From Leucocoprinus leucothites (taxonomy: Eukaryota; Basidiomycota; Agaricomycetes; Agaricales; Agaricaceae): a stretch of DNA of 64,000 nucleotides. The notes beneath the pieces were generated by a model. The model saw only the letters and a program-made list of their open reading frames with translations, was not told the DNA's origin and did no database searches. The stretch lies in assembly GCA_013368445.1 (NCBI GenBank), contig JAACJO010000007.1, forward strand, positions 1,798,001 to 1,862,000. Reading direction: 5' to 3'. Each line of letters begins with the position of its first letter. Position 1 is the first letter of the stretch. Below are positions 1 through 64,000 of the stretch, piece after piece. The position numbers were made by a program, and so were the translations under genes.

Positions 1-2700
1 TGCATGACTTGGCAGCTTTGTTAGAGTGCCAGGTACAGTTGAACCTGTTTCTCCAGAATGGGCATTTAGTGTTGTTGGCATGGTGACCACCTTTGCAGTT
101 GAGACACTTGAAGTTCTTGAGATGAGGGCATAGGATACCCTCAGGAGTGGCATCAGGTGGAGGGTTAGATTTGGGATTGGCCTTACAACACCAGGCCATA
201 GATTGGTGATTCTCAACATGGTGAGGACCACCACAAATTTGACAGCCAGCACCAAGAGTGTGACATGCATGAGTGGGGTGGCCCCACTGCCAACAATTCC
301 TACATTGCACAACACCAGGGTGCATACTAGTAGCACGGATGGTGCCAACATGTCAACCAAAGTTGATGGTATGGTTGACCAATGTTTTGGCCTTAGTACT
401 GTTTTGGGAATCCCAGATGTCGAACTATATGACAGCTGTGTCTGACTTGGGGGAGGCTTTCATGATGTGAGGGCAAGCAGCAAGAATGACATTTTCAAAG
501 AGGGGGGATTGGCTGAGGGCCTGCTCAATAAAAGTGGGAGAGAGAGAATTGGAAGAGTTGGCTACCCAGTATGGAACACCAATGATTTTAAGGAATGATT
601 TGGAATGTGGGAGATAGGGCTTAATGGGGATAGCATCTCCAAGTTGCTAGGCTTTTTTCAGCCAGGATTTGATGGTGTCAAGATCAGTGGGAGTGGTGAT
701 GCCCAAAGTGGTGATGGATATTCCGTTGTATGACTCATGGACAGATTCAATGTGGAGTTTGGATTGAGCGGCAGTAAGGCTGCAGTTGCAGAACTCAGCC
801 ACTTTATTAAAGTCTTTACTGCAATCTGTGATGATGTTTCCCTCAAAGGGGATGAGGACTTGATGATGGATAGGACCATGCATCATCATTTTTGGTTTAG
901 CATATTGAGCAGTTGAGGTCAAAGGTTTGGACACTTGAGACTGGGTGCTACCAAAACCTGCCTTGTATATGACAAGGACTTTGTTGTATGAGAGTTTGGG
1001 GAAGGCGAGTATCATTCCTCATATCTTGACCCTGTTGATGTTGGGAGAGGTGGAAGAGGAAACCACTGGCTGGACACCCCATTGGGTGGCTTCAGCAAAT
1101 GACATGTTCTTCTTGTTGAAATGTTTTGTAAGGGGTTTGGTGGATGCCTTACAGTCAGGAGGGGGAATAGGGGGCAGCATTTCAAAGGCACCTTTAGGGT
1201 TAAGTTTGGATGGCTGAGCCTCACCATCAGAAGAAGGGTGCCCAACTGAGCGCTTGAAATTTCCATTCCTGTTCCTTGGAGTCACATGGTTGGAAGGTGG
1301 AGGGGGAGCCTAGGAGACATGGATAGGACTGGCAGGCTTAGAAGATGTGATGTCATTCCTTGCCTTTCAGGAGTCTGACACAGATGAGACATCATGTGCC
1401 TTACCAGAAGACAAGATGTCATTCTAGGGGGGAAGGAGTGTGCCCTCAGCAGAAGGGGCTTGGTCGACATTCATGTTGTCATCATCAATGCGAGCTGTAG
1501 AGTTAGTTTGCCCAATGACAATGCCAGACAGGAATAGAGGGGTGGGAATGAAAGATGGGGAAGGTTTACATGCCTTCTTTCCCTTACCCTTACCCTTTGG
1601 AGGGGAGGAAGAGTCCATTATAGGGGTATTGGAAGAGGGGCTGAGATATTGTCTCAGTGCTTCAATGATCAAGAGACTGCTTTCACTATTAATAGGCAAA
1701 TGGTCCCAGCCTGATTCAAACATAGTTGTGAGTAAACAATAAATTGGTTCCCCCATTTGGGGAAACCTAGGGTCTTTCTCACCAGGCTGCAATCCCAGAG
1801 CAGCATGGTGTTTGAAAAAAATTATAATATATTTAAGCGCCTCAAGCACTTTGAAGGCAGCTTCACTGACAATCACAGTTTCTTCGGTGGCTGTGTTTGA
1901 TAGATCCTTAAGATCTGGGAGATGTGGCTGTGCAGGCCTAGATTCCTGCGGCTGTGTAGTGATGTCAGGTGTGACGTCATTAGTATTAAATGATCTAGCA
2001 AAGAAAGTAGCTGGAGTGCCAGATGGCACAGCATTTGCTGACTCAGCAGATCCATGGATTGCATGAGGCAGCCTTGAGGTAGGTGGGGGTCCAAATAAAC
2101 AAACATTAGGTACTCCATTACTGAGAATCCCATCCTCTTGGTCACTCCACGCATCCCTGCAAGAGTTCAAGTTCAAAGAATCAGATTGTTTGAGCTCACC
2201 TAAGAACCCCTCACCAAAAGGGTGGAAGGGAATAGGCAATTTAAAGCCATCATATGTGCTCATAGATGCTGTTCTTGAGATGGCTTTAGGGGTAGTATCC
2301 AGGCCTCGGCAAACTTCATGAGCACAAGCTCGCTTAGCATGTGATAAAGGGGGAGGGGGAGTTCTGAGGGATGAGTGTGACGCTGCACGCAATAGTGCAA
2401 CAGGAGTGATTATGGGGGAGGAGGGGGTTGAGACATCGGATGAATCAGAATCACTCTCACCACTTTCCTCTTCTTCAAAGCTGGCTCTGGATGAGGCAGT
2501 AGACTTGGTATCATCATGGACAGAGTGCCTGGTCAATTTGATAGAAAGCACAGGCAATTTTGAGTGGTCGCACTTCTAGTTGAGACACGTGTTTCAGTGT
2601 TGGTGATGTTTATAGGGTCCAAAGACAGCAGGGGGGTACCCTTAAGGTCCACCCAGTGCAATGGTGTAGTCATTTCAATGGTATTTGTAGCCAATATGTA

Positions 2701-2914
2701 AAGTGGCTCAAAAAACTGTCCCAATGTTTTCGCATTTTGGACATATTTGCTAATACCAGGGCAGATATATGGCATAGCATCCTGAAAATATTCACACAGG
2801 TACCTTGACATATTGGGCATATATATTCCCATGATCACATGACCTTGTCCATCAATGAATTATTAATGAATTATCGAAAATATCTACTCATTGGGACAGT
2901 TTTTTAACCCTCTG
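2701..2914. repeat. Left 214-bp TIR of Tc1-like copy 1
   Basis: The outer end reads AAGTGGCTCAAAAAACTGTC. The inner end carries the same AAAAAACTGTCCCAATG motif in inverted orientation and closes with CTG. The inverted partner is 4078-4291. Confidence 0.88.
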
Positions 2915-2926
2915 TTATCTACCTAC

Positions 2927-3944
2927 TCAATACTTTGTATGACCTCCTCTTGCCCTGATAACTGCCTCAATCCTTCTGGGCATGCTTTCTATCAGCCTTT
3001 GGCACCTTTCTGCTGGAATCTTATTCCACTCCTCTACTAGCCTCTCCCACAATTCAAATACTCCCTTGGGTGGTCTTTCATATGCCTTCAGCTGGTCCTT
3101 CAGGTAGGTCCAGAGGTGTTCAATGGGATTTAGGTCAGGGGATTGTGCAGGCTATGATAGAACTTGAATGTTGTTGTCCACAAACTATTGTTGTCCCAGT
3201 TTTGAGGTGTGTTTTGGGTCATTATCCTGCTGGAATATCCTCTTCTCCTCCTCCATCTCCAACTTTTCAAAGCTTTTGACCACCCCATTGTCCAAAATCT
3301 CGCAGTATTGCACTGTGTCCATATTTCCTTGAACCTCTATCAGCTTTCCTACTCCATTCCACCCCATACACCCTCACACCATCATGTTACCACCTCCTCC
3401 ATATTTGACAGTAGGGAGAGTTGTCCTATCTGACAGTGGTTCCCCCCTCCCCTTCCAGGTATACACCTTTCCATCTGACCCAATCCTGTTGATCTTTGCT
3501 TCATCTGTCCATAACACCCTCTTCCAGTCCTCCACTGTCCAATTCCTATGTTCATGTGCAAAGTCAAGGCATTCCTCACAATGTTGCTTTTTGAGTGGAG
3601 GTCATTTGATCTTGGTTACAGAGTGAAATCCATTATTCTGAAGGGTATTTCTGACAGTTTGGGGTGTGACAAGGTCAGACAGAGTAGATTTAATGAAAGT
3701 TGTAGCCTGGACAGCATTGTCTAGCTTTCCAGAGGTTATTTGGTGAATTATTGCTTTTTTATCATGAGGAGAAAGCTTGGAAGGACATCTCCCTTGTTGT
3801 TTTCCTTGTCCCCATCAACTTCTTTCTTGATCCTCCCAACAGTAGACTGCCTAGACCAGTTTTATGTTCAATCTGGCACAAGGAATAGCCATCTTTGAGA
3901 AGAGAAGTGACTTGGGAGTATTGGATAGAGGAGATAGCTTTCAT
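2927..3944 (-). pseudogene. Tc1-like DD34E transposase, dead copy
   Basis: Reads leftward from ATG 3944 (MKAISSIQYSQVTSLLKDG, the N-terminal DNA-binding start) to a TGA at 2929-2927. The second catalytic block QQDNDPKHTS is intact at about 3185-3367 but is followed by TAG where the other copy has TGG (Trp). A frameshift also follows the N-terminal ~30 codons. Normal length for the family is about 340 residues, which the span matches. The protein would cut and paste the element at TA sites; this copy cannot. Confidence 0.88.
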
Positions 3945-4077
3945 GATGTAGTGGCAGGAAGAAAGACAGTTGTAACCATCTCAACATGTCAACCAAGGTC
4001 ACATGATCTTGTTTATTACTGCCATGCCTGCCCTGATGCTCCCCTGGCATGTTACAAGGTAGATACTGGGAGGCTGA

Positions 4078-4291
4078 CAGGGGGTCAAAAAACTGTCCCA
4101 ATGAGTAGATATTTTCGATAATTCATTAATAATTCATTGATAGACAAGGTCATGTGATCATGGGAATATATGTGCCCAATATGTCAAGATACCTGTGTGA
4201 ATATTTTCAGGATGCTGGGCCATATATCTGCCCTGGTATTAGCAAATATGTCCAAAATGCGAAAACATTGGGACAGTTTTTTGAGCCACTG
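4078..4291. repeat. Right 214-bp TIR of Tc1-like copy 1
   Basis: Inverted partner of 2701-2914. The inner end starts CAGGGGGTCAAAAAACTGTC and the outer end closes TTTTGAGCCACTG before TA. Confidence 0.88.
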
Positions 4292-4345
4292 TATGTAGAC
4301 ACCATTGAAGAAATCGATGATGGTGGTTAGTGGGAAAGGAGGATG

Positions 4346-5629
4346 GACACGCATTGTCTACGAGGCAACCCATGGATCTGCTGACTTAGCAGGTCCATGT
4401 GACATCGACATGGGCTCCCCCAAGGCACCTACTTTACTACCCCCAGATCATCAGCCCACTCTGGCCCATCCTTCCTACTGCCCAAGCTGACACCTGCAAA
4501 GGCCCGCACTAGTGGCAAGGTGCCTACTCAAGTGCCCCCTGCTCCTAAGGTTAGGTCTGATGGCCAAGCCCGGTGAGCATCCATTCTACCCTCAGCAGCT
4601 AAGAAGTCATTTGCTGAGGTTGCCTGTACCCCAGCATCTGTGGCAGCACTTATCAAGCTTGCCCAGTCCCACCCCACCCTCAAGCCTGATTGCATCACTG
4701 CAATGCATCAGGCTGCCCTTGCTGATGTGCCTTCTGCAAAGAAGCCCCATATGACCATGTTGGGCCCTACCTGATACCAACTCTTCCTCAATTTCACTGG
4801 CAATGCTGGTGATATCACCTACCTGCACTATAAGGCAATGTGCCTTCTTAATGACTCCCTCACTCATGCAAAGAGCTCACTTCATGTCGAGAACATTGCC
4901 CAGGCTTACAACACCATCTCGTTGTACACCAACACTATTGCCACTGATATTGAGGCATTGGTGATTGAATCCACCCTCTCTTCTGCTTTTACAGCCCCGT
5001 TTGAGCTGAAGACAAAACACCCCAGGTCTAGGTCTTACCTCAAGATCCTGGATGTTCCTTACTACATGAGTAGTATCCATACCACTCCGCAACACATTTC
5101 TGACCATATGCACTTGTCTCCCTTCAAGGAGATATTCGCCAACATCTCCTCCATGTGCATCATGCACAACTCTGCCAAAGCTGATACTGCCACTGTTTGG
5201 GTTGACCTCTGGGATTCTCAGTCCAGTGCTAACACTAAGCACCTGGTCGGCAAATACCTCAACTTTGATGGCATGCAGGCTATGATCAAGGCTGCGCATG
5301 CTCACCCTGGGACCCCCCAGTGTCAATGATGCTGGCATTGGGGCCACACTACCACCACCTGTCGTAACCATGTGCTCAGGTGCTCACAATGCAGTGGGCT
5401 ACATTGGTCCAAGAATCACTGCACCACCTCCTTCTACTGTAAGGGGTCACCAAAGGCTAATCCCCCTATCTAGCCCACACCTGCTGGGGAACCCTATCCC
5501 CACATCAAGTATGTCAATTGCCACAAGGAACATGCTGCTACTGACCACAAATGTGTGTTCTGGTGCCACCGGTTTGATCGGGGTTGGCTGCAAAGTCATT
5601 CTGGTCCTGCTAGTCAGCCCTGGGCCTAG
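4346..5629 (+). pseudogene. G2 gag protein, partial and frameshifted
   Basis: The reading starts in the family block HGSADLAGPCDIDMGSPKAP (4346-4490), shifts frame, and resumes at 4838-5329 with the core gag region (RPRSRSYLKILDVPYYM-like, then ADTATVWVDLWDSQS). TGA replaces a residue just before the first zinc knuckle, and a second stop lies in NPPI*PTPAGEP. The last segment reads CWHWGHTTTTC, CSQCSGLH, CHKEHAATDHKC and ends SQPWA. It is homologous to the C-terminal half of LINE-A ORF1, so an RNA-binding nucleocapsid-like role is inferred. Confidence 0.82.
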
Positions 5630-5966
5630 GGGAAGCTCCCTAGTGTCAATACATCATCCTCCATCCATTGCTGGTCGCTGGGTGGGCCCCTATGAACCTC
5701 AAGGCCTGCCACTTTCAGATGCAGTGATATTGGTATATGTTTCATCTCTTTGTATTTCATCACATGCCTAGCCCACTTCTACTGTCAATTCGCATATTGT
5801 CTTGTACAGGACTCTTATATATTCCTGGTTGTTTACTCTTGTATAGTCGGTAGCAGTATTGGTTCTCTGTAGTAGATAGTTGGGTGCAGACTGCTATCGT
5901 GCACTGTGTGTTATAAATTTGGACCCCTCCAGGGTCCACTGAATTAAAAATTAAAAATTAAAAAAC
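4346..5966 (+). mobile_element. G2 gag-only retroposon, 5'-truncated
   Basis: Starts inside the gag coding region and runs through the natural gag stop (5627-5629) into a ~330-bp 3' UTR. It ends with the G2 tail: GACTGCTATCGTGCAC, then TATAAATTTGGACCCC, a decayed hairpin, CACTGAATT, and an A-rich tract interrupted by TT (about 5940-5966). No ORF2 follows. No gene is seen in the 3' UTR. Confidence 0.85.
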
Positions 5967-6048
5967 CTCAGAGACTCTCAGTCAGGAGCCAGTGCTAAAA
6001 AGCTCCTCAACAAGTACCTCAACTTCAACGGTATGTAGGCCATCATCA
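5967..6048 (+). mobile_element. G3 gag fragment
   Basis: Encodes DSQSGASAKKLLNKYLNFNG, matching G3 gag, then TAG and a broken end at an LTR-c. The sequence that should follow is found in reverse at 8295-8404, on the other side of an inverted segment. Confidence 0.8.
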
Positions 6049-6299
6049 TGTTAGAAGGTGACGCACAGGGGACGTGTGGGAGGTCCTAGAAACCAGAGAA
6101 ATTGCCCAGGGAGCTCACAACTCACACAGGAATCTGTGGACAACTGTAAATGACTGAGAGTCAAGAAAGCGTCCACAGGAGAGTTGAACATCCAGTCAGG
6201 TGATCTACAACTGACTAAGCAACCTCTGCATCAACTCTAACTTCACACATCAACAAATCAATCACAAATACTTGTAGACTGTCCAGAGCACATCTGACA
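6049..6299 (-). repeat. LTR-c solo LTR (251-bp form)
   Basis: Bounded by TGTTAG and CTGACA. Same sequence as the LTR attached to the copia pol remnant at 45362-46494, but lacking a ~51-bp unit. Left flank is catca, right flank is gtatt, so it has no target duplication of its own; the missing partners flank the LTR at 8405-8706. Confidence 0.92.
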
Positions 6300-6851
6300 G
6301 TATTCCCAGTGTGGTGGTCCTCACTGCAGTGAGAATCATCACTTCACATTGTTGTGCTGTAAGGGGAGTCTGAAGGCAAATCCCCCTATCCTGCCCACAT
6401 CCGCTGGGGAGCCCTGTTCCCACATCTCATGTATTAACTGCAAGAGTGACCATGCAGCTGATGATCAAAAGTGCCCATTCTGGCACTACTGGTTTGACTA
6501 TGATTGGCTTAGCTGTTGCAAGGAGGACAATAGGAGGCCCTGGTAGTAGGTTGTGTACCTGCTTTAACATATCTTCCAACCCTGTCGGTTCATTGCTAGG
6601 GCTACACGTGTATGTAAGCTTACTGTTAGAGGTCTGTGAGTTGGACTTTAGTCTCATTTTATTTTGTTACTATGCCACATCTCTTTGCCGTTGAGTAGTG
6701 TACTATATTTGGACAGGACTTTATCTATTCTTGTCTCTGTAGTGTTTGGCTTAGGTAGCGGTACTTAGGTCCTGTACTATGTTGGTGGGCATGGACTGTG
6801 ACCAGGCACTGCATAATAAATCATTGATTTTTTTAAATAAAAAAAAAAAAA
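6300..6851 (+). pseudogene. G3 gag C-terminus and 3' UTR
   Basis: Open from 6300 to the TAG at 6544-6546. It encodes the second half of the zinc-knuckle region (QCGGPHCSENH, CCKGSLKANPPILPT, CINCKSDHAADDQKCPFW) and the C-terminus SCCKEDNRRPW. The 3' UTR runs to a tail of T-run then poly(A), preceded by GGACTGTGACCAGGCACTGC and TAATAAATCATTGATT, the shared LINE-A/G3 end. This piece is the inverted 3' end of the G3 element at 8707-10448. No other gene lies in 6547-6851. Confidence 0.8.
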
Positions 6852-7957
6852 GTGGCCCTCCTCAAGCTAGGGTTAGGTCTGATAGCCAAGCTCAGTGAGT
6901 GCCCACCAAGGCACCCCCTCCCCCCACCTTGGTCAAGAAGTCCTTTGCCAAGGCAGCCCACACCCCTGCCACAGCTGCATCACTGATCAAGCTGGTATAG
7001 TCCCACCCCACCCTCGAGCCTGAGCATGTCACTGCAATGCACCAGGCCACCCAAGCTGCTGCTCCCACTACCCAGAAGCTGCACATGACAACCACAGGCC
7101 CCACCCACTGTCAACTCTTCCTCAACTTCACTAGCAGTGCCAATGAAGTCATTTATCTCCACTATAAGGCCATGTGCCTTCTCAATGATTCCCTTTCTCA
7201 TGCTAAGTCAATCTTGCGCATGGAGAATATTACCAAGGCATACAGCACAATCATGCTGCACACCTCCTCCATCCCCTCTGATGCTGATTGCGAGGTTATT
7301 GAGGCTTCCATCCCCTCCATCTTCACTGGCCCCTTTGTGATCAAGACATGCCACCCCAGGTCAAGATCCTACATTCTTGATGTCCCTTACTTCATGAATG
7401 GTGTCTGCATTACACCGAATCATGTGACCAACCGCATGCAATTGTCTGCCTTCAAGGACATTTTCACAGATGTTTCCTCCATGTGCATTATGTGCAATTC
7501 CTCCAGAGCTGACATTGCCACCATCTGGTTCAACCTCTGGGACTCTCAATCAGGAGCAAGTGCCAAGAAGCTCCTGGTCAAGTACCTCCACTTTGAGGGC
7601 ATTCAGTCCACCATCCAGGCCACACATGATCACCTGGGCAGTCCACAGTGTCAGTGTTGCTAGCACTGGGGACATTCTACCCCATTGTGCCATACCCATA
7701 TGTTGCGATGTGCCGCTTGCAGCAGTCCTCATCATACTGAGAACTACCACTCCCACTTGAGCTGTTGTAAGGGGAGTCCGAAGGCAAATCCCCCTATCCC
7801 ACCCACCTCCACTGGGGATCCCTGTCCCTATATCAAGTGTGTCAACTGCCCCAAGTCACATGTAGCTGACAATCGCAAATGCCCATTCTGGTGACACCAG
7901 TTTGACTAGCTTTGGCTTGAACACCATTGTTGCAATGCCGCTCAGTCACATCTGTAG
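6852..7957 (+). pseudogene. G1 gag, partial, with internal stops
   Basis: The longest open part, 7037-7663, covers the core: MHQATQAAAPTTQKLHMTT, RPRSRSY-type block, VPYFMNG, and DIATIWFNLWDSQSGASAKK, up to SPQCQCC. A TAG follows in place of Trp in the first knuckle. The knuckle segment resumes (HWGHSTPLC, CAACSSPHHTENYH, CVNCPKSHVADNRKCPFW) and stops again at TGA; the natural end is TAG 7955-7957. Relative to other copies, one residue pair is lost in RSRSYLKVLDV. Homology to LINE-A ORF1 supports an RNA-binding role; it is not functional here. Confidence 0.82.
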
Positions 7958-8294
7958 GGTTCTCTTCCCTGCAGGTCACATTGTCCTCCCCTGCGCTGGG
8001 CATGGTGGGTCCTGGAGATCCATGCAGTGCACTTTCTATCCACCAGCAAATCAGAACAAATCAATTTGTATAGTATTTCTTTCATCTCAGACTATGTACC
8101 ACTGTGTGAAGTTGTCATTTGTACTAGATGGACTTCAGACTTGTATTTATACCTAGCTATGTAGATGTGTAGTTGGTAGCGGTACTTTCTGCATGTTGTA
8201 GTAGTTGGGCACAAACTGCTATTACACACCACATTATAAATGGACCCATTCAGGGTCCACTGATTTAAAAAAAAAAGAAAAAAAAAAAAACCAC
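6852..8294 (+). mobile_element. G1 gag-only retroposon, 5'-truncated, old copy
   Basis: Begins inside gag (CAAGCTAGGGTTAGGTCTGA region) and ends with the G1 tail (CTAGCTATGTAGATGTGTAG, TGCTATTACACACC, TATAAATGGACCC) and poly(A) at about 8268-8294. It appears far poorer in CpG than the G1 copies at 37239, 48524 and 52364, suggesting age. It lies inside the inverted 6300-8404 block. Nothing is seen in the 3' UTR 7958-8267. Confidence 0.85.
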
Positions 8295-8404
8295 CACACT
8301 GGAAACACCTGAGTGCACAGTTGTAGCAGTTGGGAGTAGAGTGACTGAAGTGCCAGTAGCACTAGCACTGGGGAACACTGGGGTGGGCATGGGTGGGCTT
8401 GATG
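8295..8404 (-). mobile_element. G3 gag fragment (displaced by inversion)
   Basis: On the minus strand it encodes the THAHP...PQ(C) to LRC.QCGG knuckle region of G3 gag. It parallels 8707-8815 but is a different copy. Read in reverse, it continues the plus-strand fragment 5967-6048. Confidence 0.75.
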
Positions 8405-8706
8405 TGTCAGATGTGCTCTGGACAGTCTACAAGTATTTGTGATTGATTTGTTGATGTGTGAAGTTAGAGTTGATGCAGAGGTTGCTTAGTCAGTTGTAGA
8501 TCACCTGACTGGATGTTCAACTCTCCTGTGGACGCTTTCTTGACTCTCAGTCATTTACAGTTGTCCACAGGTGAGTACAAGTCTCTATCTTGTTAATATA
8601 GTCATTTACAGTTGTCCACAGATTCCTGTGTGAGTTGTGAGCTCCCTGGGCAATTTCTCTGGTTTCTAGGACCTCCCACACATCCCCTGTGTGTCACCTT
8701 CTAACA
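8405..8706 (+). repeat. LTR-c solo LTR (302-bp form)
   Basis: TGTCAG...CTAACA, inverted relative to the LTR at 6049-6299. Left flank tgatg is the complement of that LTR's left flank, and right flank aatac is the complement of its right flank. Confidence 0.92.
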
Positions 8707-10363
8707 AATACCTGAGCATGTGGTTGTGGCAGGTGGGGGTAGAGTGACCAAAGCACCAGCAGTGCTGGCACTGGGGGACACCGGGGTGGGCATGGGTGGG
8801 CTTGATGATGGCCTGCATACCGTTGAAGTTGAGGTACTTGTTAAGGAGCTTCTTGGTGCTGGCTCCTGACTGAGAGTCCTATAGGTTGAACCAAATGGTG
8901 GTGGTGTTGGCCTTGGGGGAGTTGTGCATGATGTGCACAGATGAAACATCAGCAAAAGTGTCCTTGAATGGAGACAATCACATGCGATCAGTAATCTGAA
9001 CTGGTGTAATATGGATGCCATTCACATAGAAGGGGACGTTGAGGATCTTGAGATAGGACCTTGACCTGGGGCAGCGTGTTTTCAGCTCGAATGGGGCAGT
9101 GAAGATGGAGGGGATAACAGACTTGACAACAGTGATGTCAGAGTCTGAGGGTAGGGCAGAGGTGTACAGCGTGATAGTGCTGTATGCCTTGGTGATATTC
9201 TCAATGCGCAAAGAAGACTTGGCATATGAGAGGGTGTCATTGAGAAGGTGCATGGCCTCATGGTGGAGATAGGTGATCTCACTGGCATCCCCAGTGAAAT
9301 CAAGGAATAATTGGTGGCAAGTGGGCCTGGCAGTAGTCATGCACAGCTTCTTGGCAGAGCTGGCAGTGGTGGTGGTGGCCTGATGCATCGCGGCAATGTG
9401 ATCAGGGTCAAGGGAGGGGTTTGCCTGTGCCAGCTTGATGAGCAACACAGGTGGTGCCAAAGTGCCAGAATGAGTGGCTTCCACAAATGAGCACTGACAA
9501 GGTGCTGGAGCAGAAGTGGGGATGGGCGCCTTAGTGGGCACTTGAGGGGGGCCACTAGCACGTGCCTTGGGGGGTGCTTGCTTGGGCAGTATGGGGGAAC
9601 AGGCCAGGGCAGGCTGCAGTGCCTTGGGCATTTGCTTGGGTGCCTTGGGGGACACCATGTCAATGTCACATGGTTCTGCTGACAAAGTGGAACCATGGGT
9701 TGTCTTGTGGATGACATACATGTCTTTAGGGGAGGCTTTGGGCTCATTGAACTGAGCGAAGCCCTGCATGAAGGAATGAAAGGTGGTCCTGCCATGGCTG
9801 GCCTACTGCTTGTCCATGGAAATGCATGCACTCCCAAGTCCGCTCATCTCGAATTCATAGATGGCACTAGCAAGATAGCTGGCATACACCTTGGCATAGT
9901 CCTTGTTGAGGAGGGAATTGTCAGGGAGTTCATGCATAAAGCACAAGAACTTCTTGAGGCTGTTGAAAGCCCACTTGGCTGTGGCATCATCTCTAGGCAT
10001 GGTCCCAGTGGAGGACGATGGGGTGGATGGCACAATCAGGGGAGGAGTGGGAACTGGATAGTACATGGTACCACCAGCAATGAGTGGGGCCTTGGGACCT
10101 AAGATCAGCAGAGGCTGAGTAGTAGGCACCAGCAATGGAACGTCAGCGGGCACCAAGGGAAGAGATGAGGGTGACTGAATGTCAGCCCTCATGGAGGTAG
10201 CCAGAGCCTTGAATTCTGCCATAGAGCAGCTGGGCTGGGTGGAGGTGGAGGGCCTGGGGGCCTCATCAATAGTGTCAAGCTTGTCCTCACCAGATGCAAT
10301 GTCAGAGTTGAGATCCATGTTCGCAATTTTGCGAGTGATAGCCTTAGATTTGCATCTGCCCAT
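8707..10363 (-). pseudogene. G3 gag protein, frameshifted
   Basis: Starts MGRCKSKAITRKIANMD at 10363. It is open to 9803, through the family motif LIAGGTMYYPVPTPP and a helical block ending YAKVYASYLASAIYEFEMS. After a frameshift it is open again at 8978-9769: HGSTLSAEPCDIDMVSPKAP, proline-rich linker, LIKLAQANPSLDPDHIAAMHQA, TCHQLFLDFTG, RPRSRSYLK-like, VPFYVNG. A further shift precedes the NTTTIWFNL.DSQSGA block and knuckles at 8707-8900. The order matches G1 and G2 gag, but the N-terminal third is specific to G3. Function is inferred only from homology to LINE-A ORF1. Confidence 0.82.
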
Positions 10364-10448
10364 GTTAGATAGGTAGAAATGGTGTACACTAGACATCTAA
10401 CTTCACACCAATAAATAGATGGTGGTGGTAAGAGGTCAAGAAGGGATG
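8707..10448 (-). mobile_element. G3 gag-only retroposon (5' three-quarters)
   Basis: The 5' end at 10448 reads CATCCCTTCTTGACCTC on the minus strand, then TTACCACCACCATC, the leader shared by G1-G3. The leader is about 85 bp before ATG 10363. The 3' end is detached and lies inverted at 6300-6851. The 5' end abuts a minus-strand mosaic fragment. Confidence 0.83.
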
Positions 10449-10833
10449 TTGAGGAGGGCCACTAGTGCATGCTTTAGAGGGTGCTTGCTTGGGTGGTAAG
10501 GGAGGACAGGCTGGGGCAGGCTGACCATCCGGAGGGGGTATAGTGGGCACCTTGGGAGAGCCTATGTTGATGTCATGTGGACCTGCTGAGTTAGTGGATC
10601 CATGGGTCACCTCATGGATGATGCATGTTGCTTTAGGGCTGGCCATGAGCATCCCACACTTGAGCCCAAGGTTATACATTACCTCTCCAAAATCGACCAG
10701 CCCACAAGAGCTGAGTGAGTGCAAGGTGATGGGGGTGCTGTTGAGTTCTAGCTCATCAACAATGATGATGGCCACCTTAGAAAGGCATGTGATGGCAGCA
10801 GAAGCGTCCTCCTCTGCAATGGAGGAGCAAGAA
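10449..10833 (-). mobile_element. Mosaic gag fragment (G2 type joined to G1/G3 type)
   Basis: The minus strand encodes a G2-type stretch (IIIVDELELNSTPI, SSCGLVDFGEVMYNLGLKCG, HGSTNSAGPHDINIGSPKVP) and then a G1/G3-type linker, PPKQAPSKACTSGPPQ, in one frame. Both ends are truncated: one meets the G3 5' end at 10448, the other a LINE-A fragment at 10834. Confidence 0.7.
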
Positions 10834-11903
10834 TCCGTTTCGTCCCATCGTTCTACTAAACACTTTAGGTAAATTAATCGAGAAGATGATTGCCCGCTGC
10901 ATGCAGTTCGAAGCGGTATCCCTAGATGTTCTCCACCCTAATCAAATGGGTGGAGTTATCCAACGTTCCACGGAGGATGCAGGAGTATTCCTCACTCACA
11001 TCATTCGGACCAGATGGGCTAAAGGTATGGTTACTAGTGTCTGTGCTTTTGATATCGCCCAATTCTTCCCCTCCCTAAACCACGAAATCCTCACTAACAT
11101 TCTACAATGACAGGGGTTCGCCCCTGAACTCGTAAATTTCTTTTCACACTATCTCATAGGTCGATCCACTCAATTCATGTGGAACACTTTCCTATCTGAC
11201 GCCCATGATGCGGATGTTGGCATTGGGTAAGGCTCCGCTCTATCACCCATTCTATCCGCACTCTACCTAGCGCCCCTCATGTCCATGTTCGACCAACGCG
11301 CTCGTTTACAGTCTATCCCTTCTTCCCTTTTATCATTTGTCGATGACGGGCTTTGTATATCTCAAGCGAAGAATTATACTGACACTATTTCTTCCCTCAA
11401 ATCAGCTTATTCCATCATTAATTCCATTTGCACCAACCTCGGACTGGTCGTTGAACACGATAAGTCTGAGGTCTTTCACTTCTCCTCACGTCATAACGAT
11501 TCGAATCCCCCCCTTGATCTATCTGATGTTGGTGGTCCTATACTTCATCCCAAATGTTTCTGGCGATACTTAGGTTTCTACTTTGACCGTCGACTTTCAT
11601 TTCAAGAACACGTCCGGTATTACTCCACCAAAGCATTATCCACAGTGAAAGCTATGAATATGCTAGGCAACTCCACCCGAGGCCTCCTCCCTCTACAAAG
11701 GCGTCTACTCTATAGGTCATGCATTGTCCCCATGGCTACATATGGATTTCGACTCTGGTACTTTGAAGGCGCTCGTAATAAGGCACTTCTCAAGTCTTTA
11801 TCATCCATGCAAAGACGCGCGGCTCTCTGGATCACAGGTGCCTTCCGCACTTCTCCATTAGGCGGCGCTGAAAGCATTGCTGGACTCATTCCAATCCACC
11901 ATT
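10834..11903 (+). pseudogene. LINE-A ORF2 reverse transcriptase fragment
   Basis: Internal 1.07-kb piece of ORF2 without either element end. It covers RT from FRPIVLLNTLGKLIEKMI through FDIAQFFPSLNHEIL (motif A), GSALSPIL (motif B) and LLSFVDDGLCISQ (FVDD catalytic motif C, with two Asp), to the thumb region GLLPLQRRLLYRSC and GAESIAGLIPIH. Stops lie at 11108 (TGA) and about 11228 (G*GSALS, from GQGSALS). With no poly(A) or target duplication, it reached this place by deletion or recombination rather than as a recognisable retrotransposition. Confidence 0.88.
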
Positions 11904-13004
11904 GAGGAGGCGCATGGCCTTGTGGTGGAGATAAGTGATCTCACTGGCATCCCCAGTGAAATCAAGGAACAGTTGGTGGCAGGTGGGCCCAGTAGTAGTC
12001 ATGTGCAGCTTCTTGGCAGAGCTGGCAGTGGCAGTGGTGGCCTGATGCATCGCAGCGACACAATCAGGGTCGAGGGAGGGGTTTGCCTGTGCCAGCTTGA
12101 TGACCAACATGGGTGGTGCCAAAGTGCCAGAACAAGCAGCTTCCGCAAATGAGCACTGACAAGGCACCGGAGCAGAAGTGGGAATGGGCACCTTTGTGGA
12201 TGCTCAAGGGGGGCCACTAGTGCGCACCTTAGGGGGTGCTTGCTTGGGCAGTACAGGGGGATGGGCCGGGGCAGGCTGCGGGGCCTTGGGGGAGCCCATG
12301 TCGATGTCACATAGTTCTGCTTTGTCAGCGGATCCATGGGTTGCCTCATGGACGATGCGTGTGTCTTTAGGGGAGGCTTCCAGCTCATTGAACCGGGTGA
12401 AGCCCTGCATGAAGGAGCAAAAGGTGGTCCAGCCATGGCTAGCCCACTGTTCGCCCATGGAAATGTGTGCACTCCCATGCCTGCTCATCTCGAATTCATA
12501 GACAGCACTGGCAAGATAGCTAGCACATGCCTTGGCATAGTCCTCGTCGAGGAGGGAATTGTCAGGAAGCTCTCACATGAAGCATAAGAACTTCTTGAGG
12601 CCATTGAAAGCCCACTTGGCTGTGGCATCGTCTCCAGGCATGGTCCTGGTGGAGGACGATGGGGTGGATGGTGCAATTGGGGGAGGAGTGGGGACTGGGT
12701 AGTATGTAGTACCACCAGCGATGAGAGGGGCCTTGGGACCAAAGGTCACTGGAGGCTGAGTAGTAGGTGCCAGCGACGGAATGTCAGCGGGCACCGAGGG
12801 AAGGGGTGAAGGCAACTGAAGGTCAGCCCTTATGGAGACAATAGCAGCCTTGAAGTCCACCATCGTGCGGGTTGGCTGGGTGGAGGTGGAGGGCCTTGGG
12901 GCCTCTTCAATCATATCAAGCTCATCATTGCCAGACACGATGTCAGAGTCGAGGTCCATGTTCATGATCTCGCAACTAATAGCTTTAGACTTTCGCCTAC
13001 CCAT
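11904..13004 (-). pseudogene. G3 gag N-terminal and middle part, frameshifted
   Basis: Open at 12573-13004 from MGRRKSKAISCEIMNMDLDS through LIAGGTTYYPVPTPPPIAPS to a TGA after FLCFM. The reading then continues at 12204-12488 (FMQGFTRFNELEASPKDTR, HGSADKAELCDIDMGSPKAP) and at 11886-12191 (TSAPVPCQCSFAEAACSG, MLVIKLAQANPSLDPD, HQLFLDFTGDASEITYLHHK) after another shift. It is less degraded than the G3 copy at 8707-10363 and confirms that the G3 N-terminus differs from G1 and G2. Confidence 0.82.
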
Positions 13005-13091
13005 GTTTTGCTAGTGTAGACAATGTAGTATTGTACTCAAACTAAGACACCAACTCAAGAGATGGTGGTGGTAAGAGGACAAGAAGGGATG
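11904..13091 (-). mobile_element. G3 gag-only retroposon, 3'-truncated
   Basis: The 5' end at 13091 has the shared leader (CATCCCTTCTTGTCCTC, TTACCACCACCATC) and ATG at 13004. The copy is cut off at 11904, inside the LHHKAMRLLN block, where the LINE-A fragment begins. Confidence 0.83.
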
Positions 13092-13093
13092 GC

Positions 13094-13395
13094 TGTCAGA
13101 TGTGCTCTGGACAGTCTACAAGTATTTGTGATTGATTTGTTGATGTGTGAAGTTAGAGTTGATGCAGAGGTTGCTTAGTCAGTTGTAGATCACCTGACTG
13201 GATGTTCAACTCTCCTGTGGATGCTTTCTTGACTCTCAGTCATTTACAGTTGTCCACAGGTGAGTACAAGTCTCTATCTTGTTAATAAAGTCATTTACAG
13301 TTGTCCACAGATTCCTGTGTGAGTTGTGAGCTCCCTGGGCAATTTCTCTGGTTTCTAGGACCTCCTACATGTCCCCTGTGTGTCACCTTCTAACA
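13094..13395 (+). repeat. LTR-c solo LTR (302-bp form), mismatched flanks
   Basis: TGTCAG...CTAACA. Left flank atggc and right flank tgcac do not match each other or the flanks of another LTR in the window. One side is therefore deleted or rearranged with a copy outside the window. Confidence 0.9.
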
Positions 13396-13707
13396 TGCAC
13401 ATAGAGGAAACATCTGTGAAAATGTCCTTGAAGGTGGACAGTCACATGCAGTTGGTCATGTGATTTGGCATAATGTGGACACCATTCACAAAGTAAGGGA
13501 CATCAAGAACCTTAAGGCAGGATCTCGACCTGGGGTGGCATGTCTTGATTGCAAAGGGAGTGGTGAAGACAGAGAGAATGGCAGCCTCAATGATGTCACA
13601 GTTAGCATCAGAGGGGACAGAAGAGGTGTGCAGCACAATCATGCTGTATGCCTTGGTAATATTCTCCACATGCAAGATCAACTTGGTGTAGGAGAGGGAA
13701 TCATTGA
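13396..13707 (-). mobile_element. G1 gag internal fragment
   Basis: The minus strand encodes NDSLSYTKLILHVENITKAYS to FVNGVHIMPNHMTN and VSSMC, the middle of G1 gag. The LTR at 13094-13395 cuts one end. The other end is joined head-to-head to a plus-strand G1 5' end at 13708. Confidence 0.8.
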
Positions 13708-14060
13708 CATCCCTCCTTGACCTCTTACCACCACCATTGAAAGTTGGTGTTTGATTAGACATCTAGTTACACATCATATTCTACCTATTCCACATGGGTA
13801 AACGAAGGTCCAAGTCTAACAAGCCTCCCCGCCAAACAACCAAGTCCGCTGAAGCCTCTTTTTTTTAAAAAAAAAAAAAAATCAATGAATTTATATAGCA
13901 GTGCTTGATCGCAGTCTGCTTTCAACTAAATAATACAAACTGACAGTACACTACAGCAAGCTGGGGTACACGAAGCGGTCTTTGACTGCTTAAGACAAAG
14001 ACTATATATGATTAGTCCAGTAAAATAGAAAAGACTCAAGAGAGACTATAAAACAAGGTG

Positions 14061-17000
14061 TCATACACAGAGATCGGTCTCAAACAAAAAGAGAAAAGAG
14101 GAAATGAAAGAATAAAGTTCACCTTCATTTGGTTTGGTGGGCACAGGAGCTTGAAGTGGTGGTGGACACATGTCTTGATTGGTGAAGGCAAAAGCAGCCA
14201 GGTTCTTTTTCAAAAACTTGATGAGGAACTTGTATTGAGGGAAGGCACATTGCACCCATTGGGTATGGATGGGATAGAGGGGGCAGTAACACAGGATATG
14301 GTGTCGTGTTTCCAGGCGATGCCCGCAGCGACAGATTTTGGGTTTGAGGGGGAAAAATCTCTTGTGATAAGCTCCAATTGGAGCATGATTAAGAATAGCA
14401 TGAGTCATGCATGTGCATAGTGATGGCAACTCATTGGCTATGGGAAGCCAGGTACCCCCTTTTACGTAAGTGGGGATAAGGAATTTGTGGTTCTTTTTTG
14501 AAAGAAGGAAACCGCTGCCGCAGTACTTCTTCTTCCAGAATGTAGACTCCCAGGATTTCTGACAATCGTTGGTGGCTTTGTGTCACAAAAAGTCCAGGGT
14601 AGCACCCATATGGGGAGGAGCATGAATGCAAGTGGAAGTGACGTCATTGTGGACTTTGAGATGGGGTTTCCAATGCCACTTTGATGGGACATCCCAGAAG
14701 TCGATAGACCAAGATGGCTTGGCAGCGAGCCAGTCCAGTAGAAGTCAGCAGACTTGGATGGAATGTGACTGACTCGAGTGGATAGAGGGGTTGACTGCTA
14801 GCTTGGCTGCTGGAAGACAGTCAGTGATGAGGATGATGTGATCGCATTGGAGAGAGATGGCCTTTGCAATGCCGATACGAATGGAATAGAGTTCAGTGTC
14901 AGTAGAAGACGCCCAACCGCTTGCCTGTTTTGCATGGGACACTTGTTGTCTGCTGCGATATAAATGTGCCACCGAAACCACCTGAAGGGAACCTACAAGT
15001 GGGACAGAGGCATCAGTAACAACTGAAATACAATTACGATTGGCAGAAGAAGAGGAGAAAACTGAGTCAAGAGACAACACATGTTTATACATCTCGTGCT
15101 TGTCCGAGTGGTTACAGGGATGAAAATGAATGGAATCAGGGAAAATATCCATGAGACGAGAGCCAGGCTTGGATTCAGGAGCGAAGGGAGAAAAGGAATC
15201 AGAGAGATGAGAGAGAGAACTATCTACATCAATAAGAGGGCCTTTGATTTTAGCTTTATTGGCCGGAGTAAGAAGGCGAAGTGATTGAGGATGGGGGGAG
15301 GAGTTAAGAGAGAAACGGTCAGATAGAAGAGAACGTAACACATGATTAGAAGGTAAAGTAGAGACTCAGTACGATGAACGAATAGCTAGTTTACGAAGAT
15401 GAAGGTGAATAGGGATAAGTCCAGCAATACTTTCGATGCCACCAGAAGGAGAAGTTTGAAAGGCGCCTGTGATCCAAAGAGCAGCACGCCTTTGCATAGT
15501 TGATAGGGACTTGAGAAGTGCCTTGTTACAAGCACCCTCGAAGTACCAAAGTCAGAAGCCATACATGGCCACAGGGACAACACATGACCTATAGAGCAGG
15601 CATTTCTGTAGAGGGAGGAGGCCTCGGGTGGAGTTGCCTAGCATACCCATAGCTTTCACCGTGGATAATGCTTTGGTAGAGTAGTATCAGACATGCTCCT
15701 GAAATGAGAGTCAATGATTGAAGTAAAAGCCAAGGTATCGCCAGACTCATTTTGGGTGGAGGAGAGGACCTCCAACATCGGATAGGTCAAGTGGAGGATT
15801 AGAATTGTTATGACAATGGGAAAAGTGGAAGACTTCGGATTTATCGTGTTCAATGACAAGTCCAAGATCAGTACAAATGGAGGTAATGATGGAATAGGCT
15901 GCTTTAAGAGAAGAAATGGTGTCAGAGTAGTTCTTTGCTTGAGATATACAAAGCCCATCATCGACAAAGGATAGAAGGGAAGAGGGGATTGATTGTAGCC
16001 GAGCATGTTAATCAAACATGAACATGAGAGGTGCTAAATAAAGCACAGATAGTATGGGTGATAATGCAGAACCTTGCCCCAAGCTGACATCCGCGTTATG
16101 GGCATCAGATAAGAAAGTGTTCCACATGAATTGTGTGGATCGACCTATGAGGTAATGAGAAAAGAAGTTAACAATTTCAGGGGCGAACCCTTAGTGCCAT
16201 AGTATGTCAGTGAGAATTTTGTGGTTTAGAGAAGGGAAGAATTGTGCGATGTCGAAGGCACAAACAGTAGTAATCATACCTTTGGCCCATCCAGCCCGAA
16301 TAATGTGAGTGAGGAATACTCCTGTGTCTTCAGTAGATTGTTGGATAACTCCACCCATTTGGTTGGGGTGAAGGACATCTAGAGATACCGCCTCATACTG
16401 CATGCGGCGAGTGATCATCTTCTCGATTAGTTTTCCTAAAGTGTTTAGTAGGACAATGGGACGAAACACTTTCAGTGTATCATAGGCCGGTTTATTTGGC
16501 TTGGGAATGATAATAGAGACCGAGTCCTTGAAGTGGCTCAGCCAGTGAGAGAGACGTATGCATGCATTAGCAATGAGTAGTATGTTTCTGAGGCACTCAT
16601 TGTGGGCAGCGATAGACTTCAAATGTTTCCAGGAGACATGATCAGGCCCGGGTGCTGAAGAATTAGTACATGAAGAGAGGGATTCGGTGAGTTCAAGGGC
16701 AGAGAAGTTAGCCCAAGAGCGGGGAGGAAGGAATTTCATCTCATTCAGAATGTTAGGGCTTACCGGTCGACCGGATGCTGAATTATACAATGAATGGAGT
16801 GCATTCCATAAATCCGGAAGATCATTAAAGGGTCGTCCTTGATAACGAATACCCTAAATGGCAGGGAGTTTGCATTGTTTGACCCATTCCATAAGGTCCC
16901 AGGGTCGCTTGTTGGTCGATGCGATTTCATAAATGTGTTCATCAAAGAAAGAGGGCTTGGCAGCTCAAGTAGCTGCTCTGAATGCCCACCAGTCTTTTCG

Positions 17001-18014
17001 ATCCTTTGTTCTTCTGTAAGTAAGAAGAGTCTCAGAACAGTGGGGGGACCACCATTCCTTCGACTGGTTAGTAATCCATACAGTTTTAGAATTGATATTC
17101 CAAGATTCAGAAAAGATTCGAGAAATAGAGTCAGAAATATTGTTCAGACAAGAGGTAGAATGAATGTTCGAACAATCAAGAGCCGCTAGATGCTCAGAGA
17201 CTTGAGAAATAAAAGCTGTCTCTTCATCGCTATCTTTCGGCAGTACGCATTTTTTATAATTAATATAATCTGGACGAATTGGAAGATCCATAATCAATGG
17301 TGCATGATCTGAAGGAAGTCTCGAATTGGCATCAATGACATGGGAAATAGAATTATTGGCACAGAAAATGAGATCAATAACCGAGTTGTCATGACTTTCG
17401 ATAGGAGAGAAATGGGTTGGAGAAAACATGGTCAGTATCGACCTATTAAGATTGTAACAGTCTACTAACTCCATTAGAGTTAACGCAGATTGAGGCACAT
17501 GAGTGGTTGAGGGATCCCATTCTGGAGAGTGACAATTGAAGTCACCTCCCATATATACAATATTAGGAATGTCAATGAAGTTCATCAAAAGAAAGTTAAT
17601 CGCCAATGATGATGAGTCAGAGTATATGTTAAGTAGGTGGATATAGTTACCCTGGTTAAATAATCCCAAGATTTGTATGTCCCGATGGTTAACCCATTCC
17701 TGTTGAAGGATGGGTCTCATGCAAAGTAGACGCCTGTGGACATAAGTCAGAGTACAGGGTTGGAGGTTGTTAGGCTTAGTAGGGCGGACCATACACAGCC
17801 ACTCCGGGTGAATAGGGGCACCTATGACATCATCCCCTTCTGGGTTAGTTGTAGAGGGTGCTTTACATATGTAGTTCCAAGGGGGTTCCTGTATAAAAAT
17901 TATGTCAAAGTCCAGCTTTTTGGATTCAAGGAGAGTGTCAACCAGGGAGTAAGATTGTCCCACATTTTGCGAATAGATACGAACAGAGGAAATCTGATTG
18001 TTCTTACCAGGCAT
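14061..18014 (-). pseudogene. LINE-A ORF2: endonuclease, RT, RNase H; nonsense-broken
   Basis: Exactly 1318 codons from ATG 18014 to TGA 14061, with no net frameshift. The APE-type endonuclease is at the N-terminus: IYSQNVG, IIFIQEPPW, YMGGDFNC, SVIDLIFCAN, LPSDHAPLIMDLP. RT occupies the centre (FDIAQFFPSLNH; FVDDGL-type region, partly mutated). RNase H follows (VVTDASVP, TELYSIRIG, LITDCLPAAK). The C-terminal knuckle is CRCGHRLETRHHILCYCPLY. These features fit Tad1-type fungal LINEs. Stops include CGA to TGA (about 16970), TAG at about 16855, CAA to TAA (16191) and several more toward the C-terminus. The enzyme would nick target DNA and copy the element RNA there. Confidence 0.92.
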
Positions 18015-18016
18015 AT

Positions 18017-20794
18017 TTAAACTGCAACTCTGCCACTGGAGCGATTGGAATTGGCATGGACAGCATGTGCAGTGCATGATTCGGCAGCTTTGTTAGAGTG
18101 CCAGGTCTGGTCGAACCTGTTCCTCCAGAATGGACATTTAGTATCATTTGCATGATGATCACCTTTGCAATTAAGGCACTTGAAGTTCTCGAGATGAGGA
18201 CATGGGATGCCATCAGGAGTAGCATCACGAGGGGGATTGGATTTGAGGTTGGCCTTGCAATACCAGGCCATGGATCGATGATTCTCAACATGGTGAGGGC
18301 CACCACAAATTTGACAGTGCATGCCGAGGGCACTACACACATGAGTGGGGTGGCCCCACTGCCAGCAGTTCCTGCACTGTGCAACACCAGGATGCATACT
18401 GGTGGCACAAATGGTTCCAATATGTCAGCTGAAATTGATAGTATGGTTAACCAATGTCTTAGCTTTGGTACCATTCTGGGAATCCCAGATATCAAACCAT
18501 ACAACTGCTGTGTCCGATTTTGGGGAGGCTTTCATGACACAAGGGTGGGCGGCAAGGATGACATTTTTGAAAAGCAATGATTGGCCAAGGGCTTGTTCGA
18601 CAAATGCAGGGGAGAGAGGGTTGGATGAATTGGCTACCCAATAAGGGACGCCAATGATTTTGAGGAATGATTTAGATTGTGGGAGATGAGGCTCAATAGG
18701 GATGGCATCTCCTAATTGCCAGGCTTTTTTCAGCCATGATTTAATGGTGTCGAGGTCAGAGGGAGTGGTGATACCCAAGGTGGCGATGGAGATGCCATTG
18801 TATGATTCATGGACAGACTCAACGCGAAGTTTTGATTGGGCAGCAGTAAGGCTGCAGTTACAGAATTCTGCTGCCTTGTTGAAATCTTTAATTCAGTTGG
18901 CAATGATGTTGCCCTCGAAGGGGATGAGGACTTGATGGCGAGTAGGCCTGTGTGTAGTCATTTTGGGTTTAGCGTGTTGAGCACTTGTGGTTGATGGTTC
19001 AGGCACCTGAGATTGGGCGCTTCCAAATCCTGTCTTGTACATGGCAAGGACTTTGTCATAAGATAATTCAGGGAAGGCGAGTATTATTTCTCGCATCTTG
19101 ACCCCATCAATATTGGAGGAGGAGTTGGAAGAGGAAGTTGCTGGCTGGACACCCCGTCGGGTGACATCAGCGAATGACACATTCTTCTTGTTAAAATGTT
19201 CCATAAGGGGTTTGGTGGATGCCTTACAGTCAGGGGGGGGAATGGGAGGCAGCATATCAGAGGCACCCTTGGGGTTAGGTTTTGATGGCTGAGCCTGGCC
19301 ATCAAAAGAAGGGCGCTCAACTGAGCACTTGAAGTTTCCATTCCCGTTCCTTGGAGTCATGTGATTGGAAGGTGGAGGAGGGGCCCAGGAAACTCGAATA
19401 GGACTGACAGGCTTAGAAGACGTAACATCATTCTTTGCCTGTAGGGAGCCTGACACAGACAAAATGTCACATGCCTTGCCAGAAGACATGAAGTCATTCT
19501 GGGGTAGAAGAATAGTGCCCTCAGTGGGAGGGGCTTGGTCGATGTTCACTCGTTTGTCATCGATCTGAGCTGTGGGGTTAGTTTTCCCGACAACAATGCC
19601 AGGCGGAAATAGGGGGATGGGGATGATAGATGGAGAAGGTTTATGTGCCTTTTTCCCCTTCCCTTTACCCTTAGGAGGGGGGGAAGAGTTTGTCATGGGG
19701 ATATCGGAAGGAGGGCCATAATATTGCCTCAATGCTTCAGTGATCATGAGTCTGCTTTCACCATTAATGGGTAAGCGGTCCCAGCCTGCCTCAAACATAG
19801 TGGTAAGTAGGCAATAGATTGGTTCCCCCATTTGGGGAACTCTTGGGTCTTTATCACCAGGCCATAATCCAAGAGCGGCATGATGTTTGAAGAAATTGGT
19901 AACATATTTAAGCGCCTTGAGTGCTTTGTAGGCAGCTTCACCAACAATAACAGTCTCTTCGGTGGCTGTGTTTGAATGATCCTTAAGATCCGGTAGATGT
20001 GGCTGTGTAGGCCTAGATTCCTGTGGCTGTGCGGTGATGTCATCGGTGACATCATGTGTGACATCAGGTGTGACACCACTAGTGTCAGATGATCTGGCAA
20101 AGAAGGTAGCCGGAGTACTAGTTGGCACAGCTTTTGCTGACTCAGCAGATCTATGGATCGCATGAGGCAGCCTTAAGGTGGGTGGGGGTCCAAAGTGTCT
20201 ATTGACTGGCTCCCTGTTTTTGAATAACCCATCCTCTATATTGCCCCACGCATCCCCATGAGAGCTTAGGTTCAAAGGGTCAGGAGGTTGAAACTCACCT
20301 ATAAATCCCTCTCCAAACGGATGGAAAGGAATAGGCGATTTAAAGCCACCATATGCATTCAGGGATGCAGTTCTTGAGATGGCCTTGGGGGTAATGTCTA
20401 GTCCCCTATGAGGCTCTCGAGCATGAGCTCGCTTAGTGCATGAAGAGGGGGGAGGGGGAGTTCTGAAGGATGAGTGTGATGCTACGCACGATAATGTAGC
20501 TCGGGCAGCAGAGGGAGAAGAAGGGGGGGAAGTTGAAACCGATGAGTCAGAATCGCTCTCACCACTCTCCTCTTCTTGATCAGAGCCAGCTCTTGATGGG
20601 GCAGCAGACTTGGCATCGTCTTGAACAGAGTACCTAGTCAATTTGATGGATAGTGCAGGAGACTTTGAGTGGTCGCGCTTGTTAACTGAGATATGTGTTT
20701 TGGTGTCGGCAAGGTTCATAGGGTCCGAAGATGGCAGAGGGGAACCCTTAAGGTCCACCCAGTGCAATGGTGTAGTTATTACAGTAGTATTCAT
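18017..20794 (-). pseudogene. LINE-A ORF1 gag, broken mainly by an internal TGA
   Basis: Open from 20815 to 18893. Position 20815 corresponds to the start in other copies, but ATG is changed there, so the first ATG is 20794. TGA at 18893 lies in AN*IKDFNKAAEFC. The knuckle region then follows: CRNCWQWGHPTHVC, CQICGGPHHVENH, CLNCKGDHHANDTKCPFW, ending SSGRVAV and TAA 18019-18017. A further stop sits near 18425. Regions in order: acidic Ser-rich, TPKAISRTAS, HAIHGSAESA, KGKGKGKKAHKP, a HFNKKNVSFADVTRRG segment, and the QVLIPFEGN to PYWVANSSN core shared with G1-G3 gag. The ORF2 ATG starts 2 nt after the stop. Confidence 0.9.
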
Positions 20795-20858
20795 AGTCAA
20801 TGTGTATGTAGACACTGTCAGAGAAATCGATGATGGTGGTAAGAGGGAAAGGAGGATT

Positions 20859-21620
20859 GTCCGCTGAAGCCTCCGCCAATGAGCTCAACATCGCTGAGAT
20901 GTCTGAAGATGAACATCTCAACCTCTACAATGATCCCCGCAATGTTTGTGGGTTCTTTGGTCTTCCCCAGGCTGACATTTCATCACCCGGTCCCTCCTCC
21001 CTGCCTGCTGCTAATGTTCCATTGCAGCCAGTAGTGCCACTCATGGCTGACATTCCGTCGCCATCTCCAAAGCCCTTCACTGCTGGTGGACAGACATTCT
21101 ACCCTGTGAAGAACCCACCCTCCCCAGCACTGCCATCCGCTGTCTCCTCCGGGTCAACTGAGGAGTCAGCTGAGACTTGGGCTCTTGCTGGGCTCTGCTT
21201 CTTCACCCACTTTGTCGGGTCAGTCCTCCAAGGCCCCCTACCCGAGGCCACCATCACCGTACTTGCCCCAACCCTCATTGGGCTTGTTGCAGAAGTCTTC
21301 AACTGTGGCCAAGGTGACACGGCCCTCACCAGCGAGTGTATGCATGCCCAGGGTTGGGACACATTCGCAAGCTTCATCCAGGATTGCACCACCAGAGCTC
21401 TGGAGGCCGGCCCTAATCATATGTGTGTCATCCATGAGGTGACCTATGGATCTGCTGACTCAGCAGGTCCATGTGATATTGACATGGGCTCCCCCAAGGT
21501 GCCTACTTTACCACCCCCGGATTGTTGGCCTGCCCCAGCCCATCCCTCCCTACCGCCCAAGCCGGTGCCTGCAAAGGCCCGTGCTAGTGGCAAAGCACCC
21601 ATTCAAGTGCCCCCTGCTCA
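20859..21620 (+). pseudogene. Mosaic gag: G1 N-terminus joined to G2 linker
   Basis: With 13794-13858 (MGKRRSKSNKPPRQ), the frame continues through LNIAEMSEDEHLNLYNDP and KPFTAGGQTFYPV to FIQDCTTRALEAGPN, all G1 type. It then switches to G2 type at HEVTYGSADSAGPCDIDMGS, PTLPPPDCWPAP and PKPVPAKARASGKAPIQ. In pure G1 copies this place reads HGSADKAEP and PPKQAPAKARASGPPQ. The switch lies in a conserved block, as expected for template switching or recombination. The frame is open until truncation at 21620. Confidence 0.82.
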
Positions 21621-23429
21621 CATCCTCCTTTCCCTCTAACCACCATCATCGATTTCTTTGATGGTGTCTATATACGCATTGACTACGAATACTATTGAAA
21701 TGACTACACCATTGCACTGGGTAGACCTCAAGGGTTCCCCACCACTGTCTTCGGACCCCATGAACCTCGCTGACACTGAAACATGTGTCTCAATCAACAA
21801 GCACAACCACTCTAATTCTCCTGCACTATCCATCAAATCGACCAGGCACTCTGTTCAGGACGATGCCAAGTCAGCTGCCCCTTCCAGGGCTGGCTCCGAC
21901 CAAGAAGAAGAGAGCGGTGAGAGTGATTCTGACTCGTCTGTATCAACCTCCCCCCCTCCATCACCCATCGCTGCCCATGCTACATTAATGTGTGTAGCAT
22001 CACACTCATCCCTTAGAACCCCACCTCCCCACTCGTCAAGGACTAGATGAGTTCACACTTGTAGAGTTCAACAAGGTCTGGACACCACTCCCAAGGCCAT
22101 CTCAAGAACCACGTCTATGAGCGCATATGACGGCTTCAAGTCACCCATTCCTTTCCGTCCATTCGGCAAGGGATTTCTTGGTGAGCTCAAACAACCTGAT
22201 CCTCTTAACTTAGACTCTCGCGGGGACATGTGGGGCAACATGGAGGACAGGATATTTGAAAACGGGGAGCCAGTCAATAGACAATTTGGACCCCCACCCA
22301 CCTCAAGGCTGCCTCATGCGATCCACGGATCCGCTGAGTCAGCAAATGCTGTGCCAACCAGCACTCCAGCTACCTTTTTTGCCAGATCTTCTAATCCCAA
22401 TGACGTCACACCTGATGTCACACATGATGTCACTGGTGACATCACTGTACAGCCGCAGGAGCCTAGGCCTGCACAGCCACATCTTCCGGATCTTAAGGAT
22501 CCATCAAACACTGCCACTGAAGAAACTGTTATTGTCAGTGAAGCTACCTACAAAGCACTTGAGGCGCTTAAATATGCTACTAATTTCTTTAAACATCATG
22601 TTGCGCTGGGATTATGGCCTGGTATGAAAGATCCAAGGGTTCCCCAAATGGGGGAACTGATTTATTGCTTACTCACCACTATGTTTGAAACAGGCTGGGA
22701 CCGCTTACCCATTAATGGTGAAAGCAGACTCACCATTGTTGATGCATTGAGGCACTATTATGGCCCGCCTCCTGATATCCCCATAACGGACTCTTCCCCC
22801 CCTCCTAAGGGCAAAGGGAAGGGAAATAAGGCAAGTAAACCTTCTCCGTCTTTCATCCCTACCCCTATATTTCCGCCTGGCATTGTCATTGGGCAAACTA
22901 AACCCACAGCTCGTATCAACGATGATCATATGAACGTCGACCAAGCTCCTCCTGCTGAGGGCACTCCCCCCCCAGAATGACGTTTCGTCTTCTGGTAAGG
23001 CACGTGATGTTTCGTCCGTGTCAGGCTCCCATAAGGCAAAGAATGATGTTACATCTTCTAAGCCTGTCGGTCCTATTCGCGTCTCCCAGGCCCCTCCTCC
23101 ACCTCCCAATCACGTGACCCCAAGGAATGGAAATGGAAATTTTGAGCACTCAGTTGGGCACCCTTCTTCTGATGGCCAAGCTCAGCCATCTAAACCTAAC
23201 CCTAAAGGCACCTCTGAAATGCTGCCCCCTATTCCCCCTCCTGACTGTAAGGCATCCACCAAACCCCTTACAGAACACTTTAACAAGAAGAATGTGTCAT
23301 TCGCTGATGTCGCCCGACAGGGTGTCTAGCTGGTGACTTCCTCTTCTAACTCCTCCAACATTGACAGGATTAAGATGCAAGAAATGATACTCGCCTTCCC
23401 TGAATTATCTTATGACAAAGTCCTTGCTA

Positions 23430-23643
23430 CAGTGGCTCAAAAAACTGTCCCAATGTTTTCGCATTTTGGACATATTTGCTAATACCAGGGCAGATATATG
23501 GCCTAGCATCCTGAAAATATTCACACAGGTACCTTGACATATTGGGAGCATATATTCCCATGATCACATGACCTTGTCCATCAATGAATTAGTAATGAAT
23601 TATTAAAAATATCTACTCATTGGGACAGTTTTTTGACCCCCTG
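23430..23643. repeat. Left 214-bp TIR, itself with inverted ends
   Basis: The outer end is CAGTGGCTCAAAAAACTGTC. The inner end, in reverse complement, is CAGGGGGTCAAAAAACTGTC. The arm therefore looks like a small inverted-repeat unit in its own right. Inverted partner: 24809-25022. Confidence 0.9.
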
Positions 23644-23776
23644 TCAGCCTCCCAGTATCTATCTTGTAACATGCCAGGGGAGCATCAGGGCAGGTGTGGG
23701 AGTAGTAAACAAGATCATGTGACCTTGGTTGACATGTTGAGATGGCTACAACTGTCTTTCTTCCTGCCACTACATC

Positions 23777-24796
23777 ATGAAAGCTATCTCCTCTACCTAA
23801 TACTCCCAAGTCACTTCTCTTCTCAAAGATGGCTATTCCTTGTGCCATATTGAACATAAAACTAGTCTAGGCAAGTCTACTGTTGGGAGGATCAATAAAG
23901 AAGTTGATGGGGACAAGGAAAACAACAAGGGAGGACGTCCTTCCAAGCTTTCTCCTCATGATAAAAAAGCAATAATTCACCAAATAACCTCTGGAAAGCT
24001 AGATAATGCTGTCCAGGCTACAAATTTCATTAACTCTACTCTGTCTGACCCTGTCACACCCCAAACTGTCAGAAATACCCTTCAGGATAATGGATTTTGC
24101 TCTGTAACCAAGATCAAATGACCTCTACTCAAAAAGCAACATTGTGAGGAATGCCTTGACTCTGCACATGAACATAGGAATTGGACAGTGGAGGACTGGA
24201 AGAGGGTGTTGTGGACAGATGAAACAAAGATCAACAGGATTGGGTCAGATGGAAAGGTGTATACCTGGAAGGAGAGGGGGGAACCACTGTCAGATAGGAC
24301 CACTCTCCCTACTGTCAAACATGGAGGAGGTGGTAACATGATGGTGTGGGGGTGTATGGGGTGGAATGGGGTAGGAAAGCTGATTGAGGTTCAAGGGAAT
24401 ATGGATGCAGTGAAATACTGCGAGATTTTGGACAATGGGGTGGTGGAAAGCTTTGAAAAGTTGGAGATGGAGGAGGAGGAGAGGATATTCCAGCAGGATA
24501 ATGACCCAAAACACACCTCAAAACTGGGACAACAATGGTTTGTGGACAACAACATTCAAGTTCTATCATGCCCTGCACAATCCCCTGACCTAAATCCCAT
24601 TGAACACCTCTGGACCTACCTGAAGGACCAGCTGAAGGCATATGAAAGACCACCTAAGGGAGTATTTGAATTGTGGGAGAGGCTAGTAGAGGAGTGGAAT
24701 AAGATTCCAGCAGAAAGGTGCCAAAGGCTGATAGAAACCATGCCCAGAAGGATTGAGGCAGTTGTCAGGGCAAGAGGAGGTCATACAAAGTATTGA
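23777..24796 (+). pseudogene. Tc1-like DD34E transposase with two nonsense codons
   Basis: 340 codons in a single frame from ATG 23777 to TGA 24794-24796, normal length for Tc1. The N-terminal part has paired helix-turn-helix character and a GGRPSKLSPHDKKAI hook-like linker. The catalytic triad is visible: D in WTDETKINRIGSDG, D in QQDNDPKHTS, and E in SPDLNPIEHLW, with 34 residues between the second D and the E. TAA at 23798 (codon 8) and TGA at 24119 break it; no indel is seen. The protein would bind the TIRs and cut at TA. The copy could only move if another source supplied transposase. Confidence 0.93.
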
Positions 24797-24808
24797 GTAG
24801 GTAGATAA

Positions 24809-25022
24809 CAGAGGGTCAAAAAACTGTCCCAATGAGTAGATATTTTCGATAATTCATTAATAATTCATTGATGGACAAGGTCATGTGATCATGGGAATAT
24901 ATGCTCCCAATATGTCAAGGTACCTGTGTGAATATTTTCAGGATGCTAGGCCATATATCTGCCCTGGTATTAGCAAATATGTCCAAAATGCGAAAACATT
25001 GGGACAGTTTTTTGAGCCACTG
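24809..25022. repeat. Right 214-bp TIR, itself with inverted ends
   Basis: The inner end is CAGAGGGTCAAAAAACTGTC; the outer end is GACAGTTTTTTGAGCCACTG before TA. Inverted partner of 23430-23643. Confidence 0.9.
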
Positions 25023-26050
25023 TATGTACAAGGCAGGTTTTGGGAACGCCCAACCTCAGGCCCCCGAACCAACAACCACAGGCGCTCAACATGCCAAACC
25101 CAAAATGACAACACACGGGCCCACCCATCATCAAGTTCTCATCCCCTTTGAGGGAAACATCATCGCTGACCAAATCAAAGATTTCAATAAGGCAGCTGAA
25201 TTCTGCAACCATGGTCTTACTGCCGCCCAGTCCAAACTTCGCGTCGAATCTGTCCACGAGCCATACAACAGCATCTCCATCACCACATCGGGAGTTGCCA
25301 CTCCCACCAACCTTGATACTATTAAGTCCTGGCTGAAAAAAGCCTGGCAACTAGGAGACACCATCCCTATTGAGCTCCATCTCCCACAATCTAAATCCTT
25401 CCTAAAAATTGTTGGTGTTCCTTATTGGGTAGCCAATTCTTCAAACCCCCTCTCTCCCGCTTTTGTTGAGCAGGCCCTTGGCCAATCACCACTCTTCAAA
25501 AATGTCATCCTTGCTGCTTGTCCTCACGTCATGAAAGCCTCCCCTAAGTCAGATACGGCTGTTGTGTGGTTCAACATTTGGGACTCTCAAAATGGTACCA
25601 AGGCCAAGACGTTGGTCAACCGAACTATCAACTTCGGTCGCCATATCAGCACTATTCGTGCAACCAGTATGCACCCAGGCATAGCACAGTGTAGGAATTG
25701 CTGGCGGTGGGGTCACCCCACTCATGCATGTCATGCCCTTGGTGCGCGCTGTCAAATATGTGGTGGCCCGCATCGTGTTGAGAACCATCAGTCCATGGTC
25801 TGGTGCTGCAAGGCCAATCCTAAATCAAACCCCCCTCGTGATGCCACCCCTGATGGCATCCCATGTCCTCATCTCAAAAACTTCAAATGCCTCAATTGCA
25901 GAGGTGATCATCATACTAGCAACAACAAATGTCCTTTCTGGAGAAACAGGTTTGACCGAACCTGGCACTCTAACAAAGCTGCTGAGTCACGCACTGCACA
26001 TGCTGTCCATGCTAATTCCAATCACTCTGGTGGCGGAGTTGCAGTTTAAT

Positions 26051-29000
26051 ATGTCTGGTAAGAACAATCCTATTTCTTCTGTTCGTATCTATTCGCAAAA
26101 TGTGGGACGATCTTATGCCCTGGTTGACACCATTCTCGAGTCCAAGAAGTTGGACTTTGACATCTTTTTTCTACAGGAACCTCCATGGAATCATATACAA
26201 AAAGCACCCTCTATGACTAACCCTGAAGGGGATAATGTCATAGGTACTCCTATTCACCCTGAGTGGCTATGTATGGTTTGCCCAACTAAGCCAAACGACC
26301 CTCGACCCCATACTCTGACTTATGTTCATAGGCAGTTACTTCACATGAGACCCATCCTTCGACAAGAGTGGGTTAATCATCATGACATACAAATCTTGGG
26401 ATTATTCAACCAGGGTAACTATATCCATCTGCTCAACATATATTCTGACTTGTCTTTGTCAGCGATCAACTTTCTTTCAACGAACTTCATTGACATCCCT
26501 AATATTGTATATATGGGAGGTGACTTTAACTGCTGCTCTCCAGAGTGGGACCCCTCAGTCTCTCATACCCCTCAGTCCACCATAACTCTAACGGAGCTAG
26601 TGGACTGCTTCAATCTCACAAGGTCTCCACCGACCAATTTCTCTCCAACCCATTTTTCTCCCATAAGAGATCATGACAATTTGGTTATCAATTTAATATT
26701 CTGCGCCAATAACTCTATTACCCATATCATTGATGTCAATTCGAGACTACCCTCAGATCATGCACCTTTTTTTTTTTTTTTTTAAAAAAAAAAATCAATG
26801 AATTTATATAGCAGTGCTCGATTGCAGTCTGCTTTCAACTAAATATTACAAACAAACAGTACACTACAGCAAGCTGGGGTACACGAAGTGGTCGAAGACC
26901 GCTTAAGACAGAGACTATACACGATTAGTCTAGCAACATAGATAAGACCCGATAGAGACTATTGAACGAGGTGTCATACACAGAGATCAAATCATGCACC
27001 TTTGATTATCAATCTTCCAATTCATCCGGATTACATTAATTATAAAAAATGTGTACTACTGAAAGATAGCGATGAAGAGACCACTTTCATTTCACAGGTC
27101 TCAGAGCATCTGATGGCTCTTGACTGTTTGAACATTCATTCTACTGCCTGTCTGGACAATATCTCTAACTCTATTTCTCGAATACTCTCTGAATCGTGGA
27201 ATACAAACTCTAAAACTGTATGGATTACTAACAGATTGAAAGAATGGTGGTCCCCCCACTGTTCTGAGACTCTTCTCATTTACAGAAGAATAAAGGATCG
27301 AAAAGACTGGTGGGCATTCAGAGCGGCTACTAGAGCCGCCAAATGTTCTTTCTTTGATGAGCACATTCATGAGATTGCATCAACCAACAAACGACCCTGG
27401 GATCTTATGGAATGGGTCAAACAACACAAACTCCCTGCCATCAAGGGCATTCATTATCAAGGTCGACCATGCAACAATCTCCCAGACTTGTGGAATGCAC
27501 TCCATTCATCATATAACTCAGCGTCCAGTCAACTGGTAAGCCCTAACATTTTAAATGAAATGAAATCCCTCCCTCCCCGCTCCTGGGCCAACTTCTCCAC
27601 CCTCAAACTCACTGAATCTCTCCATTCATGCACTAACTCCTCAGCACCTGGGCCCGATCACATCTCCTGGAGACATCTAAAATCTATTGTTGCTCACAAT
27701 GACTGCCTCAAGAACATTTTACTCATTGCTAATGCGTGTGTACATCTCTCTCATTGGCTGAGTCACTTCAAGGACTTGGTCTCTATCATCATACCTAAGC
27801 CAAATAAACTGGCCTATGATACCCCAAAAGCATTTTGTCCTATTGTTCTACTAAACACTCTAGGAAAACTAATCGAGAAGATGATCGCACGACGCATGCA
27901 GTATGAAGTGGTATCTCTAGAAGTTCTTCACCCCAATCAAATGGGTGGAGTGATCCAACATTCTACCGAGGATGCAGGAGTATTCCTTACCCACATTATT
28001 TGGGCTGGATGGGCTAAAGGTATGATTACTAGTGTTTGTGCTTTCGATATCACCCAATTCTTCCCATCCCTGAACCACGAAATTCTCACTAACATTCTAT
28101 GATGCCAGGGGTTCGCCCCAGAACTTGTGAATTTCTTTTCACATTACCTTATAGGCCGATCCACCCAGTTCATGTGGAACACTTTCCTATCAGACACCCA
28201 TGACGCGGATGTTGGCGTAGGGCAAGGCTCTGCTTTATCCCCCATACTATCTGCGCTCTATTTAGCGCCTCTCATGTTCATGTTTGATCAATGTGCTCAC
28301 TTACAATCTATCCCCTCTTCCCTTCTATCCTTTGTTGATGATGGGCTTTGTATATCTCAAGCAAAGAATTACACTGACACTATTTCTTCCCTTAAATCAG
28401 CCTATTCCATCATTAACTCCATCTGCACTGATCTTGGACTTGTTGTCAAACATGACAAATCTGAGGTCTTTCACTTCTCCCGACATCATAACGATTCTAA
28501 TCCTCCCCTTGACCTATCCAACATCAGTGGCCCTCTCCTACATCCTAAACGTGTATGGCGTTACCTCAGTTTTTACTTTGATCGTTGACTCTCATTTCAC
28601 GAACATGTCCAATATTATACTACCAAAGCATTGTCCATGGTGAAAGCTATGGGAATGCTAGGTAATTCCACCCGAGGCCTCCTCCCTCTCCAGAAACACC
28701 TTCTCTATAGGTCATGTGTCGTCTCTGTGGCAACATATGGCTTTCGTTTGTGGTACTTTGAAGGCACTTGTAATAAGGCACTCCTCAAATCCTTATCATC
28801 TATGCAGAGGCGCACTGCTCTTTGGATCACAGGCACCTTTCACACTTCCCCTTCAGGCGGCGCCGAAAGTATTGCTGGACTTATACCAATTCACCTCCAT
28901 CTTCATAAATTAGCTATTTGTTCATCGTACCGAGTTTCTACTTTACCTTCTAATCATGCATTACATTCCCTTCTGTCTGATCGTTTCCCTATTAATGCTT

Positions 29001-29960
29001 CCCCTCATCCCCAATTGCTTTGCTTTCTTACTCTGGCCAAAAAAGCTAAAGTCAAAGGCCCTCTTATCGATGTAGATAGTTCTCTTTCTCATCTTTCTGA
29101 CTCTTTTTCTCCATTTGCTCCTGAATCTAAGCCTGGGTCTTGTCTTATGGACATCTTTTCTGATTCTATTCATTTTCACCCTTGTAATCACTCAGATAAA
29201 CACGAGATGTATAAACATGTATTGACTCTTGATTCTGTTTTCTCCTCTTCCTCTTTTGATCGTAATTGTATTTCAGTTGTCACTGATGCTTCTGTTCCAC
29301 TTGTAGGTTCCCTTCAGGCGGTTTCGGTGGCACATATATATCGTGGTGGACAACAAGTGTCCCATGCAAAACAAGCAAGCGGCCGGGTGTTGTCTACTGA
29401 TGCTGAGCTCCATTCCATTCGCATTGGCATCTCCAAGGCCATTTCCCTCCAGTGTGATCATATCATCCTCATCACCGACTGTCTTCCAGCAGCCAAGCTG
29501 GCAGTCAATCCCTCTATTCACTCGAGTCAATCACACTCCATCCAAGTCTGCCAACTCTTATCCAATTGGCTTGTGGCCAAACCTTCTTGATCTATCAATT
29601 TCTGGGACATCCCTTCCAAATGGCACTGGAAGCCCCACCTCAAAGTCCACAATGATGTTACCTCCACATGCATACATGCCCCTCCTCATTTAGGTACTAC
29701 TCTTGACTTCTTGCGACACAAAATCACCAATGACTGCCAGAAATCCTGGGAGTCCACATTCTGGAAGAAGTACTGCAGCAGCGGTTTCCTTCTTTCCAAA
29801 AAGAATCACAAGTTCCTTATCCCCACTTACATTAAAGGGGGCACCTGGCTTCCCTTAGCCAATGAGTTGCCATCACTATGTGCACGCATGACCTGTGCCA
29901 TCCTCAATCATGCTCCTATTGGAGTTTATTGCGAGAGGTTCTTCCCTCTCAAGCACAAGT
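26051..29960 (+). pseudogene. LINE-A ORF2, copy 6, broken and 3'-truncated
   Basis: Begins MSGKNNPISSVRIYSQNVGR. The endonuclease runs to 26769 (FFLQEPPWNH, YMGGDFNCCSPEWD, LPSDHAP), is interrupted by the 221-bp LINE-A insert, and resumes at 27004 in the same frame (insert plus duplication = 234 bp). It is open to TGA at 28100-28102 (motif A FDITQFFPSLNHEIL), then 28127-28588 (GVGQGSALSPILSALYLAPL, SFVDDGLCISQ) to another TGA, then 28631-29590 (thumb and RNase H with VTDASVPLVG, AELHSIRIG, ITDCLPAAK). A stop at 29590 precedes the C-terminal part, which ends at 29960. Confidence 0.9.
26770..26990 (-). mobile_element. Heavily 5'-truncated LINE-A insertion (221 bp)
   Basis: Poly(A) plus T-run and about 190 bp of LINE-A 3' UTR, flanked by the 13-bp duplication ATCATGCACCTTT (26757-26769 and 26991-27003). 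A textbook 5'-truncated product of target-primed reverse transcription; no coding content. Confidence 0.95.
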
Positions 29961-30163
29961 CCTTTTTTTTAAAAAAAAAAAAAATCAAAGAATTTATATA
30001 GCAGTGCTCAATTGCAGTCCGCTTTCAACTAAATATTACAAACAGACAGTACACTACAGCAAGCTGGGGTACACGAAGCAGTTGAAGACCACTTAAGACA
30101 GAGACTATACACGATTAATCCAGCAACATAGACAAGACTCAATAGAGACTATTGAACAAGGTG

Positions 30164-33100
30164 TCATACACAGAGATCTGACTCAAAGGAAAAGAGAAGA
30201 GATGAAATGAAAGAATATAGTTCACGTTCATTTGGTTTGGCGGGCACAGGAGCTTGAGGCTGTTAGAAGGTGACGCACAGGGGACATGTGGGAGGTCCTA
30301 GAAACCAGAGAAATCGCCCAGGGAGCTCACAACTCACACAGGAATCTGTGGACAACTGTAAATGACTAAGTTAACAAGATAGAGACTTGTGCTCACCTGT
30401 GGACAACTGTAAATGACTGAGAGTCAAGAAAGCGTCCACAGGAGAGTTGAACATCCAGTCAGGTGATCTACAACTGACTAAGCAACCTCTGCATCAACTC
30501 TAACTTCACACATCAACAAATCAATCACAAATACTTGTAGACTGTCCAGAGCACATCTGACAGAGGCGGCAGTGGATGCGTATCATGATTGGTGAAGGCA
30601 AAAGTGGCCGGGTTCTTTTTCAAGAACTCGACAAGGAATTCATACTGAGGGAAAGCACATTGCACCCATTGAGTGTGGAAGGGATAGAGGGGGCAGTAAC
30701 ATAGGATGTGGTGTCGTGTTTCCAGGCGATGTCCACAGTGACAGGATTTGGGCTCGAGAGGAAAAAATCTCTCGTGATATACTCCAATTGGAGCGTGGTT
30801 AAGAATGGCATGAGTTATGCGTGCACATAGTGATGGTGACTTGTTAGCTGTGGGAAGCCAAGTACCCCCTTTGATGTAAGTGGGGGTAAGGAATTTGCAG
30901 TTCTTTTTAGAAAGAAGGAAACCACTGCCGCAGTACTTCTTCTTCCAAAATGTGGACTCCCAGGATTTCTGGCAGTTGTTGGTGACTTTTCATCGCAAGA
31001 AGTCAAGGGTGGCACCCATGTGGGGAGGAGCATGGATGCGGGTGGAAGTGATGTCATTGTGGACTTTGAGATGGGGCTTCCAATGCCACTTTGATGGGAT
31101 GTCCCAGAAGTCGATAGTTTGAGATGGTTTAGCAGTGAGCCAGTCTGATAAGAGTTGGCAGACTTGGATAGAGTGAGATTGGTTTGAATGAATAAAGGGA
31201 TTGACCACCAGCTTGGCTGCTGGAAGACAATCGGTGATGAGGATAATGTGGTCGCATTGGAGGGAGATGGCTTTCGCAATTCCAATGCGAATGGAGTAAA
31301 GTTCAGTGTCAGTAGAAGATGCCTGGCTGCTTGCTTGTTTTGCGTGGGAAACTTGTCATTCACCGTGATATAAATGTGCTGCCAAAACCGCCTGAAGGGA
31401 ACCTACAAGGGGAACAGAAGCATCAGTGACAACTGAAATACAATTATGATCAAGAGATGAGGAAGAGAAAATAGAGTCGAGAGATGCTACATGTTTGTAC
31501 ATTTCATGTTTGTCCAAACGGTTACAGGGATGAAAATGAATAGAATCAGGGAAAATATCCATGAGACGGGAGCCAGGCTTGGATTCAGGAGTGAAGGAGA
31601 AAAGGAATCGGAGAGATGAGAAAGAGAACTATCTACATCAATAAGAGGGCCTTTAATTTTAGCCTTATTGGCTGGAGTGAGAAGGCGAAGTGATTGGGGA
31701 TGGGGAGCAGAATTAAGAGAAAAATGATCAGATAAAAGAGAATGTAATGCATGATTAGATGGTAAAGTAGAGACTTGATACGATGAACAAATAGCTAATT
31801 TACGAAGATGAAGATGAATAGGGATAAGTCCAGCTATACTTTTGACACCACCAGAAGGAGAAGTTCGAAAGGTGCCTGTGATCCAAAGAGCAGCACACCT
31901 TTGCATAGTTGATAGGGACTTGAGAAGTGCCTTGTTATGGGCACCTTCAAAGTACCAGAGTCGGAAACCATATGTGGCCACAGGGACAATGCATGATCTA
32001 TATAGAAGGCATTTCTGGAGAGGGAGGAGGCCTCAGGAGGAGTTGCCTAGCATACCCATAGCTTTCACTATGGATAATGCTTTGGTAGAGTAGTATCGGA
32101 CATGCTCCTGAAATGAGAGTCGACAATCAAAGTAAAAGCCAAGGTATCGCCAGACTCGTTTCGGGTGGAGGAGAGGACCTCCAACGTCGGATAGGTCAAG
32201 TGGAGGGTTAGAGTTGTTGTGACAATGGGAGAAGTGGAAGACTTCGGATTTATCATGATCAACAATAAGTCCAAGATCAGTACAGATGGAAGTAATGATG
32301 GAATAAGCTGCTTTGAGGGAGGAAATGGTATCAGTGTAGTTCTTTGCTTGAGATATACAAAGCCCGTCATCAACAAAGGATAGAAGGGAAGAGGGGATGG
32401 ATTGTAGCCGAGCGCATTGATCAAACATGAACATAAGAGGCGCTAAGTAAAGCGCAGATAGTATGGGTGATAATGCAGAACCTTGCCCCACACCAACATC
32501 TGCGTTATGGGCATCAGACAAGAAAGTGTTCCACATGAATTGTGTGGATCAACCTATGAGGTAATGAGAAAAGAAGTTAACAATTTCAGGGGCAAACCCT
32601 TGGCATTGTAGTATGTCAGTGAGAATTTTGTGGTTCAGGGAGGGGAAGAATTGTGCGATGTCAAAGGCACAAACACTAGTAATCATACCTTTGGCCCAAC
32701 CGGCCTGAATAATGTGAGTCAGGAATACTCCTGCGTCTTCTGTAGATTATTGGATTACTCCACCTATTTGGTTGGGGTGAAAGACGTCTAGAGATACCGC
32801 CTCATACTGCATGCAGTGAGCGATCATCTTCTTGATTAGTTTTCCTAAAGTGTTTAGTAGGACAATGGGACGAAACACTTTCGGTGTATCATAGGCCGGT
32901 TTATTTGGCTTGGGAATGATAATAGAGACTGAGTCCTTAAAGTGGCTTGGCCAGTGAGAGAGATGTACGCATGCATTAGCAATGAGTAGTATGTTTTTGA
33001 GGCACTCATTGTGGGCAATGATAGACTTCAAATGTTTCCAGGAGACATGATCAGGCCTGGGTGCTGAAGAATTAGTACATGAAAAGAGGGATTCGGTGAG

Positions 33101-34423
33101 TTCAAGAGCAGAGAAGTTAGCCCAAGAGCGGAGAGGAAGGAATTTCATCTCATTCAGAATGTTAGGGCTTACTGGTCAACTGGATGCTGAATTATATGAT
33201 GAATGGAGTGCATTCCATAAATCCAGAAGATCATTACAGGGTCATCCTTGATAACGAATACCCTCAATGGCAGGGAGTTTGCGTTGTTTGACCCATTCCA
33301 TAAGGTCCCAGGGTCACTTGTTGGTCGATGCGATTTCATGAATGTGTTCATCAAAGAAAGAGCATTTGGCAGCTCGAGTAGCTGCTCTGAACGCCCACCA
33401 GTCTTTTTGATCCTTTGTTCTTCTGTAAGTACAAAGAGTCTCAGAACAGTGGGGGGACCACCATTCCTTCAACTGGTTAGTGATCCATACAGTTTTAGAA
33501 TTGATATTCCAAGATTCAGAAAAGATTTGAGAAATAGAGTCGGAAATATTGTTCAGACAAGAGGTAGAATGAATGTTCGAACAATCAAGAGCCACTAGAT
33601 GCTCAGAGACTTGAGAAATAAAAGCTGTCTCTTCATCGCTATCTTTCAGCAGTACGCATTTTTTATAATTAATATAATCTGGACGAATTGGAAGATCCAT
33701 AATCAATGGTGCATGATCTGAAGGAAGTCTCGAATTGGCATCAATGACATGGGAAATAGAATTATTGGCACAAAAAATGAGATCAATAACCGAGTTGTCA
33801 TGACTTTCGATAGGAGAGAAATGGGTTTGAGAAAACACGGTCGGTGTTGACCTATTAAGATTGTAACAGTCTACTAACTCTGTTAGAGTTAACGCAGATT
33901 GAGGCACATGATTGGTTGAGGGATCCCATCCTGGAGAGCAACAATTGAAGTCGCCTCCCATTTATACAATATTAGGAATGTCAATGAAGTTCGTCGAGAG
34001 AAAGTTGATTGCCGATGATGACAAATCAGAGTATATGTTAAGTAGGTGAATATAGTTACCCTGGCTGAATAATCCCAAGATTTGTATGTCCCGATGGTTA
34101 ACCCATTCCTGTTGAAGGATGGGTCTCATGCGAAGTAGATGCCTGTGGACATAAGTCAGAGTACAGGGTCGGAGGTCGTTAGACTTAGTAGGGCGGACCA
34201 TACACAGCCACTCCGGGTGAATAGGGGCACCTATGACATCATCCCCTTCAGGGTTAGTCATAGAGAGTGCTTTGCATATGTACTTCTAAGGGGGTTCCTA
34301 TATAAAAATTATGTCGAAGTCCAGCTTTTTGGATTCAAGGAGAGTGTCAACCAGGGAGTAAGATTGTCCCACATTTTGCGAATAGATACGAACAGAGGAA
34401 ATCTGATTGTTCTTACCAGGCAT
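30164..34423 (-). pseudogene. LINE-A ORF2, copy 3, multiple stops and shifts
   Basis: ATG at 34423, 2 nt after the ORF1 TAA; TGA at 30166-30164. Recognisable parts in order: endonuclease 33314-34261 (GGDFNCCSPGWD, SVIDLIFCANNSIS, LPSDHAPLIMDLP) with a TAA near 33961; RT 32033-33148 (FRPIVLLNTLGKLIKK, GVGQGSALSPILSALY, FVDDGLCISQ); thumb and RNase H 30990-31981 with shifts; the CHCGH-type C-terminal knuckle at about 30690. The solo LTR at 30261-30562 disrupts the last codons. It is not functional. Confidence 0.88.
30261..30562 (-). repeat. LTR-c solo LTR with intact 5-bp duplication
   Basis: TGTTAG...CTGACA, 302 bp, flanked on both sides by gaggc (30256-30260 and 30563-30567). It is a clean solo LTR left by recombination between the two LTRs of a copia insertion. 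Confidence 0.96.
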
Positions 34424-34425
34424 AT

Positions 34426-37190
34426 TTAAACTGCAACTCTGCCACCAGAGCAATTGGAATTGGCACAGACAGCACGTGCAGTGCGTGTTTCGGCAGCTTT
34501 GTTAGAGTGCCAGGTCCGGTTGAACCTGTTCCTCCAGAATAGACATTTAGTATCATTTGCATGATGATCACCTTTGCGATTGAGGCATTTGAAGTTCTCG
34601 AGGTGAGGACATGGAATGCCATCAGGAGTAGCATCACGAGGGGGATTGGATTTGGGGTTGGCCTTATAACACCAGACCATGGATCGATGATTCTCAACAG
34701 GGTGAGGGCCACCACAAATTTGACAGCGCATGCCAAGGGCACGACACGCATGAGTGGGGTGACCCCAGTGCCAGCAGTTTCTGCACTGTGCAACACCAAA
34801 ATGCATACAGGTAGCACGAATGGTTCCGATATGTCAGCCGAAATTGATAGTACAGTTAACCAACGTCTTGGCTTTGGTACCATTCTGGGAATCCCAGATA
34901 TCGAACCATACAACCGCTGTGTCCGATTTTGGGGAGGCTTTCATGACGCAAGGGCAGGCGGCAAGGATGACATTTTTGAAAAGCAATGATTGGCCAAGGG
35001 CTTGTTCGACAAATGCAGGGGAGAGAGGGTTGGATGAATTGGCTACCCAATAAGGGACGCCAATGATTTTGAGGAATGATTTAGATTGTGGGAGATGAGG
35101 CTCAATAGGGATGGCATCTCCTAATTGCCAGGCTTTTTTCAGCCATGATTTAATGGTGTCGAGGTCGGAGGGAGTGGCGATGCCCGAGGTGGCGATGGAG
35201 ATGCCATTGTATGATTCGCGGACAGACTCAACACGAAGTTTAGATTGGGCAGTAGTAAGGCCACGGTTGCAGAATTCTGCTGCCTTATTGAAATCTTTAA
35301 TTCAGTCAGCAATAATGTTGCCCTCAAAAGGGATGAGGACTTGACGGCGAGTAGGTCTGTGCATAGTCATTTTGGGTTTAGTGTGTTGAGCACCTGTGGT
35401 TGATGGTTTGGGGGCCTGAGATTGGGCGCTTCCAAAACCTGCCTTGTACATAGCAAGGACTTTGTTGTAGGATAATTCAGGGAAGGTGAGTATCATTTCT
35501 TGTATCTTAACCCCATCAATGTTGGAGGTGTGAGAAGAGGAAGTCGCCGGCTGGACACCCTGTCGGGTGGCATCAGCAAATGACACATTCTTCTTGTTAA
35601 AATGTTCCATAAGGGGTTTGGTGGATGCCTTACGGTCAGGGGGGGAAATGGGAGGTGGCATATCAGAGGCGCCCTTAGGGTTAGGTTTTGATGGCTGAGC
35701 CTGGCCATCAAAAGAAGGGTGCCCAACTGAGTGCTCAAAATTTCCATTCCTATTCCTTGGGGTCACGTGATTGGAGGGTGGAGGAGGGGCCTTGGAGATG
35801 CGAATAGGGCCGGTTGGTTTGGAAGACGCAATGTCATTCCTTGCCTTCCGGGAACCTGACATGGCCGAAGCGTCATGTGTCTTACCAGAAGACAAAACGT
35901 CATCCTGGGGGAGAGGAAGGGTGCCCTCAACGGGAGGGGCTTGGTCGATGTTCATGTGGTCATCATCAATACAAGCTGTATGGTTAGTTTGCCCAATGAC
36001 AATGCCAGGCGGAAATATGGGGGTAGGGATGATAGATGGAGAAGGTTTATGTGCCTTTTTTCCCTTCCCTTTACCCTTAGGAGGGGGGGAAGAGTTCGTC
36101 ATGGGAATATCAGAGGAAGGACTGTAGTAGTGCCTCAATGCTTCAGTGATCATAAGTCCACTTTCTCTGTTGATAGGTAAGCGGTCCCATCCTGACTCAA
36201 ACATAGTTGTGAACAGACAATAAATCGGTTCCCCCATTTGGGGAACCCTTGGGTCTTTCTCACCGGGCCACAATCCAAGAGCAGCACGATGTTTGAAGAA
36301 GTTTGTAGCATATTTAAGCGCCTCAAGTGCTTTGAAGGCAGTGTCACCAACAATAATGGTTTCCTCGGTGGCTGTGTTTGATGGATCCTTAAGATCCAGA
36401 AGCTGTGGCTGTGCAGGTTTGGATCCCTGCGGCTGTGCAGTGATGTCAGGTGTGACGTCATTCGTATCAGATGATCCTGCAAAGAAAGTAGCCAGGGTGC
36501 CAGATGGCACAGCATTCGCTGACTCAGTGGATTCATGGATCACATGAGGCAGCCTTGAGGTGGGTGGGGGTCCAAAGAACCGAGTGGCGGGTTCCCCATT
36601 CTTGAGAATCCCATCCTCTAGGTCACTCCACACGTCCCCACGAGAGTTTAGATTGAGAGGATCAGGGGGATTTAACTCACCTAGGAATCCCTCTCCAAAT
36701 AGACAGAAAGGAATAGGTGACTTGAAGCCATCATATGTGCTCATCGACGCAGTTCTTGAAATGGCTTTGGGTGTGGTGTCTAATCCTTGACAGACATCAC
36801 AAGCATGGGCTCACTTAGTATGCGACGAGGGAGGAGGAGGAGTTCTAAGGGAAGAATGTGACACTGCATGGGAGAGTGCAACAGGAGCAATTATAGGGGA
36901 GGGAGGGGTTGAAGATTCAGACAAGTCAGAATCACTCTCACCACTTCCTTCTTCATCAGAGCCAGCTCTGGATGGAGCGGTAGACTTGGCATCATCAAGG
37001 ATGGAGTGTTTAGTCGATTTGATTGATAGTGCAGGCGAAGATGAGCAGTCGCGCTTGTAAGTTGAGACACGTGTTTCGGTGTCGGTGATGTTCATGGGGT
37101 CCAAAGACGGTGGAGGGGTACCTTTAAGGTCCACCCAATGCGATGGTGCAGTCATAACAGTAGTATTTGAAGTCAATGTAGTAGTAGACA
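34426..37190 (-). pseudogene. LINE-A ORF1 gag, copy 3, broken, start lost
   Basis: The ATG of the family has become ACG (minus-strand ACGGTGTCTACT near 37190). Open pieces: 36811-37239, a TGA (CGA in relatives) in TK*AHAC, 35302-36744 (MSTYDGFKSPIPF, LPHVIHESTESANAV, KGKGKGKKAHKPSPS, HFNKKNVSFADATRQG, RRQVLIPFEGN), TGA in AD*IKDFN, then the core to 34807 and the knuckles at 34426-34806 (CRNCWHWGHPTHAC, CQICGGPHPVENH), where Arg replaces one knuckle Cys in LNRKGDHH. ORF1 ends TAA 34428-34426. Confidence 0.88.
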
Positions 37191-37325
37191 CCGTCAAAGA
37201 AATCGATGATGGTGGTAAGAGGGAAAGGAGGCTGTACACATCCCTCCTTGACCTCTTACCACCACCATCTATTCGTTGGTGTGTTTTAAGACGTCTAGTT
37301 TACATCGTATCTCTGCCTATTCTAC

Positions 37326-38867
37326 ATGGGCAAGTGAAAGTCTAAATCTAAGGGCCCCCCCCGCCAATCTACCGAGTCCGCCGAGGCCTCCGCCGACGAG
37401 CTCAACATTGCCGAGATGTCCGAGGATGAACATCTCGACCCCTACAACGATCCCCGCAACGTTCGCGGGTTCTTTGGACCTCCCCAGGCTGACGTTTCAT
37501 TGCCTGGACCTTCTTCCCTGCCGGCCGCTGACATTCCATCGTGGTCGGTGGTCGCTCCCGCGGCTGACGTTCCGTCGCCATCCCCAAAACCCTTCACCGC
37601 CGGCGGACAGACGTTCTACCCCGTGAAGGCTCTCCCCCCCCCAGCACCGCCGTCCGCTGTCTCCTCCGGGTCAACTGAGGAGTCTGTTGAGACCCGGGCT
37701 CTTGCTGGGATTCGTTTCTTCTCCCGCTTCGTTGGGAACGTTCCCCCAGGCCCTCTTCCAGAGGCCACCACCGCTGTGATCATCCCGACTCTTGTTGGAC
37801 TGGTTGCGGAAGTTTTCAACCGGGGCCAAGGCAACACGGCCCTCACCAACGAGCGAATGCGAACCCAGGGATGGGACACATTTGCAGATTTCATCCGGGA
37901 CTGCGCCACCAGAATCGAGGAGGCCCACCCTAAACGTACGCGCGTCGCCCATGAGGCAATCCATGGATCCGCTGACAAAGCGGAACCACGTGATATTGAC
38001 ATGGGCTCTCCCAAAGCGCCCAAACAGACTCCCCCGGATCATCGGCCCGCCCCGGCCCGTCCCGTTTTACCGCCCAAGCAAGCGCCTGCTAAAGCACGCG
38101 CTAGCAGCCCCCCCCAAGCTAGGGTTAGGTCTGATGGCCAAGCTCAGCGAGCGCCCGCCAAAGCGCCCCCTCCTCCCACCTCGGTCAAGAAATCCTTCGC
38201 CGAGGCGGCCCGCCCCGCCGGGGTTGCGTCACTCATCAAGCTGGCGCAATCCCACCCCGATCTCGACCCTGATCGCATCACCGCTATGCATCAGGCCGCC
38301 CAAGCCGCCGTTCCTGCCACTCGGAAGCCGCGCATGACAACCGCGGGCCCCACCCGCCGCCAACTCTTCCTCGACTTCGTCGGCAGTGCCGATGAGGTCA
38401 CCTATCTCCATCACAAGGCCATGCGCCTTCTCAACGACTCCCTCTCCCGCGCCAAGTCGATCTTGCGTGTGGAAAACATCACCAAGGCGTACAGCATGAT
38501 CGCGCTGCACACCTCCTCCGTTCCCTCTGACGCCGACTGCGACGTCATTGAGTCCTCCATCCCCTCTGTCTTCACCGCCCCCTTTGCGATCAAGATGCGC
38601 CGCCCCAGGTCGAGGTCCTACCTCAAGGTCCTCGACGTCCCTTACTTCGTGAACCACCGCTCCCACTCGAGCTGTTGTAAGGGGAGTCCGAAGGCAAATC
38701 CCCCTATCCCGCCCACCGCCGCCGAGGATCCCTGTCCTCACATCAAGTGCGTCAACTGCGCCAAGTCGCATGCAGCTGATGATCGCAAGTGCCCATTCTG
38801 GCAACACCGGTTTGACCGGCTTTGGCTTGAAAACCATCGCCGCGATGCCGCTCGGTCGCGTCTGTAG
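37326..38867 (+). pseudogene. G1 gag with codon-4 stop and deletion of core/knuckle 1
   Basis: ATG 37326 then GGC AAG TGA: the CGA of the 52364 copy is TGA here. From 37416 the frame is open to TAG at 38865-38867. Regions: LNIAEMSEDEHLDPYNDP, KPFTAGGQTFYPV, HGSADKAEPRDIDMGSPKAP, a basic proline-rich linker, SLIKLAQSHPDLDPDRITAMH, TRRQLFLDFVG, RPRSRSYLKVLDVPYFVN. It then jumps to HRSHSSCCKGSPKANPPIPP and CVNCAKSHAADDRKCPFW, ending RDAARSRL. The jump removes the VWFDLWDSQSGA block and the first knuckles; the shared GAAC at the joint points to a short-homology deletion. Confidence 0.9.
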
Positions 38868-39157
38868 GGTTCTCTTCCCTGCAGGTCGCATTGTCCGCCC
38901 CCGTGCTGTGCGTGGTGGGCCACCGAGATCCATGCCGTGCATTTGCCATCCGCCGGTAAATCAGAACAACCCGACTTGTATTGTAGTATGCTTTCATTTC
39001 GAACTATGTACCACTGTGTGAAGATGTCGTTTGTACTAGGTGGACTTCGGACTCGTATATGTATACCTAGCTATGTAGATGTGTAGTTGGTAGCGGTACT
39101 TTCTGCATGTTGTAGTAGTTGGGCGCGGACTGCTATCGCGCACCGCGTTATAAATTT

Positions 39158-39176
39158 GCGACCCCTCCGGGGTCGC
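39158..39176 (+). other. 3'-terminal hairpin of G1
   Basis: GCGACCCC-TCC-GGGGTCGC, a perfect 8-bp stem with a 3-nt loop, between TATAAATTT and ATTGATT-poly(A). Compare the G2 hairpin at 40074-40092, where two base pairs differ but pairing is kept. Confidence 0.85.
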
Positions 39177-39181
39177 ATTGA

Positions 39182-39213
<32 letters not shown>

Positions 39214-39221
39214 GGCTGTAC

Positions 39222-39788
39222 ATGAATGGTATCCGCACCACCACTCCACAACACGTCACCAACCATATGCCTCTGTCTCCCTTCAAGGAGATATTTGCTA
39301 ACATCTCCTCCGTGTACATCATGCGCAACTCTGCCAAAGCCAACACTGCCACCATTTGGGTCGACCTTTGGGATTCTCAGTCTGGCACTAACGCTAAGCG
39401 CCTGGTCGGCAAATACCTCAACTTCAACGGTGTCCAGTCTATGATCAAGGCTGCACGTGCTCATCCCAGGACCCCCCAGTATCAACGATGCTGGTGTTGG
39501 GGCCACACTACCACCACCTGTTGCAACTGTGTGCTCAGGTGCTCACAATGCAGTGGGCCACATCAGTCCGAGAATCACCACACCACCACCTCCTGCTGTA
39601 AGGGGTCACCGAAGGCTAACCCCCCCATCCAGCCCACACCCGCTGGGGATCCCTGTCCCCATATCAAGTATGTCAATTGCGGCAAGGAACATGCTGCTAC
39701 TGACTGCAAGTGCGCGTTCTGGTGCCACCGGTTTGATCAGGATTGGCTGCAAAGTCATTCTGGTTCTGCTGGCCAGCCCTGGGCCTAG
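39222..39788 (+). pseudogene. G2 gag C-terminal third, open
   Basis: 188 open codons covering MNGIRTTTPQHVTNHMPLSP, ANTATIWVDLWDSQSGTNAK, and the whole knuckle array: CWCWGHTTTTC, CSQCSGPHQSENH, CCKGSPKANPPIQPT, CPHIKYVNCGKEHAATDCKC, AFWCHRFDQDWLQ. It ends SAGQPWA. It is the clearest uninterrupted view of G2 knuckles in the window. Lacking a start, it is a fragment, not a gene. Confidence 0.88.
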
Positions 39789-40073
39789 GGGGAGCTCCCT
39801 AGTGCTAATGCATCGTCCCCCATCCATCGCCGGCTGCTGGATAGGCTCCCACCAACCACAAGGCCTGCCATCAGATGCAGTAATATCGGTATATGTCTCA
39901 TTTCCTTGTATTTTGTCACATGCCTAGCCCCCTTCTGCTGTCATTTCACGTATTGTCTTGGACAGGACTATTATATATCCCCAGTTGTTTACTCTTATGT
40001 AGTTGGTAGTGGTATTGGCTCCCTGTAGTAGATAGTCAGGCGCAGACTGCTATCGTGCACTGCATTATAAATT

Positions 40074-40092
40074 TGGACCCCTTTGGGGTCCA
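40074..40092 (+). other. 3'-terminal hairpin of G2
   Basis: TGGACCCC-TTT-GGGGTCCA, 8-bp perfect stem. Relative to G1, the outer pairs are T-A for G-C and G-C for C-G. Confidence 0.85.
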
Positions 40093-40130
40093 CTGATTTT
40101 TTTTAAAATAAAAAAAAAAAAAAAAAAAAA

Positions 40131-40830
40131 GAGGGAATCGTTGAGAAGGCATATGGCCTTGTGGTGAAAATAGGTAACTTCATCAGCGCTGCCGGTGAAG
40201 TCAAAGAAGAGTTGGCAGTAGGTAGGGCCTGCAGTCATCATGTGCAGCTTCTGGGTGGTGGGAACAGCAGCTTGGGTGGCCTAGTGCATTGCAGCAATGT
40301 GCTCAGGCTTGAGGGTGGGGTGGGACTGTGCCAGCTTGATCAGTGATGCAGCCATAGCAGGAGTGTGGGCTGCCTCAGCAAAGGACTTCTTGGCTGAGAT
40401 AGAAGGAGGAGGAGGTCAACAGGGGGGCAGGCAGGGCAGGGGGTTGCTCCACAGGGTAGAACATGGTTTCACCAGCTGTGAAGGGCTTGAGGGGAGCCTC
40501 AGGGACAAAAGTCACCAGAGGTTGAGTAGTAGGTGCCTAGGATGGAACATCACCAGACATTGAGGGGAGGGGGCCAGGAGACTGAAAGTTATCCTGGGGA
40601 GAACCAGAGAACCTGTGCATATTGCAGGGATCATCATATGGGTTGAGGTGGTCATCATCAGCCATCTCGGTGATGTTGAGCTTGTCATCAGATACAGCAG
40701 CAGACTTGGTTTCAAGTAATGCGAACTGATTTGCAGTGTTTCTAGACTTGCGTCTACCCATGTTACAGTAGATAGACACAGTAATTAGACCTCAAAGCAA
40801 CAACCAACTTTCGATGGTGGTGGTAAGAGG
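40131..40830 (-). mobile_element. Mosaic gag-only element, 5' part with internal deletion
   Basis: Leader TTACCACCACCATCGAAAG (G2 type) ends at 40830; ATG is at 40761. It encodes MGRRKSRNTANQFALLETKS and DKLNITEMADDDHLNPYDDP (G2 type), then TTQPLVTF.PEAPL (G3 type) and KPFTAGETMFYPV, then after a deletion a G1-like SLIKLAQ/MHQATQAAVPTTQKLHM region with stops and shifts to 40131. The poly(A) of the neighbouring G2 abuts its truncated end. Confidence 0.72.
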
Positions 40831-41382
40831 CCTCCACTGTCTTCAGACCCTATGAATATCACTAACACTAAAACACATGTCTCATCCAGCAAGCACAACT
40901 GCTCAAATTCACCTGCTCTATCTATCAAATCGACTAGGCATTCCATCTATAACGATGCTAAGTCTGCTGCCTCCTCTAGGGCTGGCTCAGAAAAAGATGA
41001 GAGTAGTGAGAGTGATTCTGATTTGTCTGATAACTCAACCCCCTCTTTCCTCATAATCATCCATGTTGCACTATTGTGTGCAGTATCGCACTTATCCCTC
41101 AGAACTCCCCTTCCCCCTTTGTCATGTGCCAGGCAAGCTCATGCATGTGAGGCTCACCAAGGTTTGGACACCACCCCCAAAGCCATTTCAAGAACAGCGT
41201 CTATGAGCATATATGACAGCTTTAAATCACCTATCCCCTTCTGCCCTTATGGTGAGGGGTTCCTAGGTGAGCTCAAACAACCTGATCCTTTGAACTTGAA
41301 CTCTCACAGGGATGTGTGGGGTGACCAAGAGGATGGGGTATTCAGCAATAGAGAGCCAGACACTTGTCTATTTGGACCCCCG
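40831..41382 (+). pseudogene. LINE-A ORF1 N-terminal fragment
   Basis: Open from about 40852, starting at the homologous Met of MNITNTKTHVSSSKHNCSNS, through SRAGSEKDESSESDSDLSD, TPKAISRTASMSIYDSFKSP and GELKQPDPLNLNSHRDVWGD, to FGPP, where it is cut by a G2 3' UTR. It lacks the element 5' end and everything after about residue 220 of ORF1. It lies in plus orientation directly against the 5' end of a minus-strand gag-only element. Confidence 0.85.
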
Positions 41383-43059
41383 TCCTATCCGAGACAATAT
41401 GTGAAATGACAGCAGAAGGGGGGCTAGGCATGTGATGAAATACAAAGAGATGAAACATATACTGATATCACTGCATCTGATAGCAGGCCTTGTGGTTGGT
41501 GAGAGCCCATCTGGCAACCGGCGAGGGATGGGGGACAATGCATTGATACTAGGGAGCTCTCCCTAGGTCCAGGGCCGACCAGCAGAACCAGAATGACTTT
41601 GCAGCCAATCCTGATCAAACCGGTGGTGCCAGAATGCGCACTTGTGGTCAGTAGCAGCATGTTCCTTGCCGCAATTGACACACTTGATATGGGGACAGGG
41701 TTCCCCAGCAGGTGTGGGCTGGATGGGGGGGTTTGCCTTTGGCGATCCCTTACAGCAGGAGGAGGTGGTGCAGTGATTCTCGGACTGATGTGGTCCACCG
41801 CAATGTGAGCACCTGAGCGCATGATTGCGACAGGTGGTGGTAGTGTGGCCCCAACACCAGCATCATTGATACTGGGGGGTCCTGGGGTGAGCGCATGCAG
41901 CCTTGATCATGGACTGTATGCTGTTGAAGTTGAGGTATTTGCCGACCAGGCGCTTAGCATTGGCACCAGACTGAGAATCCCAAAGGTTGACCCAAACAGT
42001 AGCAGTGTCGGCTTTGGCAGAGTTGCGCATGATGCGCACGGAGGATACATTACCAAATATCTCCTTGAAGGGAGACAAATGCATATGGTCAGTGATGTGT
42101 TCCAGAGTGGTGCGGATGCCACTCATGTAGTAAGGGACGTCCAGGATCTTGAGGTAAGACCGGGACCTGGGGCGCTTGGTCCTCAGCTCGAACGGGGCAG
42201 TGAAGGCTGAAGATAGGGAGGATTCAATCACTAATGCATCAGCATCAGTGGCGACGGAGTTGGTGTACAACGAGATGGTGTCATATGCCCTGGTAATGTT
42301 CTTGATGCGGAGCAGGCTCTTCGCGCAAGTGAGGGAATTGTTGAGAAGGCACATAGCCTTGTGGTAGAGGTAAGTGATATCACTGGAATTGCCAGTGAAT
42401 TCAAGGAAGAGTAGGCATCGGGTGGGGCCCAACGTGGTCATGTGTGGCTTCTTCACAGAAGGCGCATCAGTGAGGGTGGCCTGATGCATTGCAGCAATGC
42501 AATCAGGCTCGAGGGTGGGGTGGGACTGGGCCAGCTTGATGAGTGTTGCCACAGATGCCGGGGTACAGGCTACCTCAGCAAATGACTTCTTAGCCACTGA
42601 GGGTGGGATGGGTGCTTGCCGGGCTTGGCCATCAGACCTAACCTTAGGAGTGGGGGGTGCTTGAGTGGGTGCTTTGCCACTAGCGCGGGCCTTTGCAGGC
42701 GCTGGCTTAGGCAGTAAAGAGGGACCCGCCAGGGCCGGCCGGCGATCTGGGGGCAGTAAAGTGGGCGCCTTGGGGGAACCCATGTTGATGTCACATGGAC
42801 CCGCTGAGTCAGCAGATCCATGGGTTGCCTCATGGATGACGTGCGTTGCTTTAGGGCCGGACTCGGGCAGTCCACACTTGCACCCGAGGTCGTACATTAC
42901 ATCCCCGAAAACGATCAGCCTGCAAGAGCTGAGCGAGTGCAAGGAGAGGGGGGTGCCATCAAATTCAAGGTTGTCGACAATGATGATGGCCGCCTTAGCA
43001 AGGCATGTGATGGCTGTGGAAGCATCTTCCTCTGCAATGGAGGAGTGGGAGTCAGAGCA
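41383..43059 (-). mobile_element. G2 retroposon, truncated at both ends
   Basis: The minus-strand 3' UTR is cut at 41383 (AGGACTATTA-type tail sequence missing, so no poly(A)), and the 5' part is cut at about 43059 inside SHSSIAEED. It contains most of gag. It is moderately CpG-rich. Confidence 0.83.
41573..43059 (-). pseudogene. G2 gag, long open part with one late stop
   Basis: Open for about 400 codons from 43059 to 41863: SHSSIAEEDASTAITCLAKA, a helical region around IIIVDNLEFDGTPLSLH, HGSADSAGPCDINMGSPKAP, APAKARASGKAPTQAPP, KKSFAEVACTPASVATLIKL, TRCLLFLEFTGNSSDITYL, RPRSRSYLKILDVPYYMSG, KADTATVWVNLWDSQSGANA. A stop after TPQYQ replaces the knuckle Arg codon. Beyond it the knuckles (CWCWGHTTTTC, CSHCGGPHQSENH, CVNCGKEHAATDHKC) run to GRPWT and TAG at 41575-41573. 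It is the best G2 core copy here. Confidence 0.88.
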
Positions 43060-44142
43060 TTGCACATGACCCTAATATTAGAGGCCACAATAGGGAGGGA
43101 TAACACCATCAGGACATGGTCTGATGGCCCCTTTTGTTAGTGATTCAACCTGGAGAGGTTGAGATCTGATTTGGGGGCCTATGTGAATATGAGATCAATC
43201 ACAGAGCCCTTAAGTTCCACATTGTGTGGAATATGGGTGTTGGAGGCATTGATGGGCCTAGCCCATTCAACACCAAGATCAGATGCTGTCTTGAGAAGTG
43301 AGATAGCAAAAGTATGGTGGTGGTCCATAGATGGGACCCACACTGATGAATGACAATTGAAGTCACCACATATGTAGATAAAGGTGGGAAAAACATCAAC
43401 ATCCCTAGCAAGGAGGTTGATAGCTGTGTGCATGTCATCCAAATAGACATTCATGAGATTGAGTAGTTCGCCTCTGGAGAACAGGGAGAGAATCATTACA
43501 TTATGATAGTTGATGAGATCCTGCCAGAGGGCAGGTCTTAACTTCAAGAGGTGCTTGTGCACATATACCATAACATGGGGAGGGCTGTCCAGTGTGGGGG
43601 GATGTACCATGTACAGCTAGTCTGGGTGCTTAGGGGCACCCACCACCTCATCCCCCTCTGGAGAGGAGGTCAAGATGGTTTATCTTATGGAGTGCCAAGG
43701 TGGCTCCTGAAGGAAGAGAATAGCTCACTTTATCCATGCCACATCAAAGTAGTGCTTCCAAAATGGACAAGCCTTCAAAGAGGCTGGGTGGTTGCCCTTA
43801 CAATTGGAACATACTACCAAGTGAGAGCAGGCCTACCCCTGGGGGTGTCAGATGTGCTCTGGACAGTCTACAAGTATTTGTGATTGATTTGTTGATATGT
43901 GAACTTAGAGTTGATGCAGAGGTTGCTTAGTCAGTTGTAGATCACCTGACTGCATGTTCAACTCTCCTGTAGATCCTTTCTTGACTCTCAGTCATTTACA
44001 GTTGTCCACAGATGCCTGTGTGAGTTGTGAGCTCCCTTGGTGATTTCTCTGGTTTCTAGGACCTCCTACACATCCCCTGTGTGTCACCTTCTAACAGGAG
44101 GGTAGGCTGCTTAGGGGAGTTTGCATTAAGATTACCTTGACA
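43060..44142 (-). pseudogene. LINE-C: gag C-terminus fused to endonuclease, with nested LTR-c
   Basis: A third, diverged LINE. The minus strand first encodes a gag end (QGNLNANSPKQPTL, LTR insertion, VCSNCKGNHPASLKACPFW), then, after an internal loss, APE-type endonuclease: AILFLQEPPWHS, EGDEVVGAPKHPD, VHKHLLKLRPALWQDLINYH, LLNLMNVYLDD, YICGDFNCHSSVW, GSVIDLIFT and a degraded SDHV. It is open at 43179-43610; stops occur elsewhere. The residues needed for catalysis that I can see (GDFN, QEP) are present, but the protein is truncated at about 43060 before RT. Confidence 0.8.
43846..44096 (+). repeat. LTR-c solo LTR (251-bp form)
   Basis: TGTCAG...CTAACA inside LINE-C. Flanks are ggggg (left) and ggagg (right), a target duplication with one substitution. 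It lacks the 51-bp unit, like the copy at 6049-6299. Confidence 0.9.
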
Positions 44143-44745
44143 TGTCAAGAACTAGGTTACTAAAAGACGGGGGATGGAGCCGATGTTCAAGACCAGGTGT
44201 CTAAGGACAGAGGAGCAGGGATGACTGATCCAGTCAATGAACATGGGAGTGGGTCTTGGCCTCAACTTATGTGTTGTGCCACTACTGACGCTGACCCAGA
44301 TTTTGGAGATGGATAGAGATGGGAGGGCAAGGAGAGAGCAGAGGTCAGACAAGGTAGTAATATGTGACTTAGTTGATTATCAGACTGAGGAATATGGTAC
44401 AAGTTCGACTACTTATATACAAGGTGGCAAGTAGGGTTGGATAGTAAGAAACAAAGACATAACAGGAAAAGGATAAGAGGATAATTAGCGTCCGACATTT
44501 TGGAAAGGCTAGAAGAATAATAATATCCAACATCAGAAGAAGACTAGAAATGACAAGAGGAATAAAACATGACATGACATGAGAAAGTCCAAACACAACA
44601 CATTAGAAGCCAAAGGGTAAAGAAGAAGAGTGGAGTGAGTGGAGTGGACATGAGCCAAAGTGATAGGATGGAAGAACAAGATGTGTAAAAGATTCTAAGT
44701 TGAGAAATTGCCAGCCGGGCTAGTAACGAGGATCGGATCATGACA
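44143..44745 (-). repeat. Ty3/gypsy 3' LTR (603 bp)
   Basis: Bounded by TGTCAAGAAC and ATCATGACA; read on the minus strand it starts TGTCATGATCC and is preceded by a polypurine tract (TAAGGGGGGAATAC). No gene is seen inside. It is assigned to the gypsy pol remnant at 63652-63851 because excision of the 17-kb G2 nest (44853-62070) brings the two within about 1.7 kb in matching orientation. Confidence 0.75.
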
Positions 44746-44852
44746 GTATTCCCCCCTTAGGGCTGAGCCCTTGAAGCCTCATGATCTGATCATGGGAATC
44801 AATTTCAAACTCCATATAAATTCCACTCTGCAAAAAATTTAAGCTTTTTTTT
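44746..44852 (+). promoter_or_regulatory. Gypsy polypurine tract and candidate antisense promoter
   Basis: The minus strand carries AAGGGGGG next to the LTR. The plus strand carries CCATATAAATTCC (TATA-like, about 44813-44823) followed by a long T/C-rich tract that continues, across the later G2 insertion, as TTCTTAACCTCCTTACTCTACC to the ATG at 62093. A TATA-like box plus pyrimidine-rich start region is usual for filamentous-fungal promoters; before the insertion it would have lain about 60 bp upstream of the ATG. Promoter activity is inferred. Confidence 0.5.
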
Positions 44853-44862
44853 TTCTTAACCT

Positions 44863-44866
<4 letters not shown>

Positions 44867-44896
<30 letters not shown>

Positions 44897-45361
44897 CAGT
44901 GGACCCCGAAGGGGTCCAAATTTATAACGCGGTGCGCGATAGCAGTCTGCGCCCGACTATCTACTACAGGGAACCGATACCGCTACCGACTACACAAAAG
45001 TAAACAACCGGGAATACATAATAGTCCTGTCCGAGACAATACACGAATCAACAACAGAAGGGGGGGCTAGGCATGTAACGAAATACAAAGAAATAAGACA
45101 TATACCGATATCACTGCATCTGATGGCAGGCCTTGTGGTTAGTGGAAGCCTATCCAGCGATCGGCGCTGGATGGGGGACGATGCGTTGACACTAGGGAGC
45201 TTCCCCTAGGCCTGGGGCCGACCAGCAGAACCAGAATGACTTTGCAGCCAATCCCGATCAAACCAGTGGCGCTAGAACACACACTTGCGGTCAGTAGCAG
45301 CATGTTCCTTGCCACAATTGACGCACTTGATATGGGGACAGGGTTCTCCAGCGGGTGTGGG
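44867..45361 (-). mobile_element. G2 retroposon, 3' part of the split insertion
   Basis: Poly(A) at about 44867-44892 on the minus strand, hairpin at 44900-44918, 3' UTR, gag stop TAG at 45208-45206, and the last ~50 gag codons (GEPCPHIKCVNCGKEHAATDRKC, WLQSHSGSAGR). It is cut at 45361 by the copia 3' LTR. The duplication TTCTTAACCTCCTT at 44853-44866 recurs at 62071-62084, beyond the G2 5' end, so 61444-62070 is the other end of this insertion. Confidence 0.85.
44900..44918 (-). other. 3'-terminal hairpin of G2 (second intact example)
   Basis: TGGACCCC-loop-GGGGTCCA with loop TTC on the minus strand; the 8-bp stem is intact while the loop differs from 40074-40092. Confidence 0.82.
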
Positions 45362-45663
45362 TGTTAGAAGGTGATGCACAGGGGACGTGTGGGAGGTCCT
45401 AGAAACCAGAGAAATCGCCCAGGAAGCTCACAACTCACACAGGAATCTGTGGACAACTGTAAATGACTAAGTTAACAAGATAGAGACTTGTGCTCACCTG
45501 TGGACAACTGTAAATGACTGAGAGTCAAGAAAGCATCCACAGGAGAGTTGAACATGCAGTCAGGTGATCTACAACTGACTAAGCAACCTCTGCATCAACT
45601 CTAAGTTCACACATCAACAAATCAATCACAAATACTTGTAGACTGTCCAGAGCACATCTGACA
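45362..45663 (-). repeat. Copia 3' LTR (LTR-c, 302 bp)
   Basis: TGTTAG...CTGACA. It is directly preceded, on the minus strand, by GATCAAGGGGGTG, a polypurine tract, and by copia pol. This defines the element to which all the LTR-c solo LTRs belong. Outer flank gtggg. Confidence 0.95.
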
Positions 45664-46494
45664 CACCCCCTTGATCTGACAAGTCCACAAGTCGTCAGAA
45701 ACACCAAAATTGACACCTACACCCTCTAGCGAGTCAATCCTAGCATGGGAACTGCAAACTCCACCATCTTGGGCTGAACAGCCTTGGTAAACAAGTCTGC
45801 CACATTCTGGCTGGTGGGAATGTACTCTGGAGCAATGAAAGCAGACTGTACAGCATCCCGGAGCCAGTAGAACCGCAGATCCAGGTGCTTCATGCGACCA
45901 TGATGCTCAGGATTCTTGGAAACATCAATCCCAGACTTGTTGTCAATCAGGAGAGTGGAAGCATAGGAAGGGGAATAGCCAAACTCTGTCAGGATGTTCC
46001 TCATCCACATGATCTCCTTGCCAGCCTCAACTGTAGCCACATACTCAGCCTCTGTAGAAGAGAGAGTAACAAAGGGCTGACGCTTGGAGGACCATCCCAC
46101 AGCTCCACCACACACTAGAGTCACATATCCACCTGTAGAGCGACCAGTTTGAAAGAGCTCCTCAGCTTCACAGCCCTTGTAAACAAGCTTGTAATCGCTT
46201 GTGCCCTTCTGATAGCGCAGGAGATGCTTCACAGCAGCCCAGTGCTCAGGATGAGGGTTGTGGTTGAATCTCCCAAGGTAGGAGACTGCATAAGCAATAT
46301 CTGGGCGAGTCATGGTGGCTAGATACTGTAGGGAGCCTACAGCAGAGAGATAGGGAATGGATCACATTTCCTCCTGCTGGGAAGGAGTGGAAACAAGTGT
46401 GGAGAGTTCTGTGCCAGGAGAGAGCGGAGTCTTCACAGAATTGCAGTCAGACATGTTGAATCTGTTCAGGAGCTCCTGGACATAGTGGGACTTT
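45664..46494 (-). pseudogene. Ty1/copia pol C-terminus (RT end and RNase H)
   Basis: The minus strand encodes the RT end (HYVQELLNRFNMSDCNSVKT), a TGA within EEM*SIPYLSAVGSL, then an open 45726-46313 stretch: MTRPDIAYAVSYLGRF, HLLRYQKGTSDYKLVYKG, SSTEAEYVATVEAGKE (RNase H Glu), LIDNKSGIDVSKNPEHHGRM, YIPTSQNVADLFTKAVQP. Those blocks are diagnostic for copia RNase H. TAG at 45728-45726 is the natural stop, about 65 bp before the 3' LTR. LINE-A copy 4 truncates it at 46494; the rest of copia and its 5' LTR are not in the window. Confidence 0.95.
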
Positions 46495-48508
46495 TTTTTT
46501 TTTTATTGTATTTTTTTTTTTTAAATCAATGAATTTATATAGCGGTGCTCGATCGCAGTCTGCTTTCAACTAAATATTACAAACAGACGGTACACTACAG
46601 CAAGCTGGGGTACACGAAGCGGTCGAAGACCACTTAAGACAGAGACTATACACGATTAGTCCAGTAACATAGATAAGACTCGAAGGAGACTATAGAACGA
46701 GGTGTCATACACAGAGATCAGTCTCAAAGGAAAAGAAAAGAGATGAGATGAGAGAATATAGTTCACCTTCATTTGGTTCGGCGGGCACAGGAGCTTGAGG
46801 CGGCGGTGGAGGCATGTTGTGATTGGTAAAGCCAAAGGCAGCTGGGTTCCTTTTCAAGAACTCAACAAGGAATTCGTACTGAGGGAAGGCGCATTGCACC
46901 CATTGAGTGTGGAAGGGATAGAGGGGGCAGTAGTACAGGATATGATGTCGTGTTTCCAGGTGATGGCCACAACGACAGGATTTGGGCTCGAGGGGGAAGA
47001 ACCTCTCGCGATACGCTCCAATAGGAGCATGATTAAGGATGGCGCGGGACATACACGCATATAATAATGGCGATTCGTTGGCTAAGGGAAGCCAGGTGCC
47101 CCCCTTGACGTAGGTGGGGATGAGGAACTTGCGATTCTTTTTTGAAAGAAGGAAACCGCTGCCGCGGTATCTCTTCTTCCAGAAAGTGGACTCCCAGGAT
47201 TTCTAGCAGTCGTTGGTGACTTTGCATCGCAAGAAATCGAGAGTAGCGCCTAAACGAGGGGGGGTGTGAATGCATGTGGAAGTGACATCTTTGTGGACTT
47301 TAAGGTGGGGCTTCCATCGCCATTTGGAAGGGACGTCCCAGAAGTCAATAGAACGAGAGGGTTTGGCTGCAAGCCAGTTGGATAAAAGTCGGCAGACTTG
47401 GATGGAGTGTGATTGGCTCAAATGTATAGAGGGATCGACTGCTAGCTTGGCTGCTGGGAGACAGTCAGTGATGAGGATGATGTGGTCGCACTGAAGGGAA
47501 ATGGCCTTGGCGATGCCAATACGGATGGAATAGAGTTCGGCGTCAGTAGACGACGCTCGACTGCTAGCCTGTTTTGCATGGGACACTTGTTGTCCACCGT
47601 GATATATATGTGCTGCCGAAACTGCCTGAAGGGAACCTACAAGTGGGACAGAAGCATCAGTAACAACTGAAATACAATTACGATTGGATGAGGAAGAGGA
47701 GAAAACAGAATCAAGAGTCGATACATGTTTGTACATTTCGTGTTTATCCGAGCGATTGCAAGGGTGGAAGTGAATAGAATCAGGAAAGATGTCCATAAGA
47801 CGAGGGCCTTTGACTTTAGCTTTTTTGGCCGGAGTGAGAAGGTGAAGCGATTGGGGATGAGGGGAGGAGTTAAGAGAGAAACTTTCAGATAAAAGAGCAT
47901 GTAATGCATGATTAGAGGGTAAAGTAGAGACTCGATATGAAGAACGACTAGCTAATTTACGAAGATGGAGGTGAATTGGAATAAGTCCAGCAATGCTTTC
48001 AGCACCACCTGATGGGGAAGTATGGAAGGCGCCTGTGATCCAGAGAGCAGCGCGTCTTTGCATAGATGAAAGGGACTTGAGAAGTGCCTTGTTACGAGTG
48101 CCTTTGAAGTACCAGAGTCGGAATCCATACATGGCCACGGGGACAACGCATGACCTATAGAGCAGACGTTTTTGTAGAGGGAGGAGGCCTCGGGTGGAAT
48201 TGCCTAGCATACCCATAGCTTTCACTGTGGATAATGCTTTGGTAGAGTAGTACCGAACATGTTCTTGAAATGATAGTCGACGGTCAAAGTAGAAGCCTAA
48301 GTACCGCCAGATACGTTTGGGATACAGTAGAGGGCTGCCAACGTCGGATAAATCAAGGGGGGGATTAGAATCATTATGATGTCGGGAGAAGTGAAAGACT
48401 TCAGATTTATCGTGTTCAACGACAAGCCCGAAATCGGTGCAAATGGAGTTAATGATGGAATAAGCTGATTTGAGGGAAGAGATAGTGTCAGTATAGTTCT
48501 TCGCTTGA
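46495..48508 (-). mobile_element. LINE-A copy 4, 5'-truncated within RT (2.0 kb)
   Basis: 3' end at 46495 (A-rich tail ...ATACAAT..., then TATAAATTCATTGATTT). The 5' truncation is at about 48508, inside RT near SQAKNYTDTIS. It is flanked by TGGACATAGTGGGAC at 46480-46494 and again at about 48509-48523. It carries ORF2 from the RT thumb to its TGA (46707-46705), including RNase H (VVTDASVPLVG, AELYSIRIG, ITDCLPAAK) and CRCGHHLETRHHILYYCPLY. Confidence 0.92.
46705..48508 (-). pseudogene. LINE-A ORF2 C-terminal half, copy 4
   Basis: Open at 47203-48225 for 340 codons (KAMGMLGNSTRGLLPLQKRL to DFLRCKVTNDC), then TAG, then further pieces to 46705. A short deletion removes part of the SDSFSPFAPESKPGS linker before RNase H (KVKGP joins directly to RLMDIFPDSI). 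The RNase H catalytic Asp-Glu-Asp blocks are intact. It lacks the endonuclease and RT catalytic motifs, so it is inactive by itself. Confidence 0.9.
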
Positions 48509-48520
48509 GATGGACATAGT

Positions 48521-48523
<3 letters not shown>

Positions 48524-48551
<28 letters not shown>

Positions 48552-50839
48552 AATAAATCAACGCAACCCCGGAGGGGTCGCCAATTTATAACGCAGTGCG
48601 CGATAGCAGTCCGCGCCCAACTACTACAATATGCAGAAAGTACCGCTACCAACTACACATCTACATAGCTAGGTATAAATATGAGTCCGAAGTCCGCCTA
48701 GTACAAACAACATCTTCACGCAGTGGTACATAGTTCAAAATGAAAGCATACTACAATACAAGTCGGGCTGTTCTGTTTTACCGGCGGATGGAAGTGCACG
48801 GCATGGATCTCCACGGCCCACCACGCACAGCGCGGGGGCAGACAATGCGACCTATAGGGAAGAGAACCCTACAGATGCGACCGAGCGGCATCGCGACGAT
48901 GGTTTTCAAGCCAAAGCCGGTCAAACCGGTGTCACCAGAATGGGCATTTGCGATCGTCAGCTGCATGCGACTTGGCGCAGTTGACGCACTTGATGTGAGG
49001 ACAGGAATCCTCGGCGGCGGTGGGCAGGATAGGGGGATTGGCCTTCGGACTCCCCTTACAACAGCTCGAGTGGGAGCGGTGGTTCTCAGTACGATGAGGA
49101 CCGCCGCAGGCGGTGCATCGCAACGCACGGGTGTGGCACGATGAGGTAGAGTGACCCCAGCGCCAGCAACGCTGACACTGAGGACTGCCTGGGTGAGCGC
49201 GTGCAGCCCAGATCACGGACTGAACACCCTCAAAGTGGAGGTACTTGCCCAGGAGCTTCTTGGCGCTCGCTCCTGATTGAGAGTCCCAGAGGTCAAACCA
49301 GACAGTGGCGGTGTCGGCTCTGGTGGAGTTGCGCATAATGCGCACGGAGGAAACATCTGCGAAAATGTCCTTGAAAGCGGACAGACGCATGCGGTTGGTC
49401 ACGTGAGTCGGCGTGATGCGGACACCGTTCACGAAGTAGGGGACGTCGAGGACCTTGAGGTAGGACCTCGACCTGGGGCGGCGCGTCTTGATCGCAAAGG
49501 GGGCGGTGAAGACGGAGGGGATGGAGGACTCAATGACGTCACAGTCGGCGTCAGAGGGAACGGAGGAGGTGTGCAGTGCGATCGTACTGTACGCCTTGGT
49601 GATGTTCTCCACACACAAGATCAACTTGGCGCGGGAGAGGGAGTCATTAAGAAGGCGCATGGCCTTGTGATGGAGATAGGTGACCTCATCGGCACTGCCG
49701 ACAAAGTCGAGGAAGAGTTGGCGGCGGGTGGGGCCCGCGGTTGTCATGCGCGGCTTCCAGGTAGTGGGAGCAGCGGCTTGGGCAGCCTGATGCATAGCGG
49801 TGATGCGATCAGGGTCGAGATCGGGGTGGGATTGCGCCAACTTAATGAGTGACGCAACCCCGGCGGGGCGGGCCGCCTTGGTGAAGGACTTCTTGACCGA
49901 GGTGGGAGGAGGGGGCACTTTGGTGGGCGCTCGCTGAGCTTGGCCATCAGACCTAGCCCTAGCTTGGGGGGGGCCACTAGCACACGCTTTAGCAGGCGCT
50001 TGCTTAGGCGGTAAGGTGGGACGGGCTGGGGCAGGCCGACGATCCGAGGGAGTCTGCTTGGGCGCTTTGGGAGAGCCCATATCAATATCACATGGTTCCG
50101 CTTTGTCAGCGGATCCATGGATCGCCTCATGGGCGACGCGCGTACGTTTAGGGTAGGCCCCCTCAACTCTGGTGGCACAGTCCCGAATGAAGTCCGCAAA
50201 TGTGTCCCATCCCTGGGCTCGCATTCGCTCGTTGGTGAGGGCCGTGTCGCCTTGGCCCCGGTTGAGAACTTCCGCAACCAGTCCAACAAGAGTCGGAATG
50301 ATCACGGCGGTGGTGGCCTCTGGAAGAGGGCCTGAGGGAACGTTCCCGATGAAGCGGGAGAAGAAACGAATCCCAGCAAGAGCCCGGGTCTCAACAGACT
50401 CCTCAGTTGACCCGGAGGAGACAGCGGACGGCGGTGCTGGGGGGGGAGGACCTTCACGGGGTAGAACGTCTGTCCGCCGGCGGTGAAGGGTTTTGGGGAC
50501 GGCGACGGAACGTCAGCCACGGGAGCGACCACCGACTGCGACGGGACGTCAGCGGCAGGCAGGGAAGAGGGTCCAGGCGACGAAACGTCAGCCTGGGGAG
50601 GTCCGAAGAACCCACGAACATTGCAGGGGTCGTCGTAGGGGTCGAGATGTTCGTCCTCGGACATCTCGGCGATGTTGAGCTCGTCGGCGGAGGCCTCGGC
50701 GGACTTGGTAGATTGGCGGGGGGGGCCTTTAAACTTAGACTTTCGCTTGCCCATGTAGAATAGGCAGAAATACGATGTAAACTAGATGTCTTAAAACACA
50801 CCAACGGATAGATGGTGGTGGTAAGAGGTCAAGGAGGGA
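48524..50839 (-). mobile_element. G1 gag-only retroposon, full length (2.3 kb)
   Basis: Poly(A) at about 48524-48552, 5' end CATCCCTCCTTGACCTC at 50839, an 85-bp leader, one gag frame and a ~320-bp 3' UTR. CpG-rich. Its poly(A) directly follows the right-hand GGACATAGTGGGAC duplication of LINE-A copy 4, so two elements used the same target. No duplicate of that sequence is found at its 5' end, which abuts a plus-strand G2 fragment. Confidence 0.93.
48869..50754 (-). pseudogene. G1 gag, near-complete (about 628 aa), one frameshift and one stop
   Basis: Best full-length G1 gag. The N-terminus is MGKRKSKFKGPPRQSTKSAE, then LNIAEMSEDEHLDPYDDP and KPFTAGGQTFYPV. A C-run of eight, where two other copies have nine, shifts the frame at about 50440. 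It then continues: HGSADKAEPCDIDMGSPKAP, RSDGQAQRAPTKVPPPP, SLIKLAQSHPDLDPDRITAM, TRRQLFLDFVGSADEVTYL, RPRSRSYLKVLDVPYFVNG, RADTATVWFDLWDSQSGASA, CQRCWRWGHSTSSC, CTACGGPHRTENH, CVNCAKSHAADDRKCPFW. TGA (48934-48932) replaces the next CGA; the natural end is RSRL with TAG 48871-48869. Only two point lesions separate it from an intact gene. Confidence 0.92.
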
Positions 50840-51719
50840 TGCCGCAACACATTACTGACCATATGCGTCTGTCTCCCTTCAAGGAGACATTCGCTAACGT
50901 ATCCTCCGTGCGCATCATGCGCAACTCCGCCAAAGCCGACACCGCCACCATCTGGGTCGACCTTTGGGATTCTCAGTCCGGCGCTAACGCTAAGCGCCTG
51001 GTTGGCAAATACCTCAACTTTGACGGCGTGCAGTCCATGATCAAGGCCGCGCGCGCTCACCCCAGGACCCCCCAGTGTCAACGATGCTGGTGATGGGGCC
51101 ACACTACCACCACCTGTCACAACCGTGCACTCAGGTGCTCACAATGCGGTGGGCCACATTGGTCCGAGAATCACTGCACTACCTCCTCCTGCTGTAAGGG
51201 ATCGCCAAAGGCCAACCCTCCCATCCAGCCCACACCCGCCGGGGAACCCTGTCCCCATATCAAGTGCGTCAATTGCGGCAAGGAACATGCTACTACTGAC
51301 CGCAAATACGCGTTCTGGCGCCACTGGTTTGATCGGGATTGGCTGCAAAGTCATTCTGGTTCTGCCGGTCGGCCCCGGGCCTAGGGGGAGCTCCCTAGCG
51401 TCAATGTATCGTCCCCCATCCATCGCCGGTCGCCGGATGGGCTCCCACCAACCACAAGGCCTGCCGTCAGATGCAGTGATATCGGTATTTGTCTCACTTC
51501 TTTGTATTTTGTTACATACCTAGCCCCCTTCTGCTGTCGATTCGTGTATTGTCTCGGACAGGACGTTTATATATTTCCGGTTGTTTACTCTTGTGTAGTC
51601 GGTAGCGGTATCGGTTCCCTGTAGTAGATAGTCAGGCACGGACTGCTATCGCGCACCGCGTTATAAATTGGCAACCCCTCCGGGGTCGCACTTGATTTAA
51701 AAAAAAAAAAAAAAAAAAA
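50840..51719 (+). mobile_element. G2 retroposon, 5'-truncated; gag C-terminus with one stop
   Basis: Starts head-to-head against the G1 5' end, inside PQHITDHMRLSPFKETFANV. Gag is open to 51090, where TGA replaces the residue after CQRCW, then WGHTTTTC, CSQCGGPHWSENH, CVNCGKEHATTDRK and GRPRA with TAG at 51382-51384. The third knuckle is damaged (Tyr for Cys in RKYAFW). The 3' UTR ends TATAAATTGGCAACCCC and poly(A) at 51700-51719, a G1-like hairpin sequence on a G2 body. No other gene lies in 51385-51719. Confidence 0.87.
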
Positions 51720-52363
51720 TCCATACAGTTTTAGAGTTTGTATTCCAAGATTTGTGAAAGATTCGAGAAATAGAGTTAGAGATATTGTTCAGACAAGAAG
51801 TAGAATGAATGTTCGAGCAGTCAAGGGCCGCTAGATGCTCAGAGACTTGGGAAATGAAAGCCGTCTCTTCATCGCTATCTTTCGGTAGTACACGTTTTTT
51901 ATAATTAATATAATCTGGACAGATTGGAAGATCCATAATCAAGGGTACGTGATCCGATGGGAGCCTTGAATTAACATCGATGATATGGGGGGTGGAATTG
52001 TTAGCACAAAAAATAAGGTCAATAACCGAATTGTCATGACTTTCAATGGAAGAGAAATGAGTTGGGGATAATGAGGTCGGTGAGGACCTTGTAAGATTGA
52101 AGCCATCCGCTAACTCCGTTAGAGTTATAGCTGACATAGGGATGTAGGTAGCTGAAGGGTCCCATTCTGGAGATTGACAATTAAAGTCCCCTCCCATATA
52201 TATAACATTAGGGATGTTGATGAAGTTCATTGAAAGAAAATTGATCGCCGACGAGGACGAGTCAGAGTATATGTTAATTAGGTGAATATAGTTACCCTGG
52301 TTGAATAAACCCAAGATTTGTATATCGCGGTGGTTAACCCACTCTTGTCAAAGAATGGGCCTC

Positions 52364-54629
52364 CATCCCTCCTTGACCTCTTACCACCACCATCTATTCA
52401 TTGGTGTGTTTTAAGACGTCTAGTTTACATCGTATCTCTGCCTATTCTACATGGGCAAGCGAAAGTCTAAATCTAAGGGCCCCCCCCGCCAATCTACCGA
52501 GTCCGCCGAGGCCTCCGCCGACGAACTCAACATCACCGAGATGTCCGAAGACGAACATCTCAACCCCTACGACGACCCCCGCAACGTTCGCGGGTTCCTC
52601 GGACCTCCCCAGGCTGACGTTTCGTCGCCTGGACCCTCTTCCCTGCCTGCCGCTGACATTTTGTCGCGGTCGGTGGTCGCTCCCGCGGCTGACGTTCCGT
52701 CGCCATCCCCAAAACCCTTCACTGCCGGTGGACAGACGTTCTACCCCGTAAAGGATCTCCCCCCCCCAGCACCGCCGTCCGCTGTCTCCTCCGGGTCAAC
52801 TGAGGAGTCTGTTGAGACCCGGGCTCTTGCTGGGATTCGTTTCTTCTCCCACTTCATCAGGAACGTTCCCTCAGGCCCTCTTCCAGAGGCCACCACCGCT
52901 GTGATCATCCCGACTCTTGTTGGGTTGGTTGCAGAAGTTTTCAACCGGGGCCAAGGCAACACGGCCCTCGTCAGCGAGCGAATGCAAGCCCAGGGATGGG
53001 ACACATTTGCAGATTTCATCCGGGACTGTGCCACCAGAATTGAGGAGGCCTACCCTAAACGTACGCGCGTCACCCATGAGGCGATCCATGGATCCGCTGA
53101 CAAAGCGGAACCACGTGACATTGACATGGGCTCCCCCAAAGCGCCCAAGCAGACTCCCTCGGATCGTCGGCCTGCCCCGGCCCGTCCCACCTTACCGCCT
53201 AAGCAAGCACCTGCTAAAGCGCGCGCTAGTGGCCCCCCCCAAGCTAGGGTTAGGTCTGATGGCCAAGCTCAGCGAGCGCCCACCAAAGCGCCCCCTCCTC
53301 CCACCTCGGTCAAGAAGTCCTTTGCCAAGGCGGCCCACCCCGCTGGGGTTACGTCACTCATTAAGTTGGCGCAATCCCACCCCGATCTCGACCCTGATCG
53401 CATCACCGCTATGCATCAGGCCGCCCAAGCCGCCGCCCCCGTCACTCGGAAGCCGCGCATGACAACCAAGGGGTCCTACCCGCCGCCAACTTTTCCTCGA
53501 CTTCGTCGGCAGTGCCGATGAGGTCACTTATCTTCATCACAAGGCCATGCGCCTTCTCAACGACTCCCTCTCCCGCGCCAAGTTGATCTTGCGTGTGGAG
53601 AACATCACCAAGGCGTACAGCACGATTGCACTGCACACCTCCTCCATTCCCTCTGACGCCGACTGTGACGTCATTGAGTCCTCCATCCCCTCCGTCTTCA
53701 CTGCCCCCTTTGCGATCAAGACGCGCCGCCCCAGGTCGAGGTCCTACCTCAAGGTCCTCGACATCCCTTACTTCGTGAATGGTGTCCGCATCACACCGAA
53801 TCACGTGACCAACCACATGCGACTGTCCGCCTTCAAGGACATTTTCGCAGATGTTTCCTCCGTGCGCATTATGCGCAACTCCACCAGAGCCGACACCGCC
53901 ACCATCTGGTTCGACCTCTGGGACTCTCAATCAGGAGCGAGCGCCAAGAAGCTCCTGGGCAAGTACCTCCACTTTGAGGGTGTTCAGTCCGTTATCCGGG
54001 CTGCACGCGCTTACCCAGGCAGTCCACAGTGTCAGCGTTGCTGGCGCTGGGGTCACTCTACCTCATCGTACTGAGAACCACCGCTCCCACTCGAGCTGTT
54101 GTAAGGGGAGTCCGAAGGCCAATCCCCCGATTCCGCCCACCCCCGCCAAGGATACCTGTCCTCATATCAAGTGCATCAACTGTGCCAAGTCGCATGCAGC
54201 TGATGATCGCAAGTGCCCATTCTGGCGACACCGGTTTGACCGGCTTTGGCTTGAAAACCATCGCCGCAATGCCGCTCGGTCGCGTCTGTAGGGTTCTCTT
54301 CCCTACAGGTTGCATTGTCTGCCCCCGCGCTGTGCGCGGTGGGTCATCGAGATCCATGCCGTGCATTTTCCATCCGCCGGTAAATCAGAACAACCTGACT
54401 TGTATTGTAGTATGCTTTCATTTCGAACTATGTACCACTGTGTGAAGATATCGTTTGTACTAGGCGGACTTCGGACTCGTATATGTATTCCTAGCTATGT
54501 AGATGTGTAGTTGGTAGCGGTACTTTCTGCATGTTGTAGTAGTTGGGCGCGGACTGCTATCGCGCACCGCGTTATAAATTGGCGACCCCTCCGGGGTTGC
54601 ACTTGATTAAAAAAAAAAAAAAAAAAAAG
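52364..54629 (+). mobile_element. G1 gag-only retroposon in LINE-A ORF2, full length
   Basis: 5' end CATCCCTCCTTGACCTC, 3' poly(A) at 54609-54628, flanked by the 13-bp duplication AAGAATGGGCCTC (52351-52363 and 54630-54642). It has the G1 leader, gag and a 3' UTR with a hairpin at about 54582-54600 (one G-T pair). No gene other than gag. Confidence 0.96.
52451..54291 (+). pseudogene. G1 gag with frameshift and knuckle deletion
   Basis: Open from MGKRKSKSKGPPRQSTESAE (52451) to about 53460 (KPRMTT), where an extra base shifts the frame and the shifted frame stops at 53521. The true frame resumes at 53547: MRLLNDSLSRAKLILRVENI, RPRSRSYLKVLDIPYFVNG, RADTATIWFDLWDSQSGASA, CQRCWRWGHSTSS. A deletion between direct repeats CCTCATCGT then removes the rest of knuckle 1 and CTACGGPH, shifting the frame again. 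The tail CINCAKSHAADDRKCPFW, RHRFDRLWLENH and RSRL ends at TAG 54289-54291. It keeps CGA codons that are TGA in sibling copies. Confidence 0.9.
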
Positions 54630-54940
54630 AAGAATGGGCCTCATGCAAAGTAGGCGTCTGTGAACGTAAGTCAGAGTACGGGGTTGGGGATTATTAGGCT
54701 TGGTAGGGCGAACCATACACAACCATTCAGGGTGAATAGGGGCACCAATGACATCATCCCCTTCAGGGTTAGTTGTAGAAGGTGCTTTCCGAATATGATT
54801 CCATGGAGGTTCTTGCAGAAAAATGATTTCAAAGTCCATCTTTTTGGACTCGAGTATAGTATCAACCAGGGCATAAGAGCGTCCCACGTTTTGCGAATAG
54901 ATACGAACAGAAGAGATGGGTTTGTTCTTACCAGACATAT

Positions 54941-57900
54941 TTAAACAGCAACTCCGCCACCGGAGCGATTGGAATTGGTGCAAACTGCACGTGCGGTGCA
55001 TGATTCGGTGGCTTTGTTGGAATGCCAGGTTCGGTCAAACCTGTTCCTCCAGAATGGACATTTGATGTCGTTTGCATGATGATCACCTTTGCAGTTTAGG
55101 CATTTGAAATTCTCTAGGTGAGGACATGGGATGCCCTCCGGAGTGGCATCGCGGGGGGGATTGGATTTGGGGTTGGCCTTACAACACCAGGCCATGGATC
55201 GGTGGTTTTCAATATGGTGAGGGCCGCCACAGATTTGGCAACGTTGTTAGAATGTAAAATGATAGAGAGTAGAGGATGATAAGAGAGTAGAGGAAAGCTC
55301 AGACACTGACACTGACACACACACAAAAGTGGGGAAGAAGATAATCAATTGGGAGGCTGAGGCCCTCCTTATATACCTAGCTACATAGTCTGTGTGCAGT
55401 ATGGTCATGTGACTACAACTATCCCTATTTAGACAAAGGGGGTGAGGCTGAAGCTGGTCATAATCTAACAAACGTGCGCCGAGAGCATGACACGCATGAG
55501 TGGGATGACCCCAACGCCAGCAGTTCCTACATTGTGCGATGCTGGGGTGCATACTAGTGGCCCGGATGGTTCCGACATGTCGGCCAAAGTTGATAGTAGG
55601 GTTGACCAACGTCTTGGCCTTAGTACCGTTTTGGGAATCCCAGATATCAAACCACATGACGGCTGTGTCCGATTTTGGGGAGGCTTTCATAACGCGAGGG
55701 TGGGCGGCAAGAATAACATTTTCGAACAAAGTAGATTGTCCAAGGGCTTGTTCAACGAATGCAGGGGAAAGGGGGTTGGAGGAATTGGCTACCCAATAAG
55801 GGATGCCGACGATTTTAAGGAACGATTTAGATTGTGGGAGACGAGGCTCAACGGGGATGGCGTCTCCTAGTTGCCAGGCTTTTTTCAGCCAGGATTTGAT
55901 GGTTTCCAGGTCAGCGGGGGACGCGACACCTGAGGTGGCAATAGAAATGCCGTTATATGATTCGCGAACTGATTCGATGCGAAGTTTGGATTGAGCGGCA
56001 GTAAGGCCACGATTACAGAACTTGGCTGCCTTGTTGAAGTCTTTGATGCAGTCAGCGATGATATTCCCTTCAAACGGGATGAGGACTTGACGACGGGTAG
56101 GTCCGTGCATGGTCATTTTAGGTTTAGTGTGTGGGGCGCTTGCGGTTGAAGGTTTGGGCGCTTGAGGTTGGGCGCCTCCAAAACCTGCCTTGTACATAGC
56201 AAGGACTTTGTCATATGATAATTCAGGGAAGGCGAGTATCATTTCTCGCATCTTAACCCCATCAATATTGGAAGAAGAGTTGGAAGAGGAAATTGCCGGC
56301 TGGACACCCCATCGGGCGGCATCAGCGAATGACACATTCTTCTTGTTGAAATGTTCCATAAGGGGTTTGGTGGATGCCTTACGGTCAGGAGGGGGAATAG
56401 GAGGTGGCATGTCAGAGGCGCCCTTGGGGTTAGGTTTTGATGGCTGAGCCTGGCCATCAGAAGAGGGACGCCCAACTGAGCGCTCGAAGTTTCCATTCCC
56501 ATTCCTTGGGGTCACGTGATTGGAAGGTGGAGGGGGGGCCCGGGAGACGCGAATAGGACCGGAGGGCTTAGAAGACATAACATCATTCTTTGCCTTCAGG
56601 GAGCCTGACACGGACGAGATGTCACGTGCCTTACCAGAAGACTTAACGTCATTCTGGGGGAGAGGAATGGTGCCCTCAGCGGAAGGGGCTTGGTCGATGT
56701 TCATGTGATCATTGTCGATGCGTGCTGTAGGGTTAGTTTGCCCAACGACAATGCCAGGCGGGAATAGGGGGGTAGGGATGGTAGACGGATAAGGATTACG
56801 TGCCTTTTTTCCCTTCCCTTTACCTTTGGGAGGGGGGGACGAGTCCGTCATGGGAATATCGGGAGGCGGGCCATAGTAGTGCCTTAATGCATCTACGATT
56901 GTGAGACCGCTTTCGCCATTAATGGGGAGCCGGTCCCAGCCTGTTTCAAACATAGTGGTGAGTAGACAATATATTGGTTCCCCCATCTGGGGAACTCTTG
57001 GATCCTTTCTGCCAGGTTGTAATCCTAGCGCAGCACGGTGCTTAAAGAAATTAGTAGTATATTTAAGCGCCTCCAGCGCTTTGAAAGTAGCTTCACCGAC
57101 AACAACAGTTTCTTCAGTGGCAGTGTTCAATGGATCCTTAAGATCCGGCAGGTGTGGCTGTGCAGGCCTAGGCTCCTGCGGCTGTGCAGTGATGTCACCA
57201 GTGACATCATGTGTGACGTCATATGTGACGTCATTAGTATTAGATGAACTGGCAAAGAAGGTAGCTGGAGTGCCGGTTGGCACAGCATTTGCTGACTCAG
57301 CAGATCCATGGATCGCATGAGGCAGCCTTGAGGTGGGTGGGGGTCCAAAGAACCGAATGGCAGGTTCCCCGTTTCTGATAATCCCATCCTCTTGGTCGCT
57401 CCATGCATCCCCGCGAGAGTCCAAGTTCAGAGGGTCAGGTTTGTTGAGCTCACCAAGAAATCCCTCGCTGAATGGACAGAAGGGAATGGGTGACTTGAAA
57501 CCGTCATATGCACTCATCGACGCAGTTCTTGAGATGGCTTTGGGTGTAGACTCCAATCCTCTACGGACGTCACGAGCGCGGGCCCGTTTGGAACGCGACG
57601 ATGGAGGAGGAGGAGTTCTGAGGGAGGAGTGTGAGGCTGCACGGGAAAGTGCAGCATGTACATTTATGGGGGAGGAAGGGGTTGAAGATCCAGACGAATC
57701 AGAATCACTCTCACCACTTTCTTCGATGTCAGATCCTGCTCTGGATGAGGCGGCCGACTTGGCGTCATCGCGAGCGGAATGTTTGGTTGATTTGATAGAA
57801 AGCGCGGGCAAAATAGAGCGGTCGCACTTGTAGGTTGAGACACGTGTTTCAGTGTCAACGATGTTGATGGGGTCCAAAGACGGTGGAGGTGTACCCTTGA

Positions 57901-57967
57901 GGTCCACCCAATGTGATGGTGCAGTCATATCGATAGAGTTCATAGTCAAATTGTATGTAGACACCAT
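54941..57967 (-). pseudogene. LINE-A ORF1 gag, intact apart from a solo-LTR insertion
   Basis: From ATG 57967 (MVSTYNLTMNSIDMTAPSHW) to TAA 54943-54941. Without the 231-bp LTR plus duplication the frame is continuous at 931 residues, the reference ORF1 for this window. Regions: acidic Ser-rich 60-110, TPKAISRTASMSAYDGFKSP, LPHAIHGSAESANAVPTGTP, KGKGKGKKARNP, HFNKKNVSFADAARWG, VLIPFEGNIIADCIKDFNKA, PQSKSFLKIVGIPYWVANSS, SDTAVMWFDIWDSQNGTKAK, then knuckles CRNCWRWGHPTHAC, CQICGGPHHIENH, CLNCKGDHHANDIKCPFW. The LTR falls between ALGAR and CQICGG and introduces stops. A nucleic-acid-binding, particle-forming role is inferred from LINE ORF1 proteins. Confidence 0.92.
55245..55470. repeat. LTR-s: 226-bp solo LTR of a second family
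   Basis: TGTTAGAATG...AATCTAACA with inverted termini TGTTAGA/TCTAACA and the 5-bp duplication aacgt on both sides (55240-55244 and 55471-55475). Unrelated in sequence to LTR-c apart from the ends. It contains a TATATA-like stretch at about 55371. No internal element sequence for this family is present in the window. Confidence 0.88.
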
Positions 57968-58014
57968 CAAAGAAATCGATGATGGTGGTAAGAGGGAAAG
58001 GAGGATGCTGGTCG

Positions 58015-61000
58015 CCACTCAAACCCTTCACAGCCGGTGGAACCACCTTCTACCCTGTTGATGCTCCCCCTGCCATGCCCAAATCAGTGACCTCCTCCAA
58101 GGGAAAGAAGAAGGAGCTCACCCCAAAGCGCGCTCTCTCCAGCCTCCGGACATTCCTCAAGTGGTTAGAGGATTGTGCTAAATCCCACTCCTCCATCGCA
58201 GAGGAAGACACTTCTGCGGCCATCACATGCCTTGCTAAGGTGGCCTTCGTCATCGTCGACGAGTTGGAACTTGACGGCACCCCCCTCTCCTCACACTCGC
58301 TCAGCTCTCGTGGGCTGGTTGATTTTGGGGATGTATTGTATGACCTCAGGCGCAAGTGTGGGCTGCCCAAGACCGGCCCTAAAGCAATGCGCGTCATCCA
58401 CGAGGTGACCCATGGATCCACTGACTCAGCAGGCCCACGTGACATTGACATGGGTTCCCCCAAGGCGCCCACCTTACTGCCCCCGGATCGTCAGCCCGTC
58501 CCAGCCCGTCCCTCCCTACTGCCCAAGCCGGCGCCTGCAAAGGCCCGCGCTAGTGGCAAAGCACCCATTCAAGGGCCCCCCGCTCCTAAGGTTAGGTCTG
58601 ATGGCCAAGCCCGGCGAGCACCCATCCCACCCTCAGCGGCTAAGAAGTCGTTTGCTGAGGTAGCCTGTACCCCGGGTGTCTGCGGCAGTGCTTATCAAGC
58701 TAGCCCAGTCCCACCCCACCCTTGAGCCCGATCATGTCGCCATGATGCATCAGGCTGCCCTCGCTGATGCACCTTCTGTGAAGAAGCCCTGCATGACCAC
58801 GTCGGGCCCCACCCGATGCCAACTCTTCCTCGATTTCACTGGCAATTCCAGTGATATCACTTATCTCCACCACAAGGCCATGCGCCTTCTCAACGACTCC
58901 CTCACTCACGTGAAGAGTTTACTTTGCATCGAGAACATTGCTCGGGCGTACGACACCATCTCATTGTACACCAACTCCGTTGCCACTGATGCTGATGCAT
59001 CAGTGATTGAATCCTCCCTCTCTTCAGCCTTCACTGCCCCGTTTGAGCTGAAGACCAAGCGCCCCAGGTCCAGGTCTTACCTCAAGATCCTGGACATCCC
59101 TTATTTTTTTATTTTTTATTTTTTATTTAAATCAATGAATTTATATAGCGGTGCTCAATCACAGTCCGCTTTCAACTAAATATTACAAACAGATGGTACA
59201 CTACAGCAAGCTGGGGTACACGAAGCGGTCGAAGACCGCTTAAGACAGAGACTATACATGATTAGTCCAGCAACATAGATAAGGCTCGAAAGAGACTATA
59301 GAACGAGGTGTCATACACAGAGATCGGTCTCAAAGGAAAAGAAGAGAGATGAAATAAGAGAGTATAGTTCACCTTCATTTAGTTCGGCGGGCACATGAGC
59401 TTGAGGCAGTGGTGGATGCGTGTCATGATTGGTAAAAGCAAAGGCGGCCGGGTTCTTTTTCAAGAACTCAACAAGGAATTTGTATTGAGGGAAAGTGCAT
59501 TGCACCCATTGAGTGCGGAAGGGATAGAGGGGGCAGTAACACAGGATATGATGTCATGTTTCCAGGCGATGGCCACAACGACAGGATTTGGGCTCAAGGG
59601 GGAAGAACCTCTCACGATAAGCTCCAATAGGAGCATGATTGAGGATGGCACGGGACATACGCGCACATAATGATGGCGATTCATTGGCTAAGGGAAGCCA
59701 GGTGCCCCCTTTGACGTAAGTGGGGGTGAGGAACTTGCGATTCTTTTTTGAAAGGAGGAAGCCGCTGCCGCAGTATCTCTTCTTCCAGAAAGTGGATTCC
59801 CAGGATTTCTGGCAGTCATTGGTGATTTTGCGTTGCAAGAAATCAAGAGTAGCACCTAATCGAGGGGGGGCGTGTATGCATGTGGAAGTGATGTCTTTGT
59901 GGACTTTAAGGTGGGGCTTCCAGTGCCATTTGGAAGGGACGTCCCAGAAGTCGACGGAGCGAGAAGGTTTGGCTGCGAGCCAGTCAGCTAAGAGTCAACA
60001 GACTTGGATGGAATGTGATTGGCTCGAATGTATAGAGGGATCGACTGCTAGCTTGGCTGCTGGGAGGCAGTCGGTGATGAGAATGATGTGGTCGCACTGG
60101 AGAGAGATGGCCTTGGTGATGCCAATACGAATGGAGTAGAGTTCGGCGTCAGTAGACGATGCTCAACCGCTAGCCTGTTTTGCATAGGACACTTGCCGTC
60201 CGCTGCGATATAAATGTGCCGCCGAAACCACCTGAAGGGAACCTACAAGTGGAACAGAAGCATCAGTAACAACTGAGATACAATTACGATCGGAAGAAGA
60301 AGAGGAAAAAGTTGAATTGAGAGATGATACATGATTATACATTTCATGTTTATCCGAGCGATTGCAGGGGTGAAAGTGAATAGAATCAGGAAAGATGTCC
60401 ATAAGACGAGATCCAGGCTTTGATTCGGGAGCGAATGGAGAAAAGGAGTCAGAAAGATGAGAAAGAGAACTATCTACATCGATAAGAGGGCCTTTGACTT
60501 TAGCTTTTTTGGCCGGAGTGAGAAGGCAGGACATCTCTTATTACACGAGTGGCATCTGCACCACTCCGCAACACATTACCAACCGTATGTGTCTGTCTCC
60601 CTTCAAGGAGACATTCACTAACATATCCTCCATGCACATCATGCGCAACTCTGCCAAAGCTGACACTGCCACCGTTTGGGTCGACCTTTGGGATTCTCAG
60701 TCCGGCGCTAATGCCAAGCACCTGGTCGGCAAATACCTCAACTTCGATGGTGTCCAGTCTATGATCAAGGCTGCACGTGCTCACCCCGGGACCCCCCAGT
60801 GTCAACAATGCTGGGACTGGGGCCACACTACCACCACCTGTTGCAACCGTGCGCTCAGGTGCTCACAATGCGGTGGGCCACATCAGTCCAAGAATCACTG
60901 CACCACCTCCTCCTGTTGTAAGAGATTGCCAAAGGCAAACCCCCCCATTCAGCCCACACCCGCTAGGGAACCCTGTCCCCATATCAAGTGCGTCAATTGC

Positions 61001-61108
61001 GGCAAGGAACATGCCACTACTGACCACAAGTGCGCATTCTGGCACCACCGGTTTGATCGGGATTGGCTGCAAAGTCATTCTGGTTCTGCTGGTTGGCCCC
61101 GGGCCTAG
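58015..61108 (+). pseudogene. G2 gag, frameshifted and interrupted
   Basis: LKPFTAGGTTFYPVDAPPA, KGKKKELTPKRALSSLRTFL, SHSSIAEEDTSAAITCLAKV, HGSTDSAGPRDIDMGSPKAP and APAKARASGKAPIQGPPAP are open to 58670. A base change in length at CTPG/VSAA shifts the frame, which resumes at 58676: LIKLAQSHPTLEPDHVAMMH, TRCQLFLDFTGNSSDITYL, RPRSRSYLKILDIPY. After the LINE-A insert (1437 bp with duplication, a multiple of three) it continues YYTSGICTTPQHITNRMCLS, ADTATVWVDLWDSQSGANAK, CQQCWDWGHTTTTC, CSQCGGPHQSKNH, CVNCGKEHATTDHKC, and ends SAGWPRA with TAG at 61106-61108. Confidence 0.9.
59106..60528 (-). mobile_element. LINE-A copy 7, 5'-truncated (1.4 kb)
   Basis: A-rich tail (TTTTTATTTT pattern) and the 3' end TATAAATTCATTGATTT on the minus strand. 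It carries the ORF2 end from the LTPAKKAKVKGPLIDVDSSL linker through RNase H (VVTDASVPLVG, ITDCLPAAK) to CRCGHRLETRHHILCYCPLY and the stop near 59311, with several nonsense codons. It is flanked by GGACATCCCTTATT (59092-59105) and GGACATCTCTTATT (60529-60542), one mismatch. Confidence 0.93.
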
Positions 61109-61443
61109 GGGGAGCTCCCTAGTGTCAACACATTGTCCCCCTTCCATCGCCGGTTGCCGGATAGGCTTCCACCAACCACAAGGCCTGCCATCAGATGCAG
61201 TGATATTGGTATATGTTTCATTCTTTGTATTTTGTCACATGCCTAGCCCCCTTCTGTTGTCGTTTCACGTATTGTCTTGGACAGGACTATTATGTATTCC
61301 CAGTTGTTTGCTCTTGTGTAGTTGGTAGTGGTATCAGTTCCCTGTAGTAGATAGTCAGGCGCGGACTGCTATCATGCACCACGTTATAAATTGGCAACCC
61401 CTCTGGGGTCGCACTTGAAGAAAAAAAAAAAACAAAAAAAAAA

Positions 61444-62070
61444 GAGCTGAGCAAGTGTGAGGTGAGGGGGGCGCCATCAAGTTCGAGGTTGTCGATGATG
61501 ATGATGGCTGCCTTGGCAAGGCATGTGACGGCCGCAGATGCATCCTCCTCTGCAATGGAGGAGTGGGAGTTGGAGCATTCCTCAAGCCACTTGAGGAATG
61601 TCCAGAGGTTTGTGAGAGTGCGCTTTGGGGTGAGCTCCTTCTTCTTTCCCTTGGAGGAGGTCACTGATTCAGGCACGGCAGGGGGAGCATCAACAGGGTA
61701 GAAGGTGGTTCCACCGGCTGTGAAGAGTTTGAGTGGCGACAGAACGTCAGCCACTTGGGGAGCAACCGACGGCGATGAAATGTCAGCAGTCAGTTGGGAG
61801 GGGCCAGGCGACGGTATGTCAGCCTGGGGGGGGCCAAGGAACCCACGCACGTTGAGTGGGTTGTCGTAGGGGTCAAGGTGGTCGTCTTTGGCCATCTTGG
61901 TGATGTTGAGCTTGTCATCAGAGATGGCGGACTCGGATTCGAACGCGGCAAACTGGTTAGCAGTAGCTTTAGACTTGCATCTACCCATATTACTGTAGAT
62001 AGACGATGTAGGAATGCCTCAGAACAAACACCAACTTTCGATGGTGGTGGTAAGAGGACAAGGAGGGATG
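61444..62070 (-). mobile_element. G2 retroposon, 5' part of the split insertion, with gag N-terminus
   Basis: The leader starts CATCCCTCCTTGTCCTC at 62070 and ATG is at 61988. Gag is open through MGRCKSKATANQFAAFESES, DKLNITKMAKDDHLDPYDNP, LKLFTAGGTTFYPVDAPPA, KGKKKELTPKRTLTNLWTFL, SHSSIAEEDASAAVTCLAKA and DNLELDGAPLTSHLLS, to truncation at 61444 by the neighbouring G2 poly(A). It gives the intact G2 N-terminus. The flanking TTCTTAACCTCCTT at 62071-62084 pairs with 44853-44866. Confidence 0.88.
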
Positions 62071-62092
62071 TTCTTAACCTCCTTACTCTACC

Positions 62093-63359
62093 ATGGTGTC
62101 TAACTCGCAGACTCAATAATCCAAACCAGCATCCGACATTGATTTCGAGGAGGCTCTCGCCATGCTGGACGCAGAGGATGCACACGAGCAAGCCGAGGAA
62201 GAGGAGAGGAGGAAGCAGGAAGCCAAAGAAGTGGCAAGGAAACAGAGGGTTGAGGAAGAAAGGGAGAAGAAGAGAGAGAAGTTGCAAAAGATAAAAGAGG
62301 CAAAGGAAGCAGAGAAGAAGAGAGCCAAAGAGGAGGAGCAGAAGCGGAAGGAGGAGGAGGACAAGAGGTTGTGGAAGGAGTTGGAGGCTGCAGCGGCTTT
62401 GGAAGCGAGGGAGAGAGAGAGAGAGAAAGAGAAGGGGAAGGGAAAAGGAAAAGGAAAGGAGAAAACAGGAGAGTCTGTTCCCATCAAGCAGAAAGTGGAT
62501 GCAGAGGCCAGGCCTGCGACAAAGAAGACGAAAAGGAATGTACCCGCAATGGGCATGAGAGAACTCCCACCTCCAAGGGTGGCCACCGCAAATGTCGGAA
62601 AAGGGATCAACCGAGGGCCTACCCCTGGTCTCTCCCGAGTGTCCACCAGTGACGGTGGATTGTATGCTCCTGATTGTGACTCAGATGTCGAGATCAAGGA
62701 TACTCCCAAGAAGAAATGGGGGAACTATGACAAGAAGGGTAGGAAGGTGAAGATGGGTGGCAAGAACGAGTGCAGGCAGTGTCGGTGGTTGGGCAAGGAC
62801 TGCAAGATGCAGTCAGGTGAGTAAGTTGATTCTTCTGCTTTCCAATATCAGGTCACAGCTGATCTTCCACAGCAACAAGTACATGTGTGAGGTGTGCAAT
62901 AGCTCAAAACAGTGTTGCATGTTCCCCTCTGAGGCAGACAAGGCCCCTCACAAACAGATGTACGACTTGATCATCGAGACCTGCACTACACGAACGGTGA
63001 TGATGGAGTTGGTGGCAGAGGTGAAGGAGTTGAGGGCTGAGATCGGGAGTTGGCAGGATAGGATGTTGAGATTAGCGAGGTGGGGTAACATGCAGAGGCA
63101 TGAGCTCGTGGAGGAGTTCAAGGCCTTCTTTGAGCACTGCATGTTTGATGGGCACTTGATGAGTGACGCAAAGTTTGAGGAGGAGAAGAAGAAGGAAGAG
63201 GAAGAGTGGCTGAAGGCCCAAGCCACATCACAGAAATCAGGTGAAGTCCCAATGTCGGGAGCTGTGGCATCTGGGTCGGGTGAATCAAAAGTGGATGAAG
63301 GGCCTGAAGAGGATGAGGGGGATGAAGAGGAAGATGGGGGTGAGAGTGGAAAGGAGTAG
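62093..63359 (+). CDS. Two-exon coiled-coil protein with Zn(II)2Cys6-like cluster, antisense to gypsy
   Basis: Exons 62093-62820 and 62873-63359, with a 52-bp intron (GTAAGT...CACAG). The original ATG is probably 62093, but codon 9 is TAA; the next in-frame ATG, 62162, gives 381 residues. From that Met: K/E-rich helical repeats (about 10-90), a basic KGKGKGKGKEK tract, PALS/PTPGLSRVS linker, then cysteines 204, 207, 214, 225, 228 and 235 (CRQCRWLGKDC, MCEVCNSSKQCC). This is C-x2-C-x6-C-x10-C-x2-C-x6-C, the spacing of fungal Zn2Cys6 DNA-binding clusters, with the intron in the central loop. A second coiled coil (MELVAEVKELRAEI...) and an acidic tail (EEDEGDEEEDGGE) follow. It lies between gypsy pol and its 3' LTR, on the opposite strand. 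DNA binding is inferred from spacing only; paralogous host-type proteins of this general build are possible. Confidence 0.72.
62821..62872 (+). other. Predicted 52-bp spliceosomal intron
   Basis: Donor GTAAGT at 62821, acceptor CACAG ending 62872. Splicing joins SGGA-type codons as Ser-Gly-Asp-Asn-Lys-Tyr and keeps the frame. Alternative donor GTGAGT at 62817 does not keep the frame with any nearby AG. Confidence 0.75.
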
Positions 63360-63651
63360 TCAGTCGTGTCATCATATCTTGCTGTATATTGGACTTGTTG
63401 GTAGCTGTGTTGAATGTGATGCCCTTGCCTGTGCTTTGAAGTGTGAAGAATTTAAGCCTAATATAGAGATCAGATAGAAAGCTATCAAGATAAGAATTGT
63501 GAAGTCCATGTAGCTGAACTGCGATACAGGGTAACTAAGATTTGAAGATAAGGATAATGAATAGAGAAAAAGTTCATAGTAGTAGTACTTGATAGAAGGA
63601 AGTTGGTCCAGAGAGAAGAGACAAAAAGGATAATGCGAGCTGATATGGAGT
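63360..63651. other. Convergent spacer between antisense gene and gypsy pol
   Basis: 292 bp between the plus-strand stop (TAG 63357-63359) and the minus-strand pol stop (63654-63652). I see no further gene here; it would hold the 3' ends of both transcripts. Confidence 0.6.
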
Positions 63652-63851
63652 CTAGGATAATGGAAGTGGACCAGGCTTGTGAGGATAAGTAGCATGGAAA
63701 TCAGCGATGAGTTCAGCTGCATGCGTGAGCTCAGTTGTGGGTAGCCAGGATGATTCTTCTTCAGTATCTTCATAACCCAACCAAAAGACCTTGTATAGGA
63801 GTTTACAAGCACGACGATGGTTGATTTTAGAGTCAACAATGCGGTCGATTT
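63652..63851 (-). pseudogene. Ty3/gypsy pol C-terminus: chromodomain
   Basis: The minus strand reads KIDRIVDSKINHRRACKLLY then KVFWLGYEDTEEESSWLP and TTELTHAAELIADFHATYPH, ending KPGPLPLS and TAG. This is the chromodomain that closes chromoviral integrases; the aromatic residues Tyr, Trp and Trp are in place. It is interrupted upstream (to the right) by an LTR-c at 63852. The rest of pol lies beyond the window. In these elements the domain guides integration to marked chromatin. Confidence 0.9.
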
Positions 63852-64000
63852 TGTCAGATGTGCTCTGGACAGTCTACAAGTATTTGTGATTGATTTGTTG
63901 ATATGTAAAGTTAGAGTTGATGCAGAGGTTGCTTAGTCAGTTGTAGATCACCTGACTGCATGTTCAACTCTCCTGTGGATGCTTTCTTGACTCTCAGTCA
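63852..64000 (+). repeat. LTR-c, runs off the right edge
   Basis: TGTCAG... starts inside the gypsy chromodomain codons; left flank gattt. The first 149 bp are visible, so whether this is a solo LTR or the start of a full copia cannot be told. Confidence 0.9.

Follow-up and report, generated by a model that had tools for sequence, protein, structure and literature searches.

In Boty, a chromovirus of Botrytis cinerea, an additional antisense gene named brtn has been described (Zhao et al. 2011, as cited in PMC8365987), which is placed between pol and the 3' LTR in a 2020 review (PMC7264820). A Boty-like element is described as carrying gag, PR, RT, IN and a chromodomain (PMC4227169). Among plant elements, antisense genes termed aORF-3R include gene23 of Grande and those of RIRE2, Retand (TRP28, PF04195) and PvRetro13, and for the Grande antisense ORF an own promoter and a nuclear product are reported (PMC7264820; PMC11963269). 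The functions of LTR-retrotransposon antisense genes are still called unknown in the 2020 review (PMC7264820).

Here we describe an antisense gene in a gypsy element of Leucocoprinus leucothites, starting from a stretch of 64,000 nucleotides (the window). An earlier note, made from the sequence alone, was not aware of a description in fungi; the antisense gene of Boty (cited in PMC8365987, PMC4227169 and PMC7264820) is a precedent, and the arrangement is not the first fungal case, having parallels in Boty and in some plants. Compared by description only, Boty is likewise a fungal gypsy element with a chromodomain and an antisense gene between pol and the 3' LTR, whereas its host is an ascomycete, and in L. 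leucothites the gene is found in three families, with selection measured. As described in the sources above, the plant aORF-3R genes share the place and orientation, the presence in most copies of a family and a suspected nuclear or DNA-binding role, while the L. leucothites gene differs in its Zn2Cys6-like cluster and its intron. Retand further differs in belonging to a non-chromovirus lineage and in its longer pol-LTR region (2.9-6.6 kb, compared with about 1.7 kb here).

A damaged family A copy in the window

The gypsy copy in the window, a chromodomain element assigned below to family A, is dead and interrupted. The LTR, polypurine tract, two-exon gene, intron and chromodomain recognised in the earlier note are all present in the sequence (Table 1). 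Those LTRs elsewhere in the genome that match this LTR best are about 88-90% identical to it, and both LTRs of the uninterrupted family A copy L010 are 89% identical to it.

Table 1. Parts of the interrupted gypsy copy, in window coordinates
Feature	Position	Strand	Basis
3' LTR, family A copy, TG...CA	44143..44745	-	sequence; LTR matches elsewhere
Polypurine tract adjoining 3' LTR	44746..44758	-	sequence; nearly unchanged across printed A, A2 and B leaders
Leader, probable promoter of antisense gene	44746..44866	+	A-B leader alignment
TATAAAT box	44815..44821	+	same place in 25/26 A/B leaders
14-bp target-site duplication, left copy	44853..44866	.	identical to 62071-62084
Later insertion, nested retroelements, splitting the gypsy copy	44867..62070	.	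duplication at both ends; ORFs
14-bp target-site duplication, right copy	62071..62084	.	identical to 44853-44866
Antisense gene exon 1: charged helix, basic stretch, first C-x2-C-x6-C	62093..62820	+	
Antisense gene intron of 52 bp, GTAAGT...CAG, separating the cysteine halves	62821..62872	+	
Antisense gene exon 2: second C-x2-C-x6-C, helix-like stretch, acidic tail	62873..63359	+	
pol C-terminus including the chromodomain, broken off at 63852	63652..63851	-	
302-bp solo-LTR-like repeat inside pol	63852..64000, about 150 bp further past the window	.	TG...CA, GATTT on both sides

The two copies of the 14-bp stretch TTCTTAACCTCCTT are identical, as the earlier note had observed, and its reading of the 17 kb between them as one later insertion stands in part. 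The sequence was inserted at one site, since L010 carries the 14-bp stretch only once, 8 bp before the ATG, and the 17 kb are missing from all 19 other aligned family A copies. By its ORFs, which were recognised by eye as those of non-LTR elements in both orientations, it appears to be a nest rather than a single element.

Three further features of this copy had been missed. Exon 1 contains an in-frame TAA at codon 9 (62117-62119), while exon 2 is still open. The end of the chromodomain at 63851 is due solely to the insertion there of a 302-bp TG...CA repeat, flanked by a 5-bp duplication; pol resumes at about 64154, beyond the window. The TATA box lies to the left of the 17-kb insertion, which therefore cuts the antisense gene off from it.

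The antisense gene in complete copies

Three related families of one design, A (the family in the window), B and C, were found in L. leucothites, the one fungal genome covered by the genome searches. In complete copies the order is LTR, antisense gene, pol, gag, LTR, inside target duplications, and the gene is thus part of the element, antisense and between pol and the 3' LTR, as had been proposed. The 5-bp duplications are perfect in 14 of the 16 complete elements compared (L027, with LTR fragments on both its sides, was left out) and match at 4 of 5 bases in L021 and L022, which share flanks; these duplications rule out a host gene lying by chance beside a gypsy fragment. The complete copies are young, with LTR pairs that are identical over 601 bases in L010 and likewise in L012, identical over 559 bases in a B element, and 99.6% identical in a C element.

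The 1257-aa pol of L010 contains the Pfam domains RVP_2, RVT_1, RT_RNaseH, Integrase_H2C2, rve and Chromo (7e-8), all above cut-off. The LTRs with short duplications, the order PR-RT-RH-IN and the chromodomain ending pol are those of Ty3/gypsy chromoviruses. Just inside the 5' LTR, 11 bases are complementary to the presumed RNA start, which lies 33 (A) or 35 (B) bases on from the point where TATATAA begins; the 11-base complementarity recurs in family C with different bases. A primer site that pairs with the 5' end of the element's RNA characterises the self-priming chromoviruses of the Tf1 / sushi type, from which the L. leucothites elements differ in having the antisense gene, and gag and pol in two reading frames.

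A convergent antisense gene lies within 3 kb of 103 of 114 related chromodomain matches (150 matches were listed, and the 36 more distant ones dropped beforehand), so that position, orientation and presence in most copies agree with those of aORF-3R genes. In three of the 11 remaining matches (C9:1691823, C2:1747310 and C50:31540) the gene is 3.0-4.4 kb away. Conversely, 69 of 78 genomic exon-2 matches are within 3 kb of a convergent chromodomain, and neither of the outcomes that the earlier note had named as counting against it, the gene alone at host loci or other copies without the gene, is borne out. The idea that the gene is dispensable in the family was rejected on the chromodomain counts. 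Separately, the family A copy C4:1216524 retains pieces of pol that are identical to L010, and has lost most of the antisense gene by deletion. Stops, frameshifts or truncation disrupt 15 of the 20 aligned family A copies, damage that is expected in old copies.

The antisense protein and its leader

The window protein has the cysteine spacing C-x2-C-x6-C-x10-C-x2-C-x6-C, as the earlier note had read it. The gene of each family encodes C-x2-C-x6-C-x(8-10)-C-x2-C-x6-C and, after it, a helix-like stretch, and contains an intron; the spacer between the cysteine halves is x10 in A and B and x8 in C. The A and B proteins are 44% identical and that of C is similar to them only at the cysteines, so that the double C-x2-C-x6-C is common to the three families while the rest of the protein has diverged; all six cysteines are invariant in five aligned intact A and B proteins. 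The intron is present in 20 of 20 aligned family A copies, including the window, and at the same place and phase in family B, while family C has a separate in-frame GT-AG intron of its own. The predicted splice products of L010 and L030 correspond letter for letter to the proteins P0001 (NCBI D9756_010445) and P0003, and P0001 bears the UniRef label 'Zn(2)-C6 fungal-type'.

The Zn2Cys6 pattern (PF00172) is C-x2-C-x6-C-x(5-12)-C-x2-C-x(6-8)-C, which fits the antisense proteins of A, B and C. In Pfam searches, the Zn_clus cut-off of 21 bits was reached by none of P0001, P0002, P0003, the family C exon and the fragments; a cut-out family B fragment scored 19.3 bits (four scrambled controls gave no score), P0002 13.1 and P0003 13.2, and for P0001 none was listed. 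Pfam detected no further transcription-factor domain in the antisense protein and no match to TRP28 (PF04195) in P0001, P0002, P0003 or family C exon 1. In an AlphaFold2 model of the family B protein, a helix (272-343) lies directly behind the cluster; pLDDT is 80-90 over 281-340 and low around the cysteines, in blocks of 44-55. Foldseek with both models returned no zinc-cluster protein, one model giving no match and the other one unrelated match (E 7.3). The antisense protein resembles Gal4-type Zn2Cys6 proteins in cysteine spacing, in the cluster followed by a coiled-coil-like helix, and in its basic and acidic stretches, but differs in lying below the Pfam cut-off, in being borne by a mobile element, and in the intron that splits the cysteine halves in A and B.

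Protein searches returned only L. leucothites proteins, apart from one weak hit (P0004, the fourth) that was not counted as a relative, the match being a charged low-complexity stretch. These searches covered 5.77 billion proteins and reach only relatives sharing exact 5-residue words; one of them scored only the 7982 candidates with most shared words. No relative was found among viral and prokaryote contigs, and no meaningful match among solved structures.

Codon-level selection, which had been suggested as a check, is evident in family B, where dN/dS among three intact antisense genes is 0.105-0.130 (dS 0.42-0.89). The other frames give 1.1-2.3, except the reverse frame sharing the third codon position, which is low as expected (0.20-0.25). 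The family B protein is therefore under strong purifying selection on its amino acids. Between A and B, pol is 90% identical, gag 74% and the antisense protein 44%, which makes the antisense gene the fastest-evolving of the element.

The leaders of A (L010) and B (L029) are identical at 110 of 125 aligned bases. A TATA lies between the polypurine tract and the ATG in 25 of the 26 A/B leaders that the search pattern picked up, and in uninterrupted copies its first base is 59-61 bp upstream of the ATG (65 in L017). The promoter beside the LTR suggested in the earlier note is thus likely in A and B, where it is predicted from this TATA, whereas none of the four family C leaders contains one. CGG half-site pairs occur more often in the LTRs of A and B than after dinucleotide shuffling (0/300 and 2/300 shuffles reach the value), and no more often there than in parts of the coding sequence of the element itself.

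Possible functions of the antisense gene

The best reading, to which we give about an even chance, is that this is an accessory gene of a self-priming fungal chromovirus clade, with a promoter of its own and, as its product, a nuclear regulator that binds DNA and follows a Gal4-like plan. Transcription opposite to gag-pol from the TATA promoter beside the 3' LTR (in A and B) would yield a nuclear protein with the plan of a Gal4-type factor: a cluster of divergent Zn2Cys6 type, then a dimerising coiled coil, together with stretches rich in basic or acidic residues. This protein would most likely bind DNA, primarily the element's own LTR or leader, and tune transcription of the element; alternatively it may affect the fate of element DNA in the nucleus. 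Starting from what is directly supported, namely the gene, its position, conservation and intron position, the selection on its protein and the conserved TATA, the proposal presumes splicing, expression, nuclear location, zinc and DNA binding, dimerisation, the target and the sign of regulation. The genomic RNA must cross the whole antisense gene, and sense and antisense transcription should therefore oppose each other, which may provide a natural switch; the antisense intron would survive transposition because only the sense RNA is copied. In a bolder form, which we advance tentatively as somewhat less probable than not, the clade has kept its own dimeric Gal4-type factor through at least three families, intron-bearing, antisense, and co-evolving with and switching the element's control DNA, and would be the equivalent, in a transposon, of the antisense regulators that complex retroviruses have.

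Instead of regulating transcription, the protein might serve element DNA or RNA as an RNA chaperone, or as a nuclear-import or integration cofactor acting with Gag, cDNA or the chromodomain integrase. Its basic stretches and cysteines would suit nucleic-acid binding and it changes fast together with gag, but the family A gag is already equipped with a terminal CCHC-like knuckle (recognised by eye), a separate antisense promoter makes the timing with Gag awkward, and a coiled coil after Zn2Cys6 spacing is how transcription factors are laid out; we regard this role as unlikely. Slightly more doubtful is an action on host RNAi, methylation or heterochromatin that keeps new copies active, an arms race setting the rate of change. 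The fast evolution of the protein would fit, as would the many C-to-T and G-to-A changes seen by eye in old copies, which make silencing or mutation pressure likely; against this, dN/dS among family B genes is low rather than raised, and Pfam found no similarity to a known suppressor.

That the antisense RNA itself is the agent, through dsRNA or copy-number control, with the reading frame of little weight, is improbable: the genomic RNA is by position complementary to the whole antisense mRNA, and such control is discussed for other elements (PMC7264820), but purifying selection acts on the amino acids and the cysteines are kept across three families. A host gene where gypsy copies landed by chance, or one recently captured, could account for the 6 of 78 exon-2 matches, one of them at a contig end, that had no recognised gypsy part nearby and for the 9 of 44 family C gene matches with no chromodomain within 3 kb. 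This is very improbable, as complete elements enclose the gene within their duplications, the gene is common to diverged families, and, barring the low-complexity hit, the protein searches by shared 5-residue words returned similar proteins from L. leucothites alone.

With its young intact copies, three diverged families, recognisable domain plan, candidate promoter and candidate target DNA, L. leucothites opens the question of antisense-gene function to direct testing. Should the protein prove to be a DNA-binding regulator, dedicated transcription factors would be among the genes that transposons can carry, and an intron would be able to last in a retroelement simply through its location on the uncopied strand.

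Placement of the antisense gene within the element

The LTR, polypurine tract, two-exon gene and chromodomain were all found in the window sequence where the earlier note had placed them; its description of their content is correct, and its interpretation, a chromodomain gypsy LTR retrotransposon carrying an antisense Zn2Cys6-like gene, is largely correct. The window (C7:1798001-1862000 of a 47-Mb genome) holds a dead copy, with a TAA at codon 9 of the antisense gene, a 17-kb insertion 8 bp upstream of its ATG, a chromodomain interrupted by a 302-bp repeat, and, beyond the window, additional disruptions of pol and gag. The repeat (window 63852-64000, reaching to ~64153 beyond) is TG...CA-bounded, solo-LTR-like and flanked on both sides by GATTT; two further copies, one of them inverted, lie near the gypsy LTR (43847-44098 and 45362-45663). 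By eye, non-LTR elements are nested within window 44867-62070 and 1-43800, where ORFs run in either orientation and long tracts of T or A occur; at 45726-46313 a copia-like RNase H ORF was recognised.

A DNA query with the antisense gene gave 41 matches in the genome, fragments included, and 19 further copies of the window's own family (family A) were taken with their flanks (L010-L028). The spliced gene of the uninterrupted sister copy L010 (see table) is letter-identical to D9756_010445, an NCBI protein from the agaric Leucocoprinus leucothites. Identical 5-bp duplications lie outside the LTRs in 12 of the 14 copies whose ends were compared, a count that leaves out L014 (second LTR beyond the stretch), L019, L023, L024 and L027; LTR pair identity among these 12 is 90.7%-100%. 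In the other two, L021 and L022, the duplication agrees at four of five bases. These lie on different contigs with common (inverted) flanking sequence, and therefore seem to be one insertion duplicated with its surroundings. The antisense gene thus belongs to the gypsy element, since complete copies enclose it, between pol and LTR, within the 5-bp duplications.

Organization of the uninterrupted family A copy L010
Feature	Position in L010	Strand
LTR	772-1372	
Antisense gene	1501-2761	+
pol, 1257 aa	3081-6851	-
gag, 553 aa	6836-8494	-
Second LTR	8493-9093	

One family A copy (C4:1211045-1218501), with pol pieces identical to those of L010 and most of the antisense gene deleted, is a natural deletion derivative that may have moved with the help of other copies. 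In the broken copies (L014, L016-L028 and window 62093-63359), many stop-making C-to-T and G-to-A changes were seen by eye (uncounted), a pattern that appears to resemble methylation-linked or RIP-like mutation.

Related families and selection on the antisense gene

An exon 2 protein query gave 78 genome matches, whose identities over long stretches range between 29% and 100%. The diverged matches examined (L029-L036, L045, L047 and L048) form family B, in which the intron has the same place and phase as in A and the gene is intact in L029, L030 and L036 (NCBI proteins P0002, 400 aa, and P0003, 391 aa). For a chromodomain query 150 matches were listed, of which 36 at 31-37% identity were dropped and 114 kept (fragments counted singly). 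A convergent A/B gene lies at most 3 kb away in 70 of the 114; of the remaining 44, the two examined (L038 and L039, the latter with a frameshifted exon 1) carry a different antisense gene, that of family C. This has the pattern C-x2-C-x6-C-x8-C-x2-C-x6-C, then a heptad-like stretch (by eye) and, farther on, an in-frame 60-bp GT-AG intron. A family C query (44 genome matches) explains 33 of these 44 remaining chromodomain matches, leaving 11/114 without an antisense gene inside 3 kb. Perfect 5-bp duplications also flank the complete elements of families B (CTGGT) and C (GTAGC). In L041, from the one more distant chromodomain family examined, no antisense ORF of at least 90 aa occurs in the 2.4 kb behind the chromodomain; extra sense-strand ORFs, one with zinc-knuckle-like cysteines, lie behind pol (L041:1-3001).

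Codon-level selection on the antisense gene was found among the three intact family B copies, with dN/dS of 0.105-0.130 at dS 0.42-0.89. Read in other frames, the same sequences yield 1.1-2.3; only the reverse frame that shares third positions is lower, at 0.20-0.25. Differences between the A and B genes amount to 0.55-0.60 at third and 0.35-0.37 at second codon positions. Intact family A copies give dN/dS of 0.34-0.42 and are too closely related for a strong statement, and the family C pair L038/L044 (L044 broken) gives dS 0.21 and dN 0.07. Protein identity between A and B is 90% for pol, 74% for gag (over 250 residues) and 44% for the antisense protein; between A and C it is 76% for pol, 38% for gag and no more than chance for the antisense protein. 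At the cysteines, a 35-residue stretch of the B and C antisense proteins is 31% identical (E 0.02).

Intron, putative promoters and priming

A 51-53-bp GT...AG intron is kept in all 20 aligned family A copies, the window included. A sense-strand intron in a retroelement would be lost through copying of spliced RNA; one on the antisense strand is not seen when the genomic RNA is spliced. That the intron has been kept is consistent with expression of the gene solely from the opposite strand.

Between polypurine tract and ATG, the leaders of L010 (A) and L029 (B) agree at 110 of 125 aligned positions, including a TATAAAT that starts 59-61 bp upstream of the antisense ATG (65 bp in L017). This TATA is present in 25/26 A/B leaders found by search pattern and absent from family C leaders (0/4). 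Upstream of it (L010:1373-1500, L029:696-824; by eye), the block CGTGAnnTGATCGTGGGAA is conserved between A and B; it contains two CGTG repeats and is a candidate regulator-binding site. The family B leader (L029) additionally contains CACGTG. The sense promoter is separate from this candidate antisense promoter, with TATATAA within the LTR in A and B. Located 33 (A) or 35 (B) bases past its start is a stretch that includes 11 bases complementary to the region immediately inside the 5' LTR (L010:8453-9093, L029+L037). Family C also has an 11-base pairing (L038+L042), in which both sides differ from A/B yet still pair. Judging from this complementarity of the primer site to the element's own LTR, all three families are self-priming elements, arranged like Tf1.

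The predicted protein and known antisense genes

The antisense protein comprises a long charged helix (predicted at 15-131 in P0002), a basic stretch resembling a nuclear localisation signal motif (KRKADAEAGPATKKTKR in family A), a double C-x2-C-x6-C, a predicted helix at 272-343 and an acidic tail. Pfam Zn_clus scores 19.3 bits on a family B fragment, below the cut-off of 21, with no match in four scrambled controls; whole antisense proteins score at most 13.2 bits. The predicted family B structure has low confidence at the cysteines. The single-sequence family C model has higher confidence there (blocks of 60-84), and a Foldseek search with it gave no match. It is thus plausible that the predicted protein works like a Zn2Cys6 regulator, and its membership in PF00172 is not established.

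In the excerpts consulted, antisense genes are described for Boty (brtn; Zhao et al. 2011, as cited in PMC8365987, PMC4227169 and PMC5987419) and for Retand elements, which encode TRP28 proteins antisense (PMC11963269). Excerpts of a survey of fungal LTR elements (PMC3248453) do not mention an antisense gene, and titles and abstract openings in the open-access literature yielded no basidiomycete or zinc-cluster case. Within the scope of these searches, the new features are the basidiomycete host, a Zn2Cys6-like plan maintained across three families, conservation of both intron and TATA, and the measured selection on the antisense protein.
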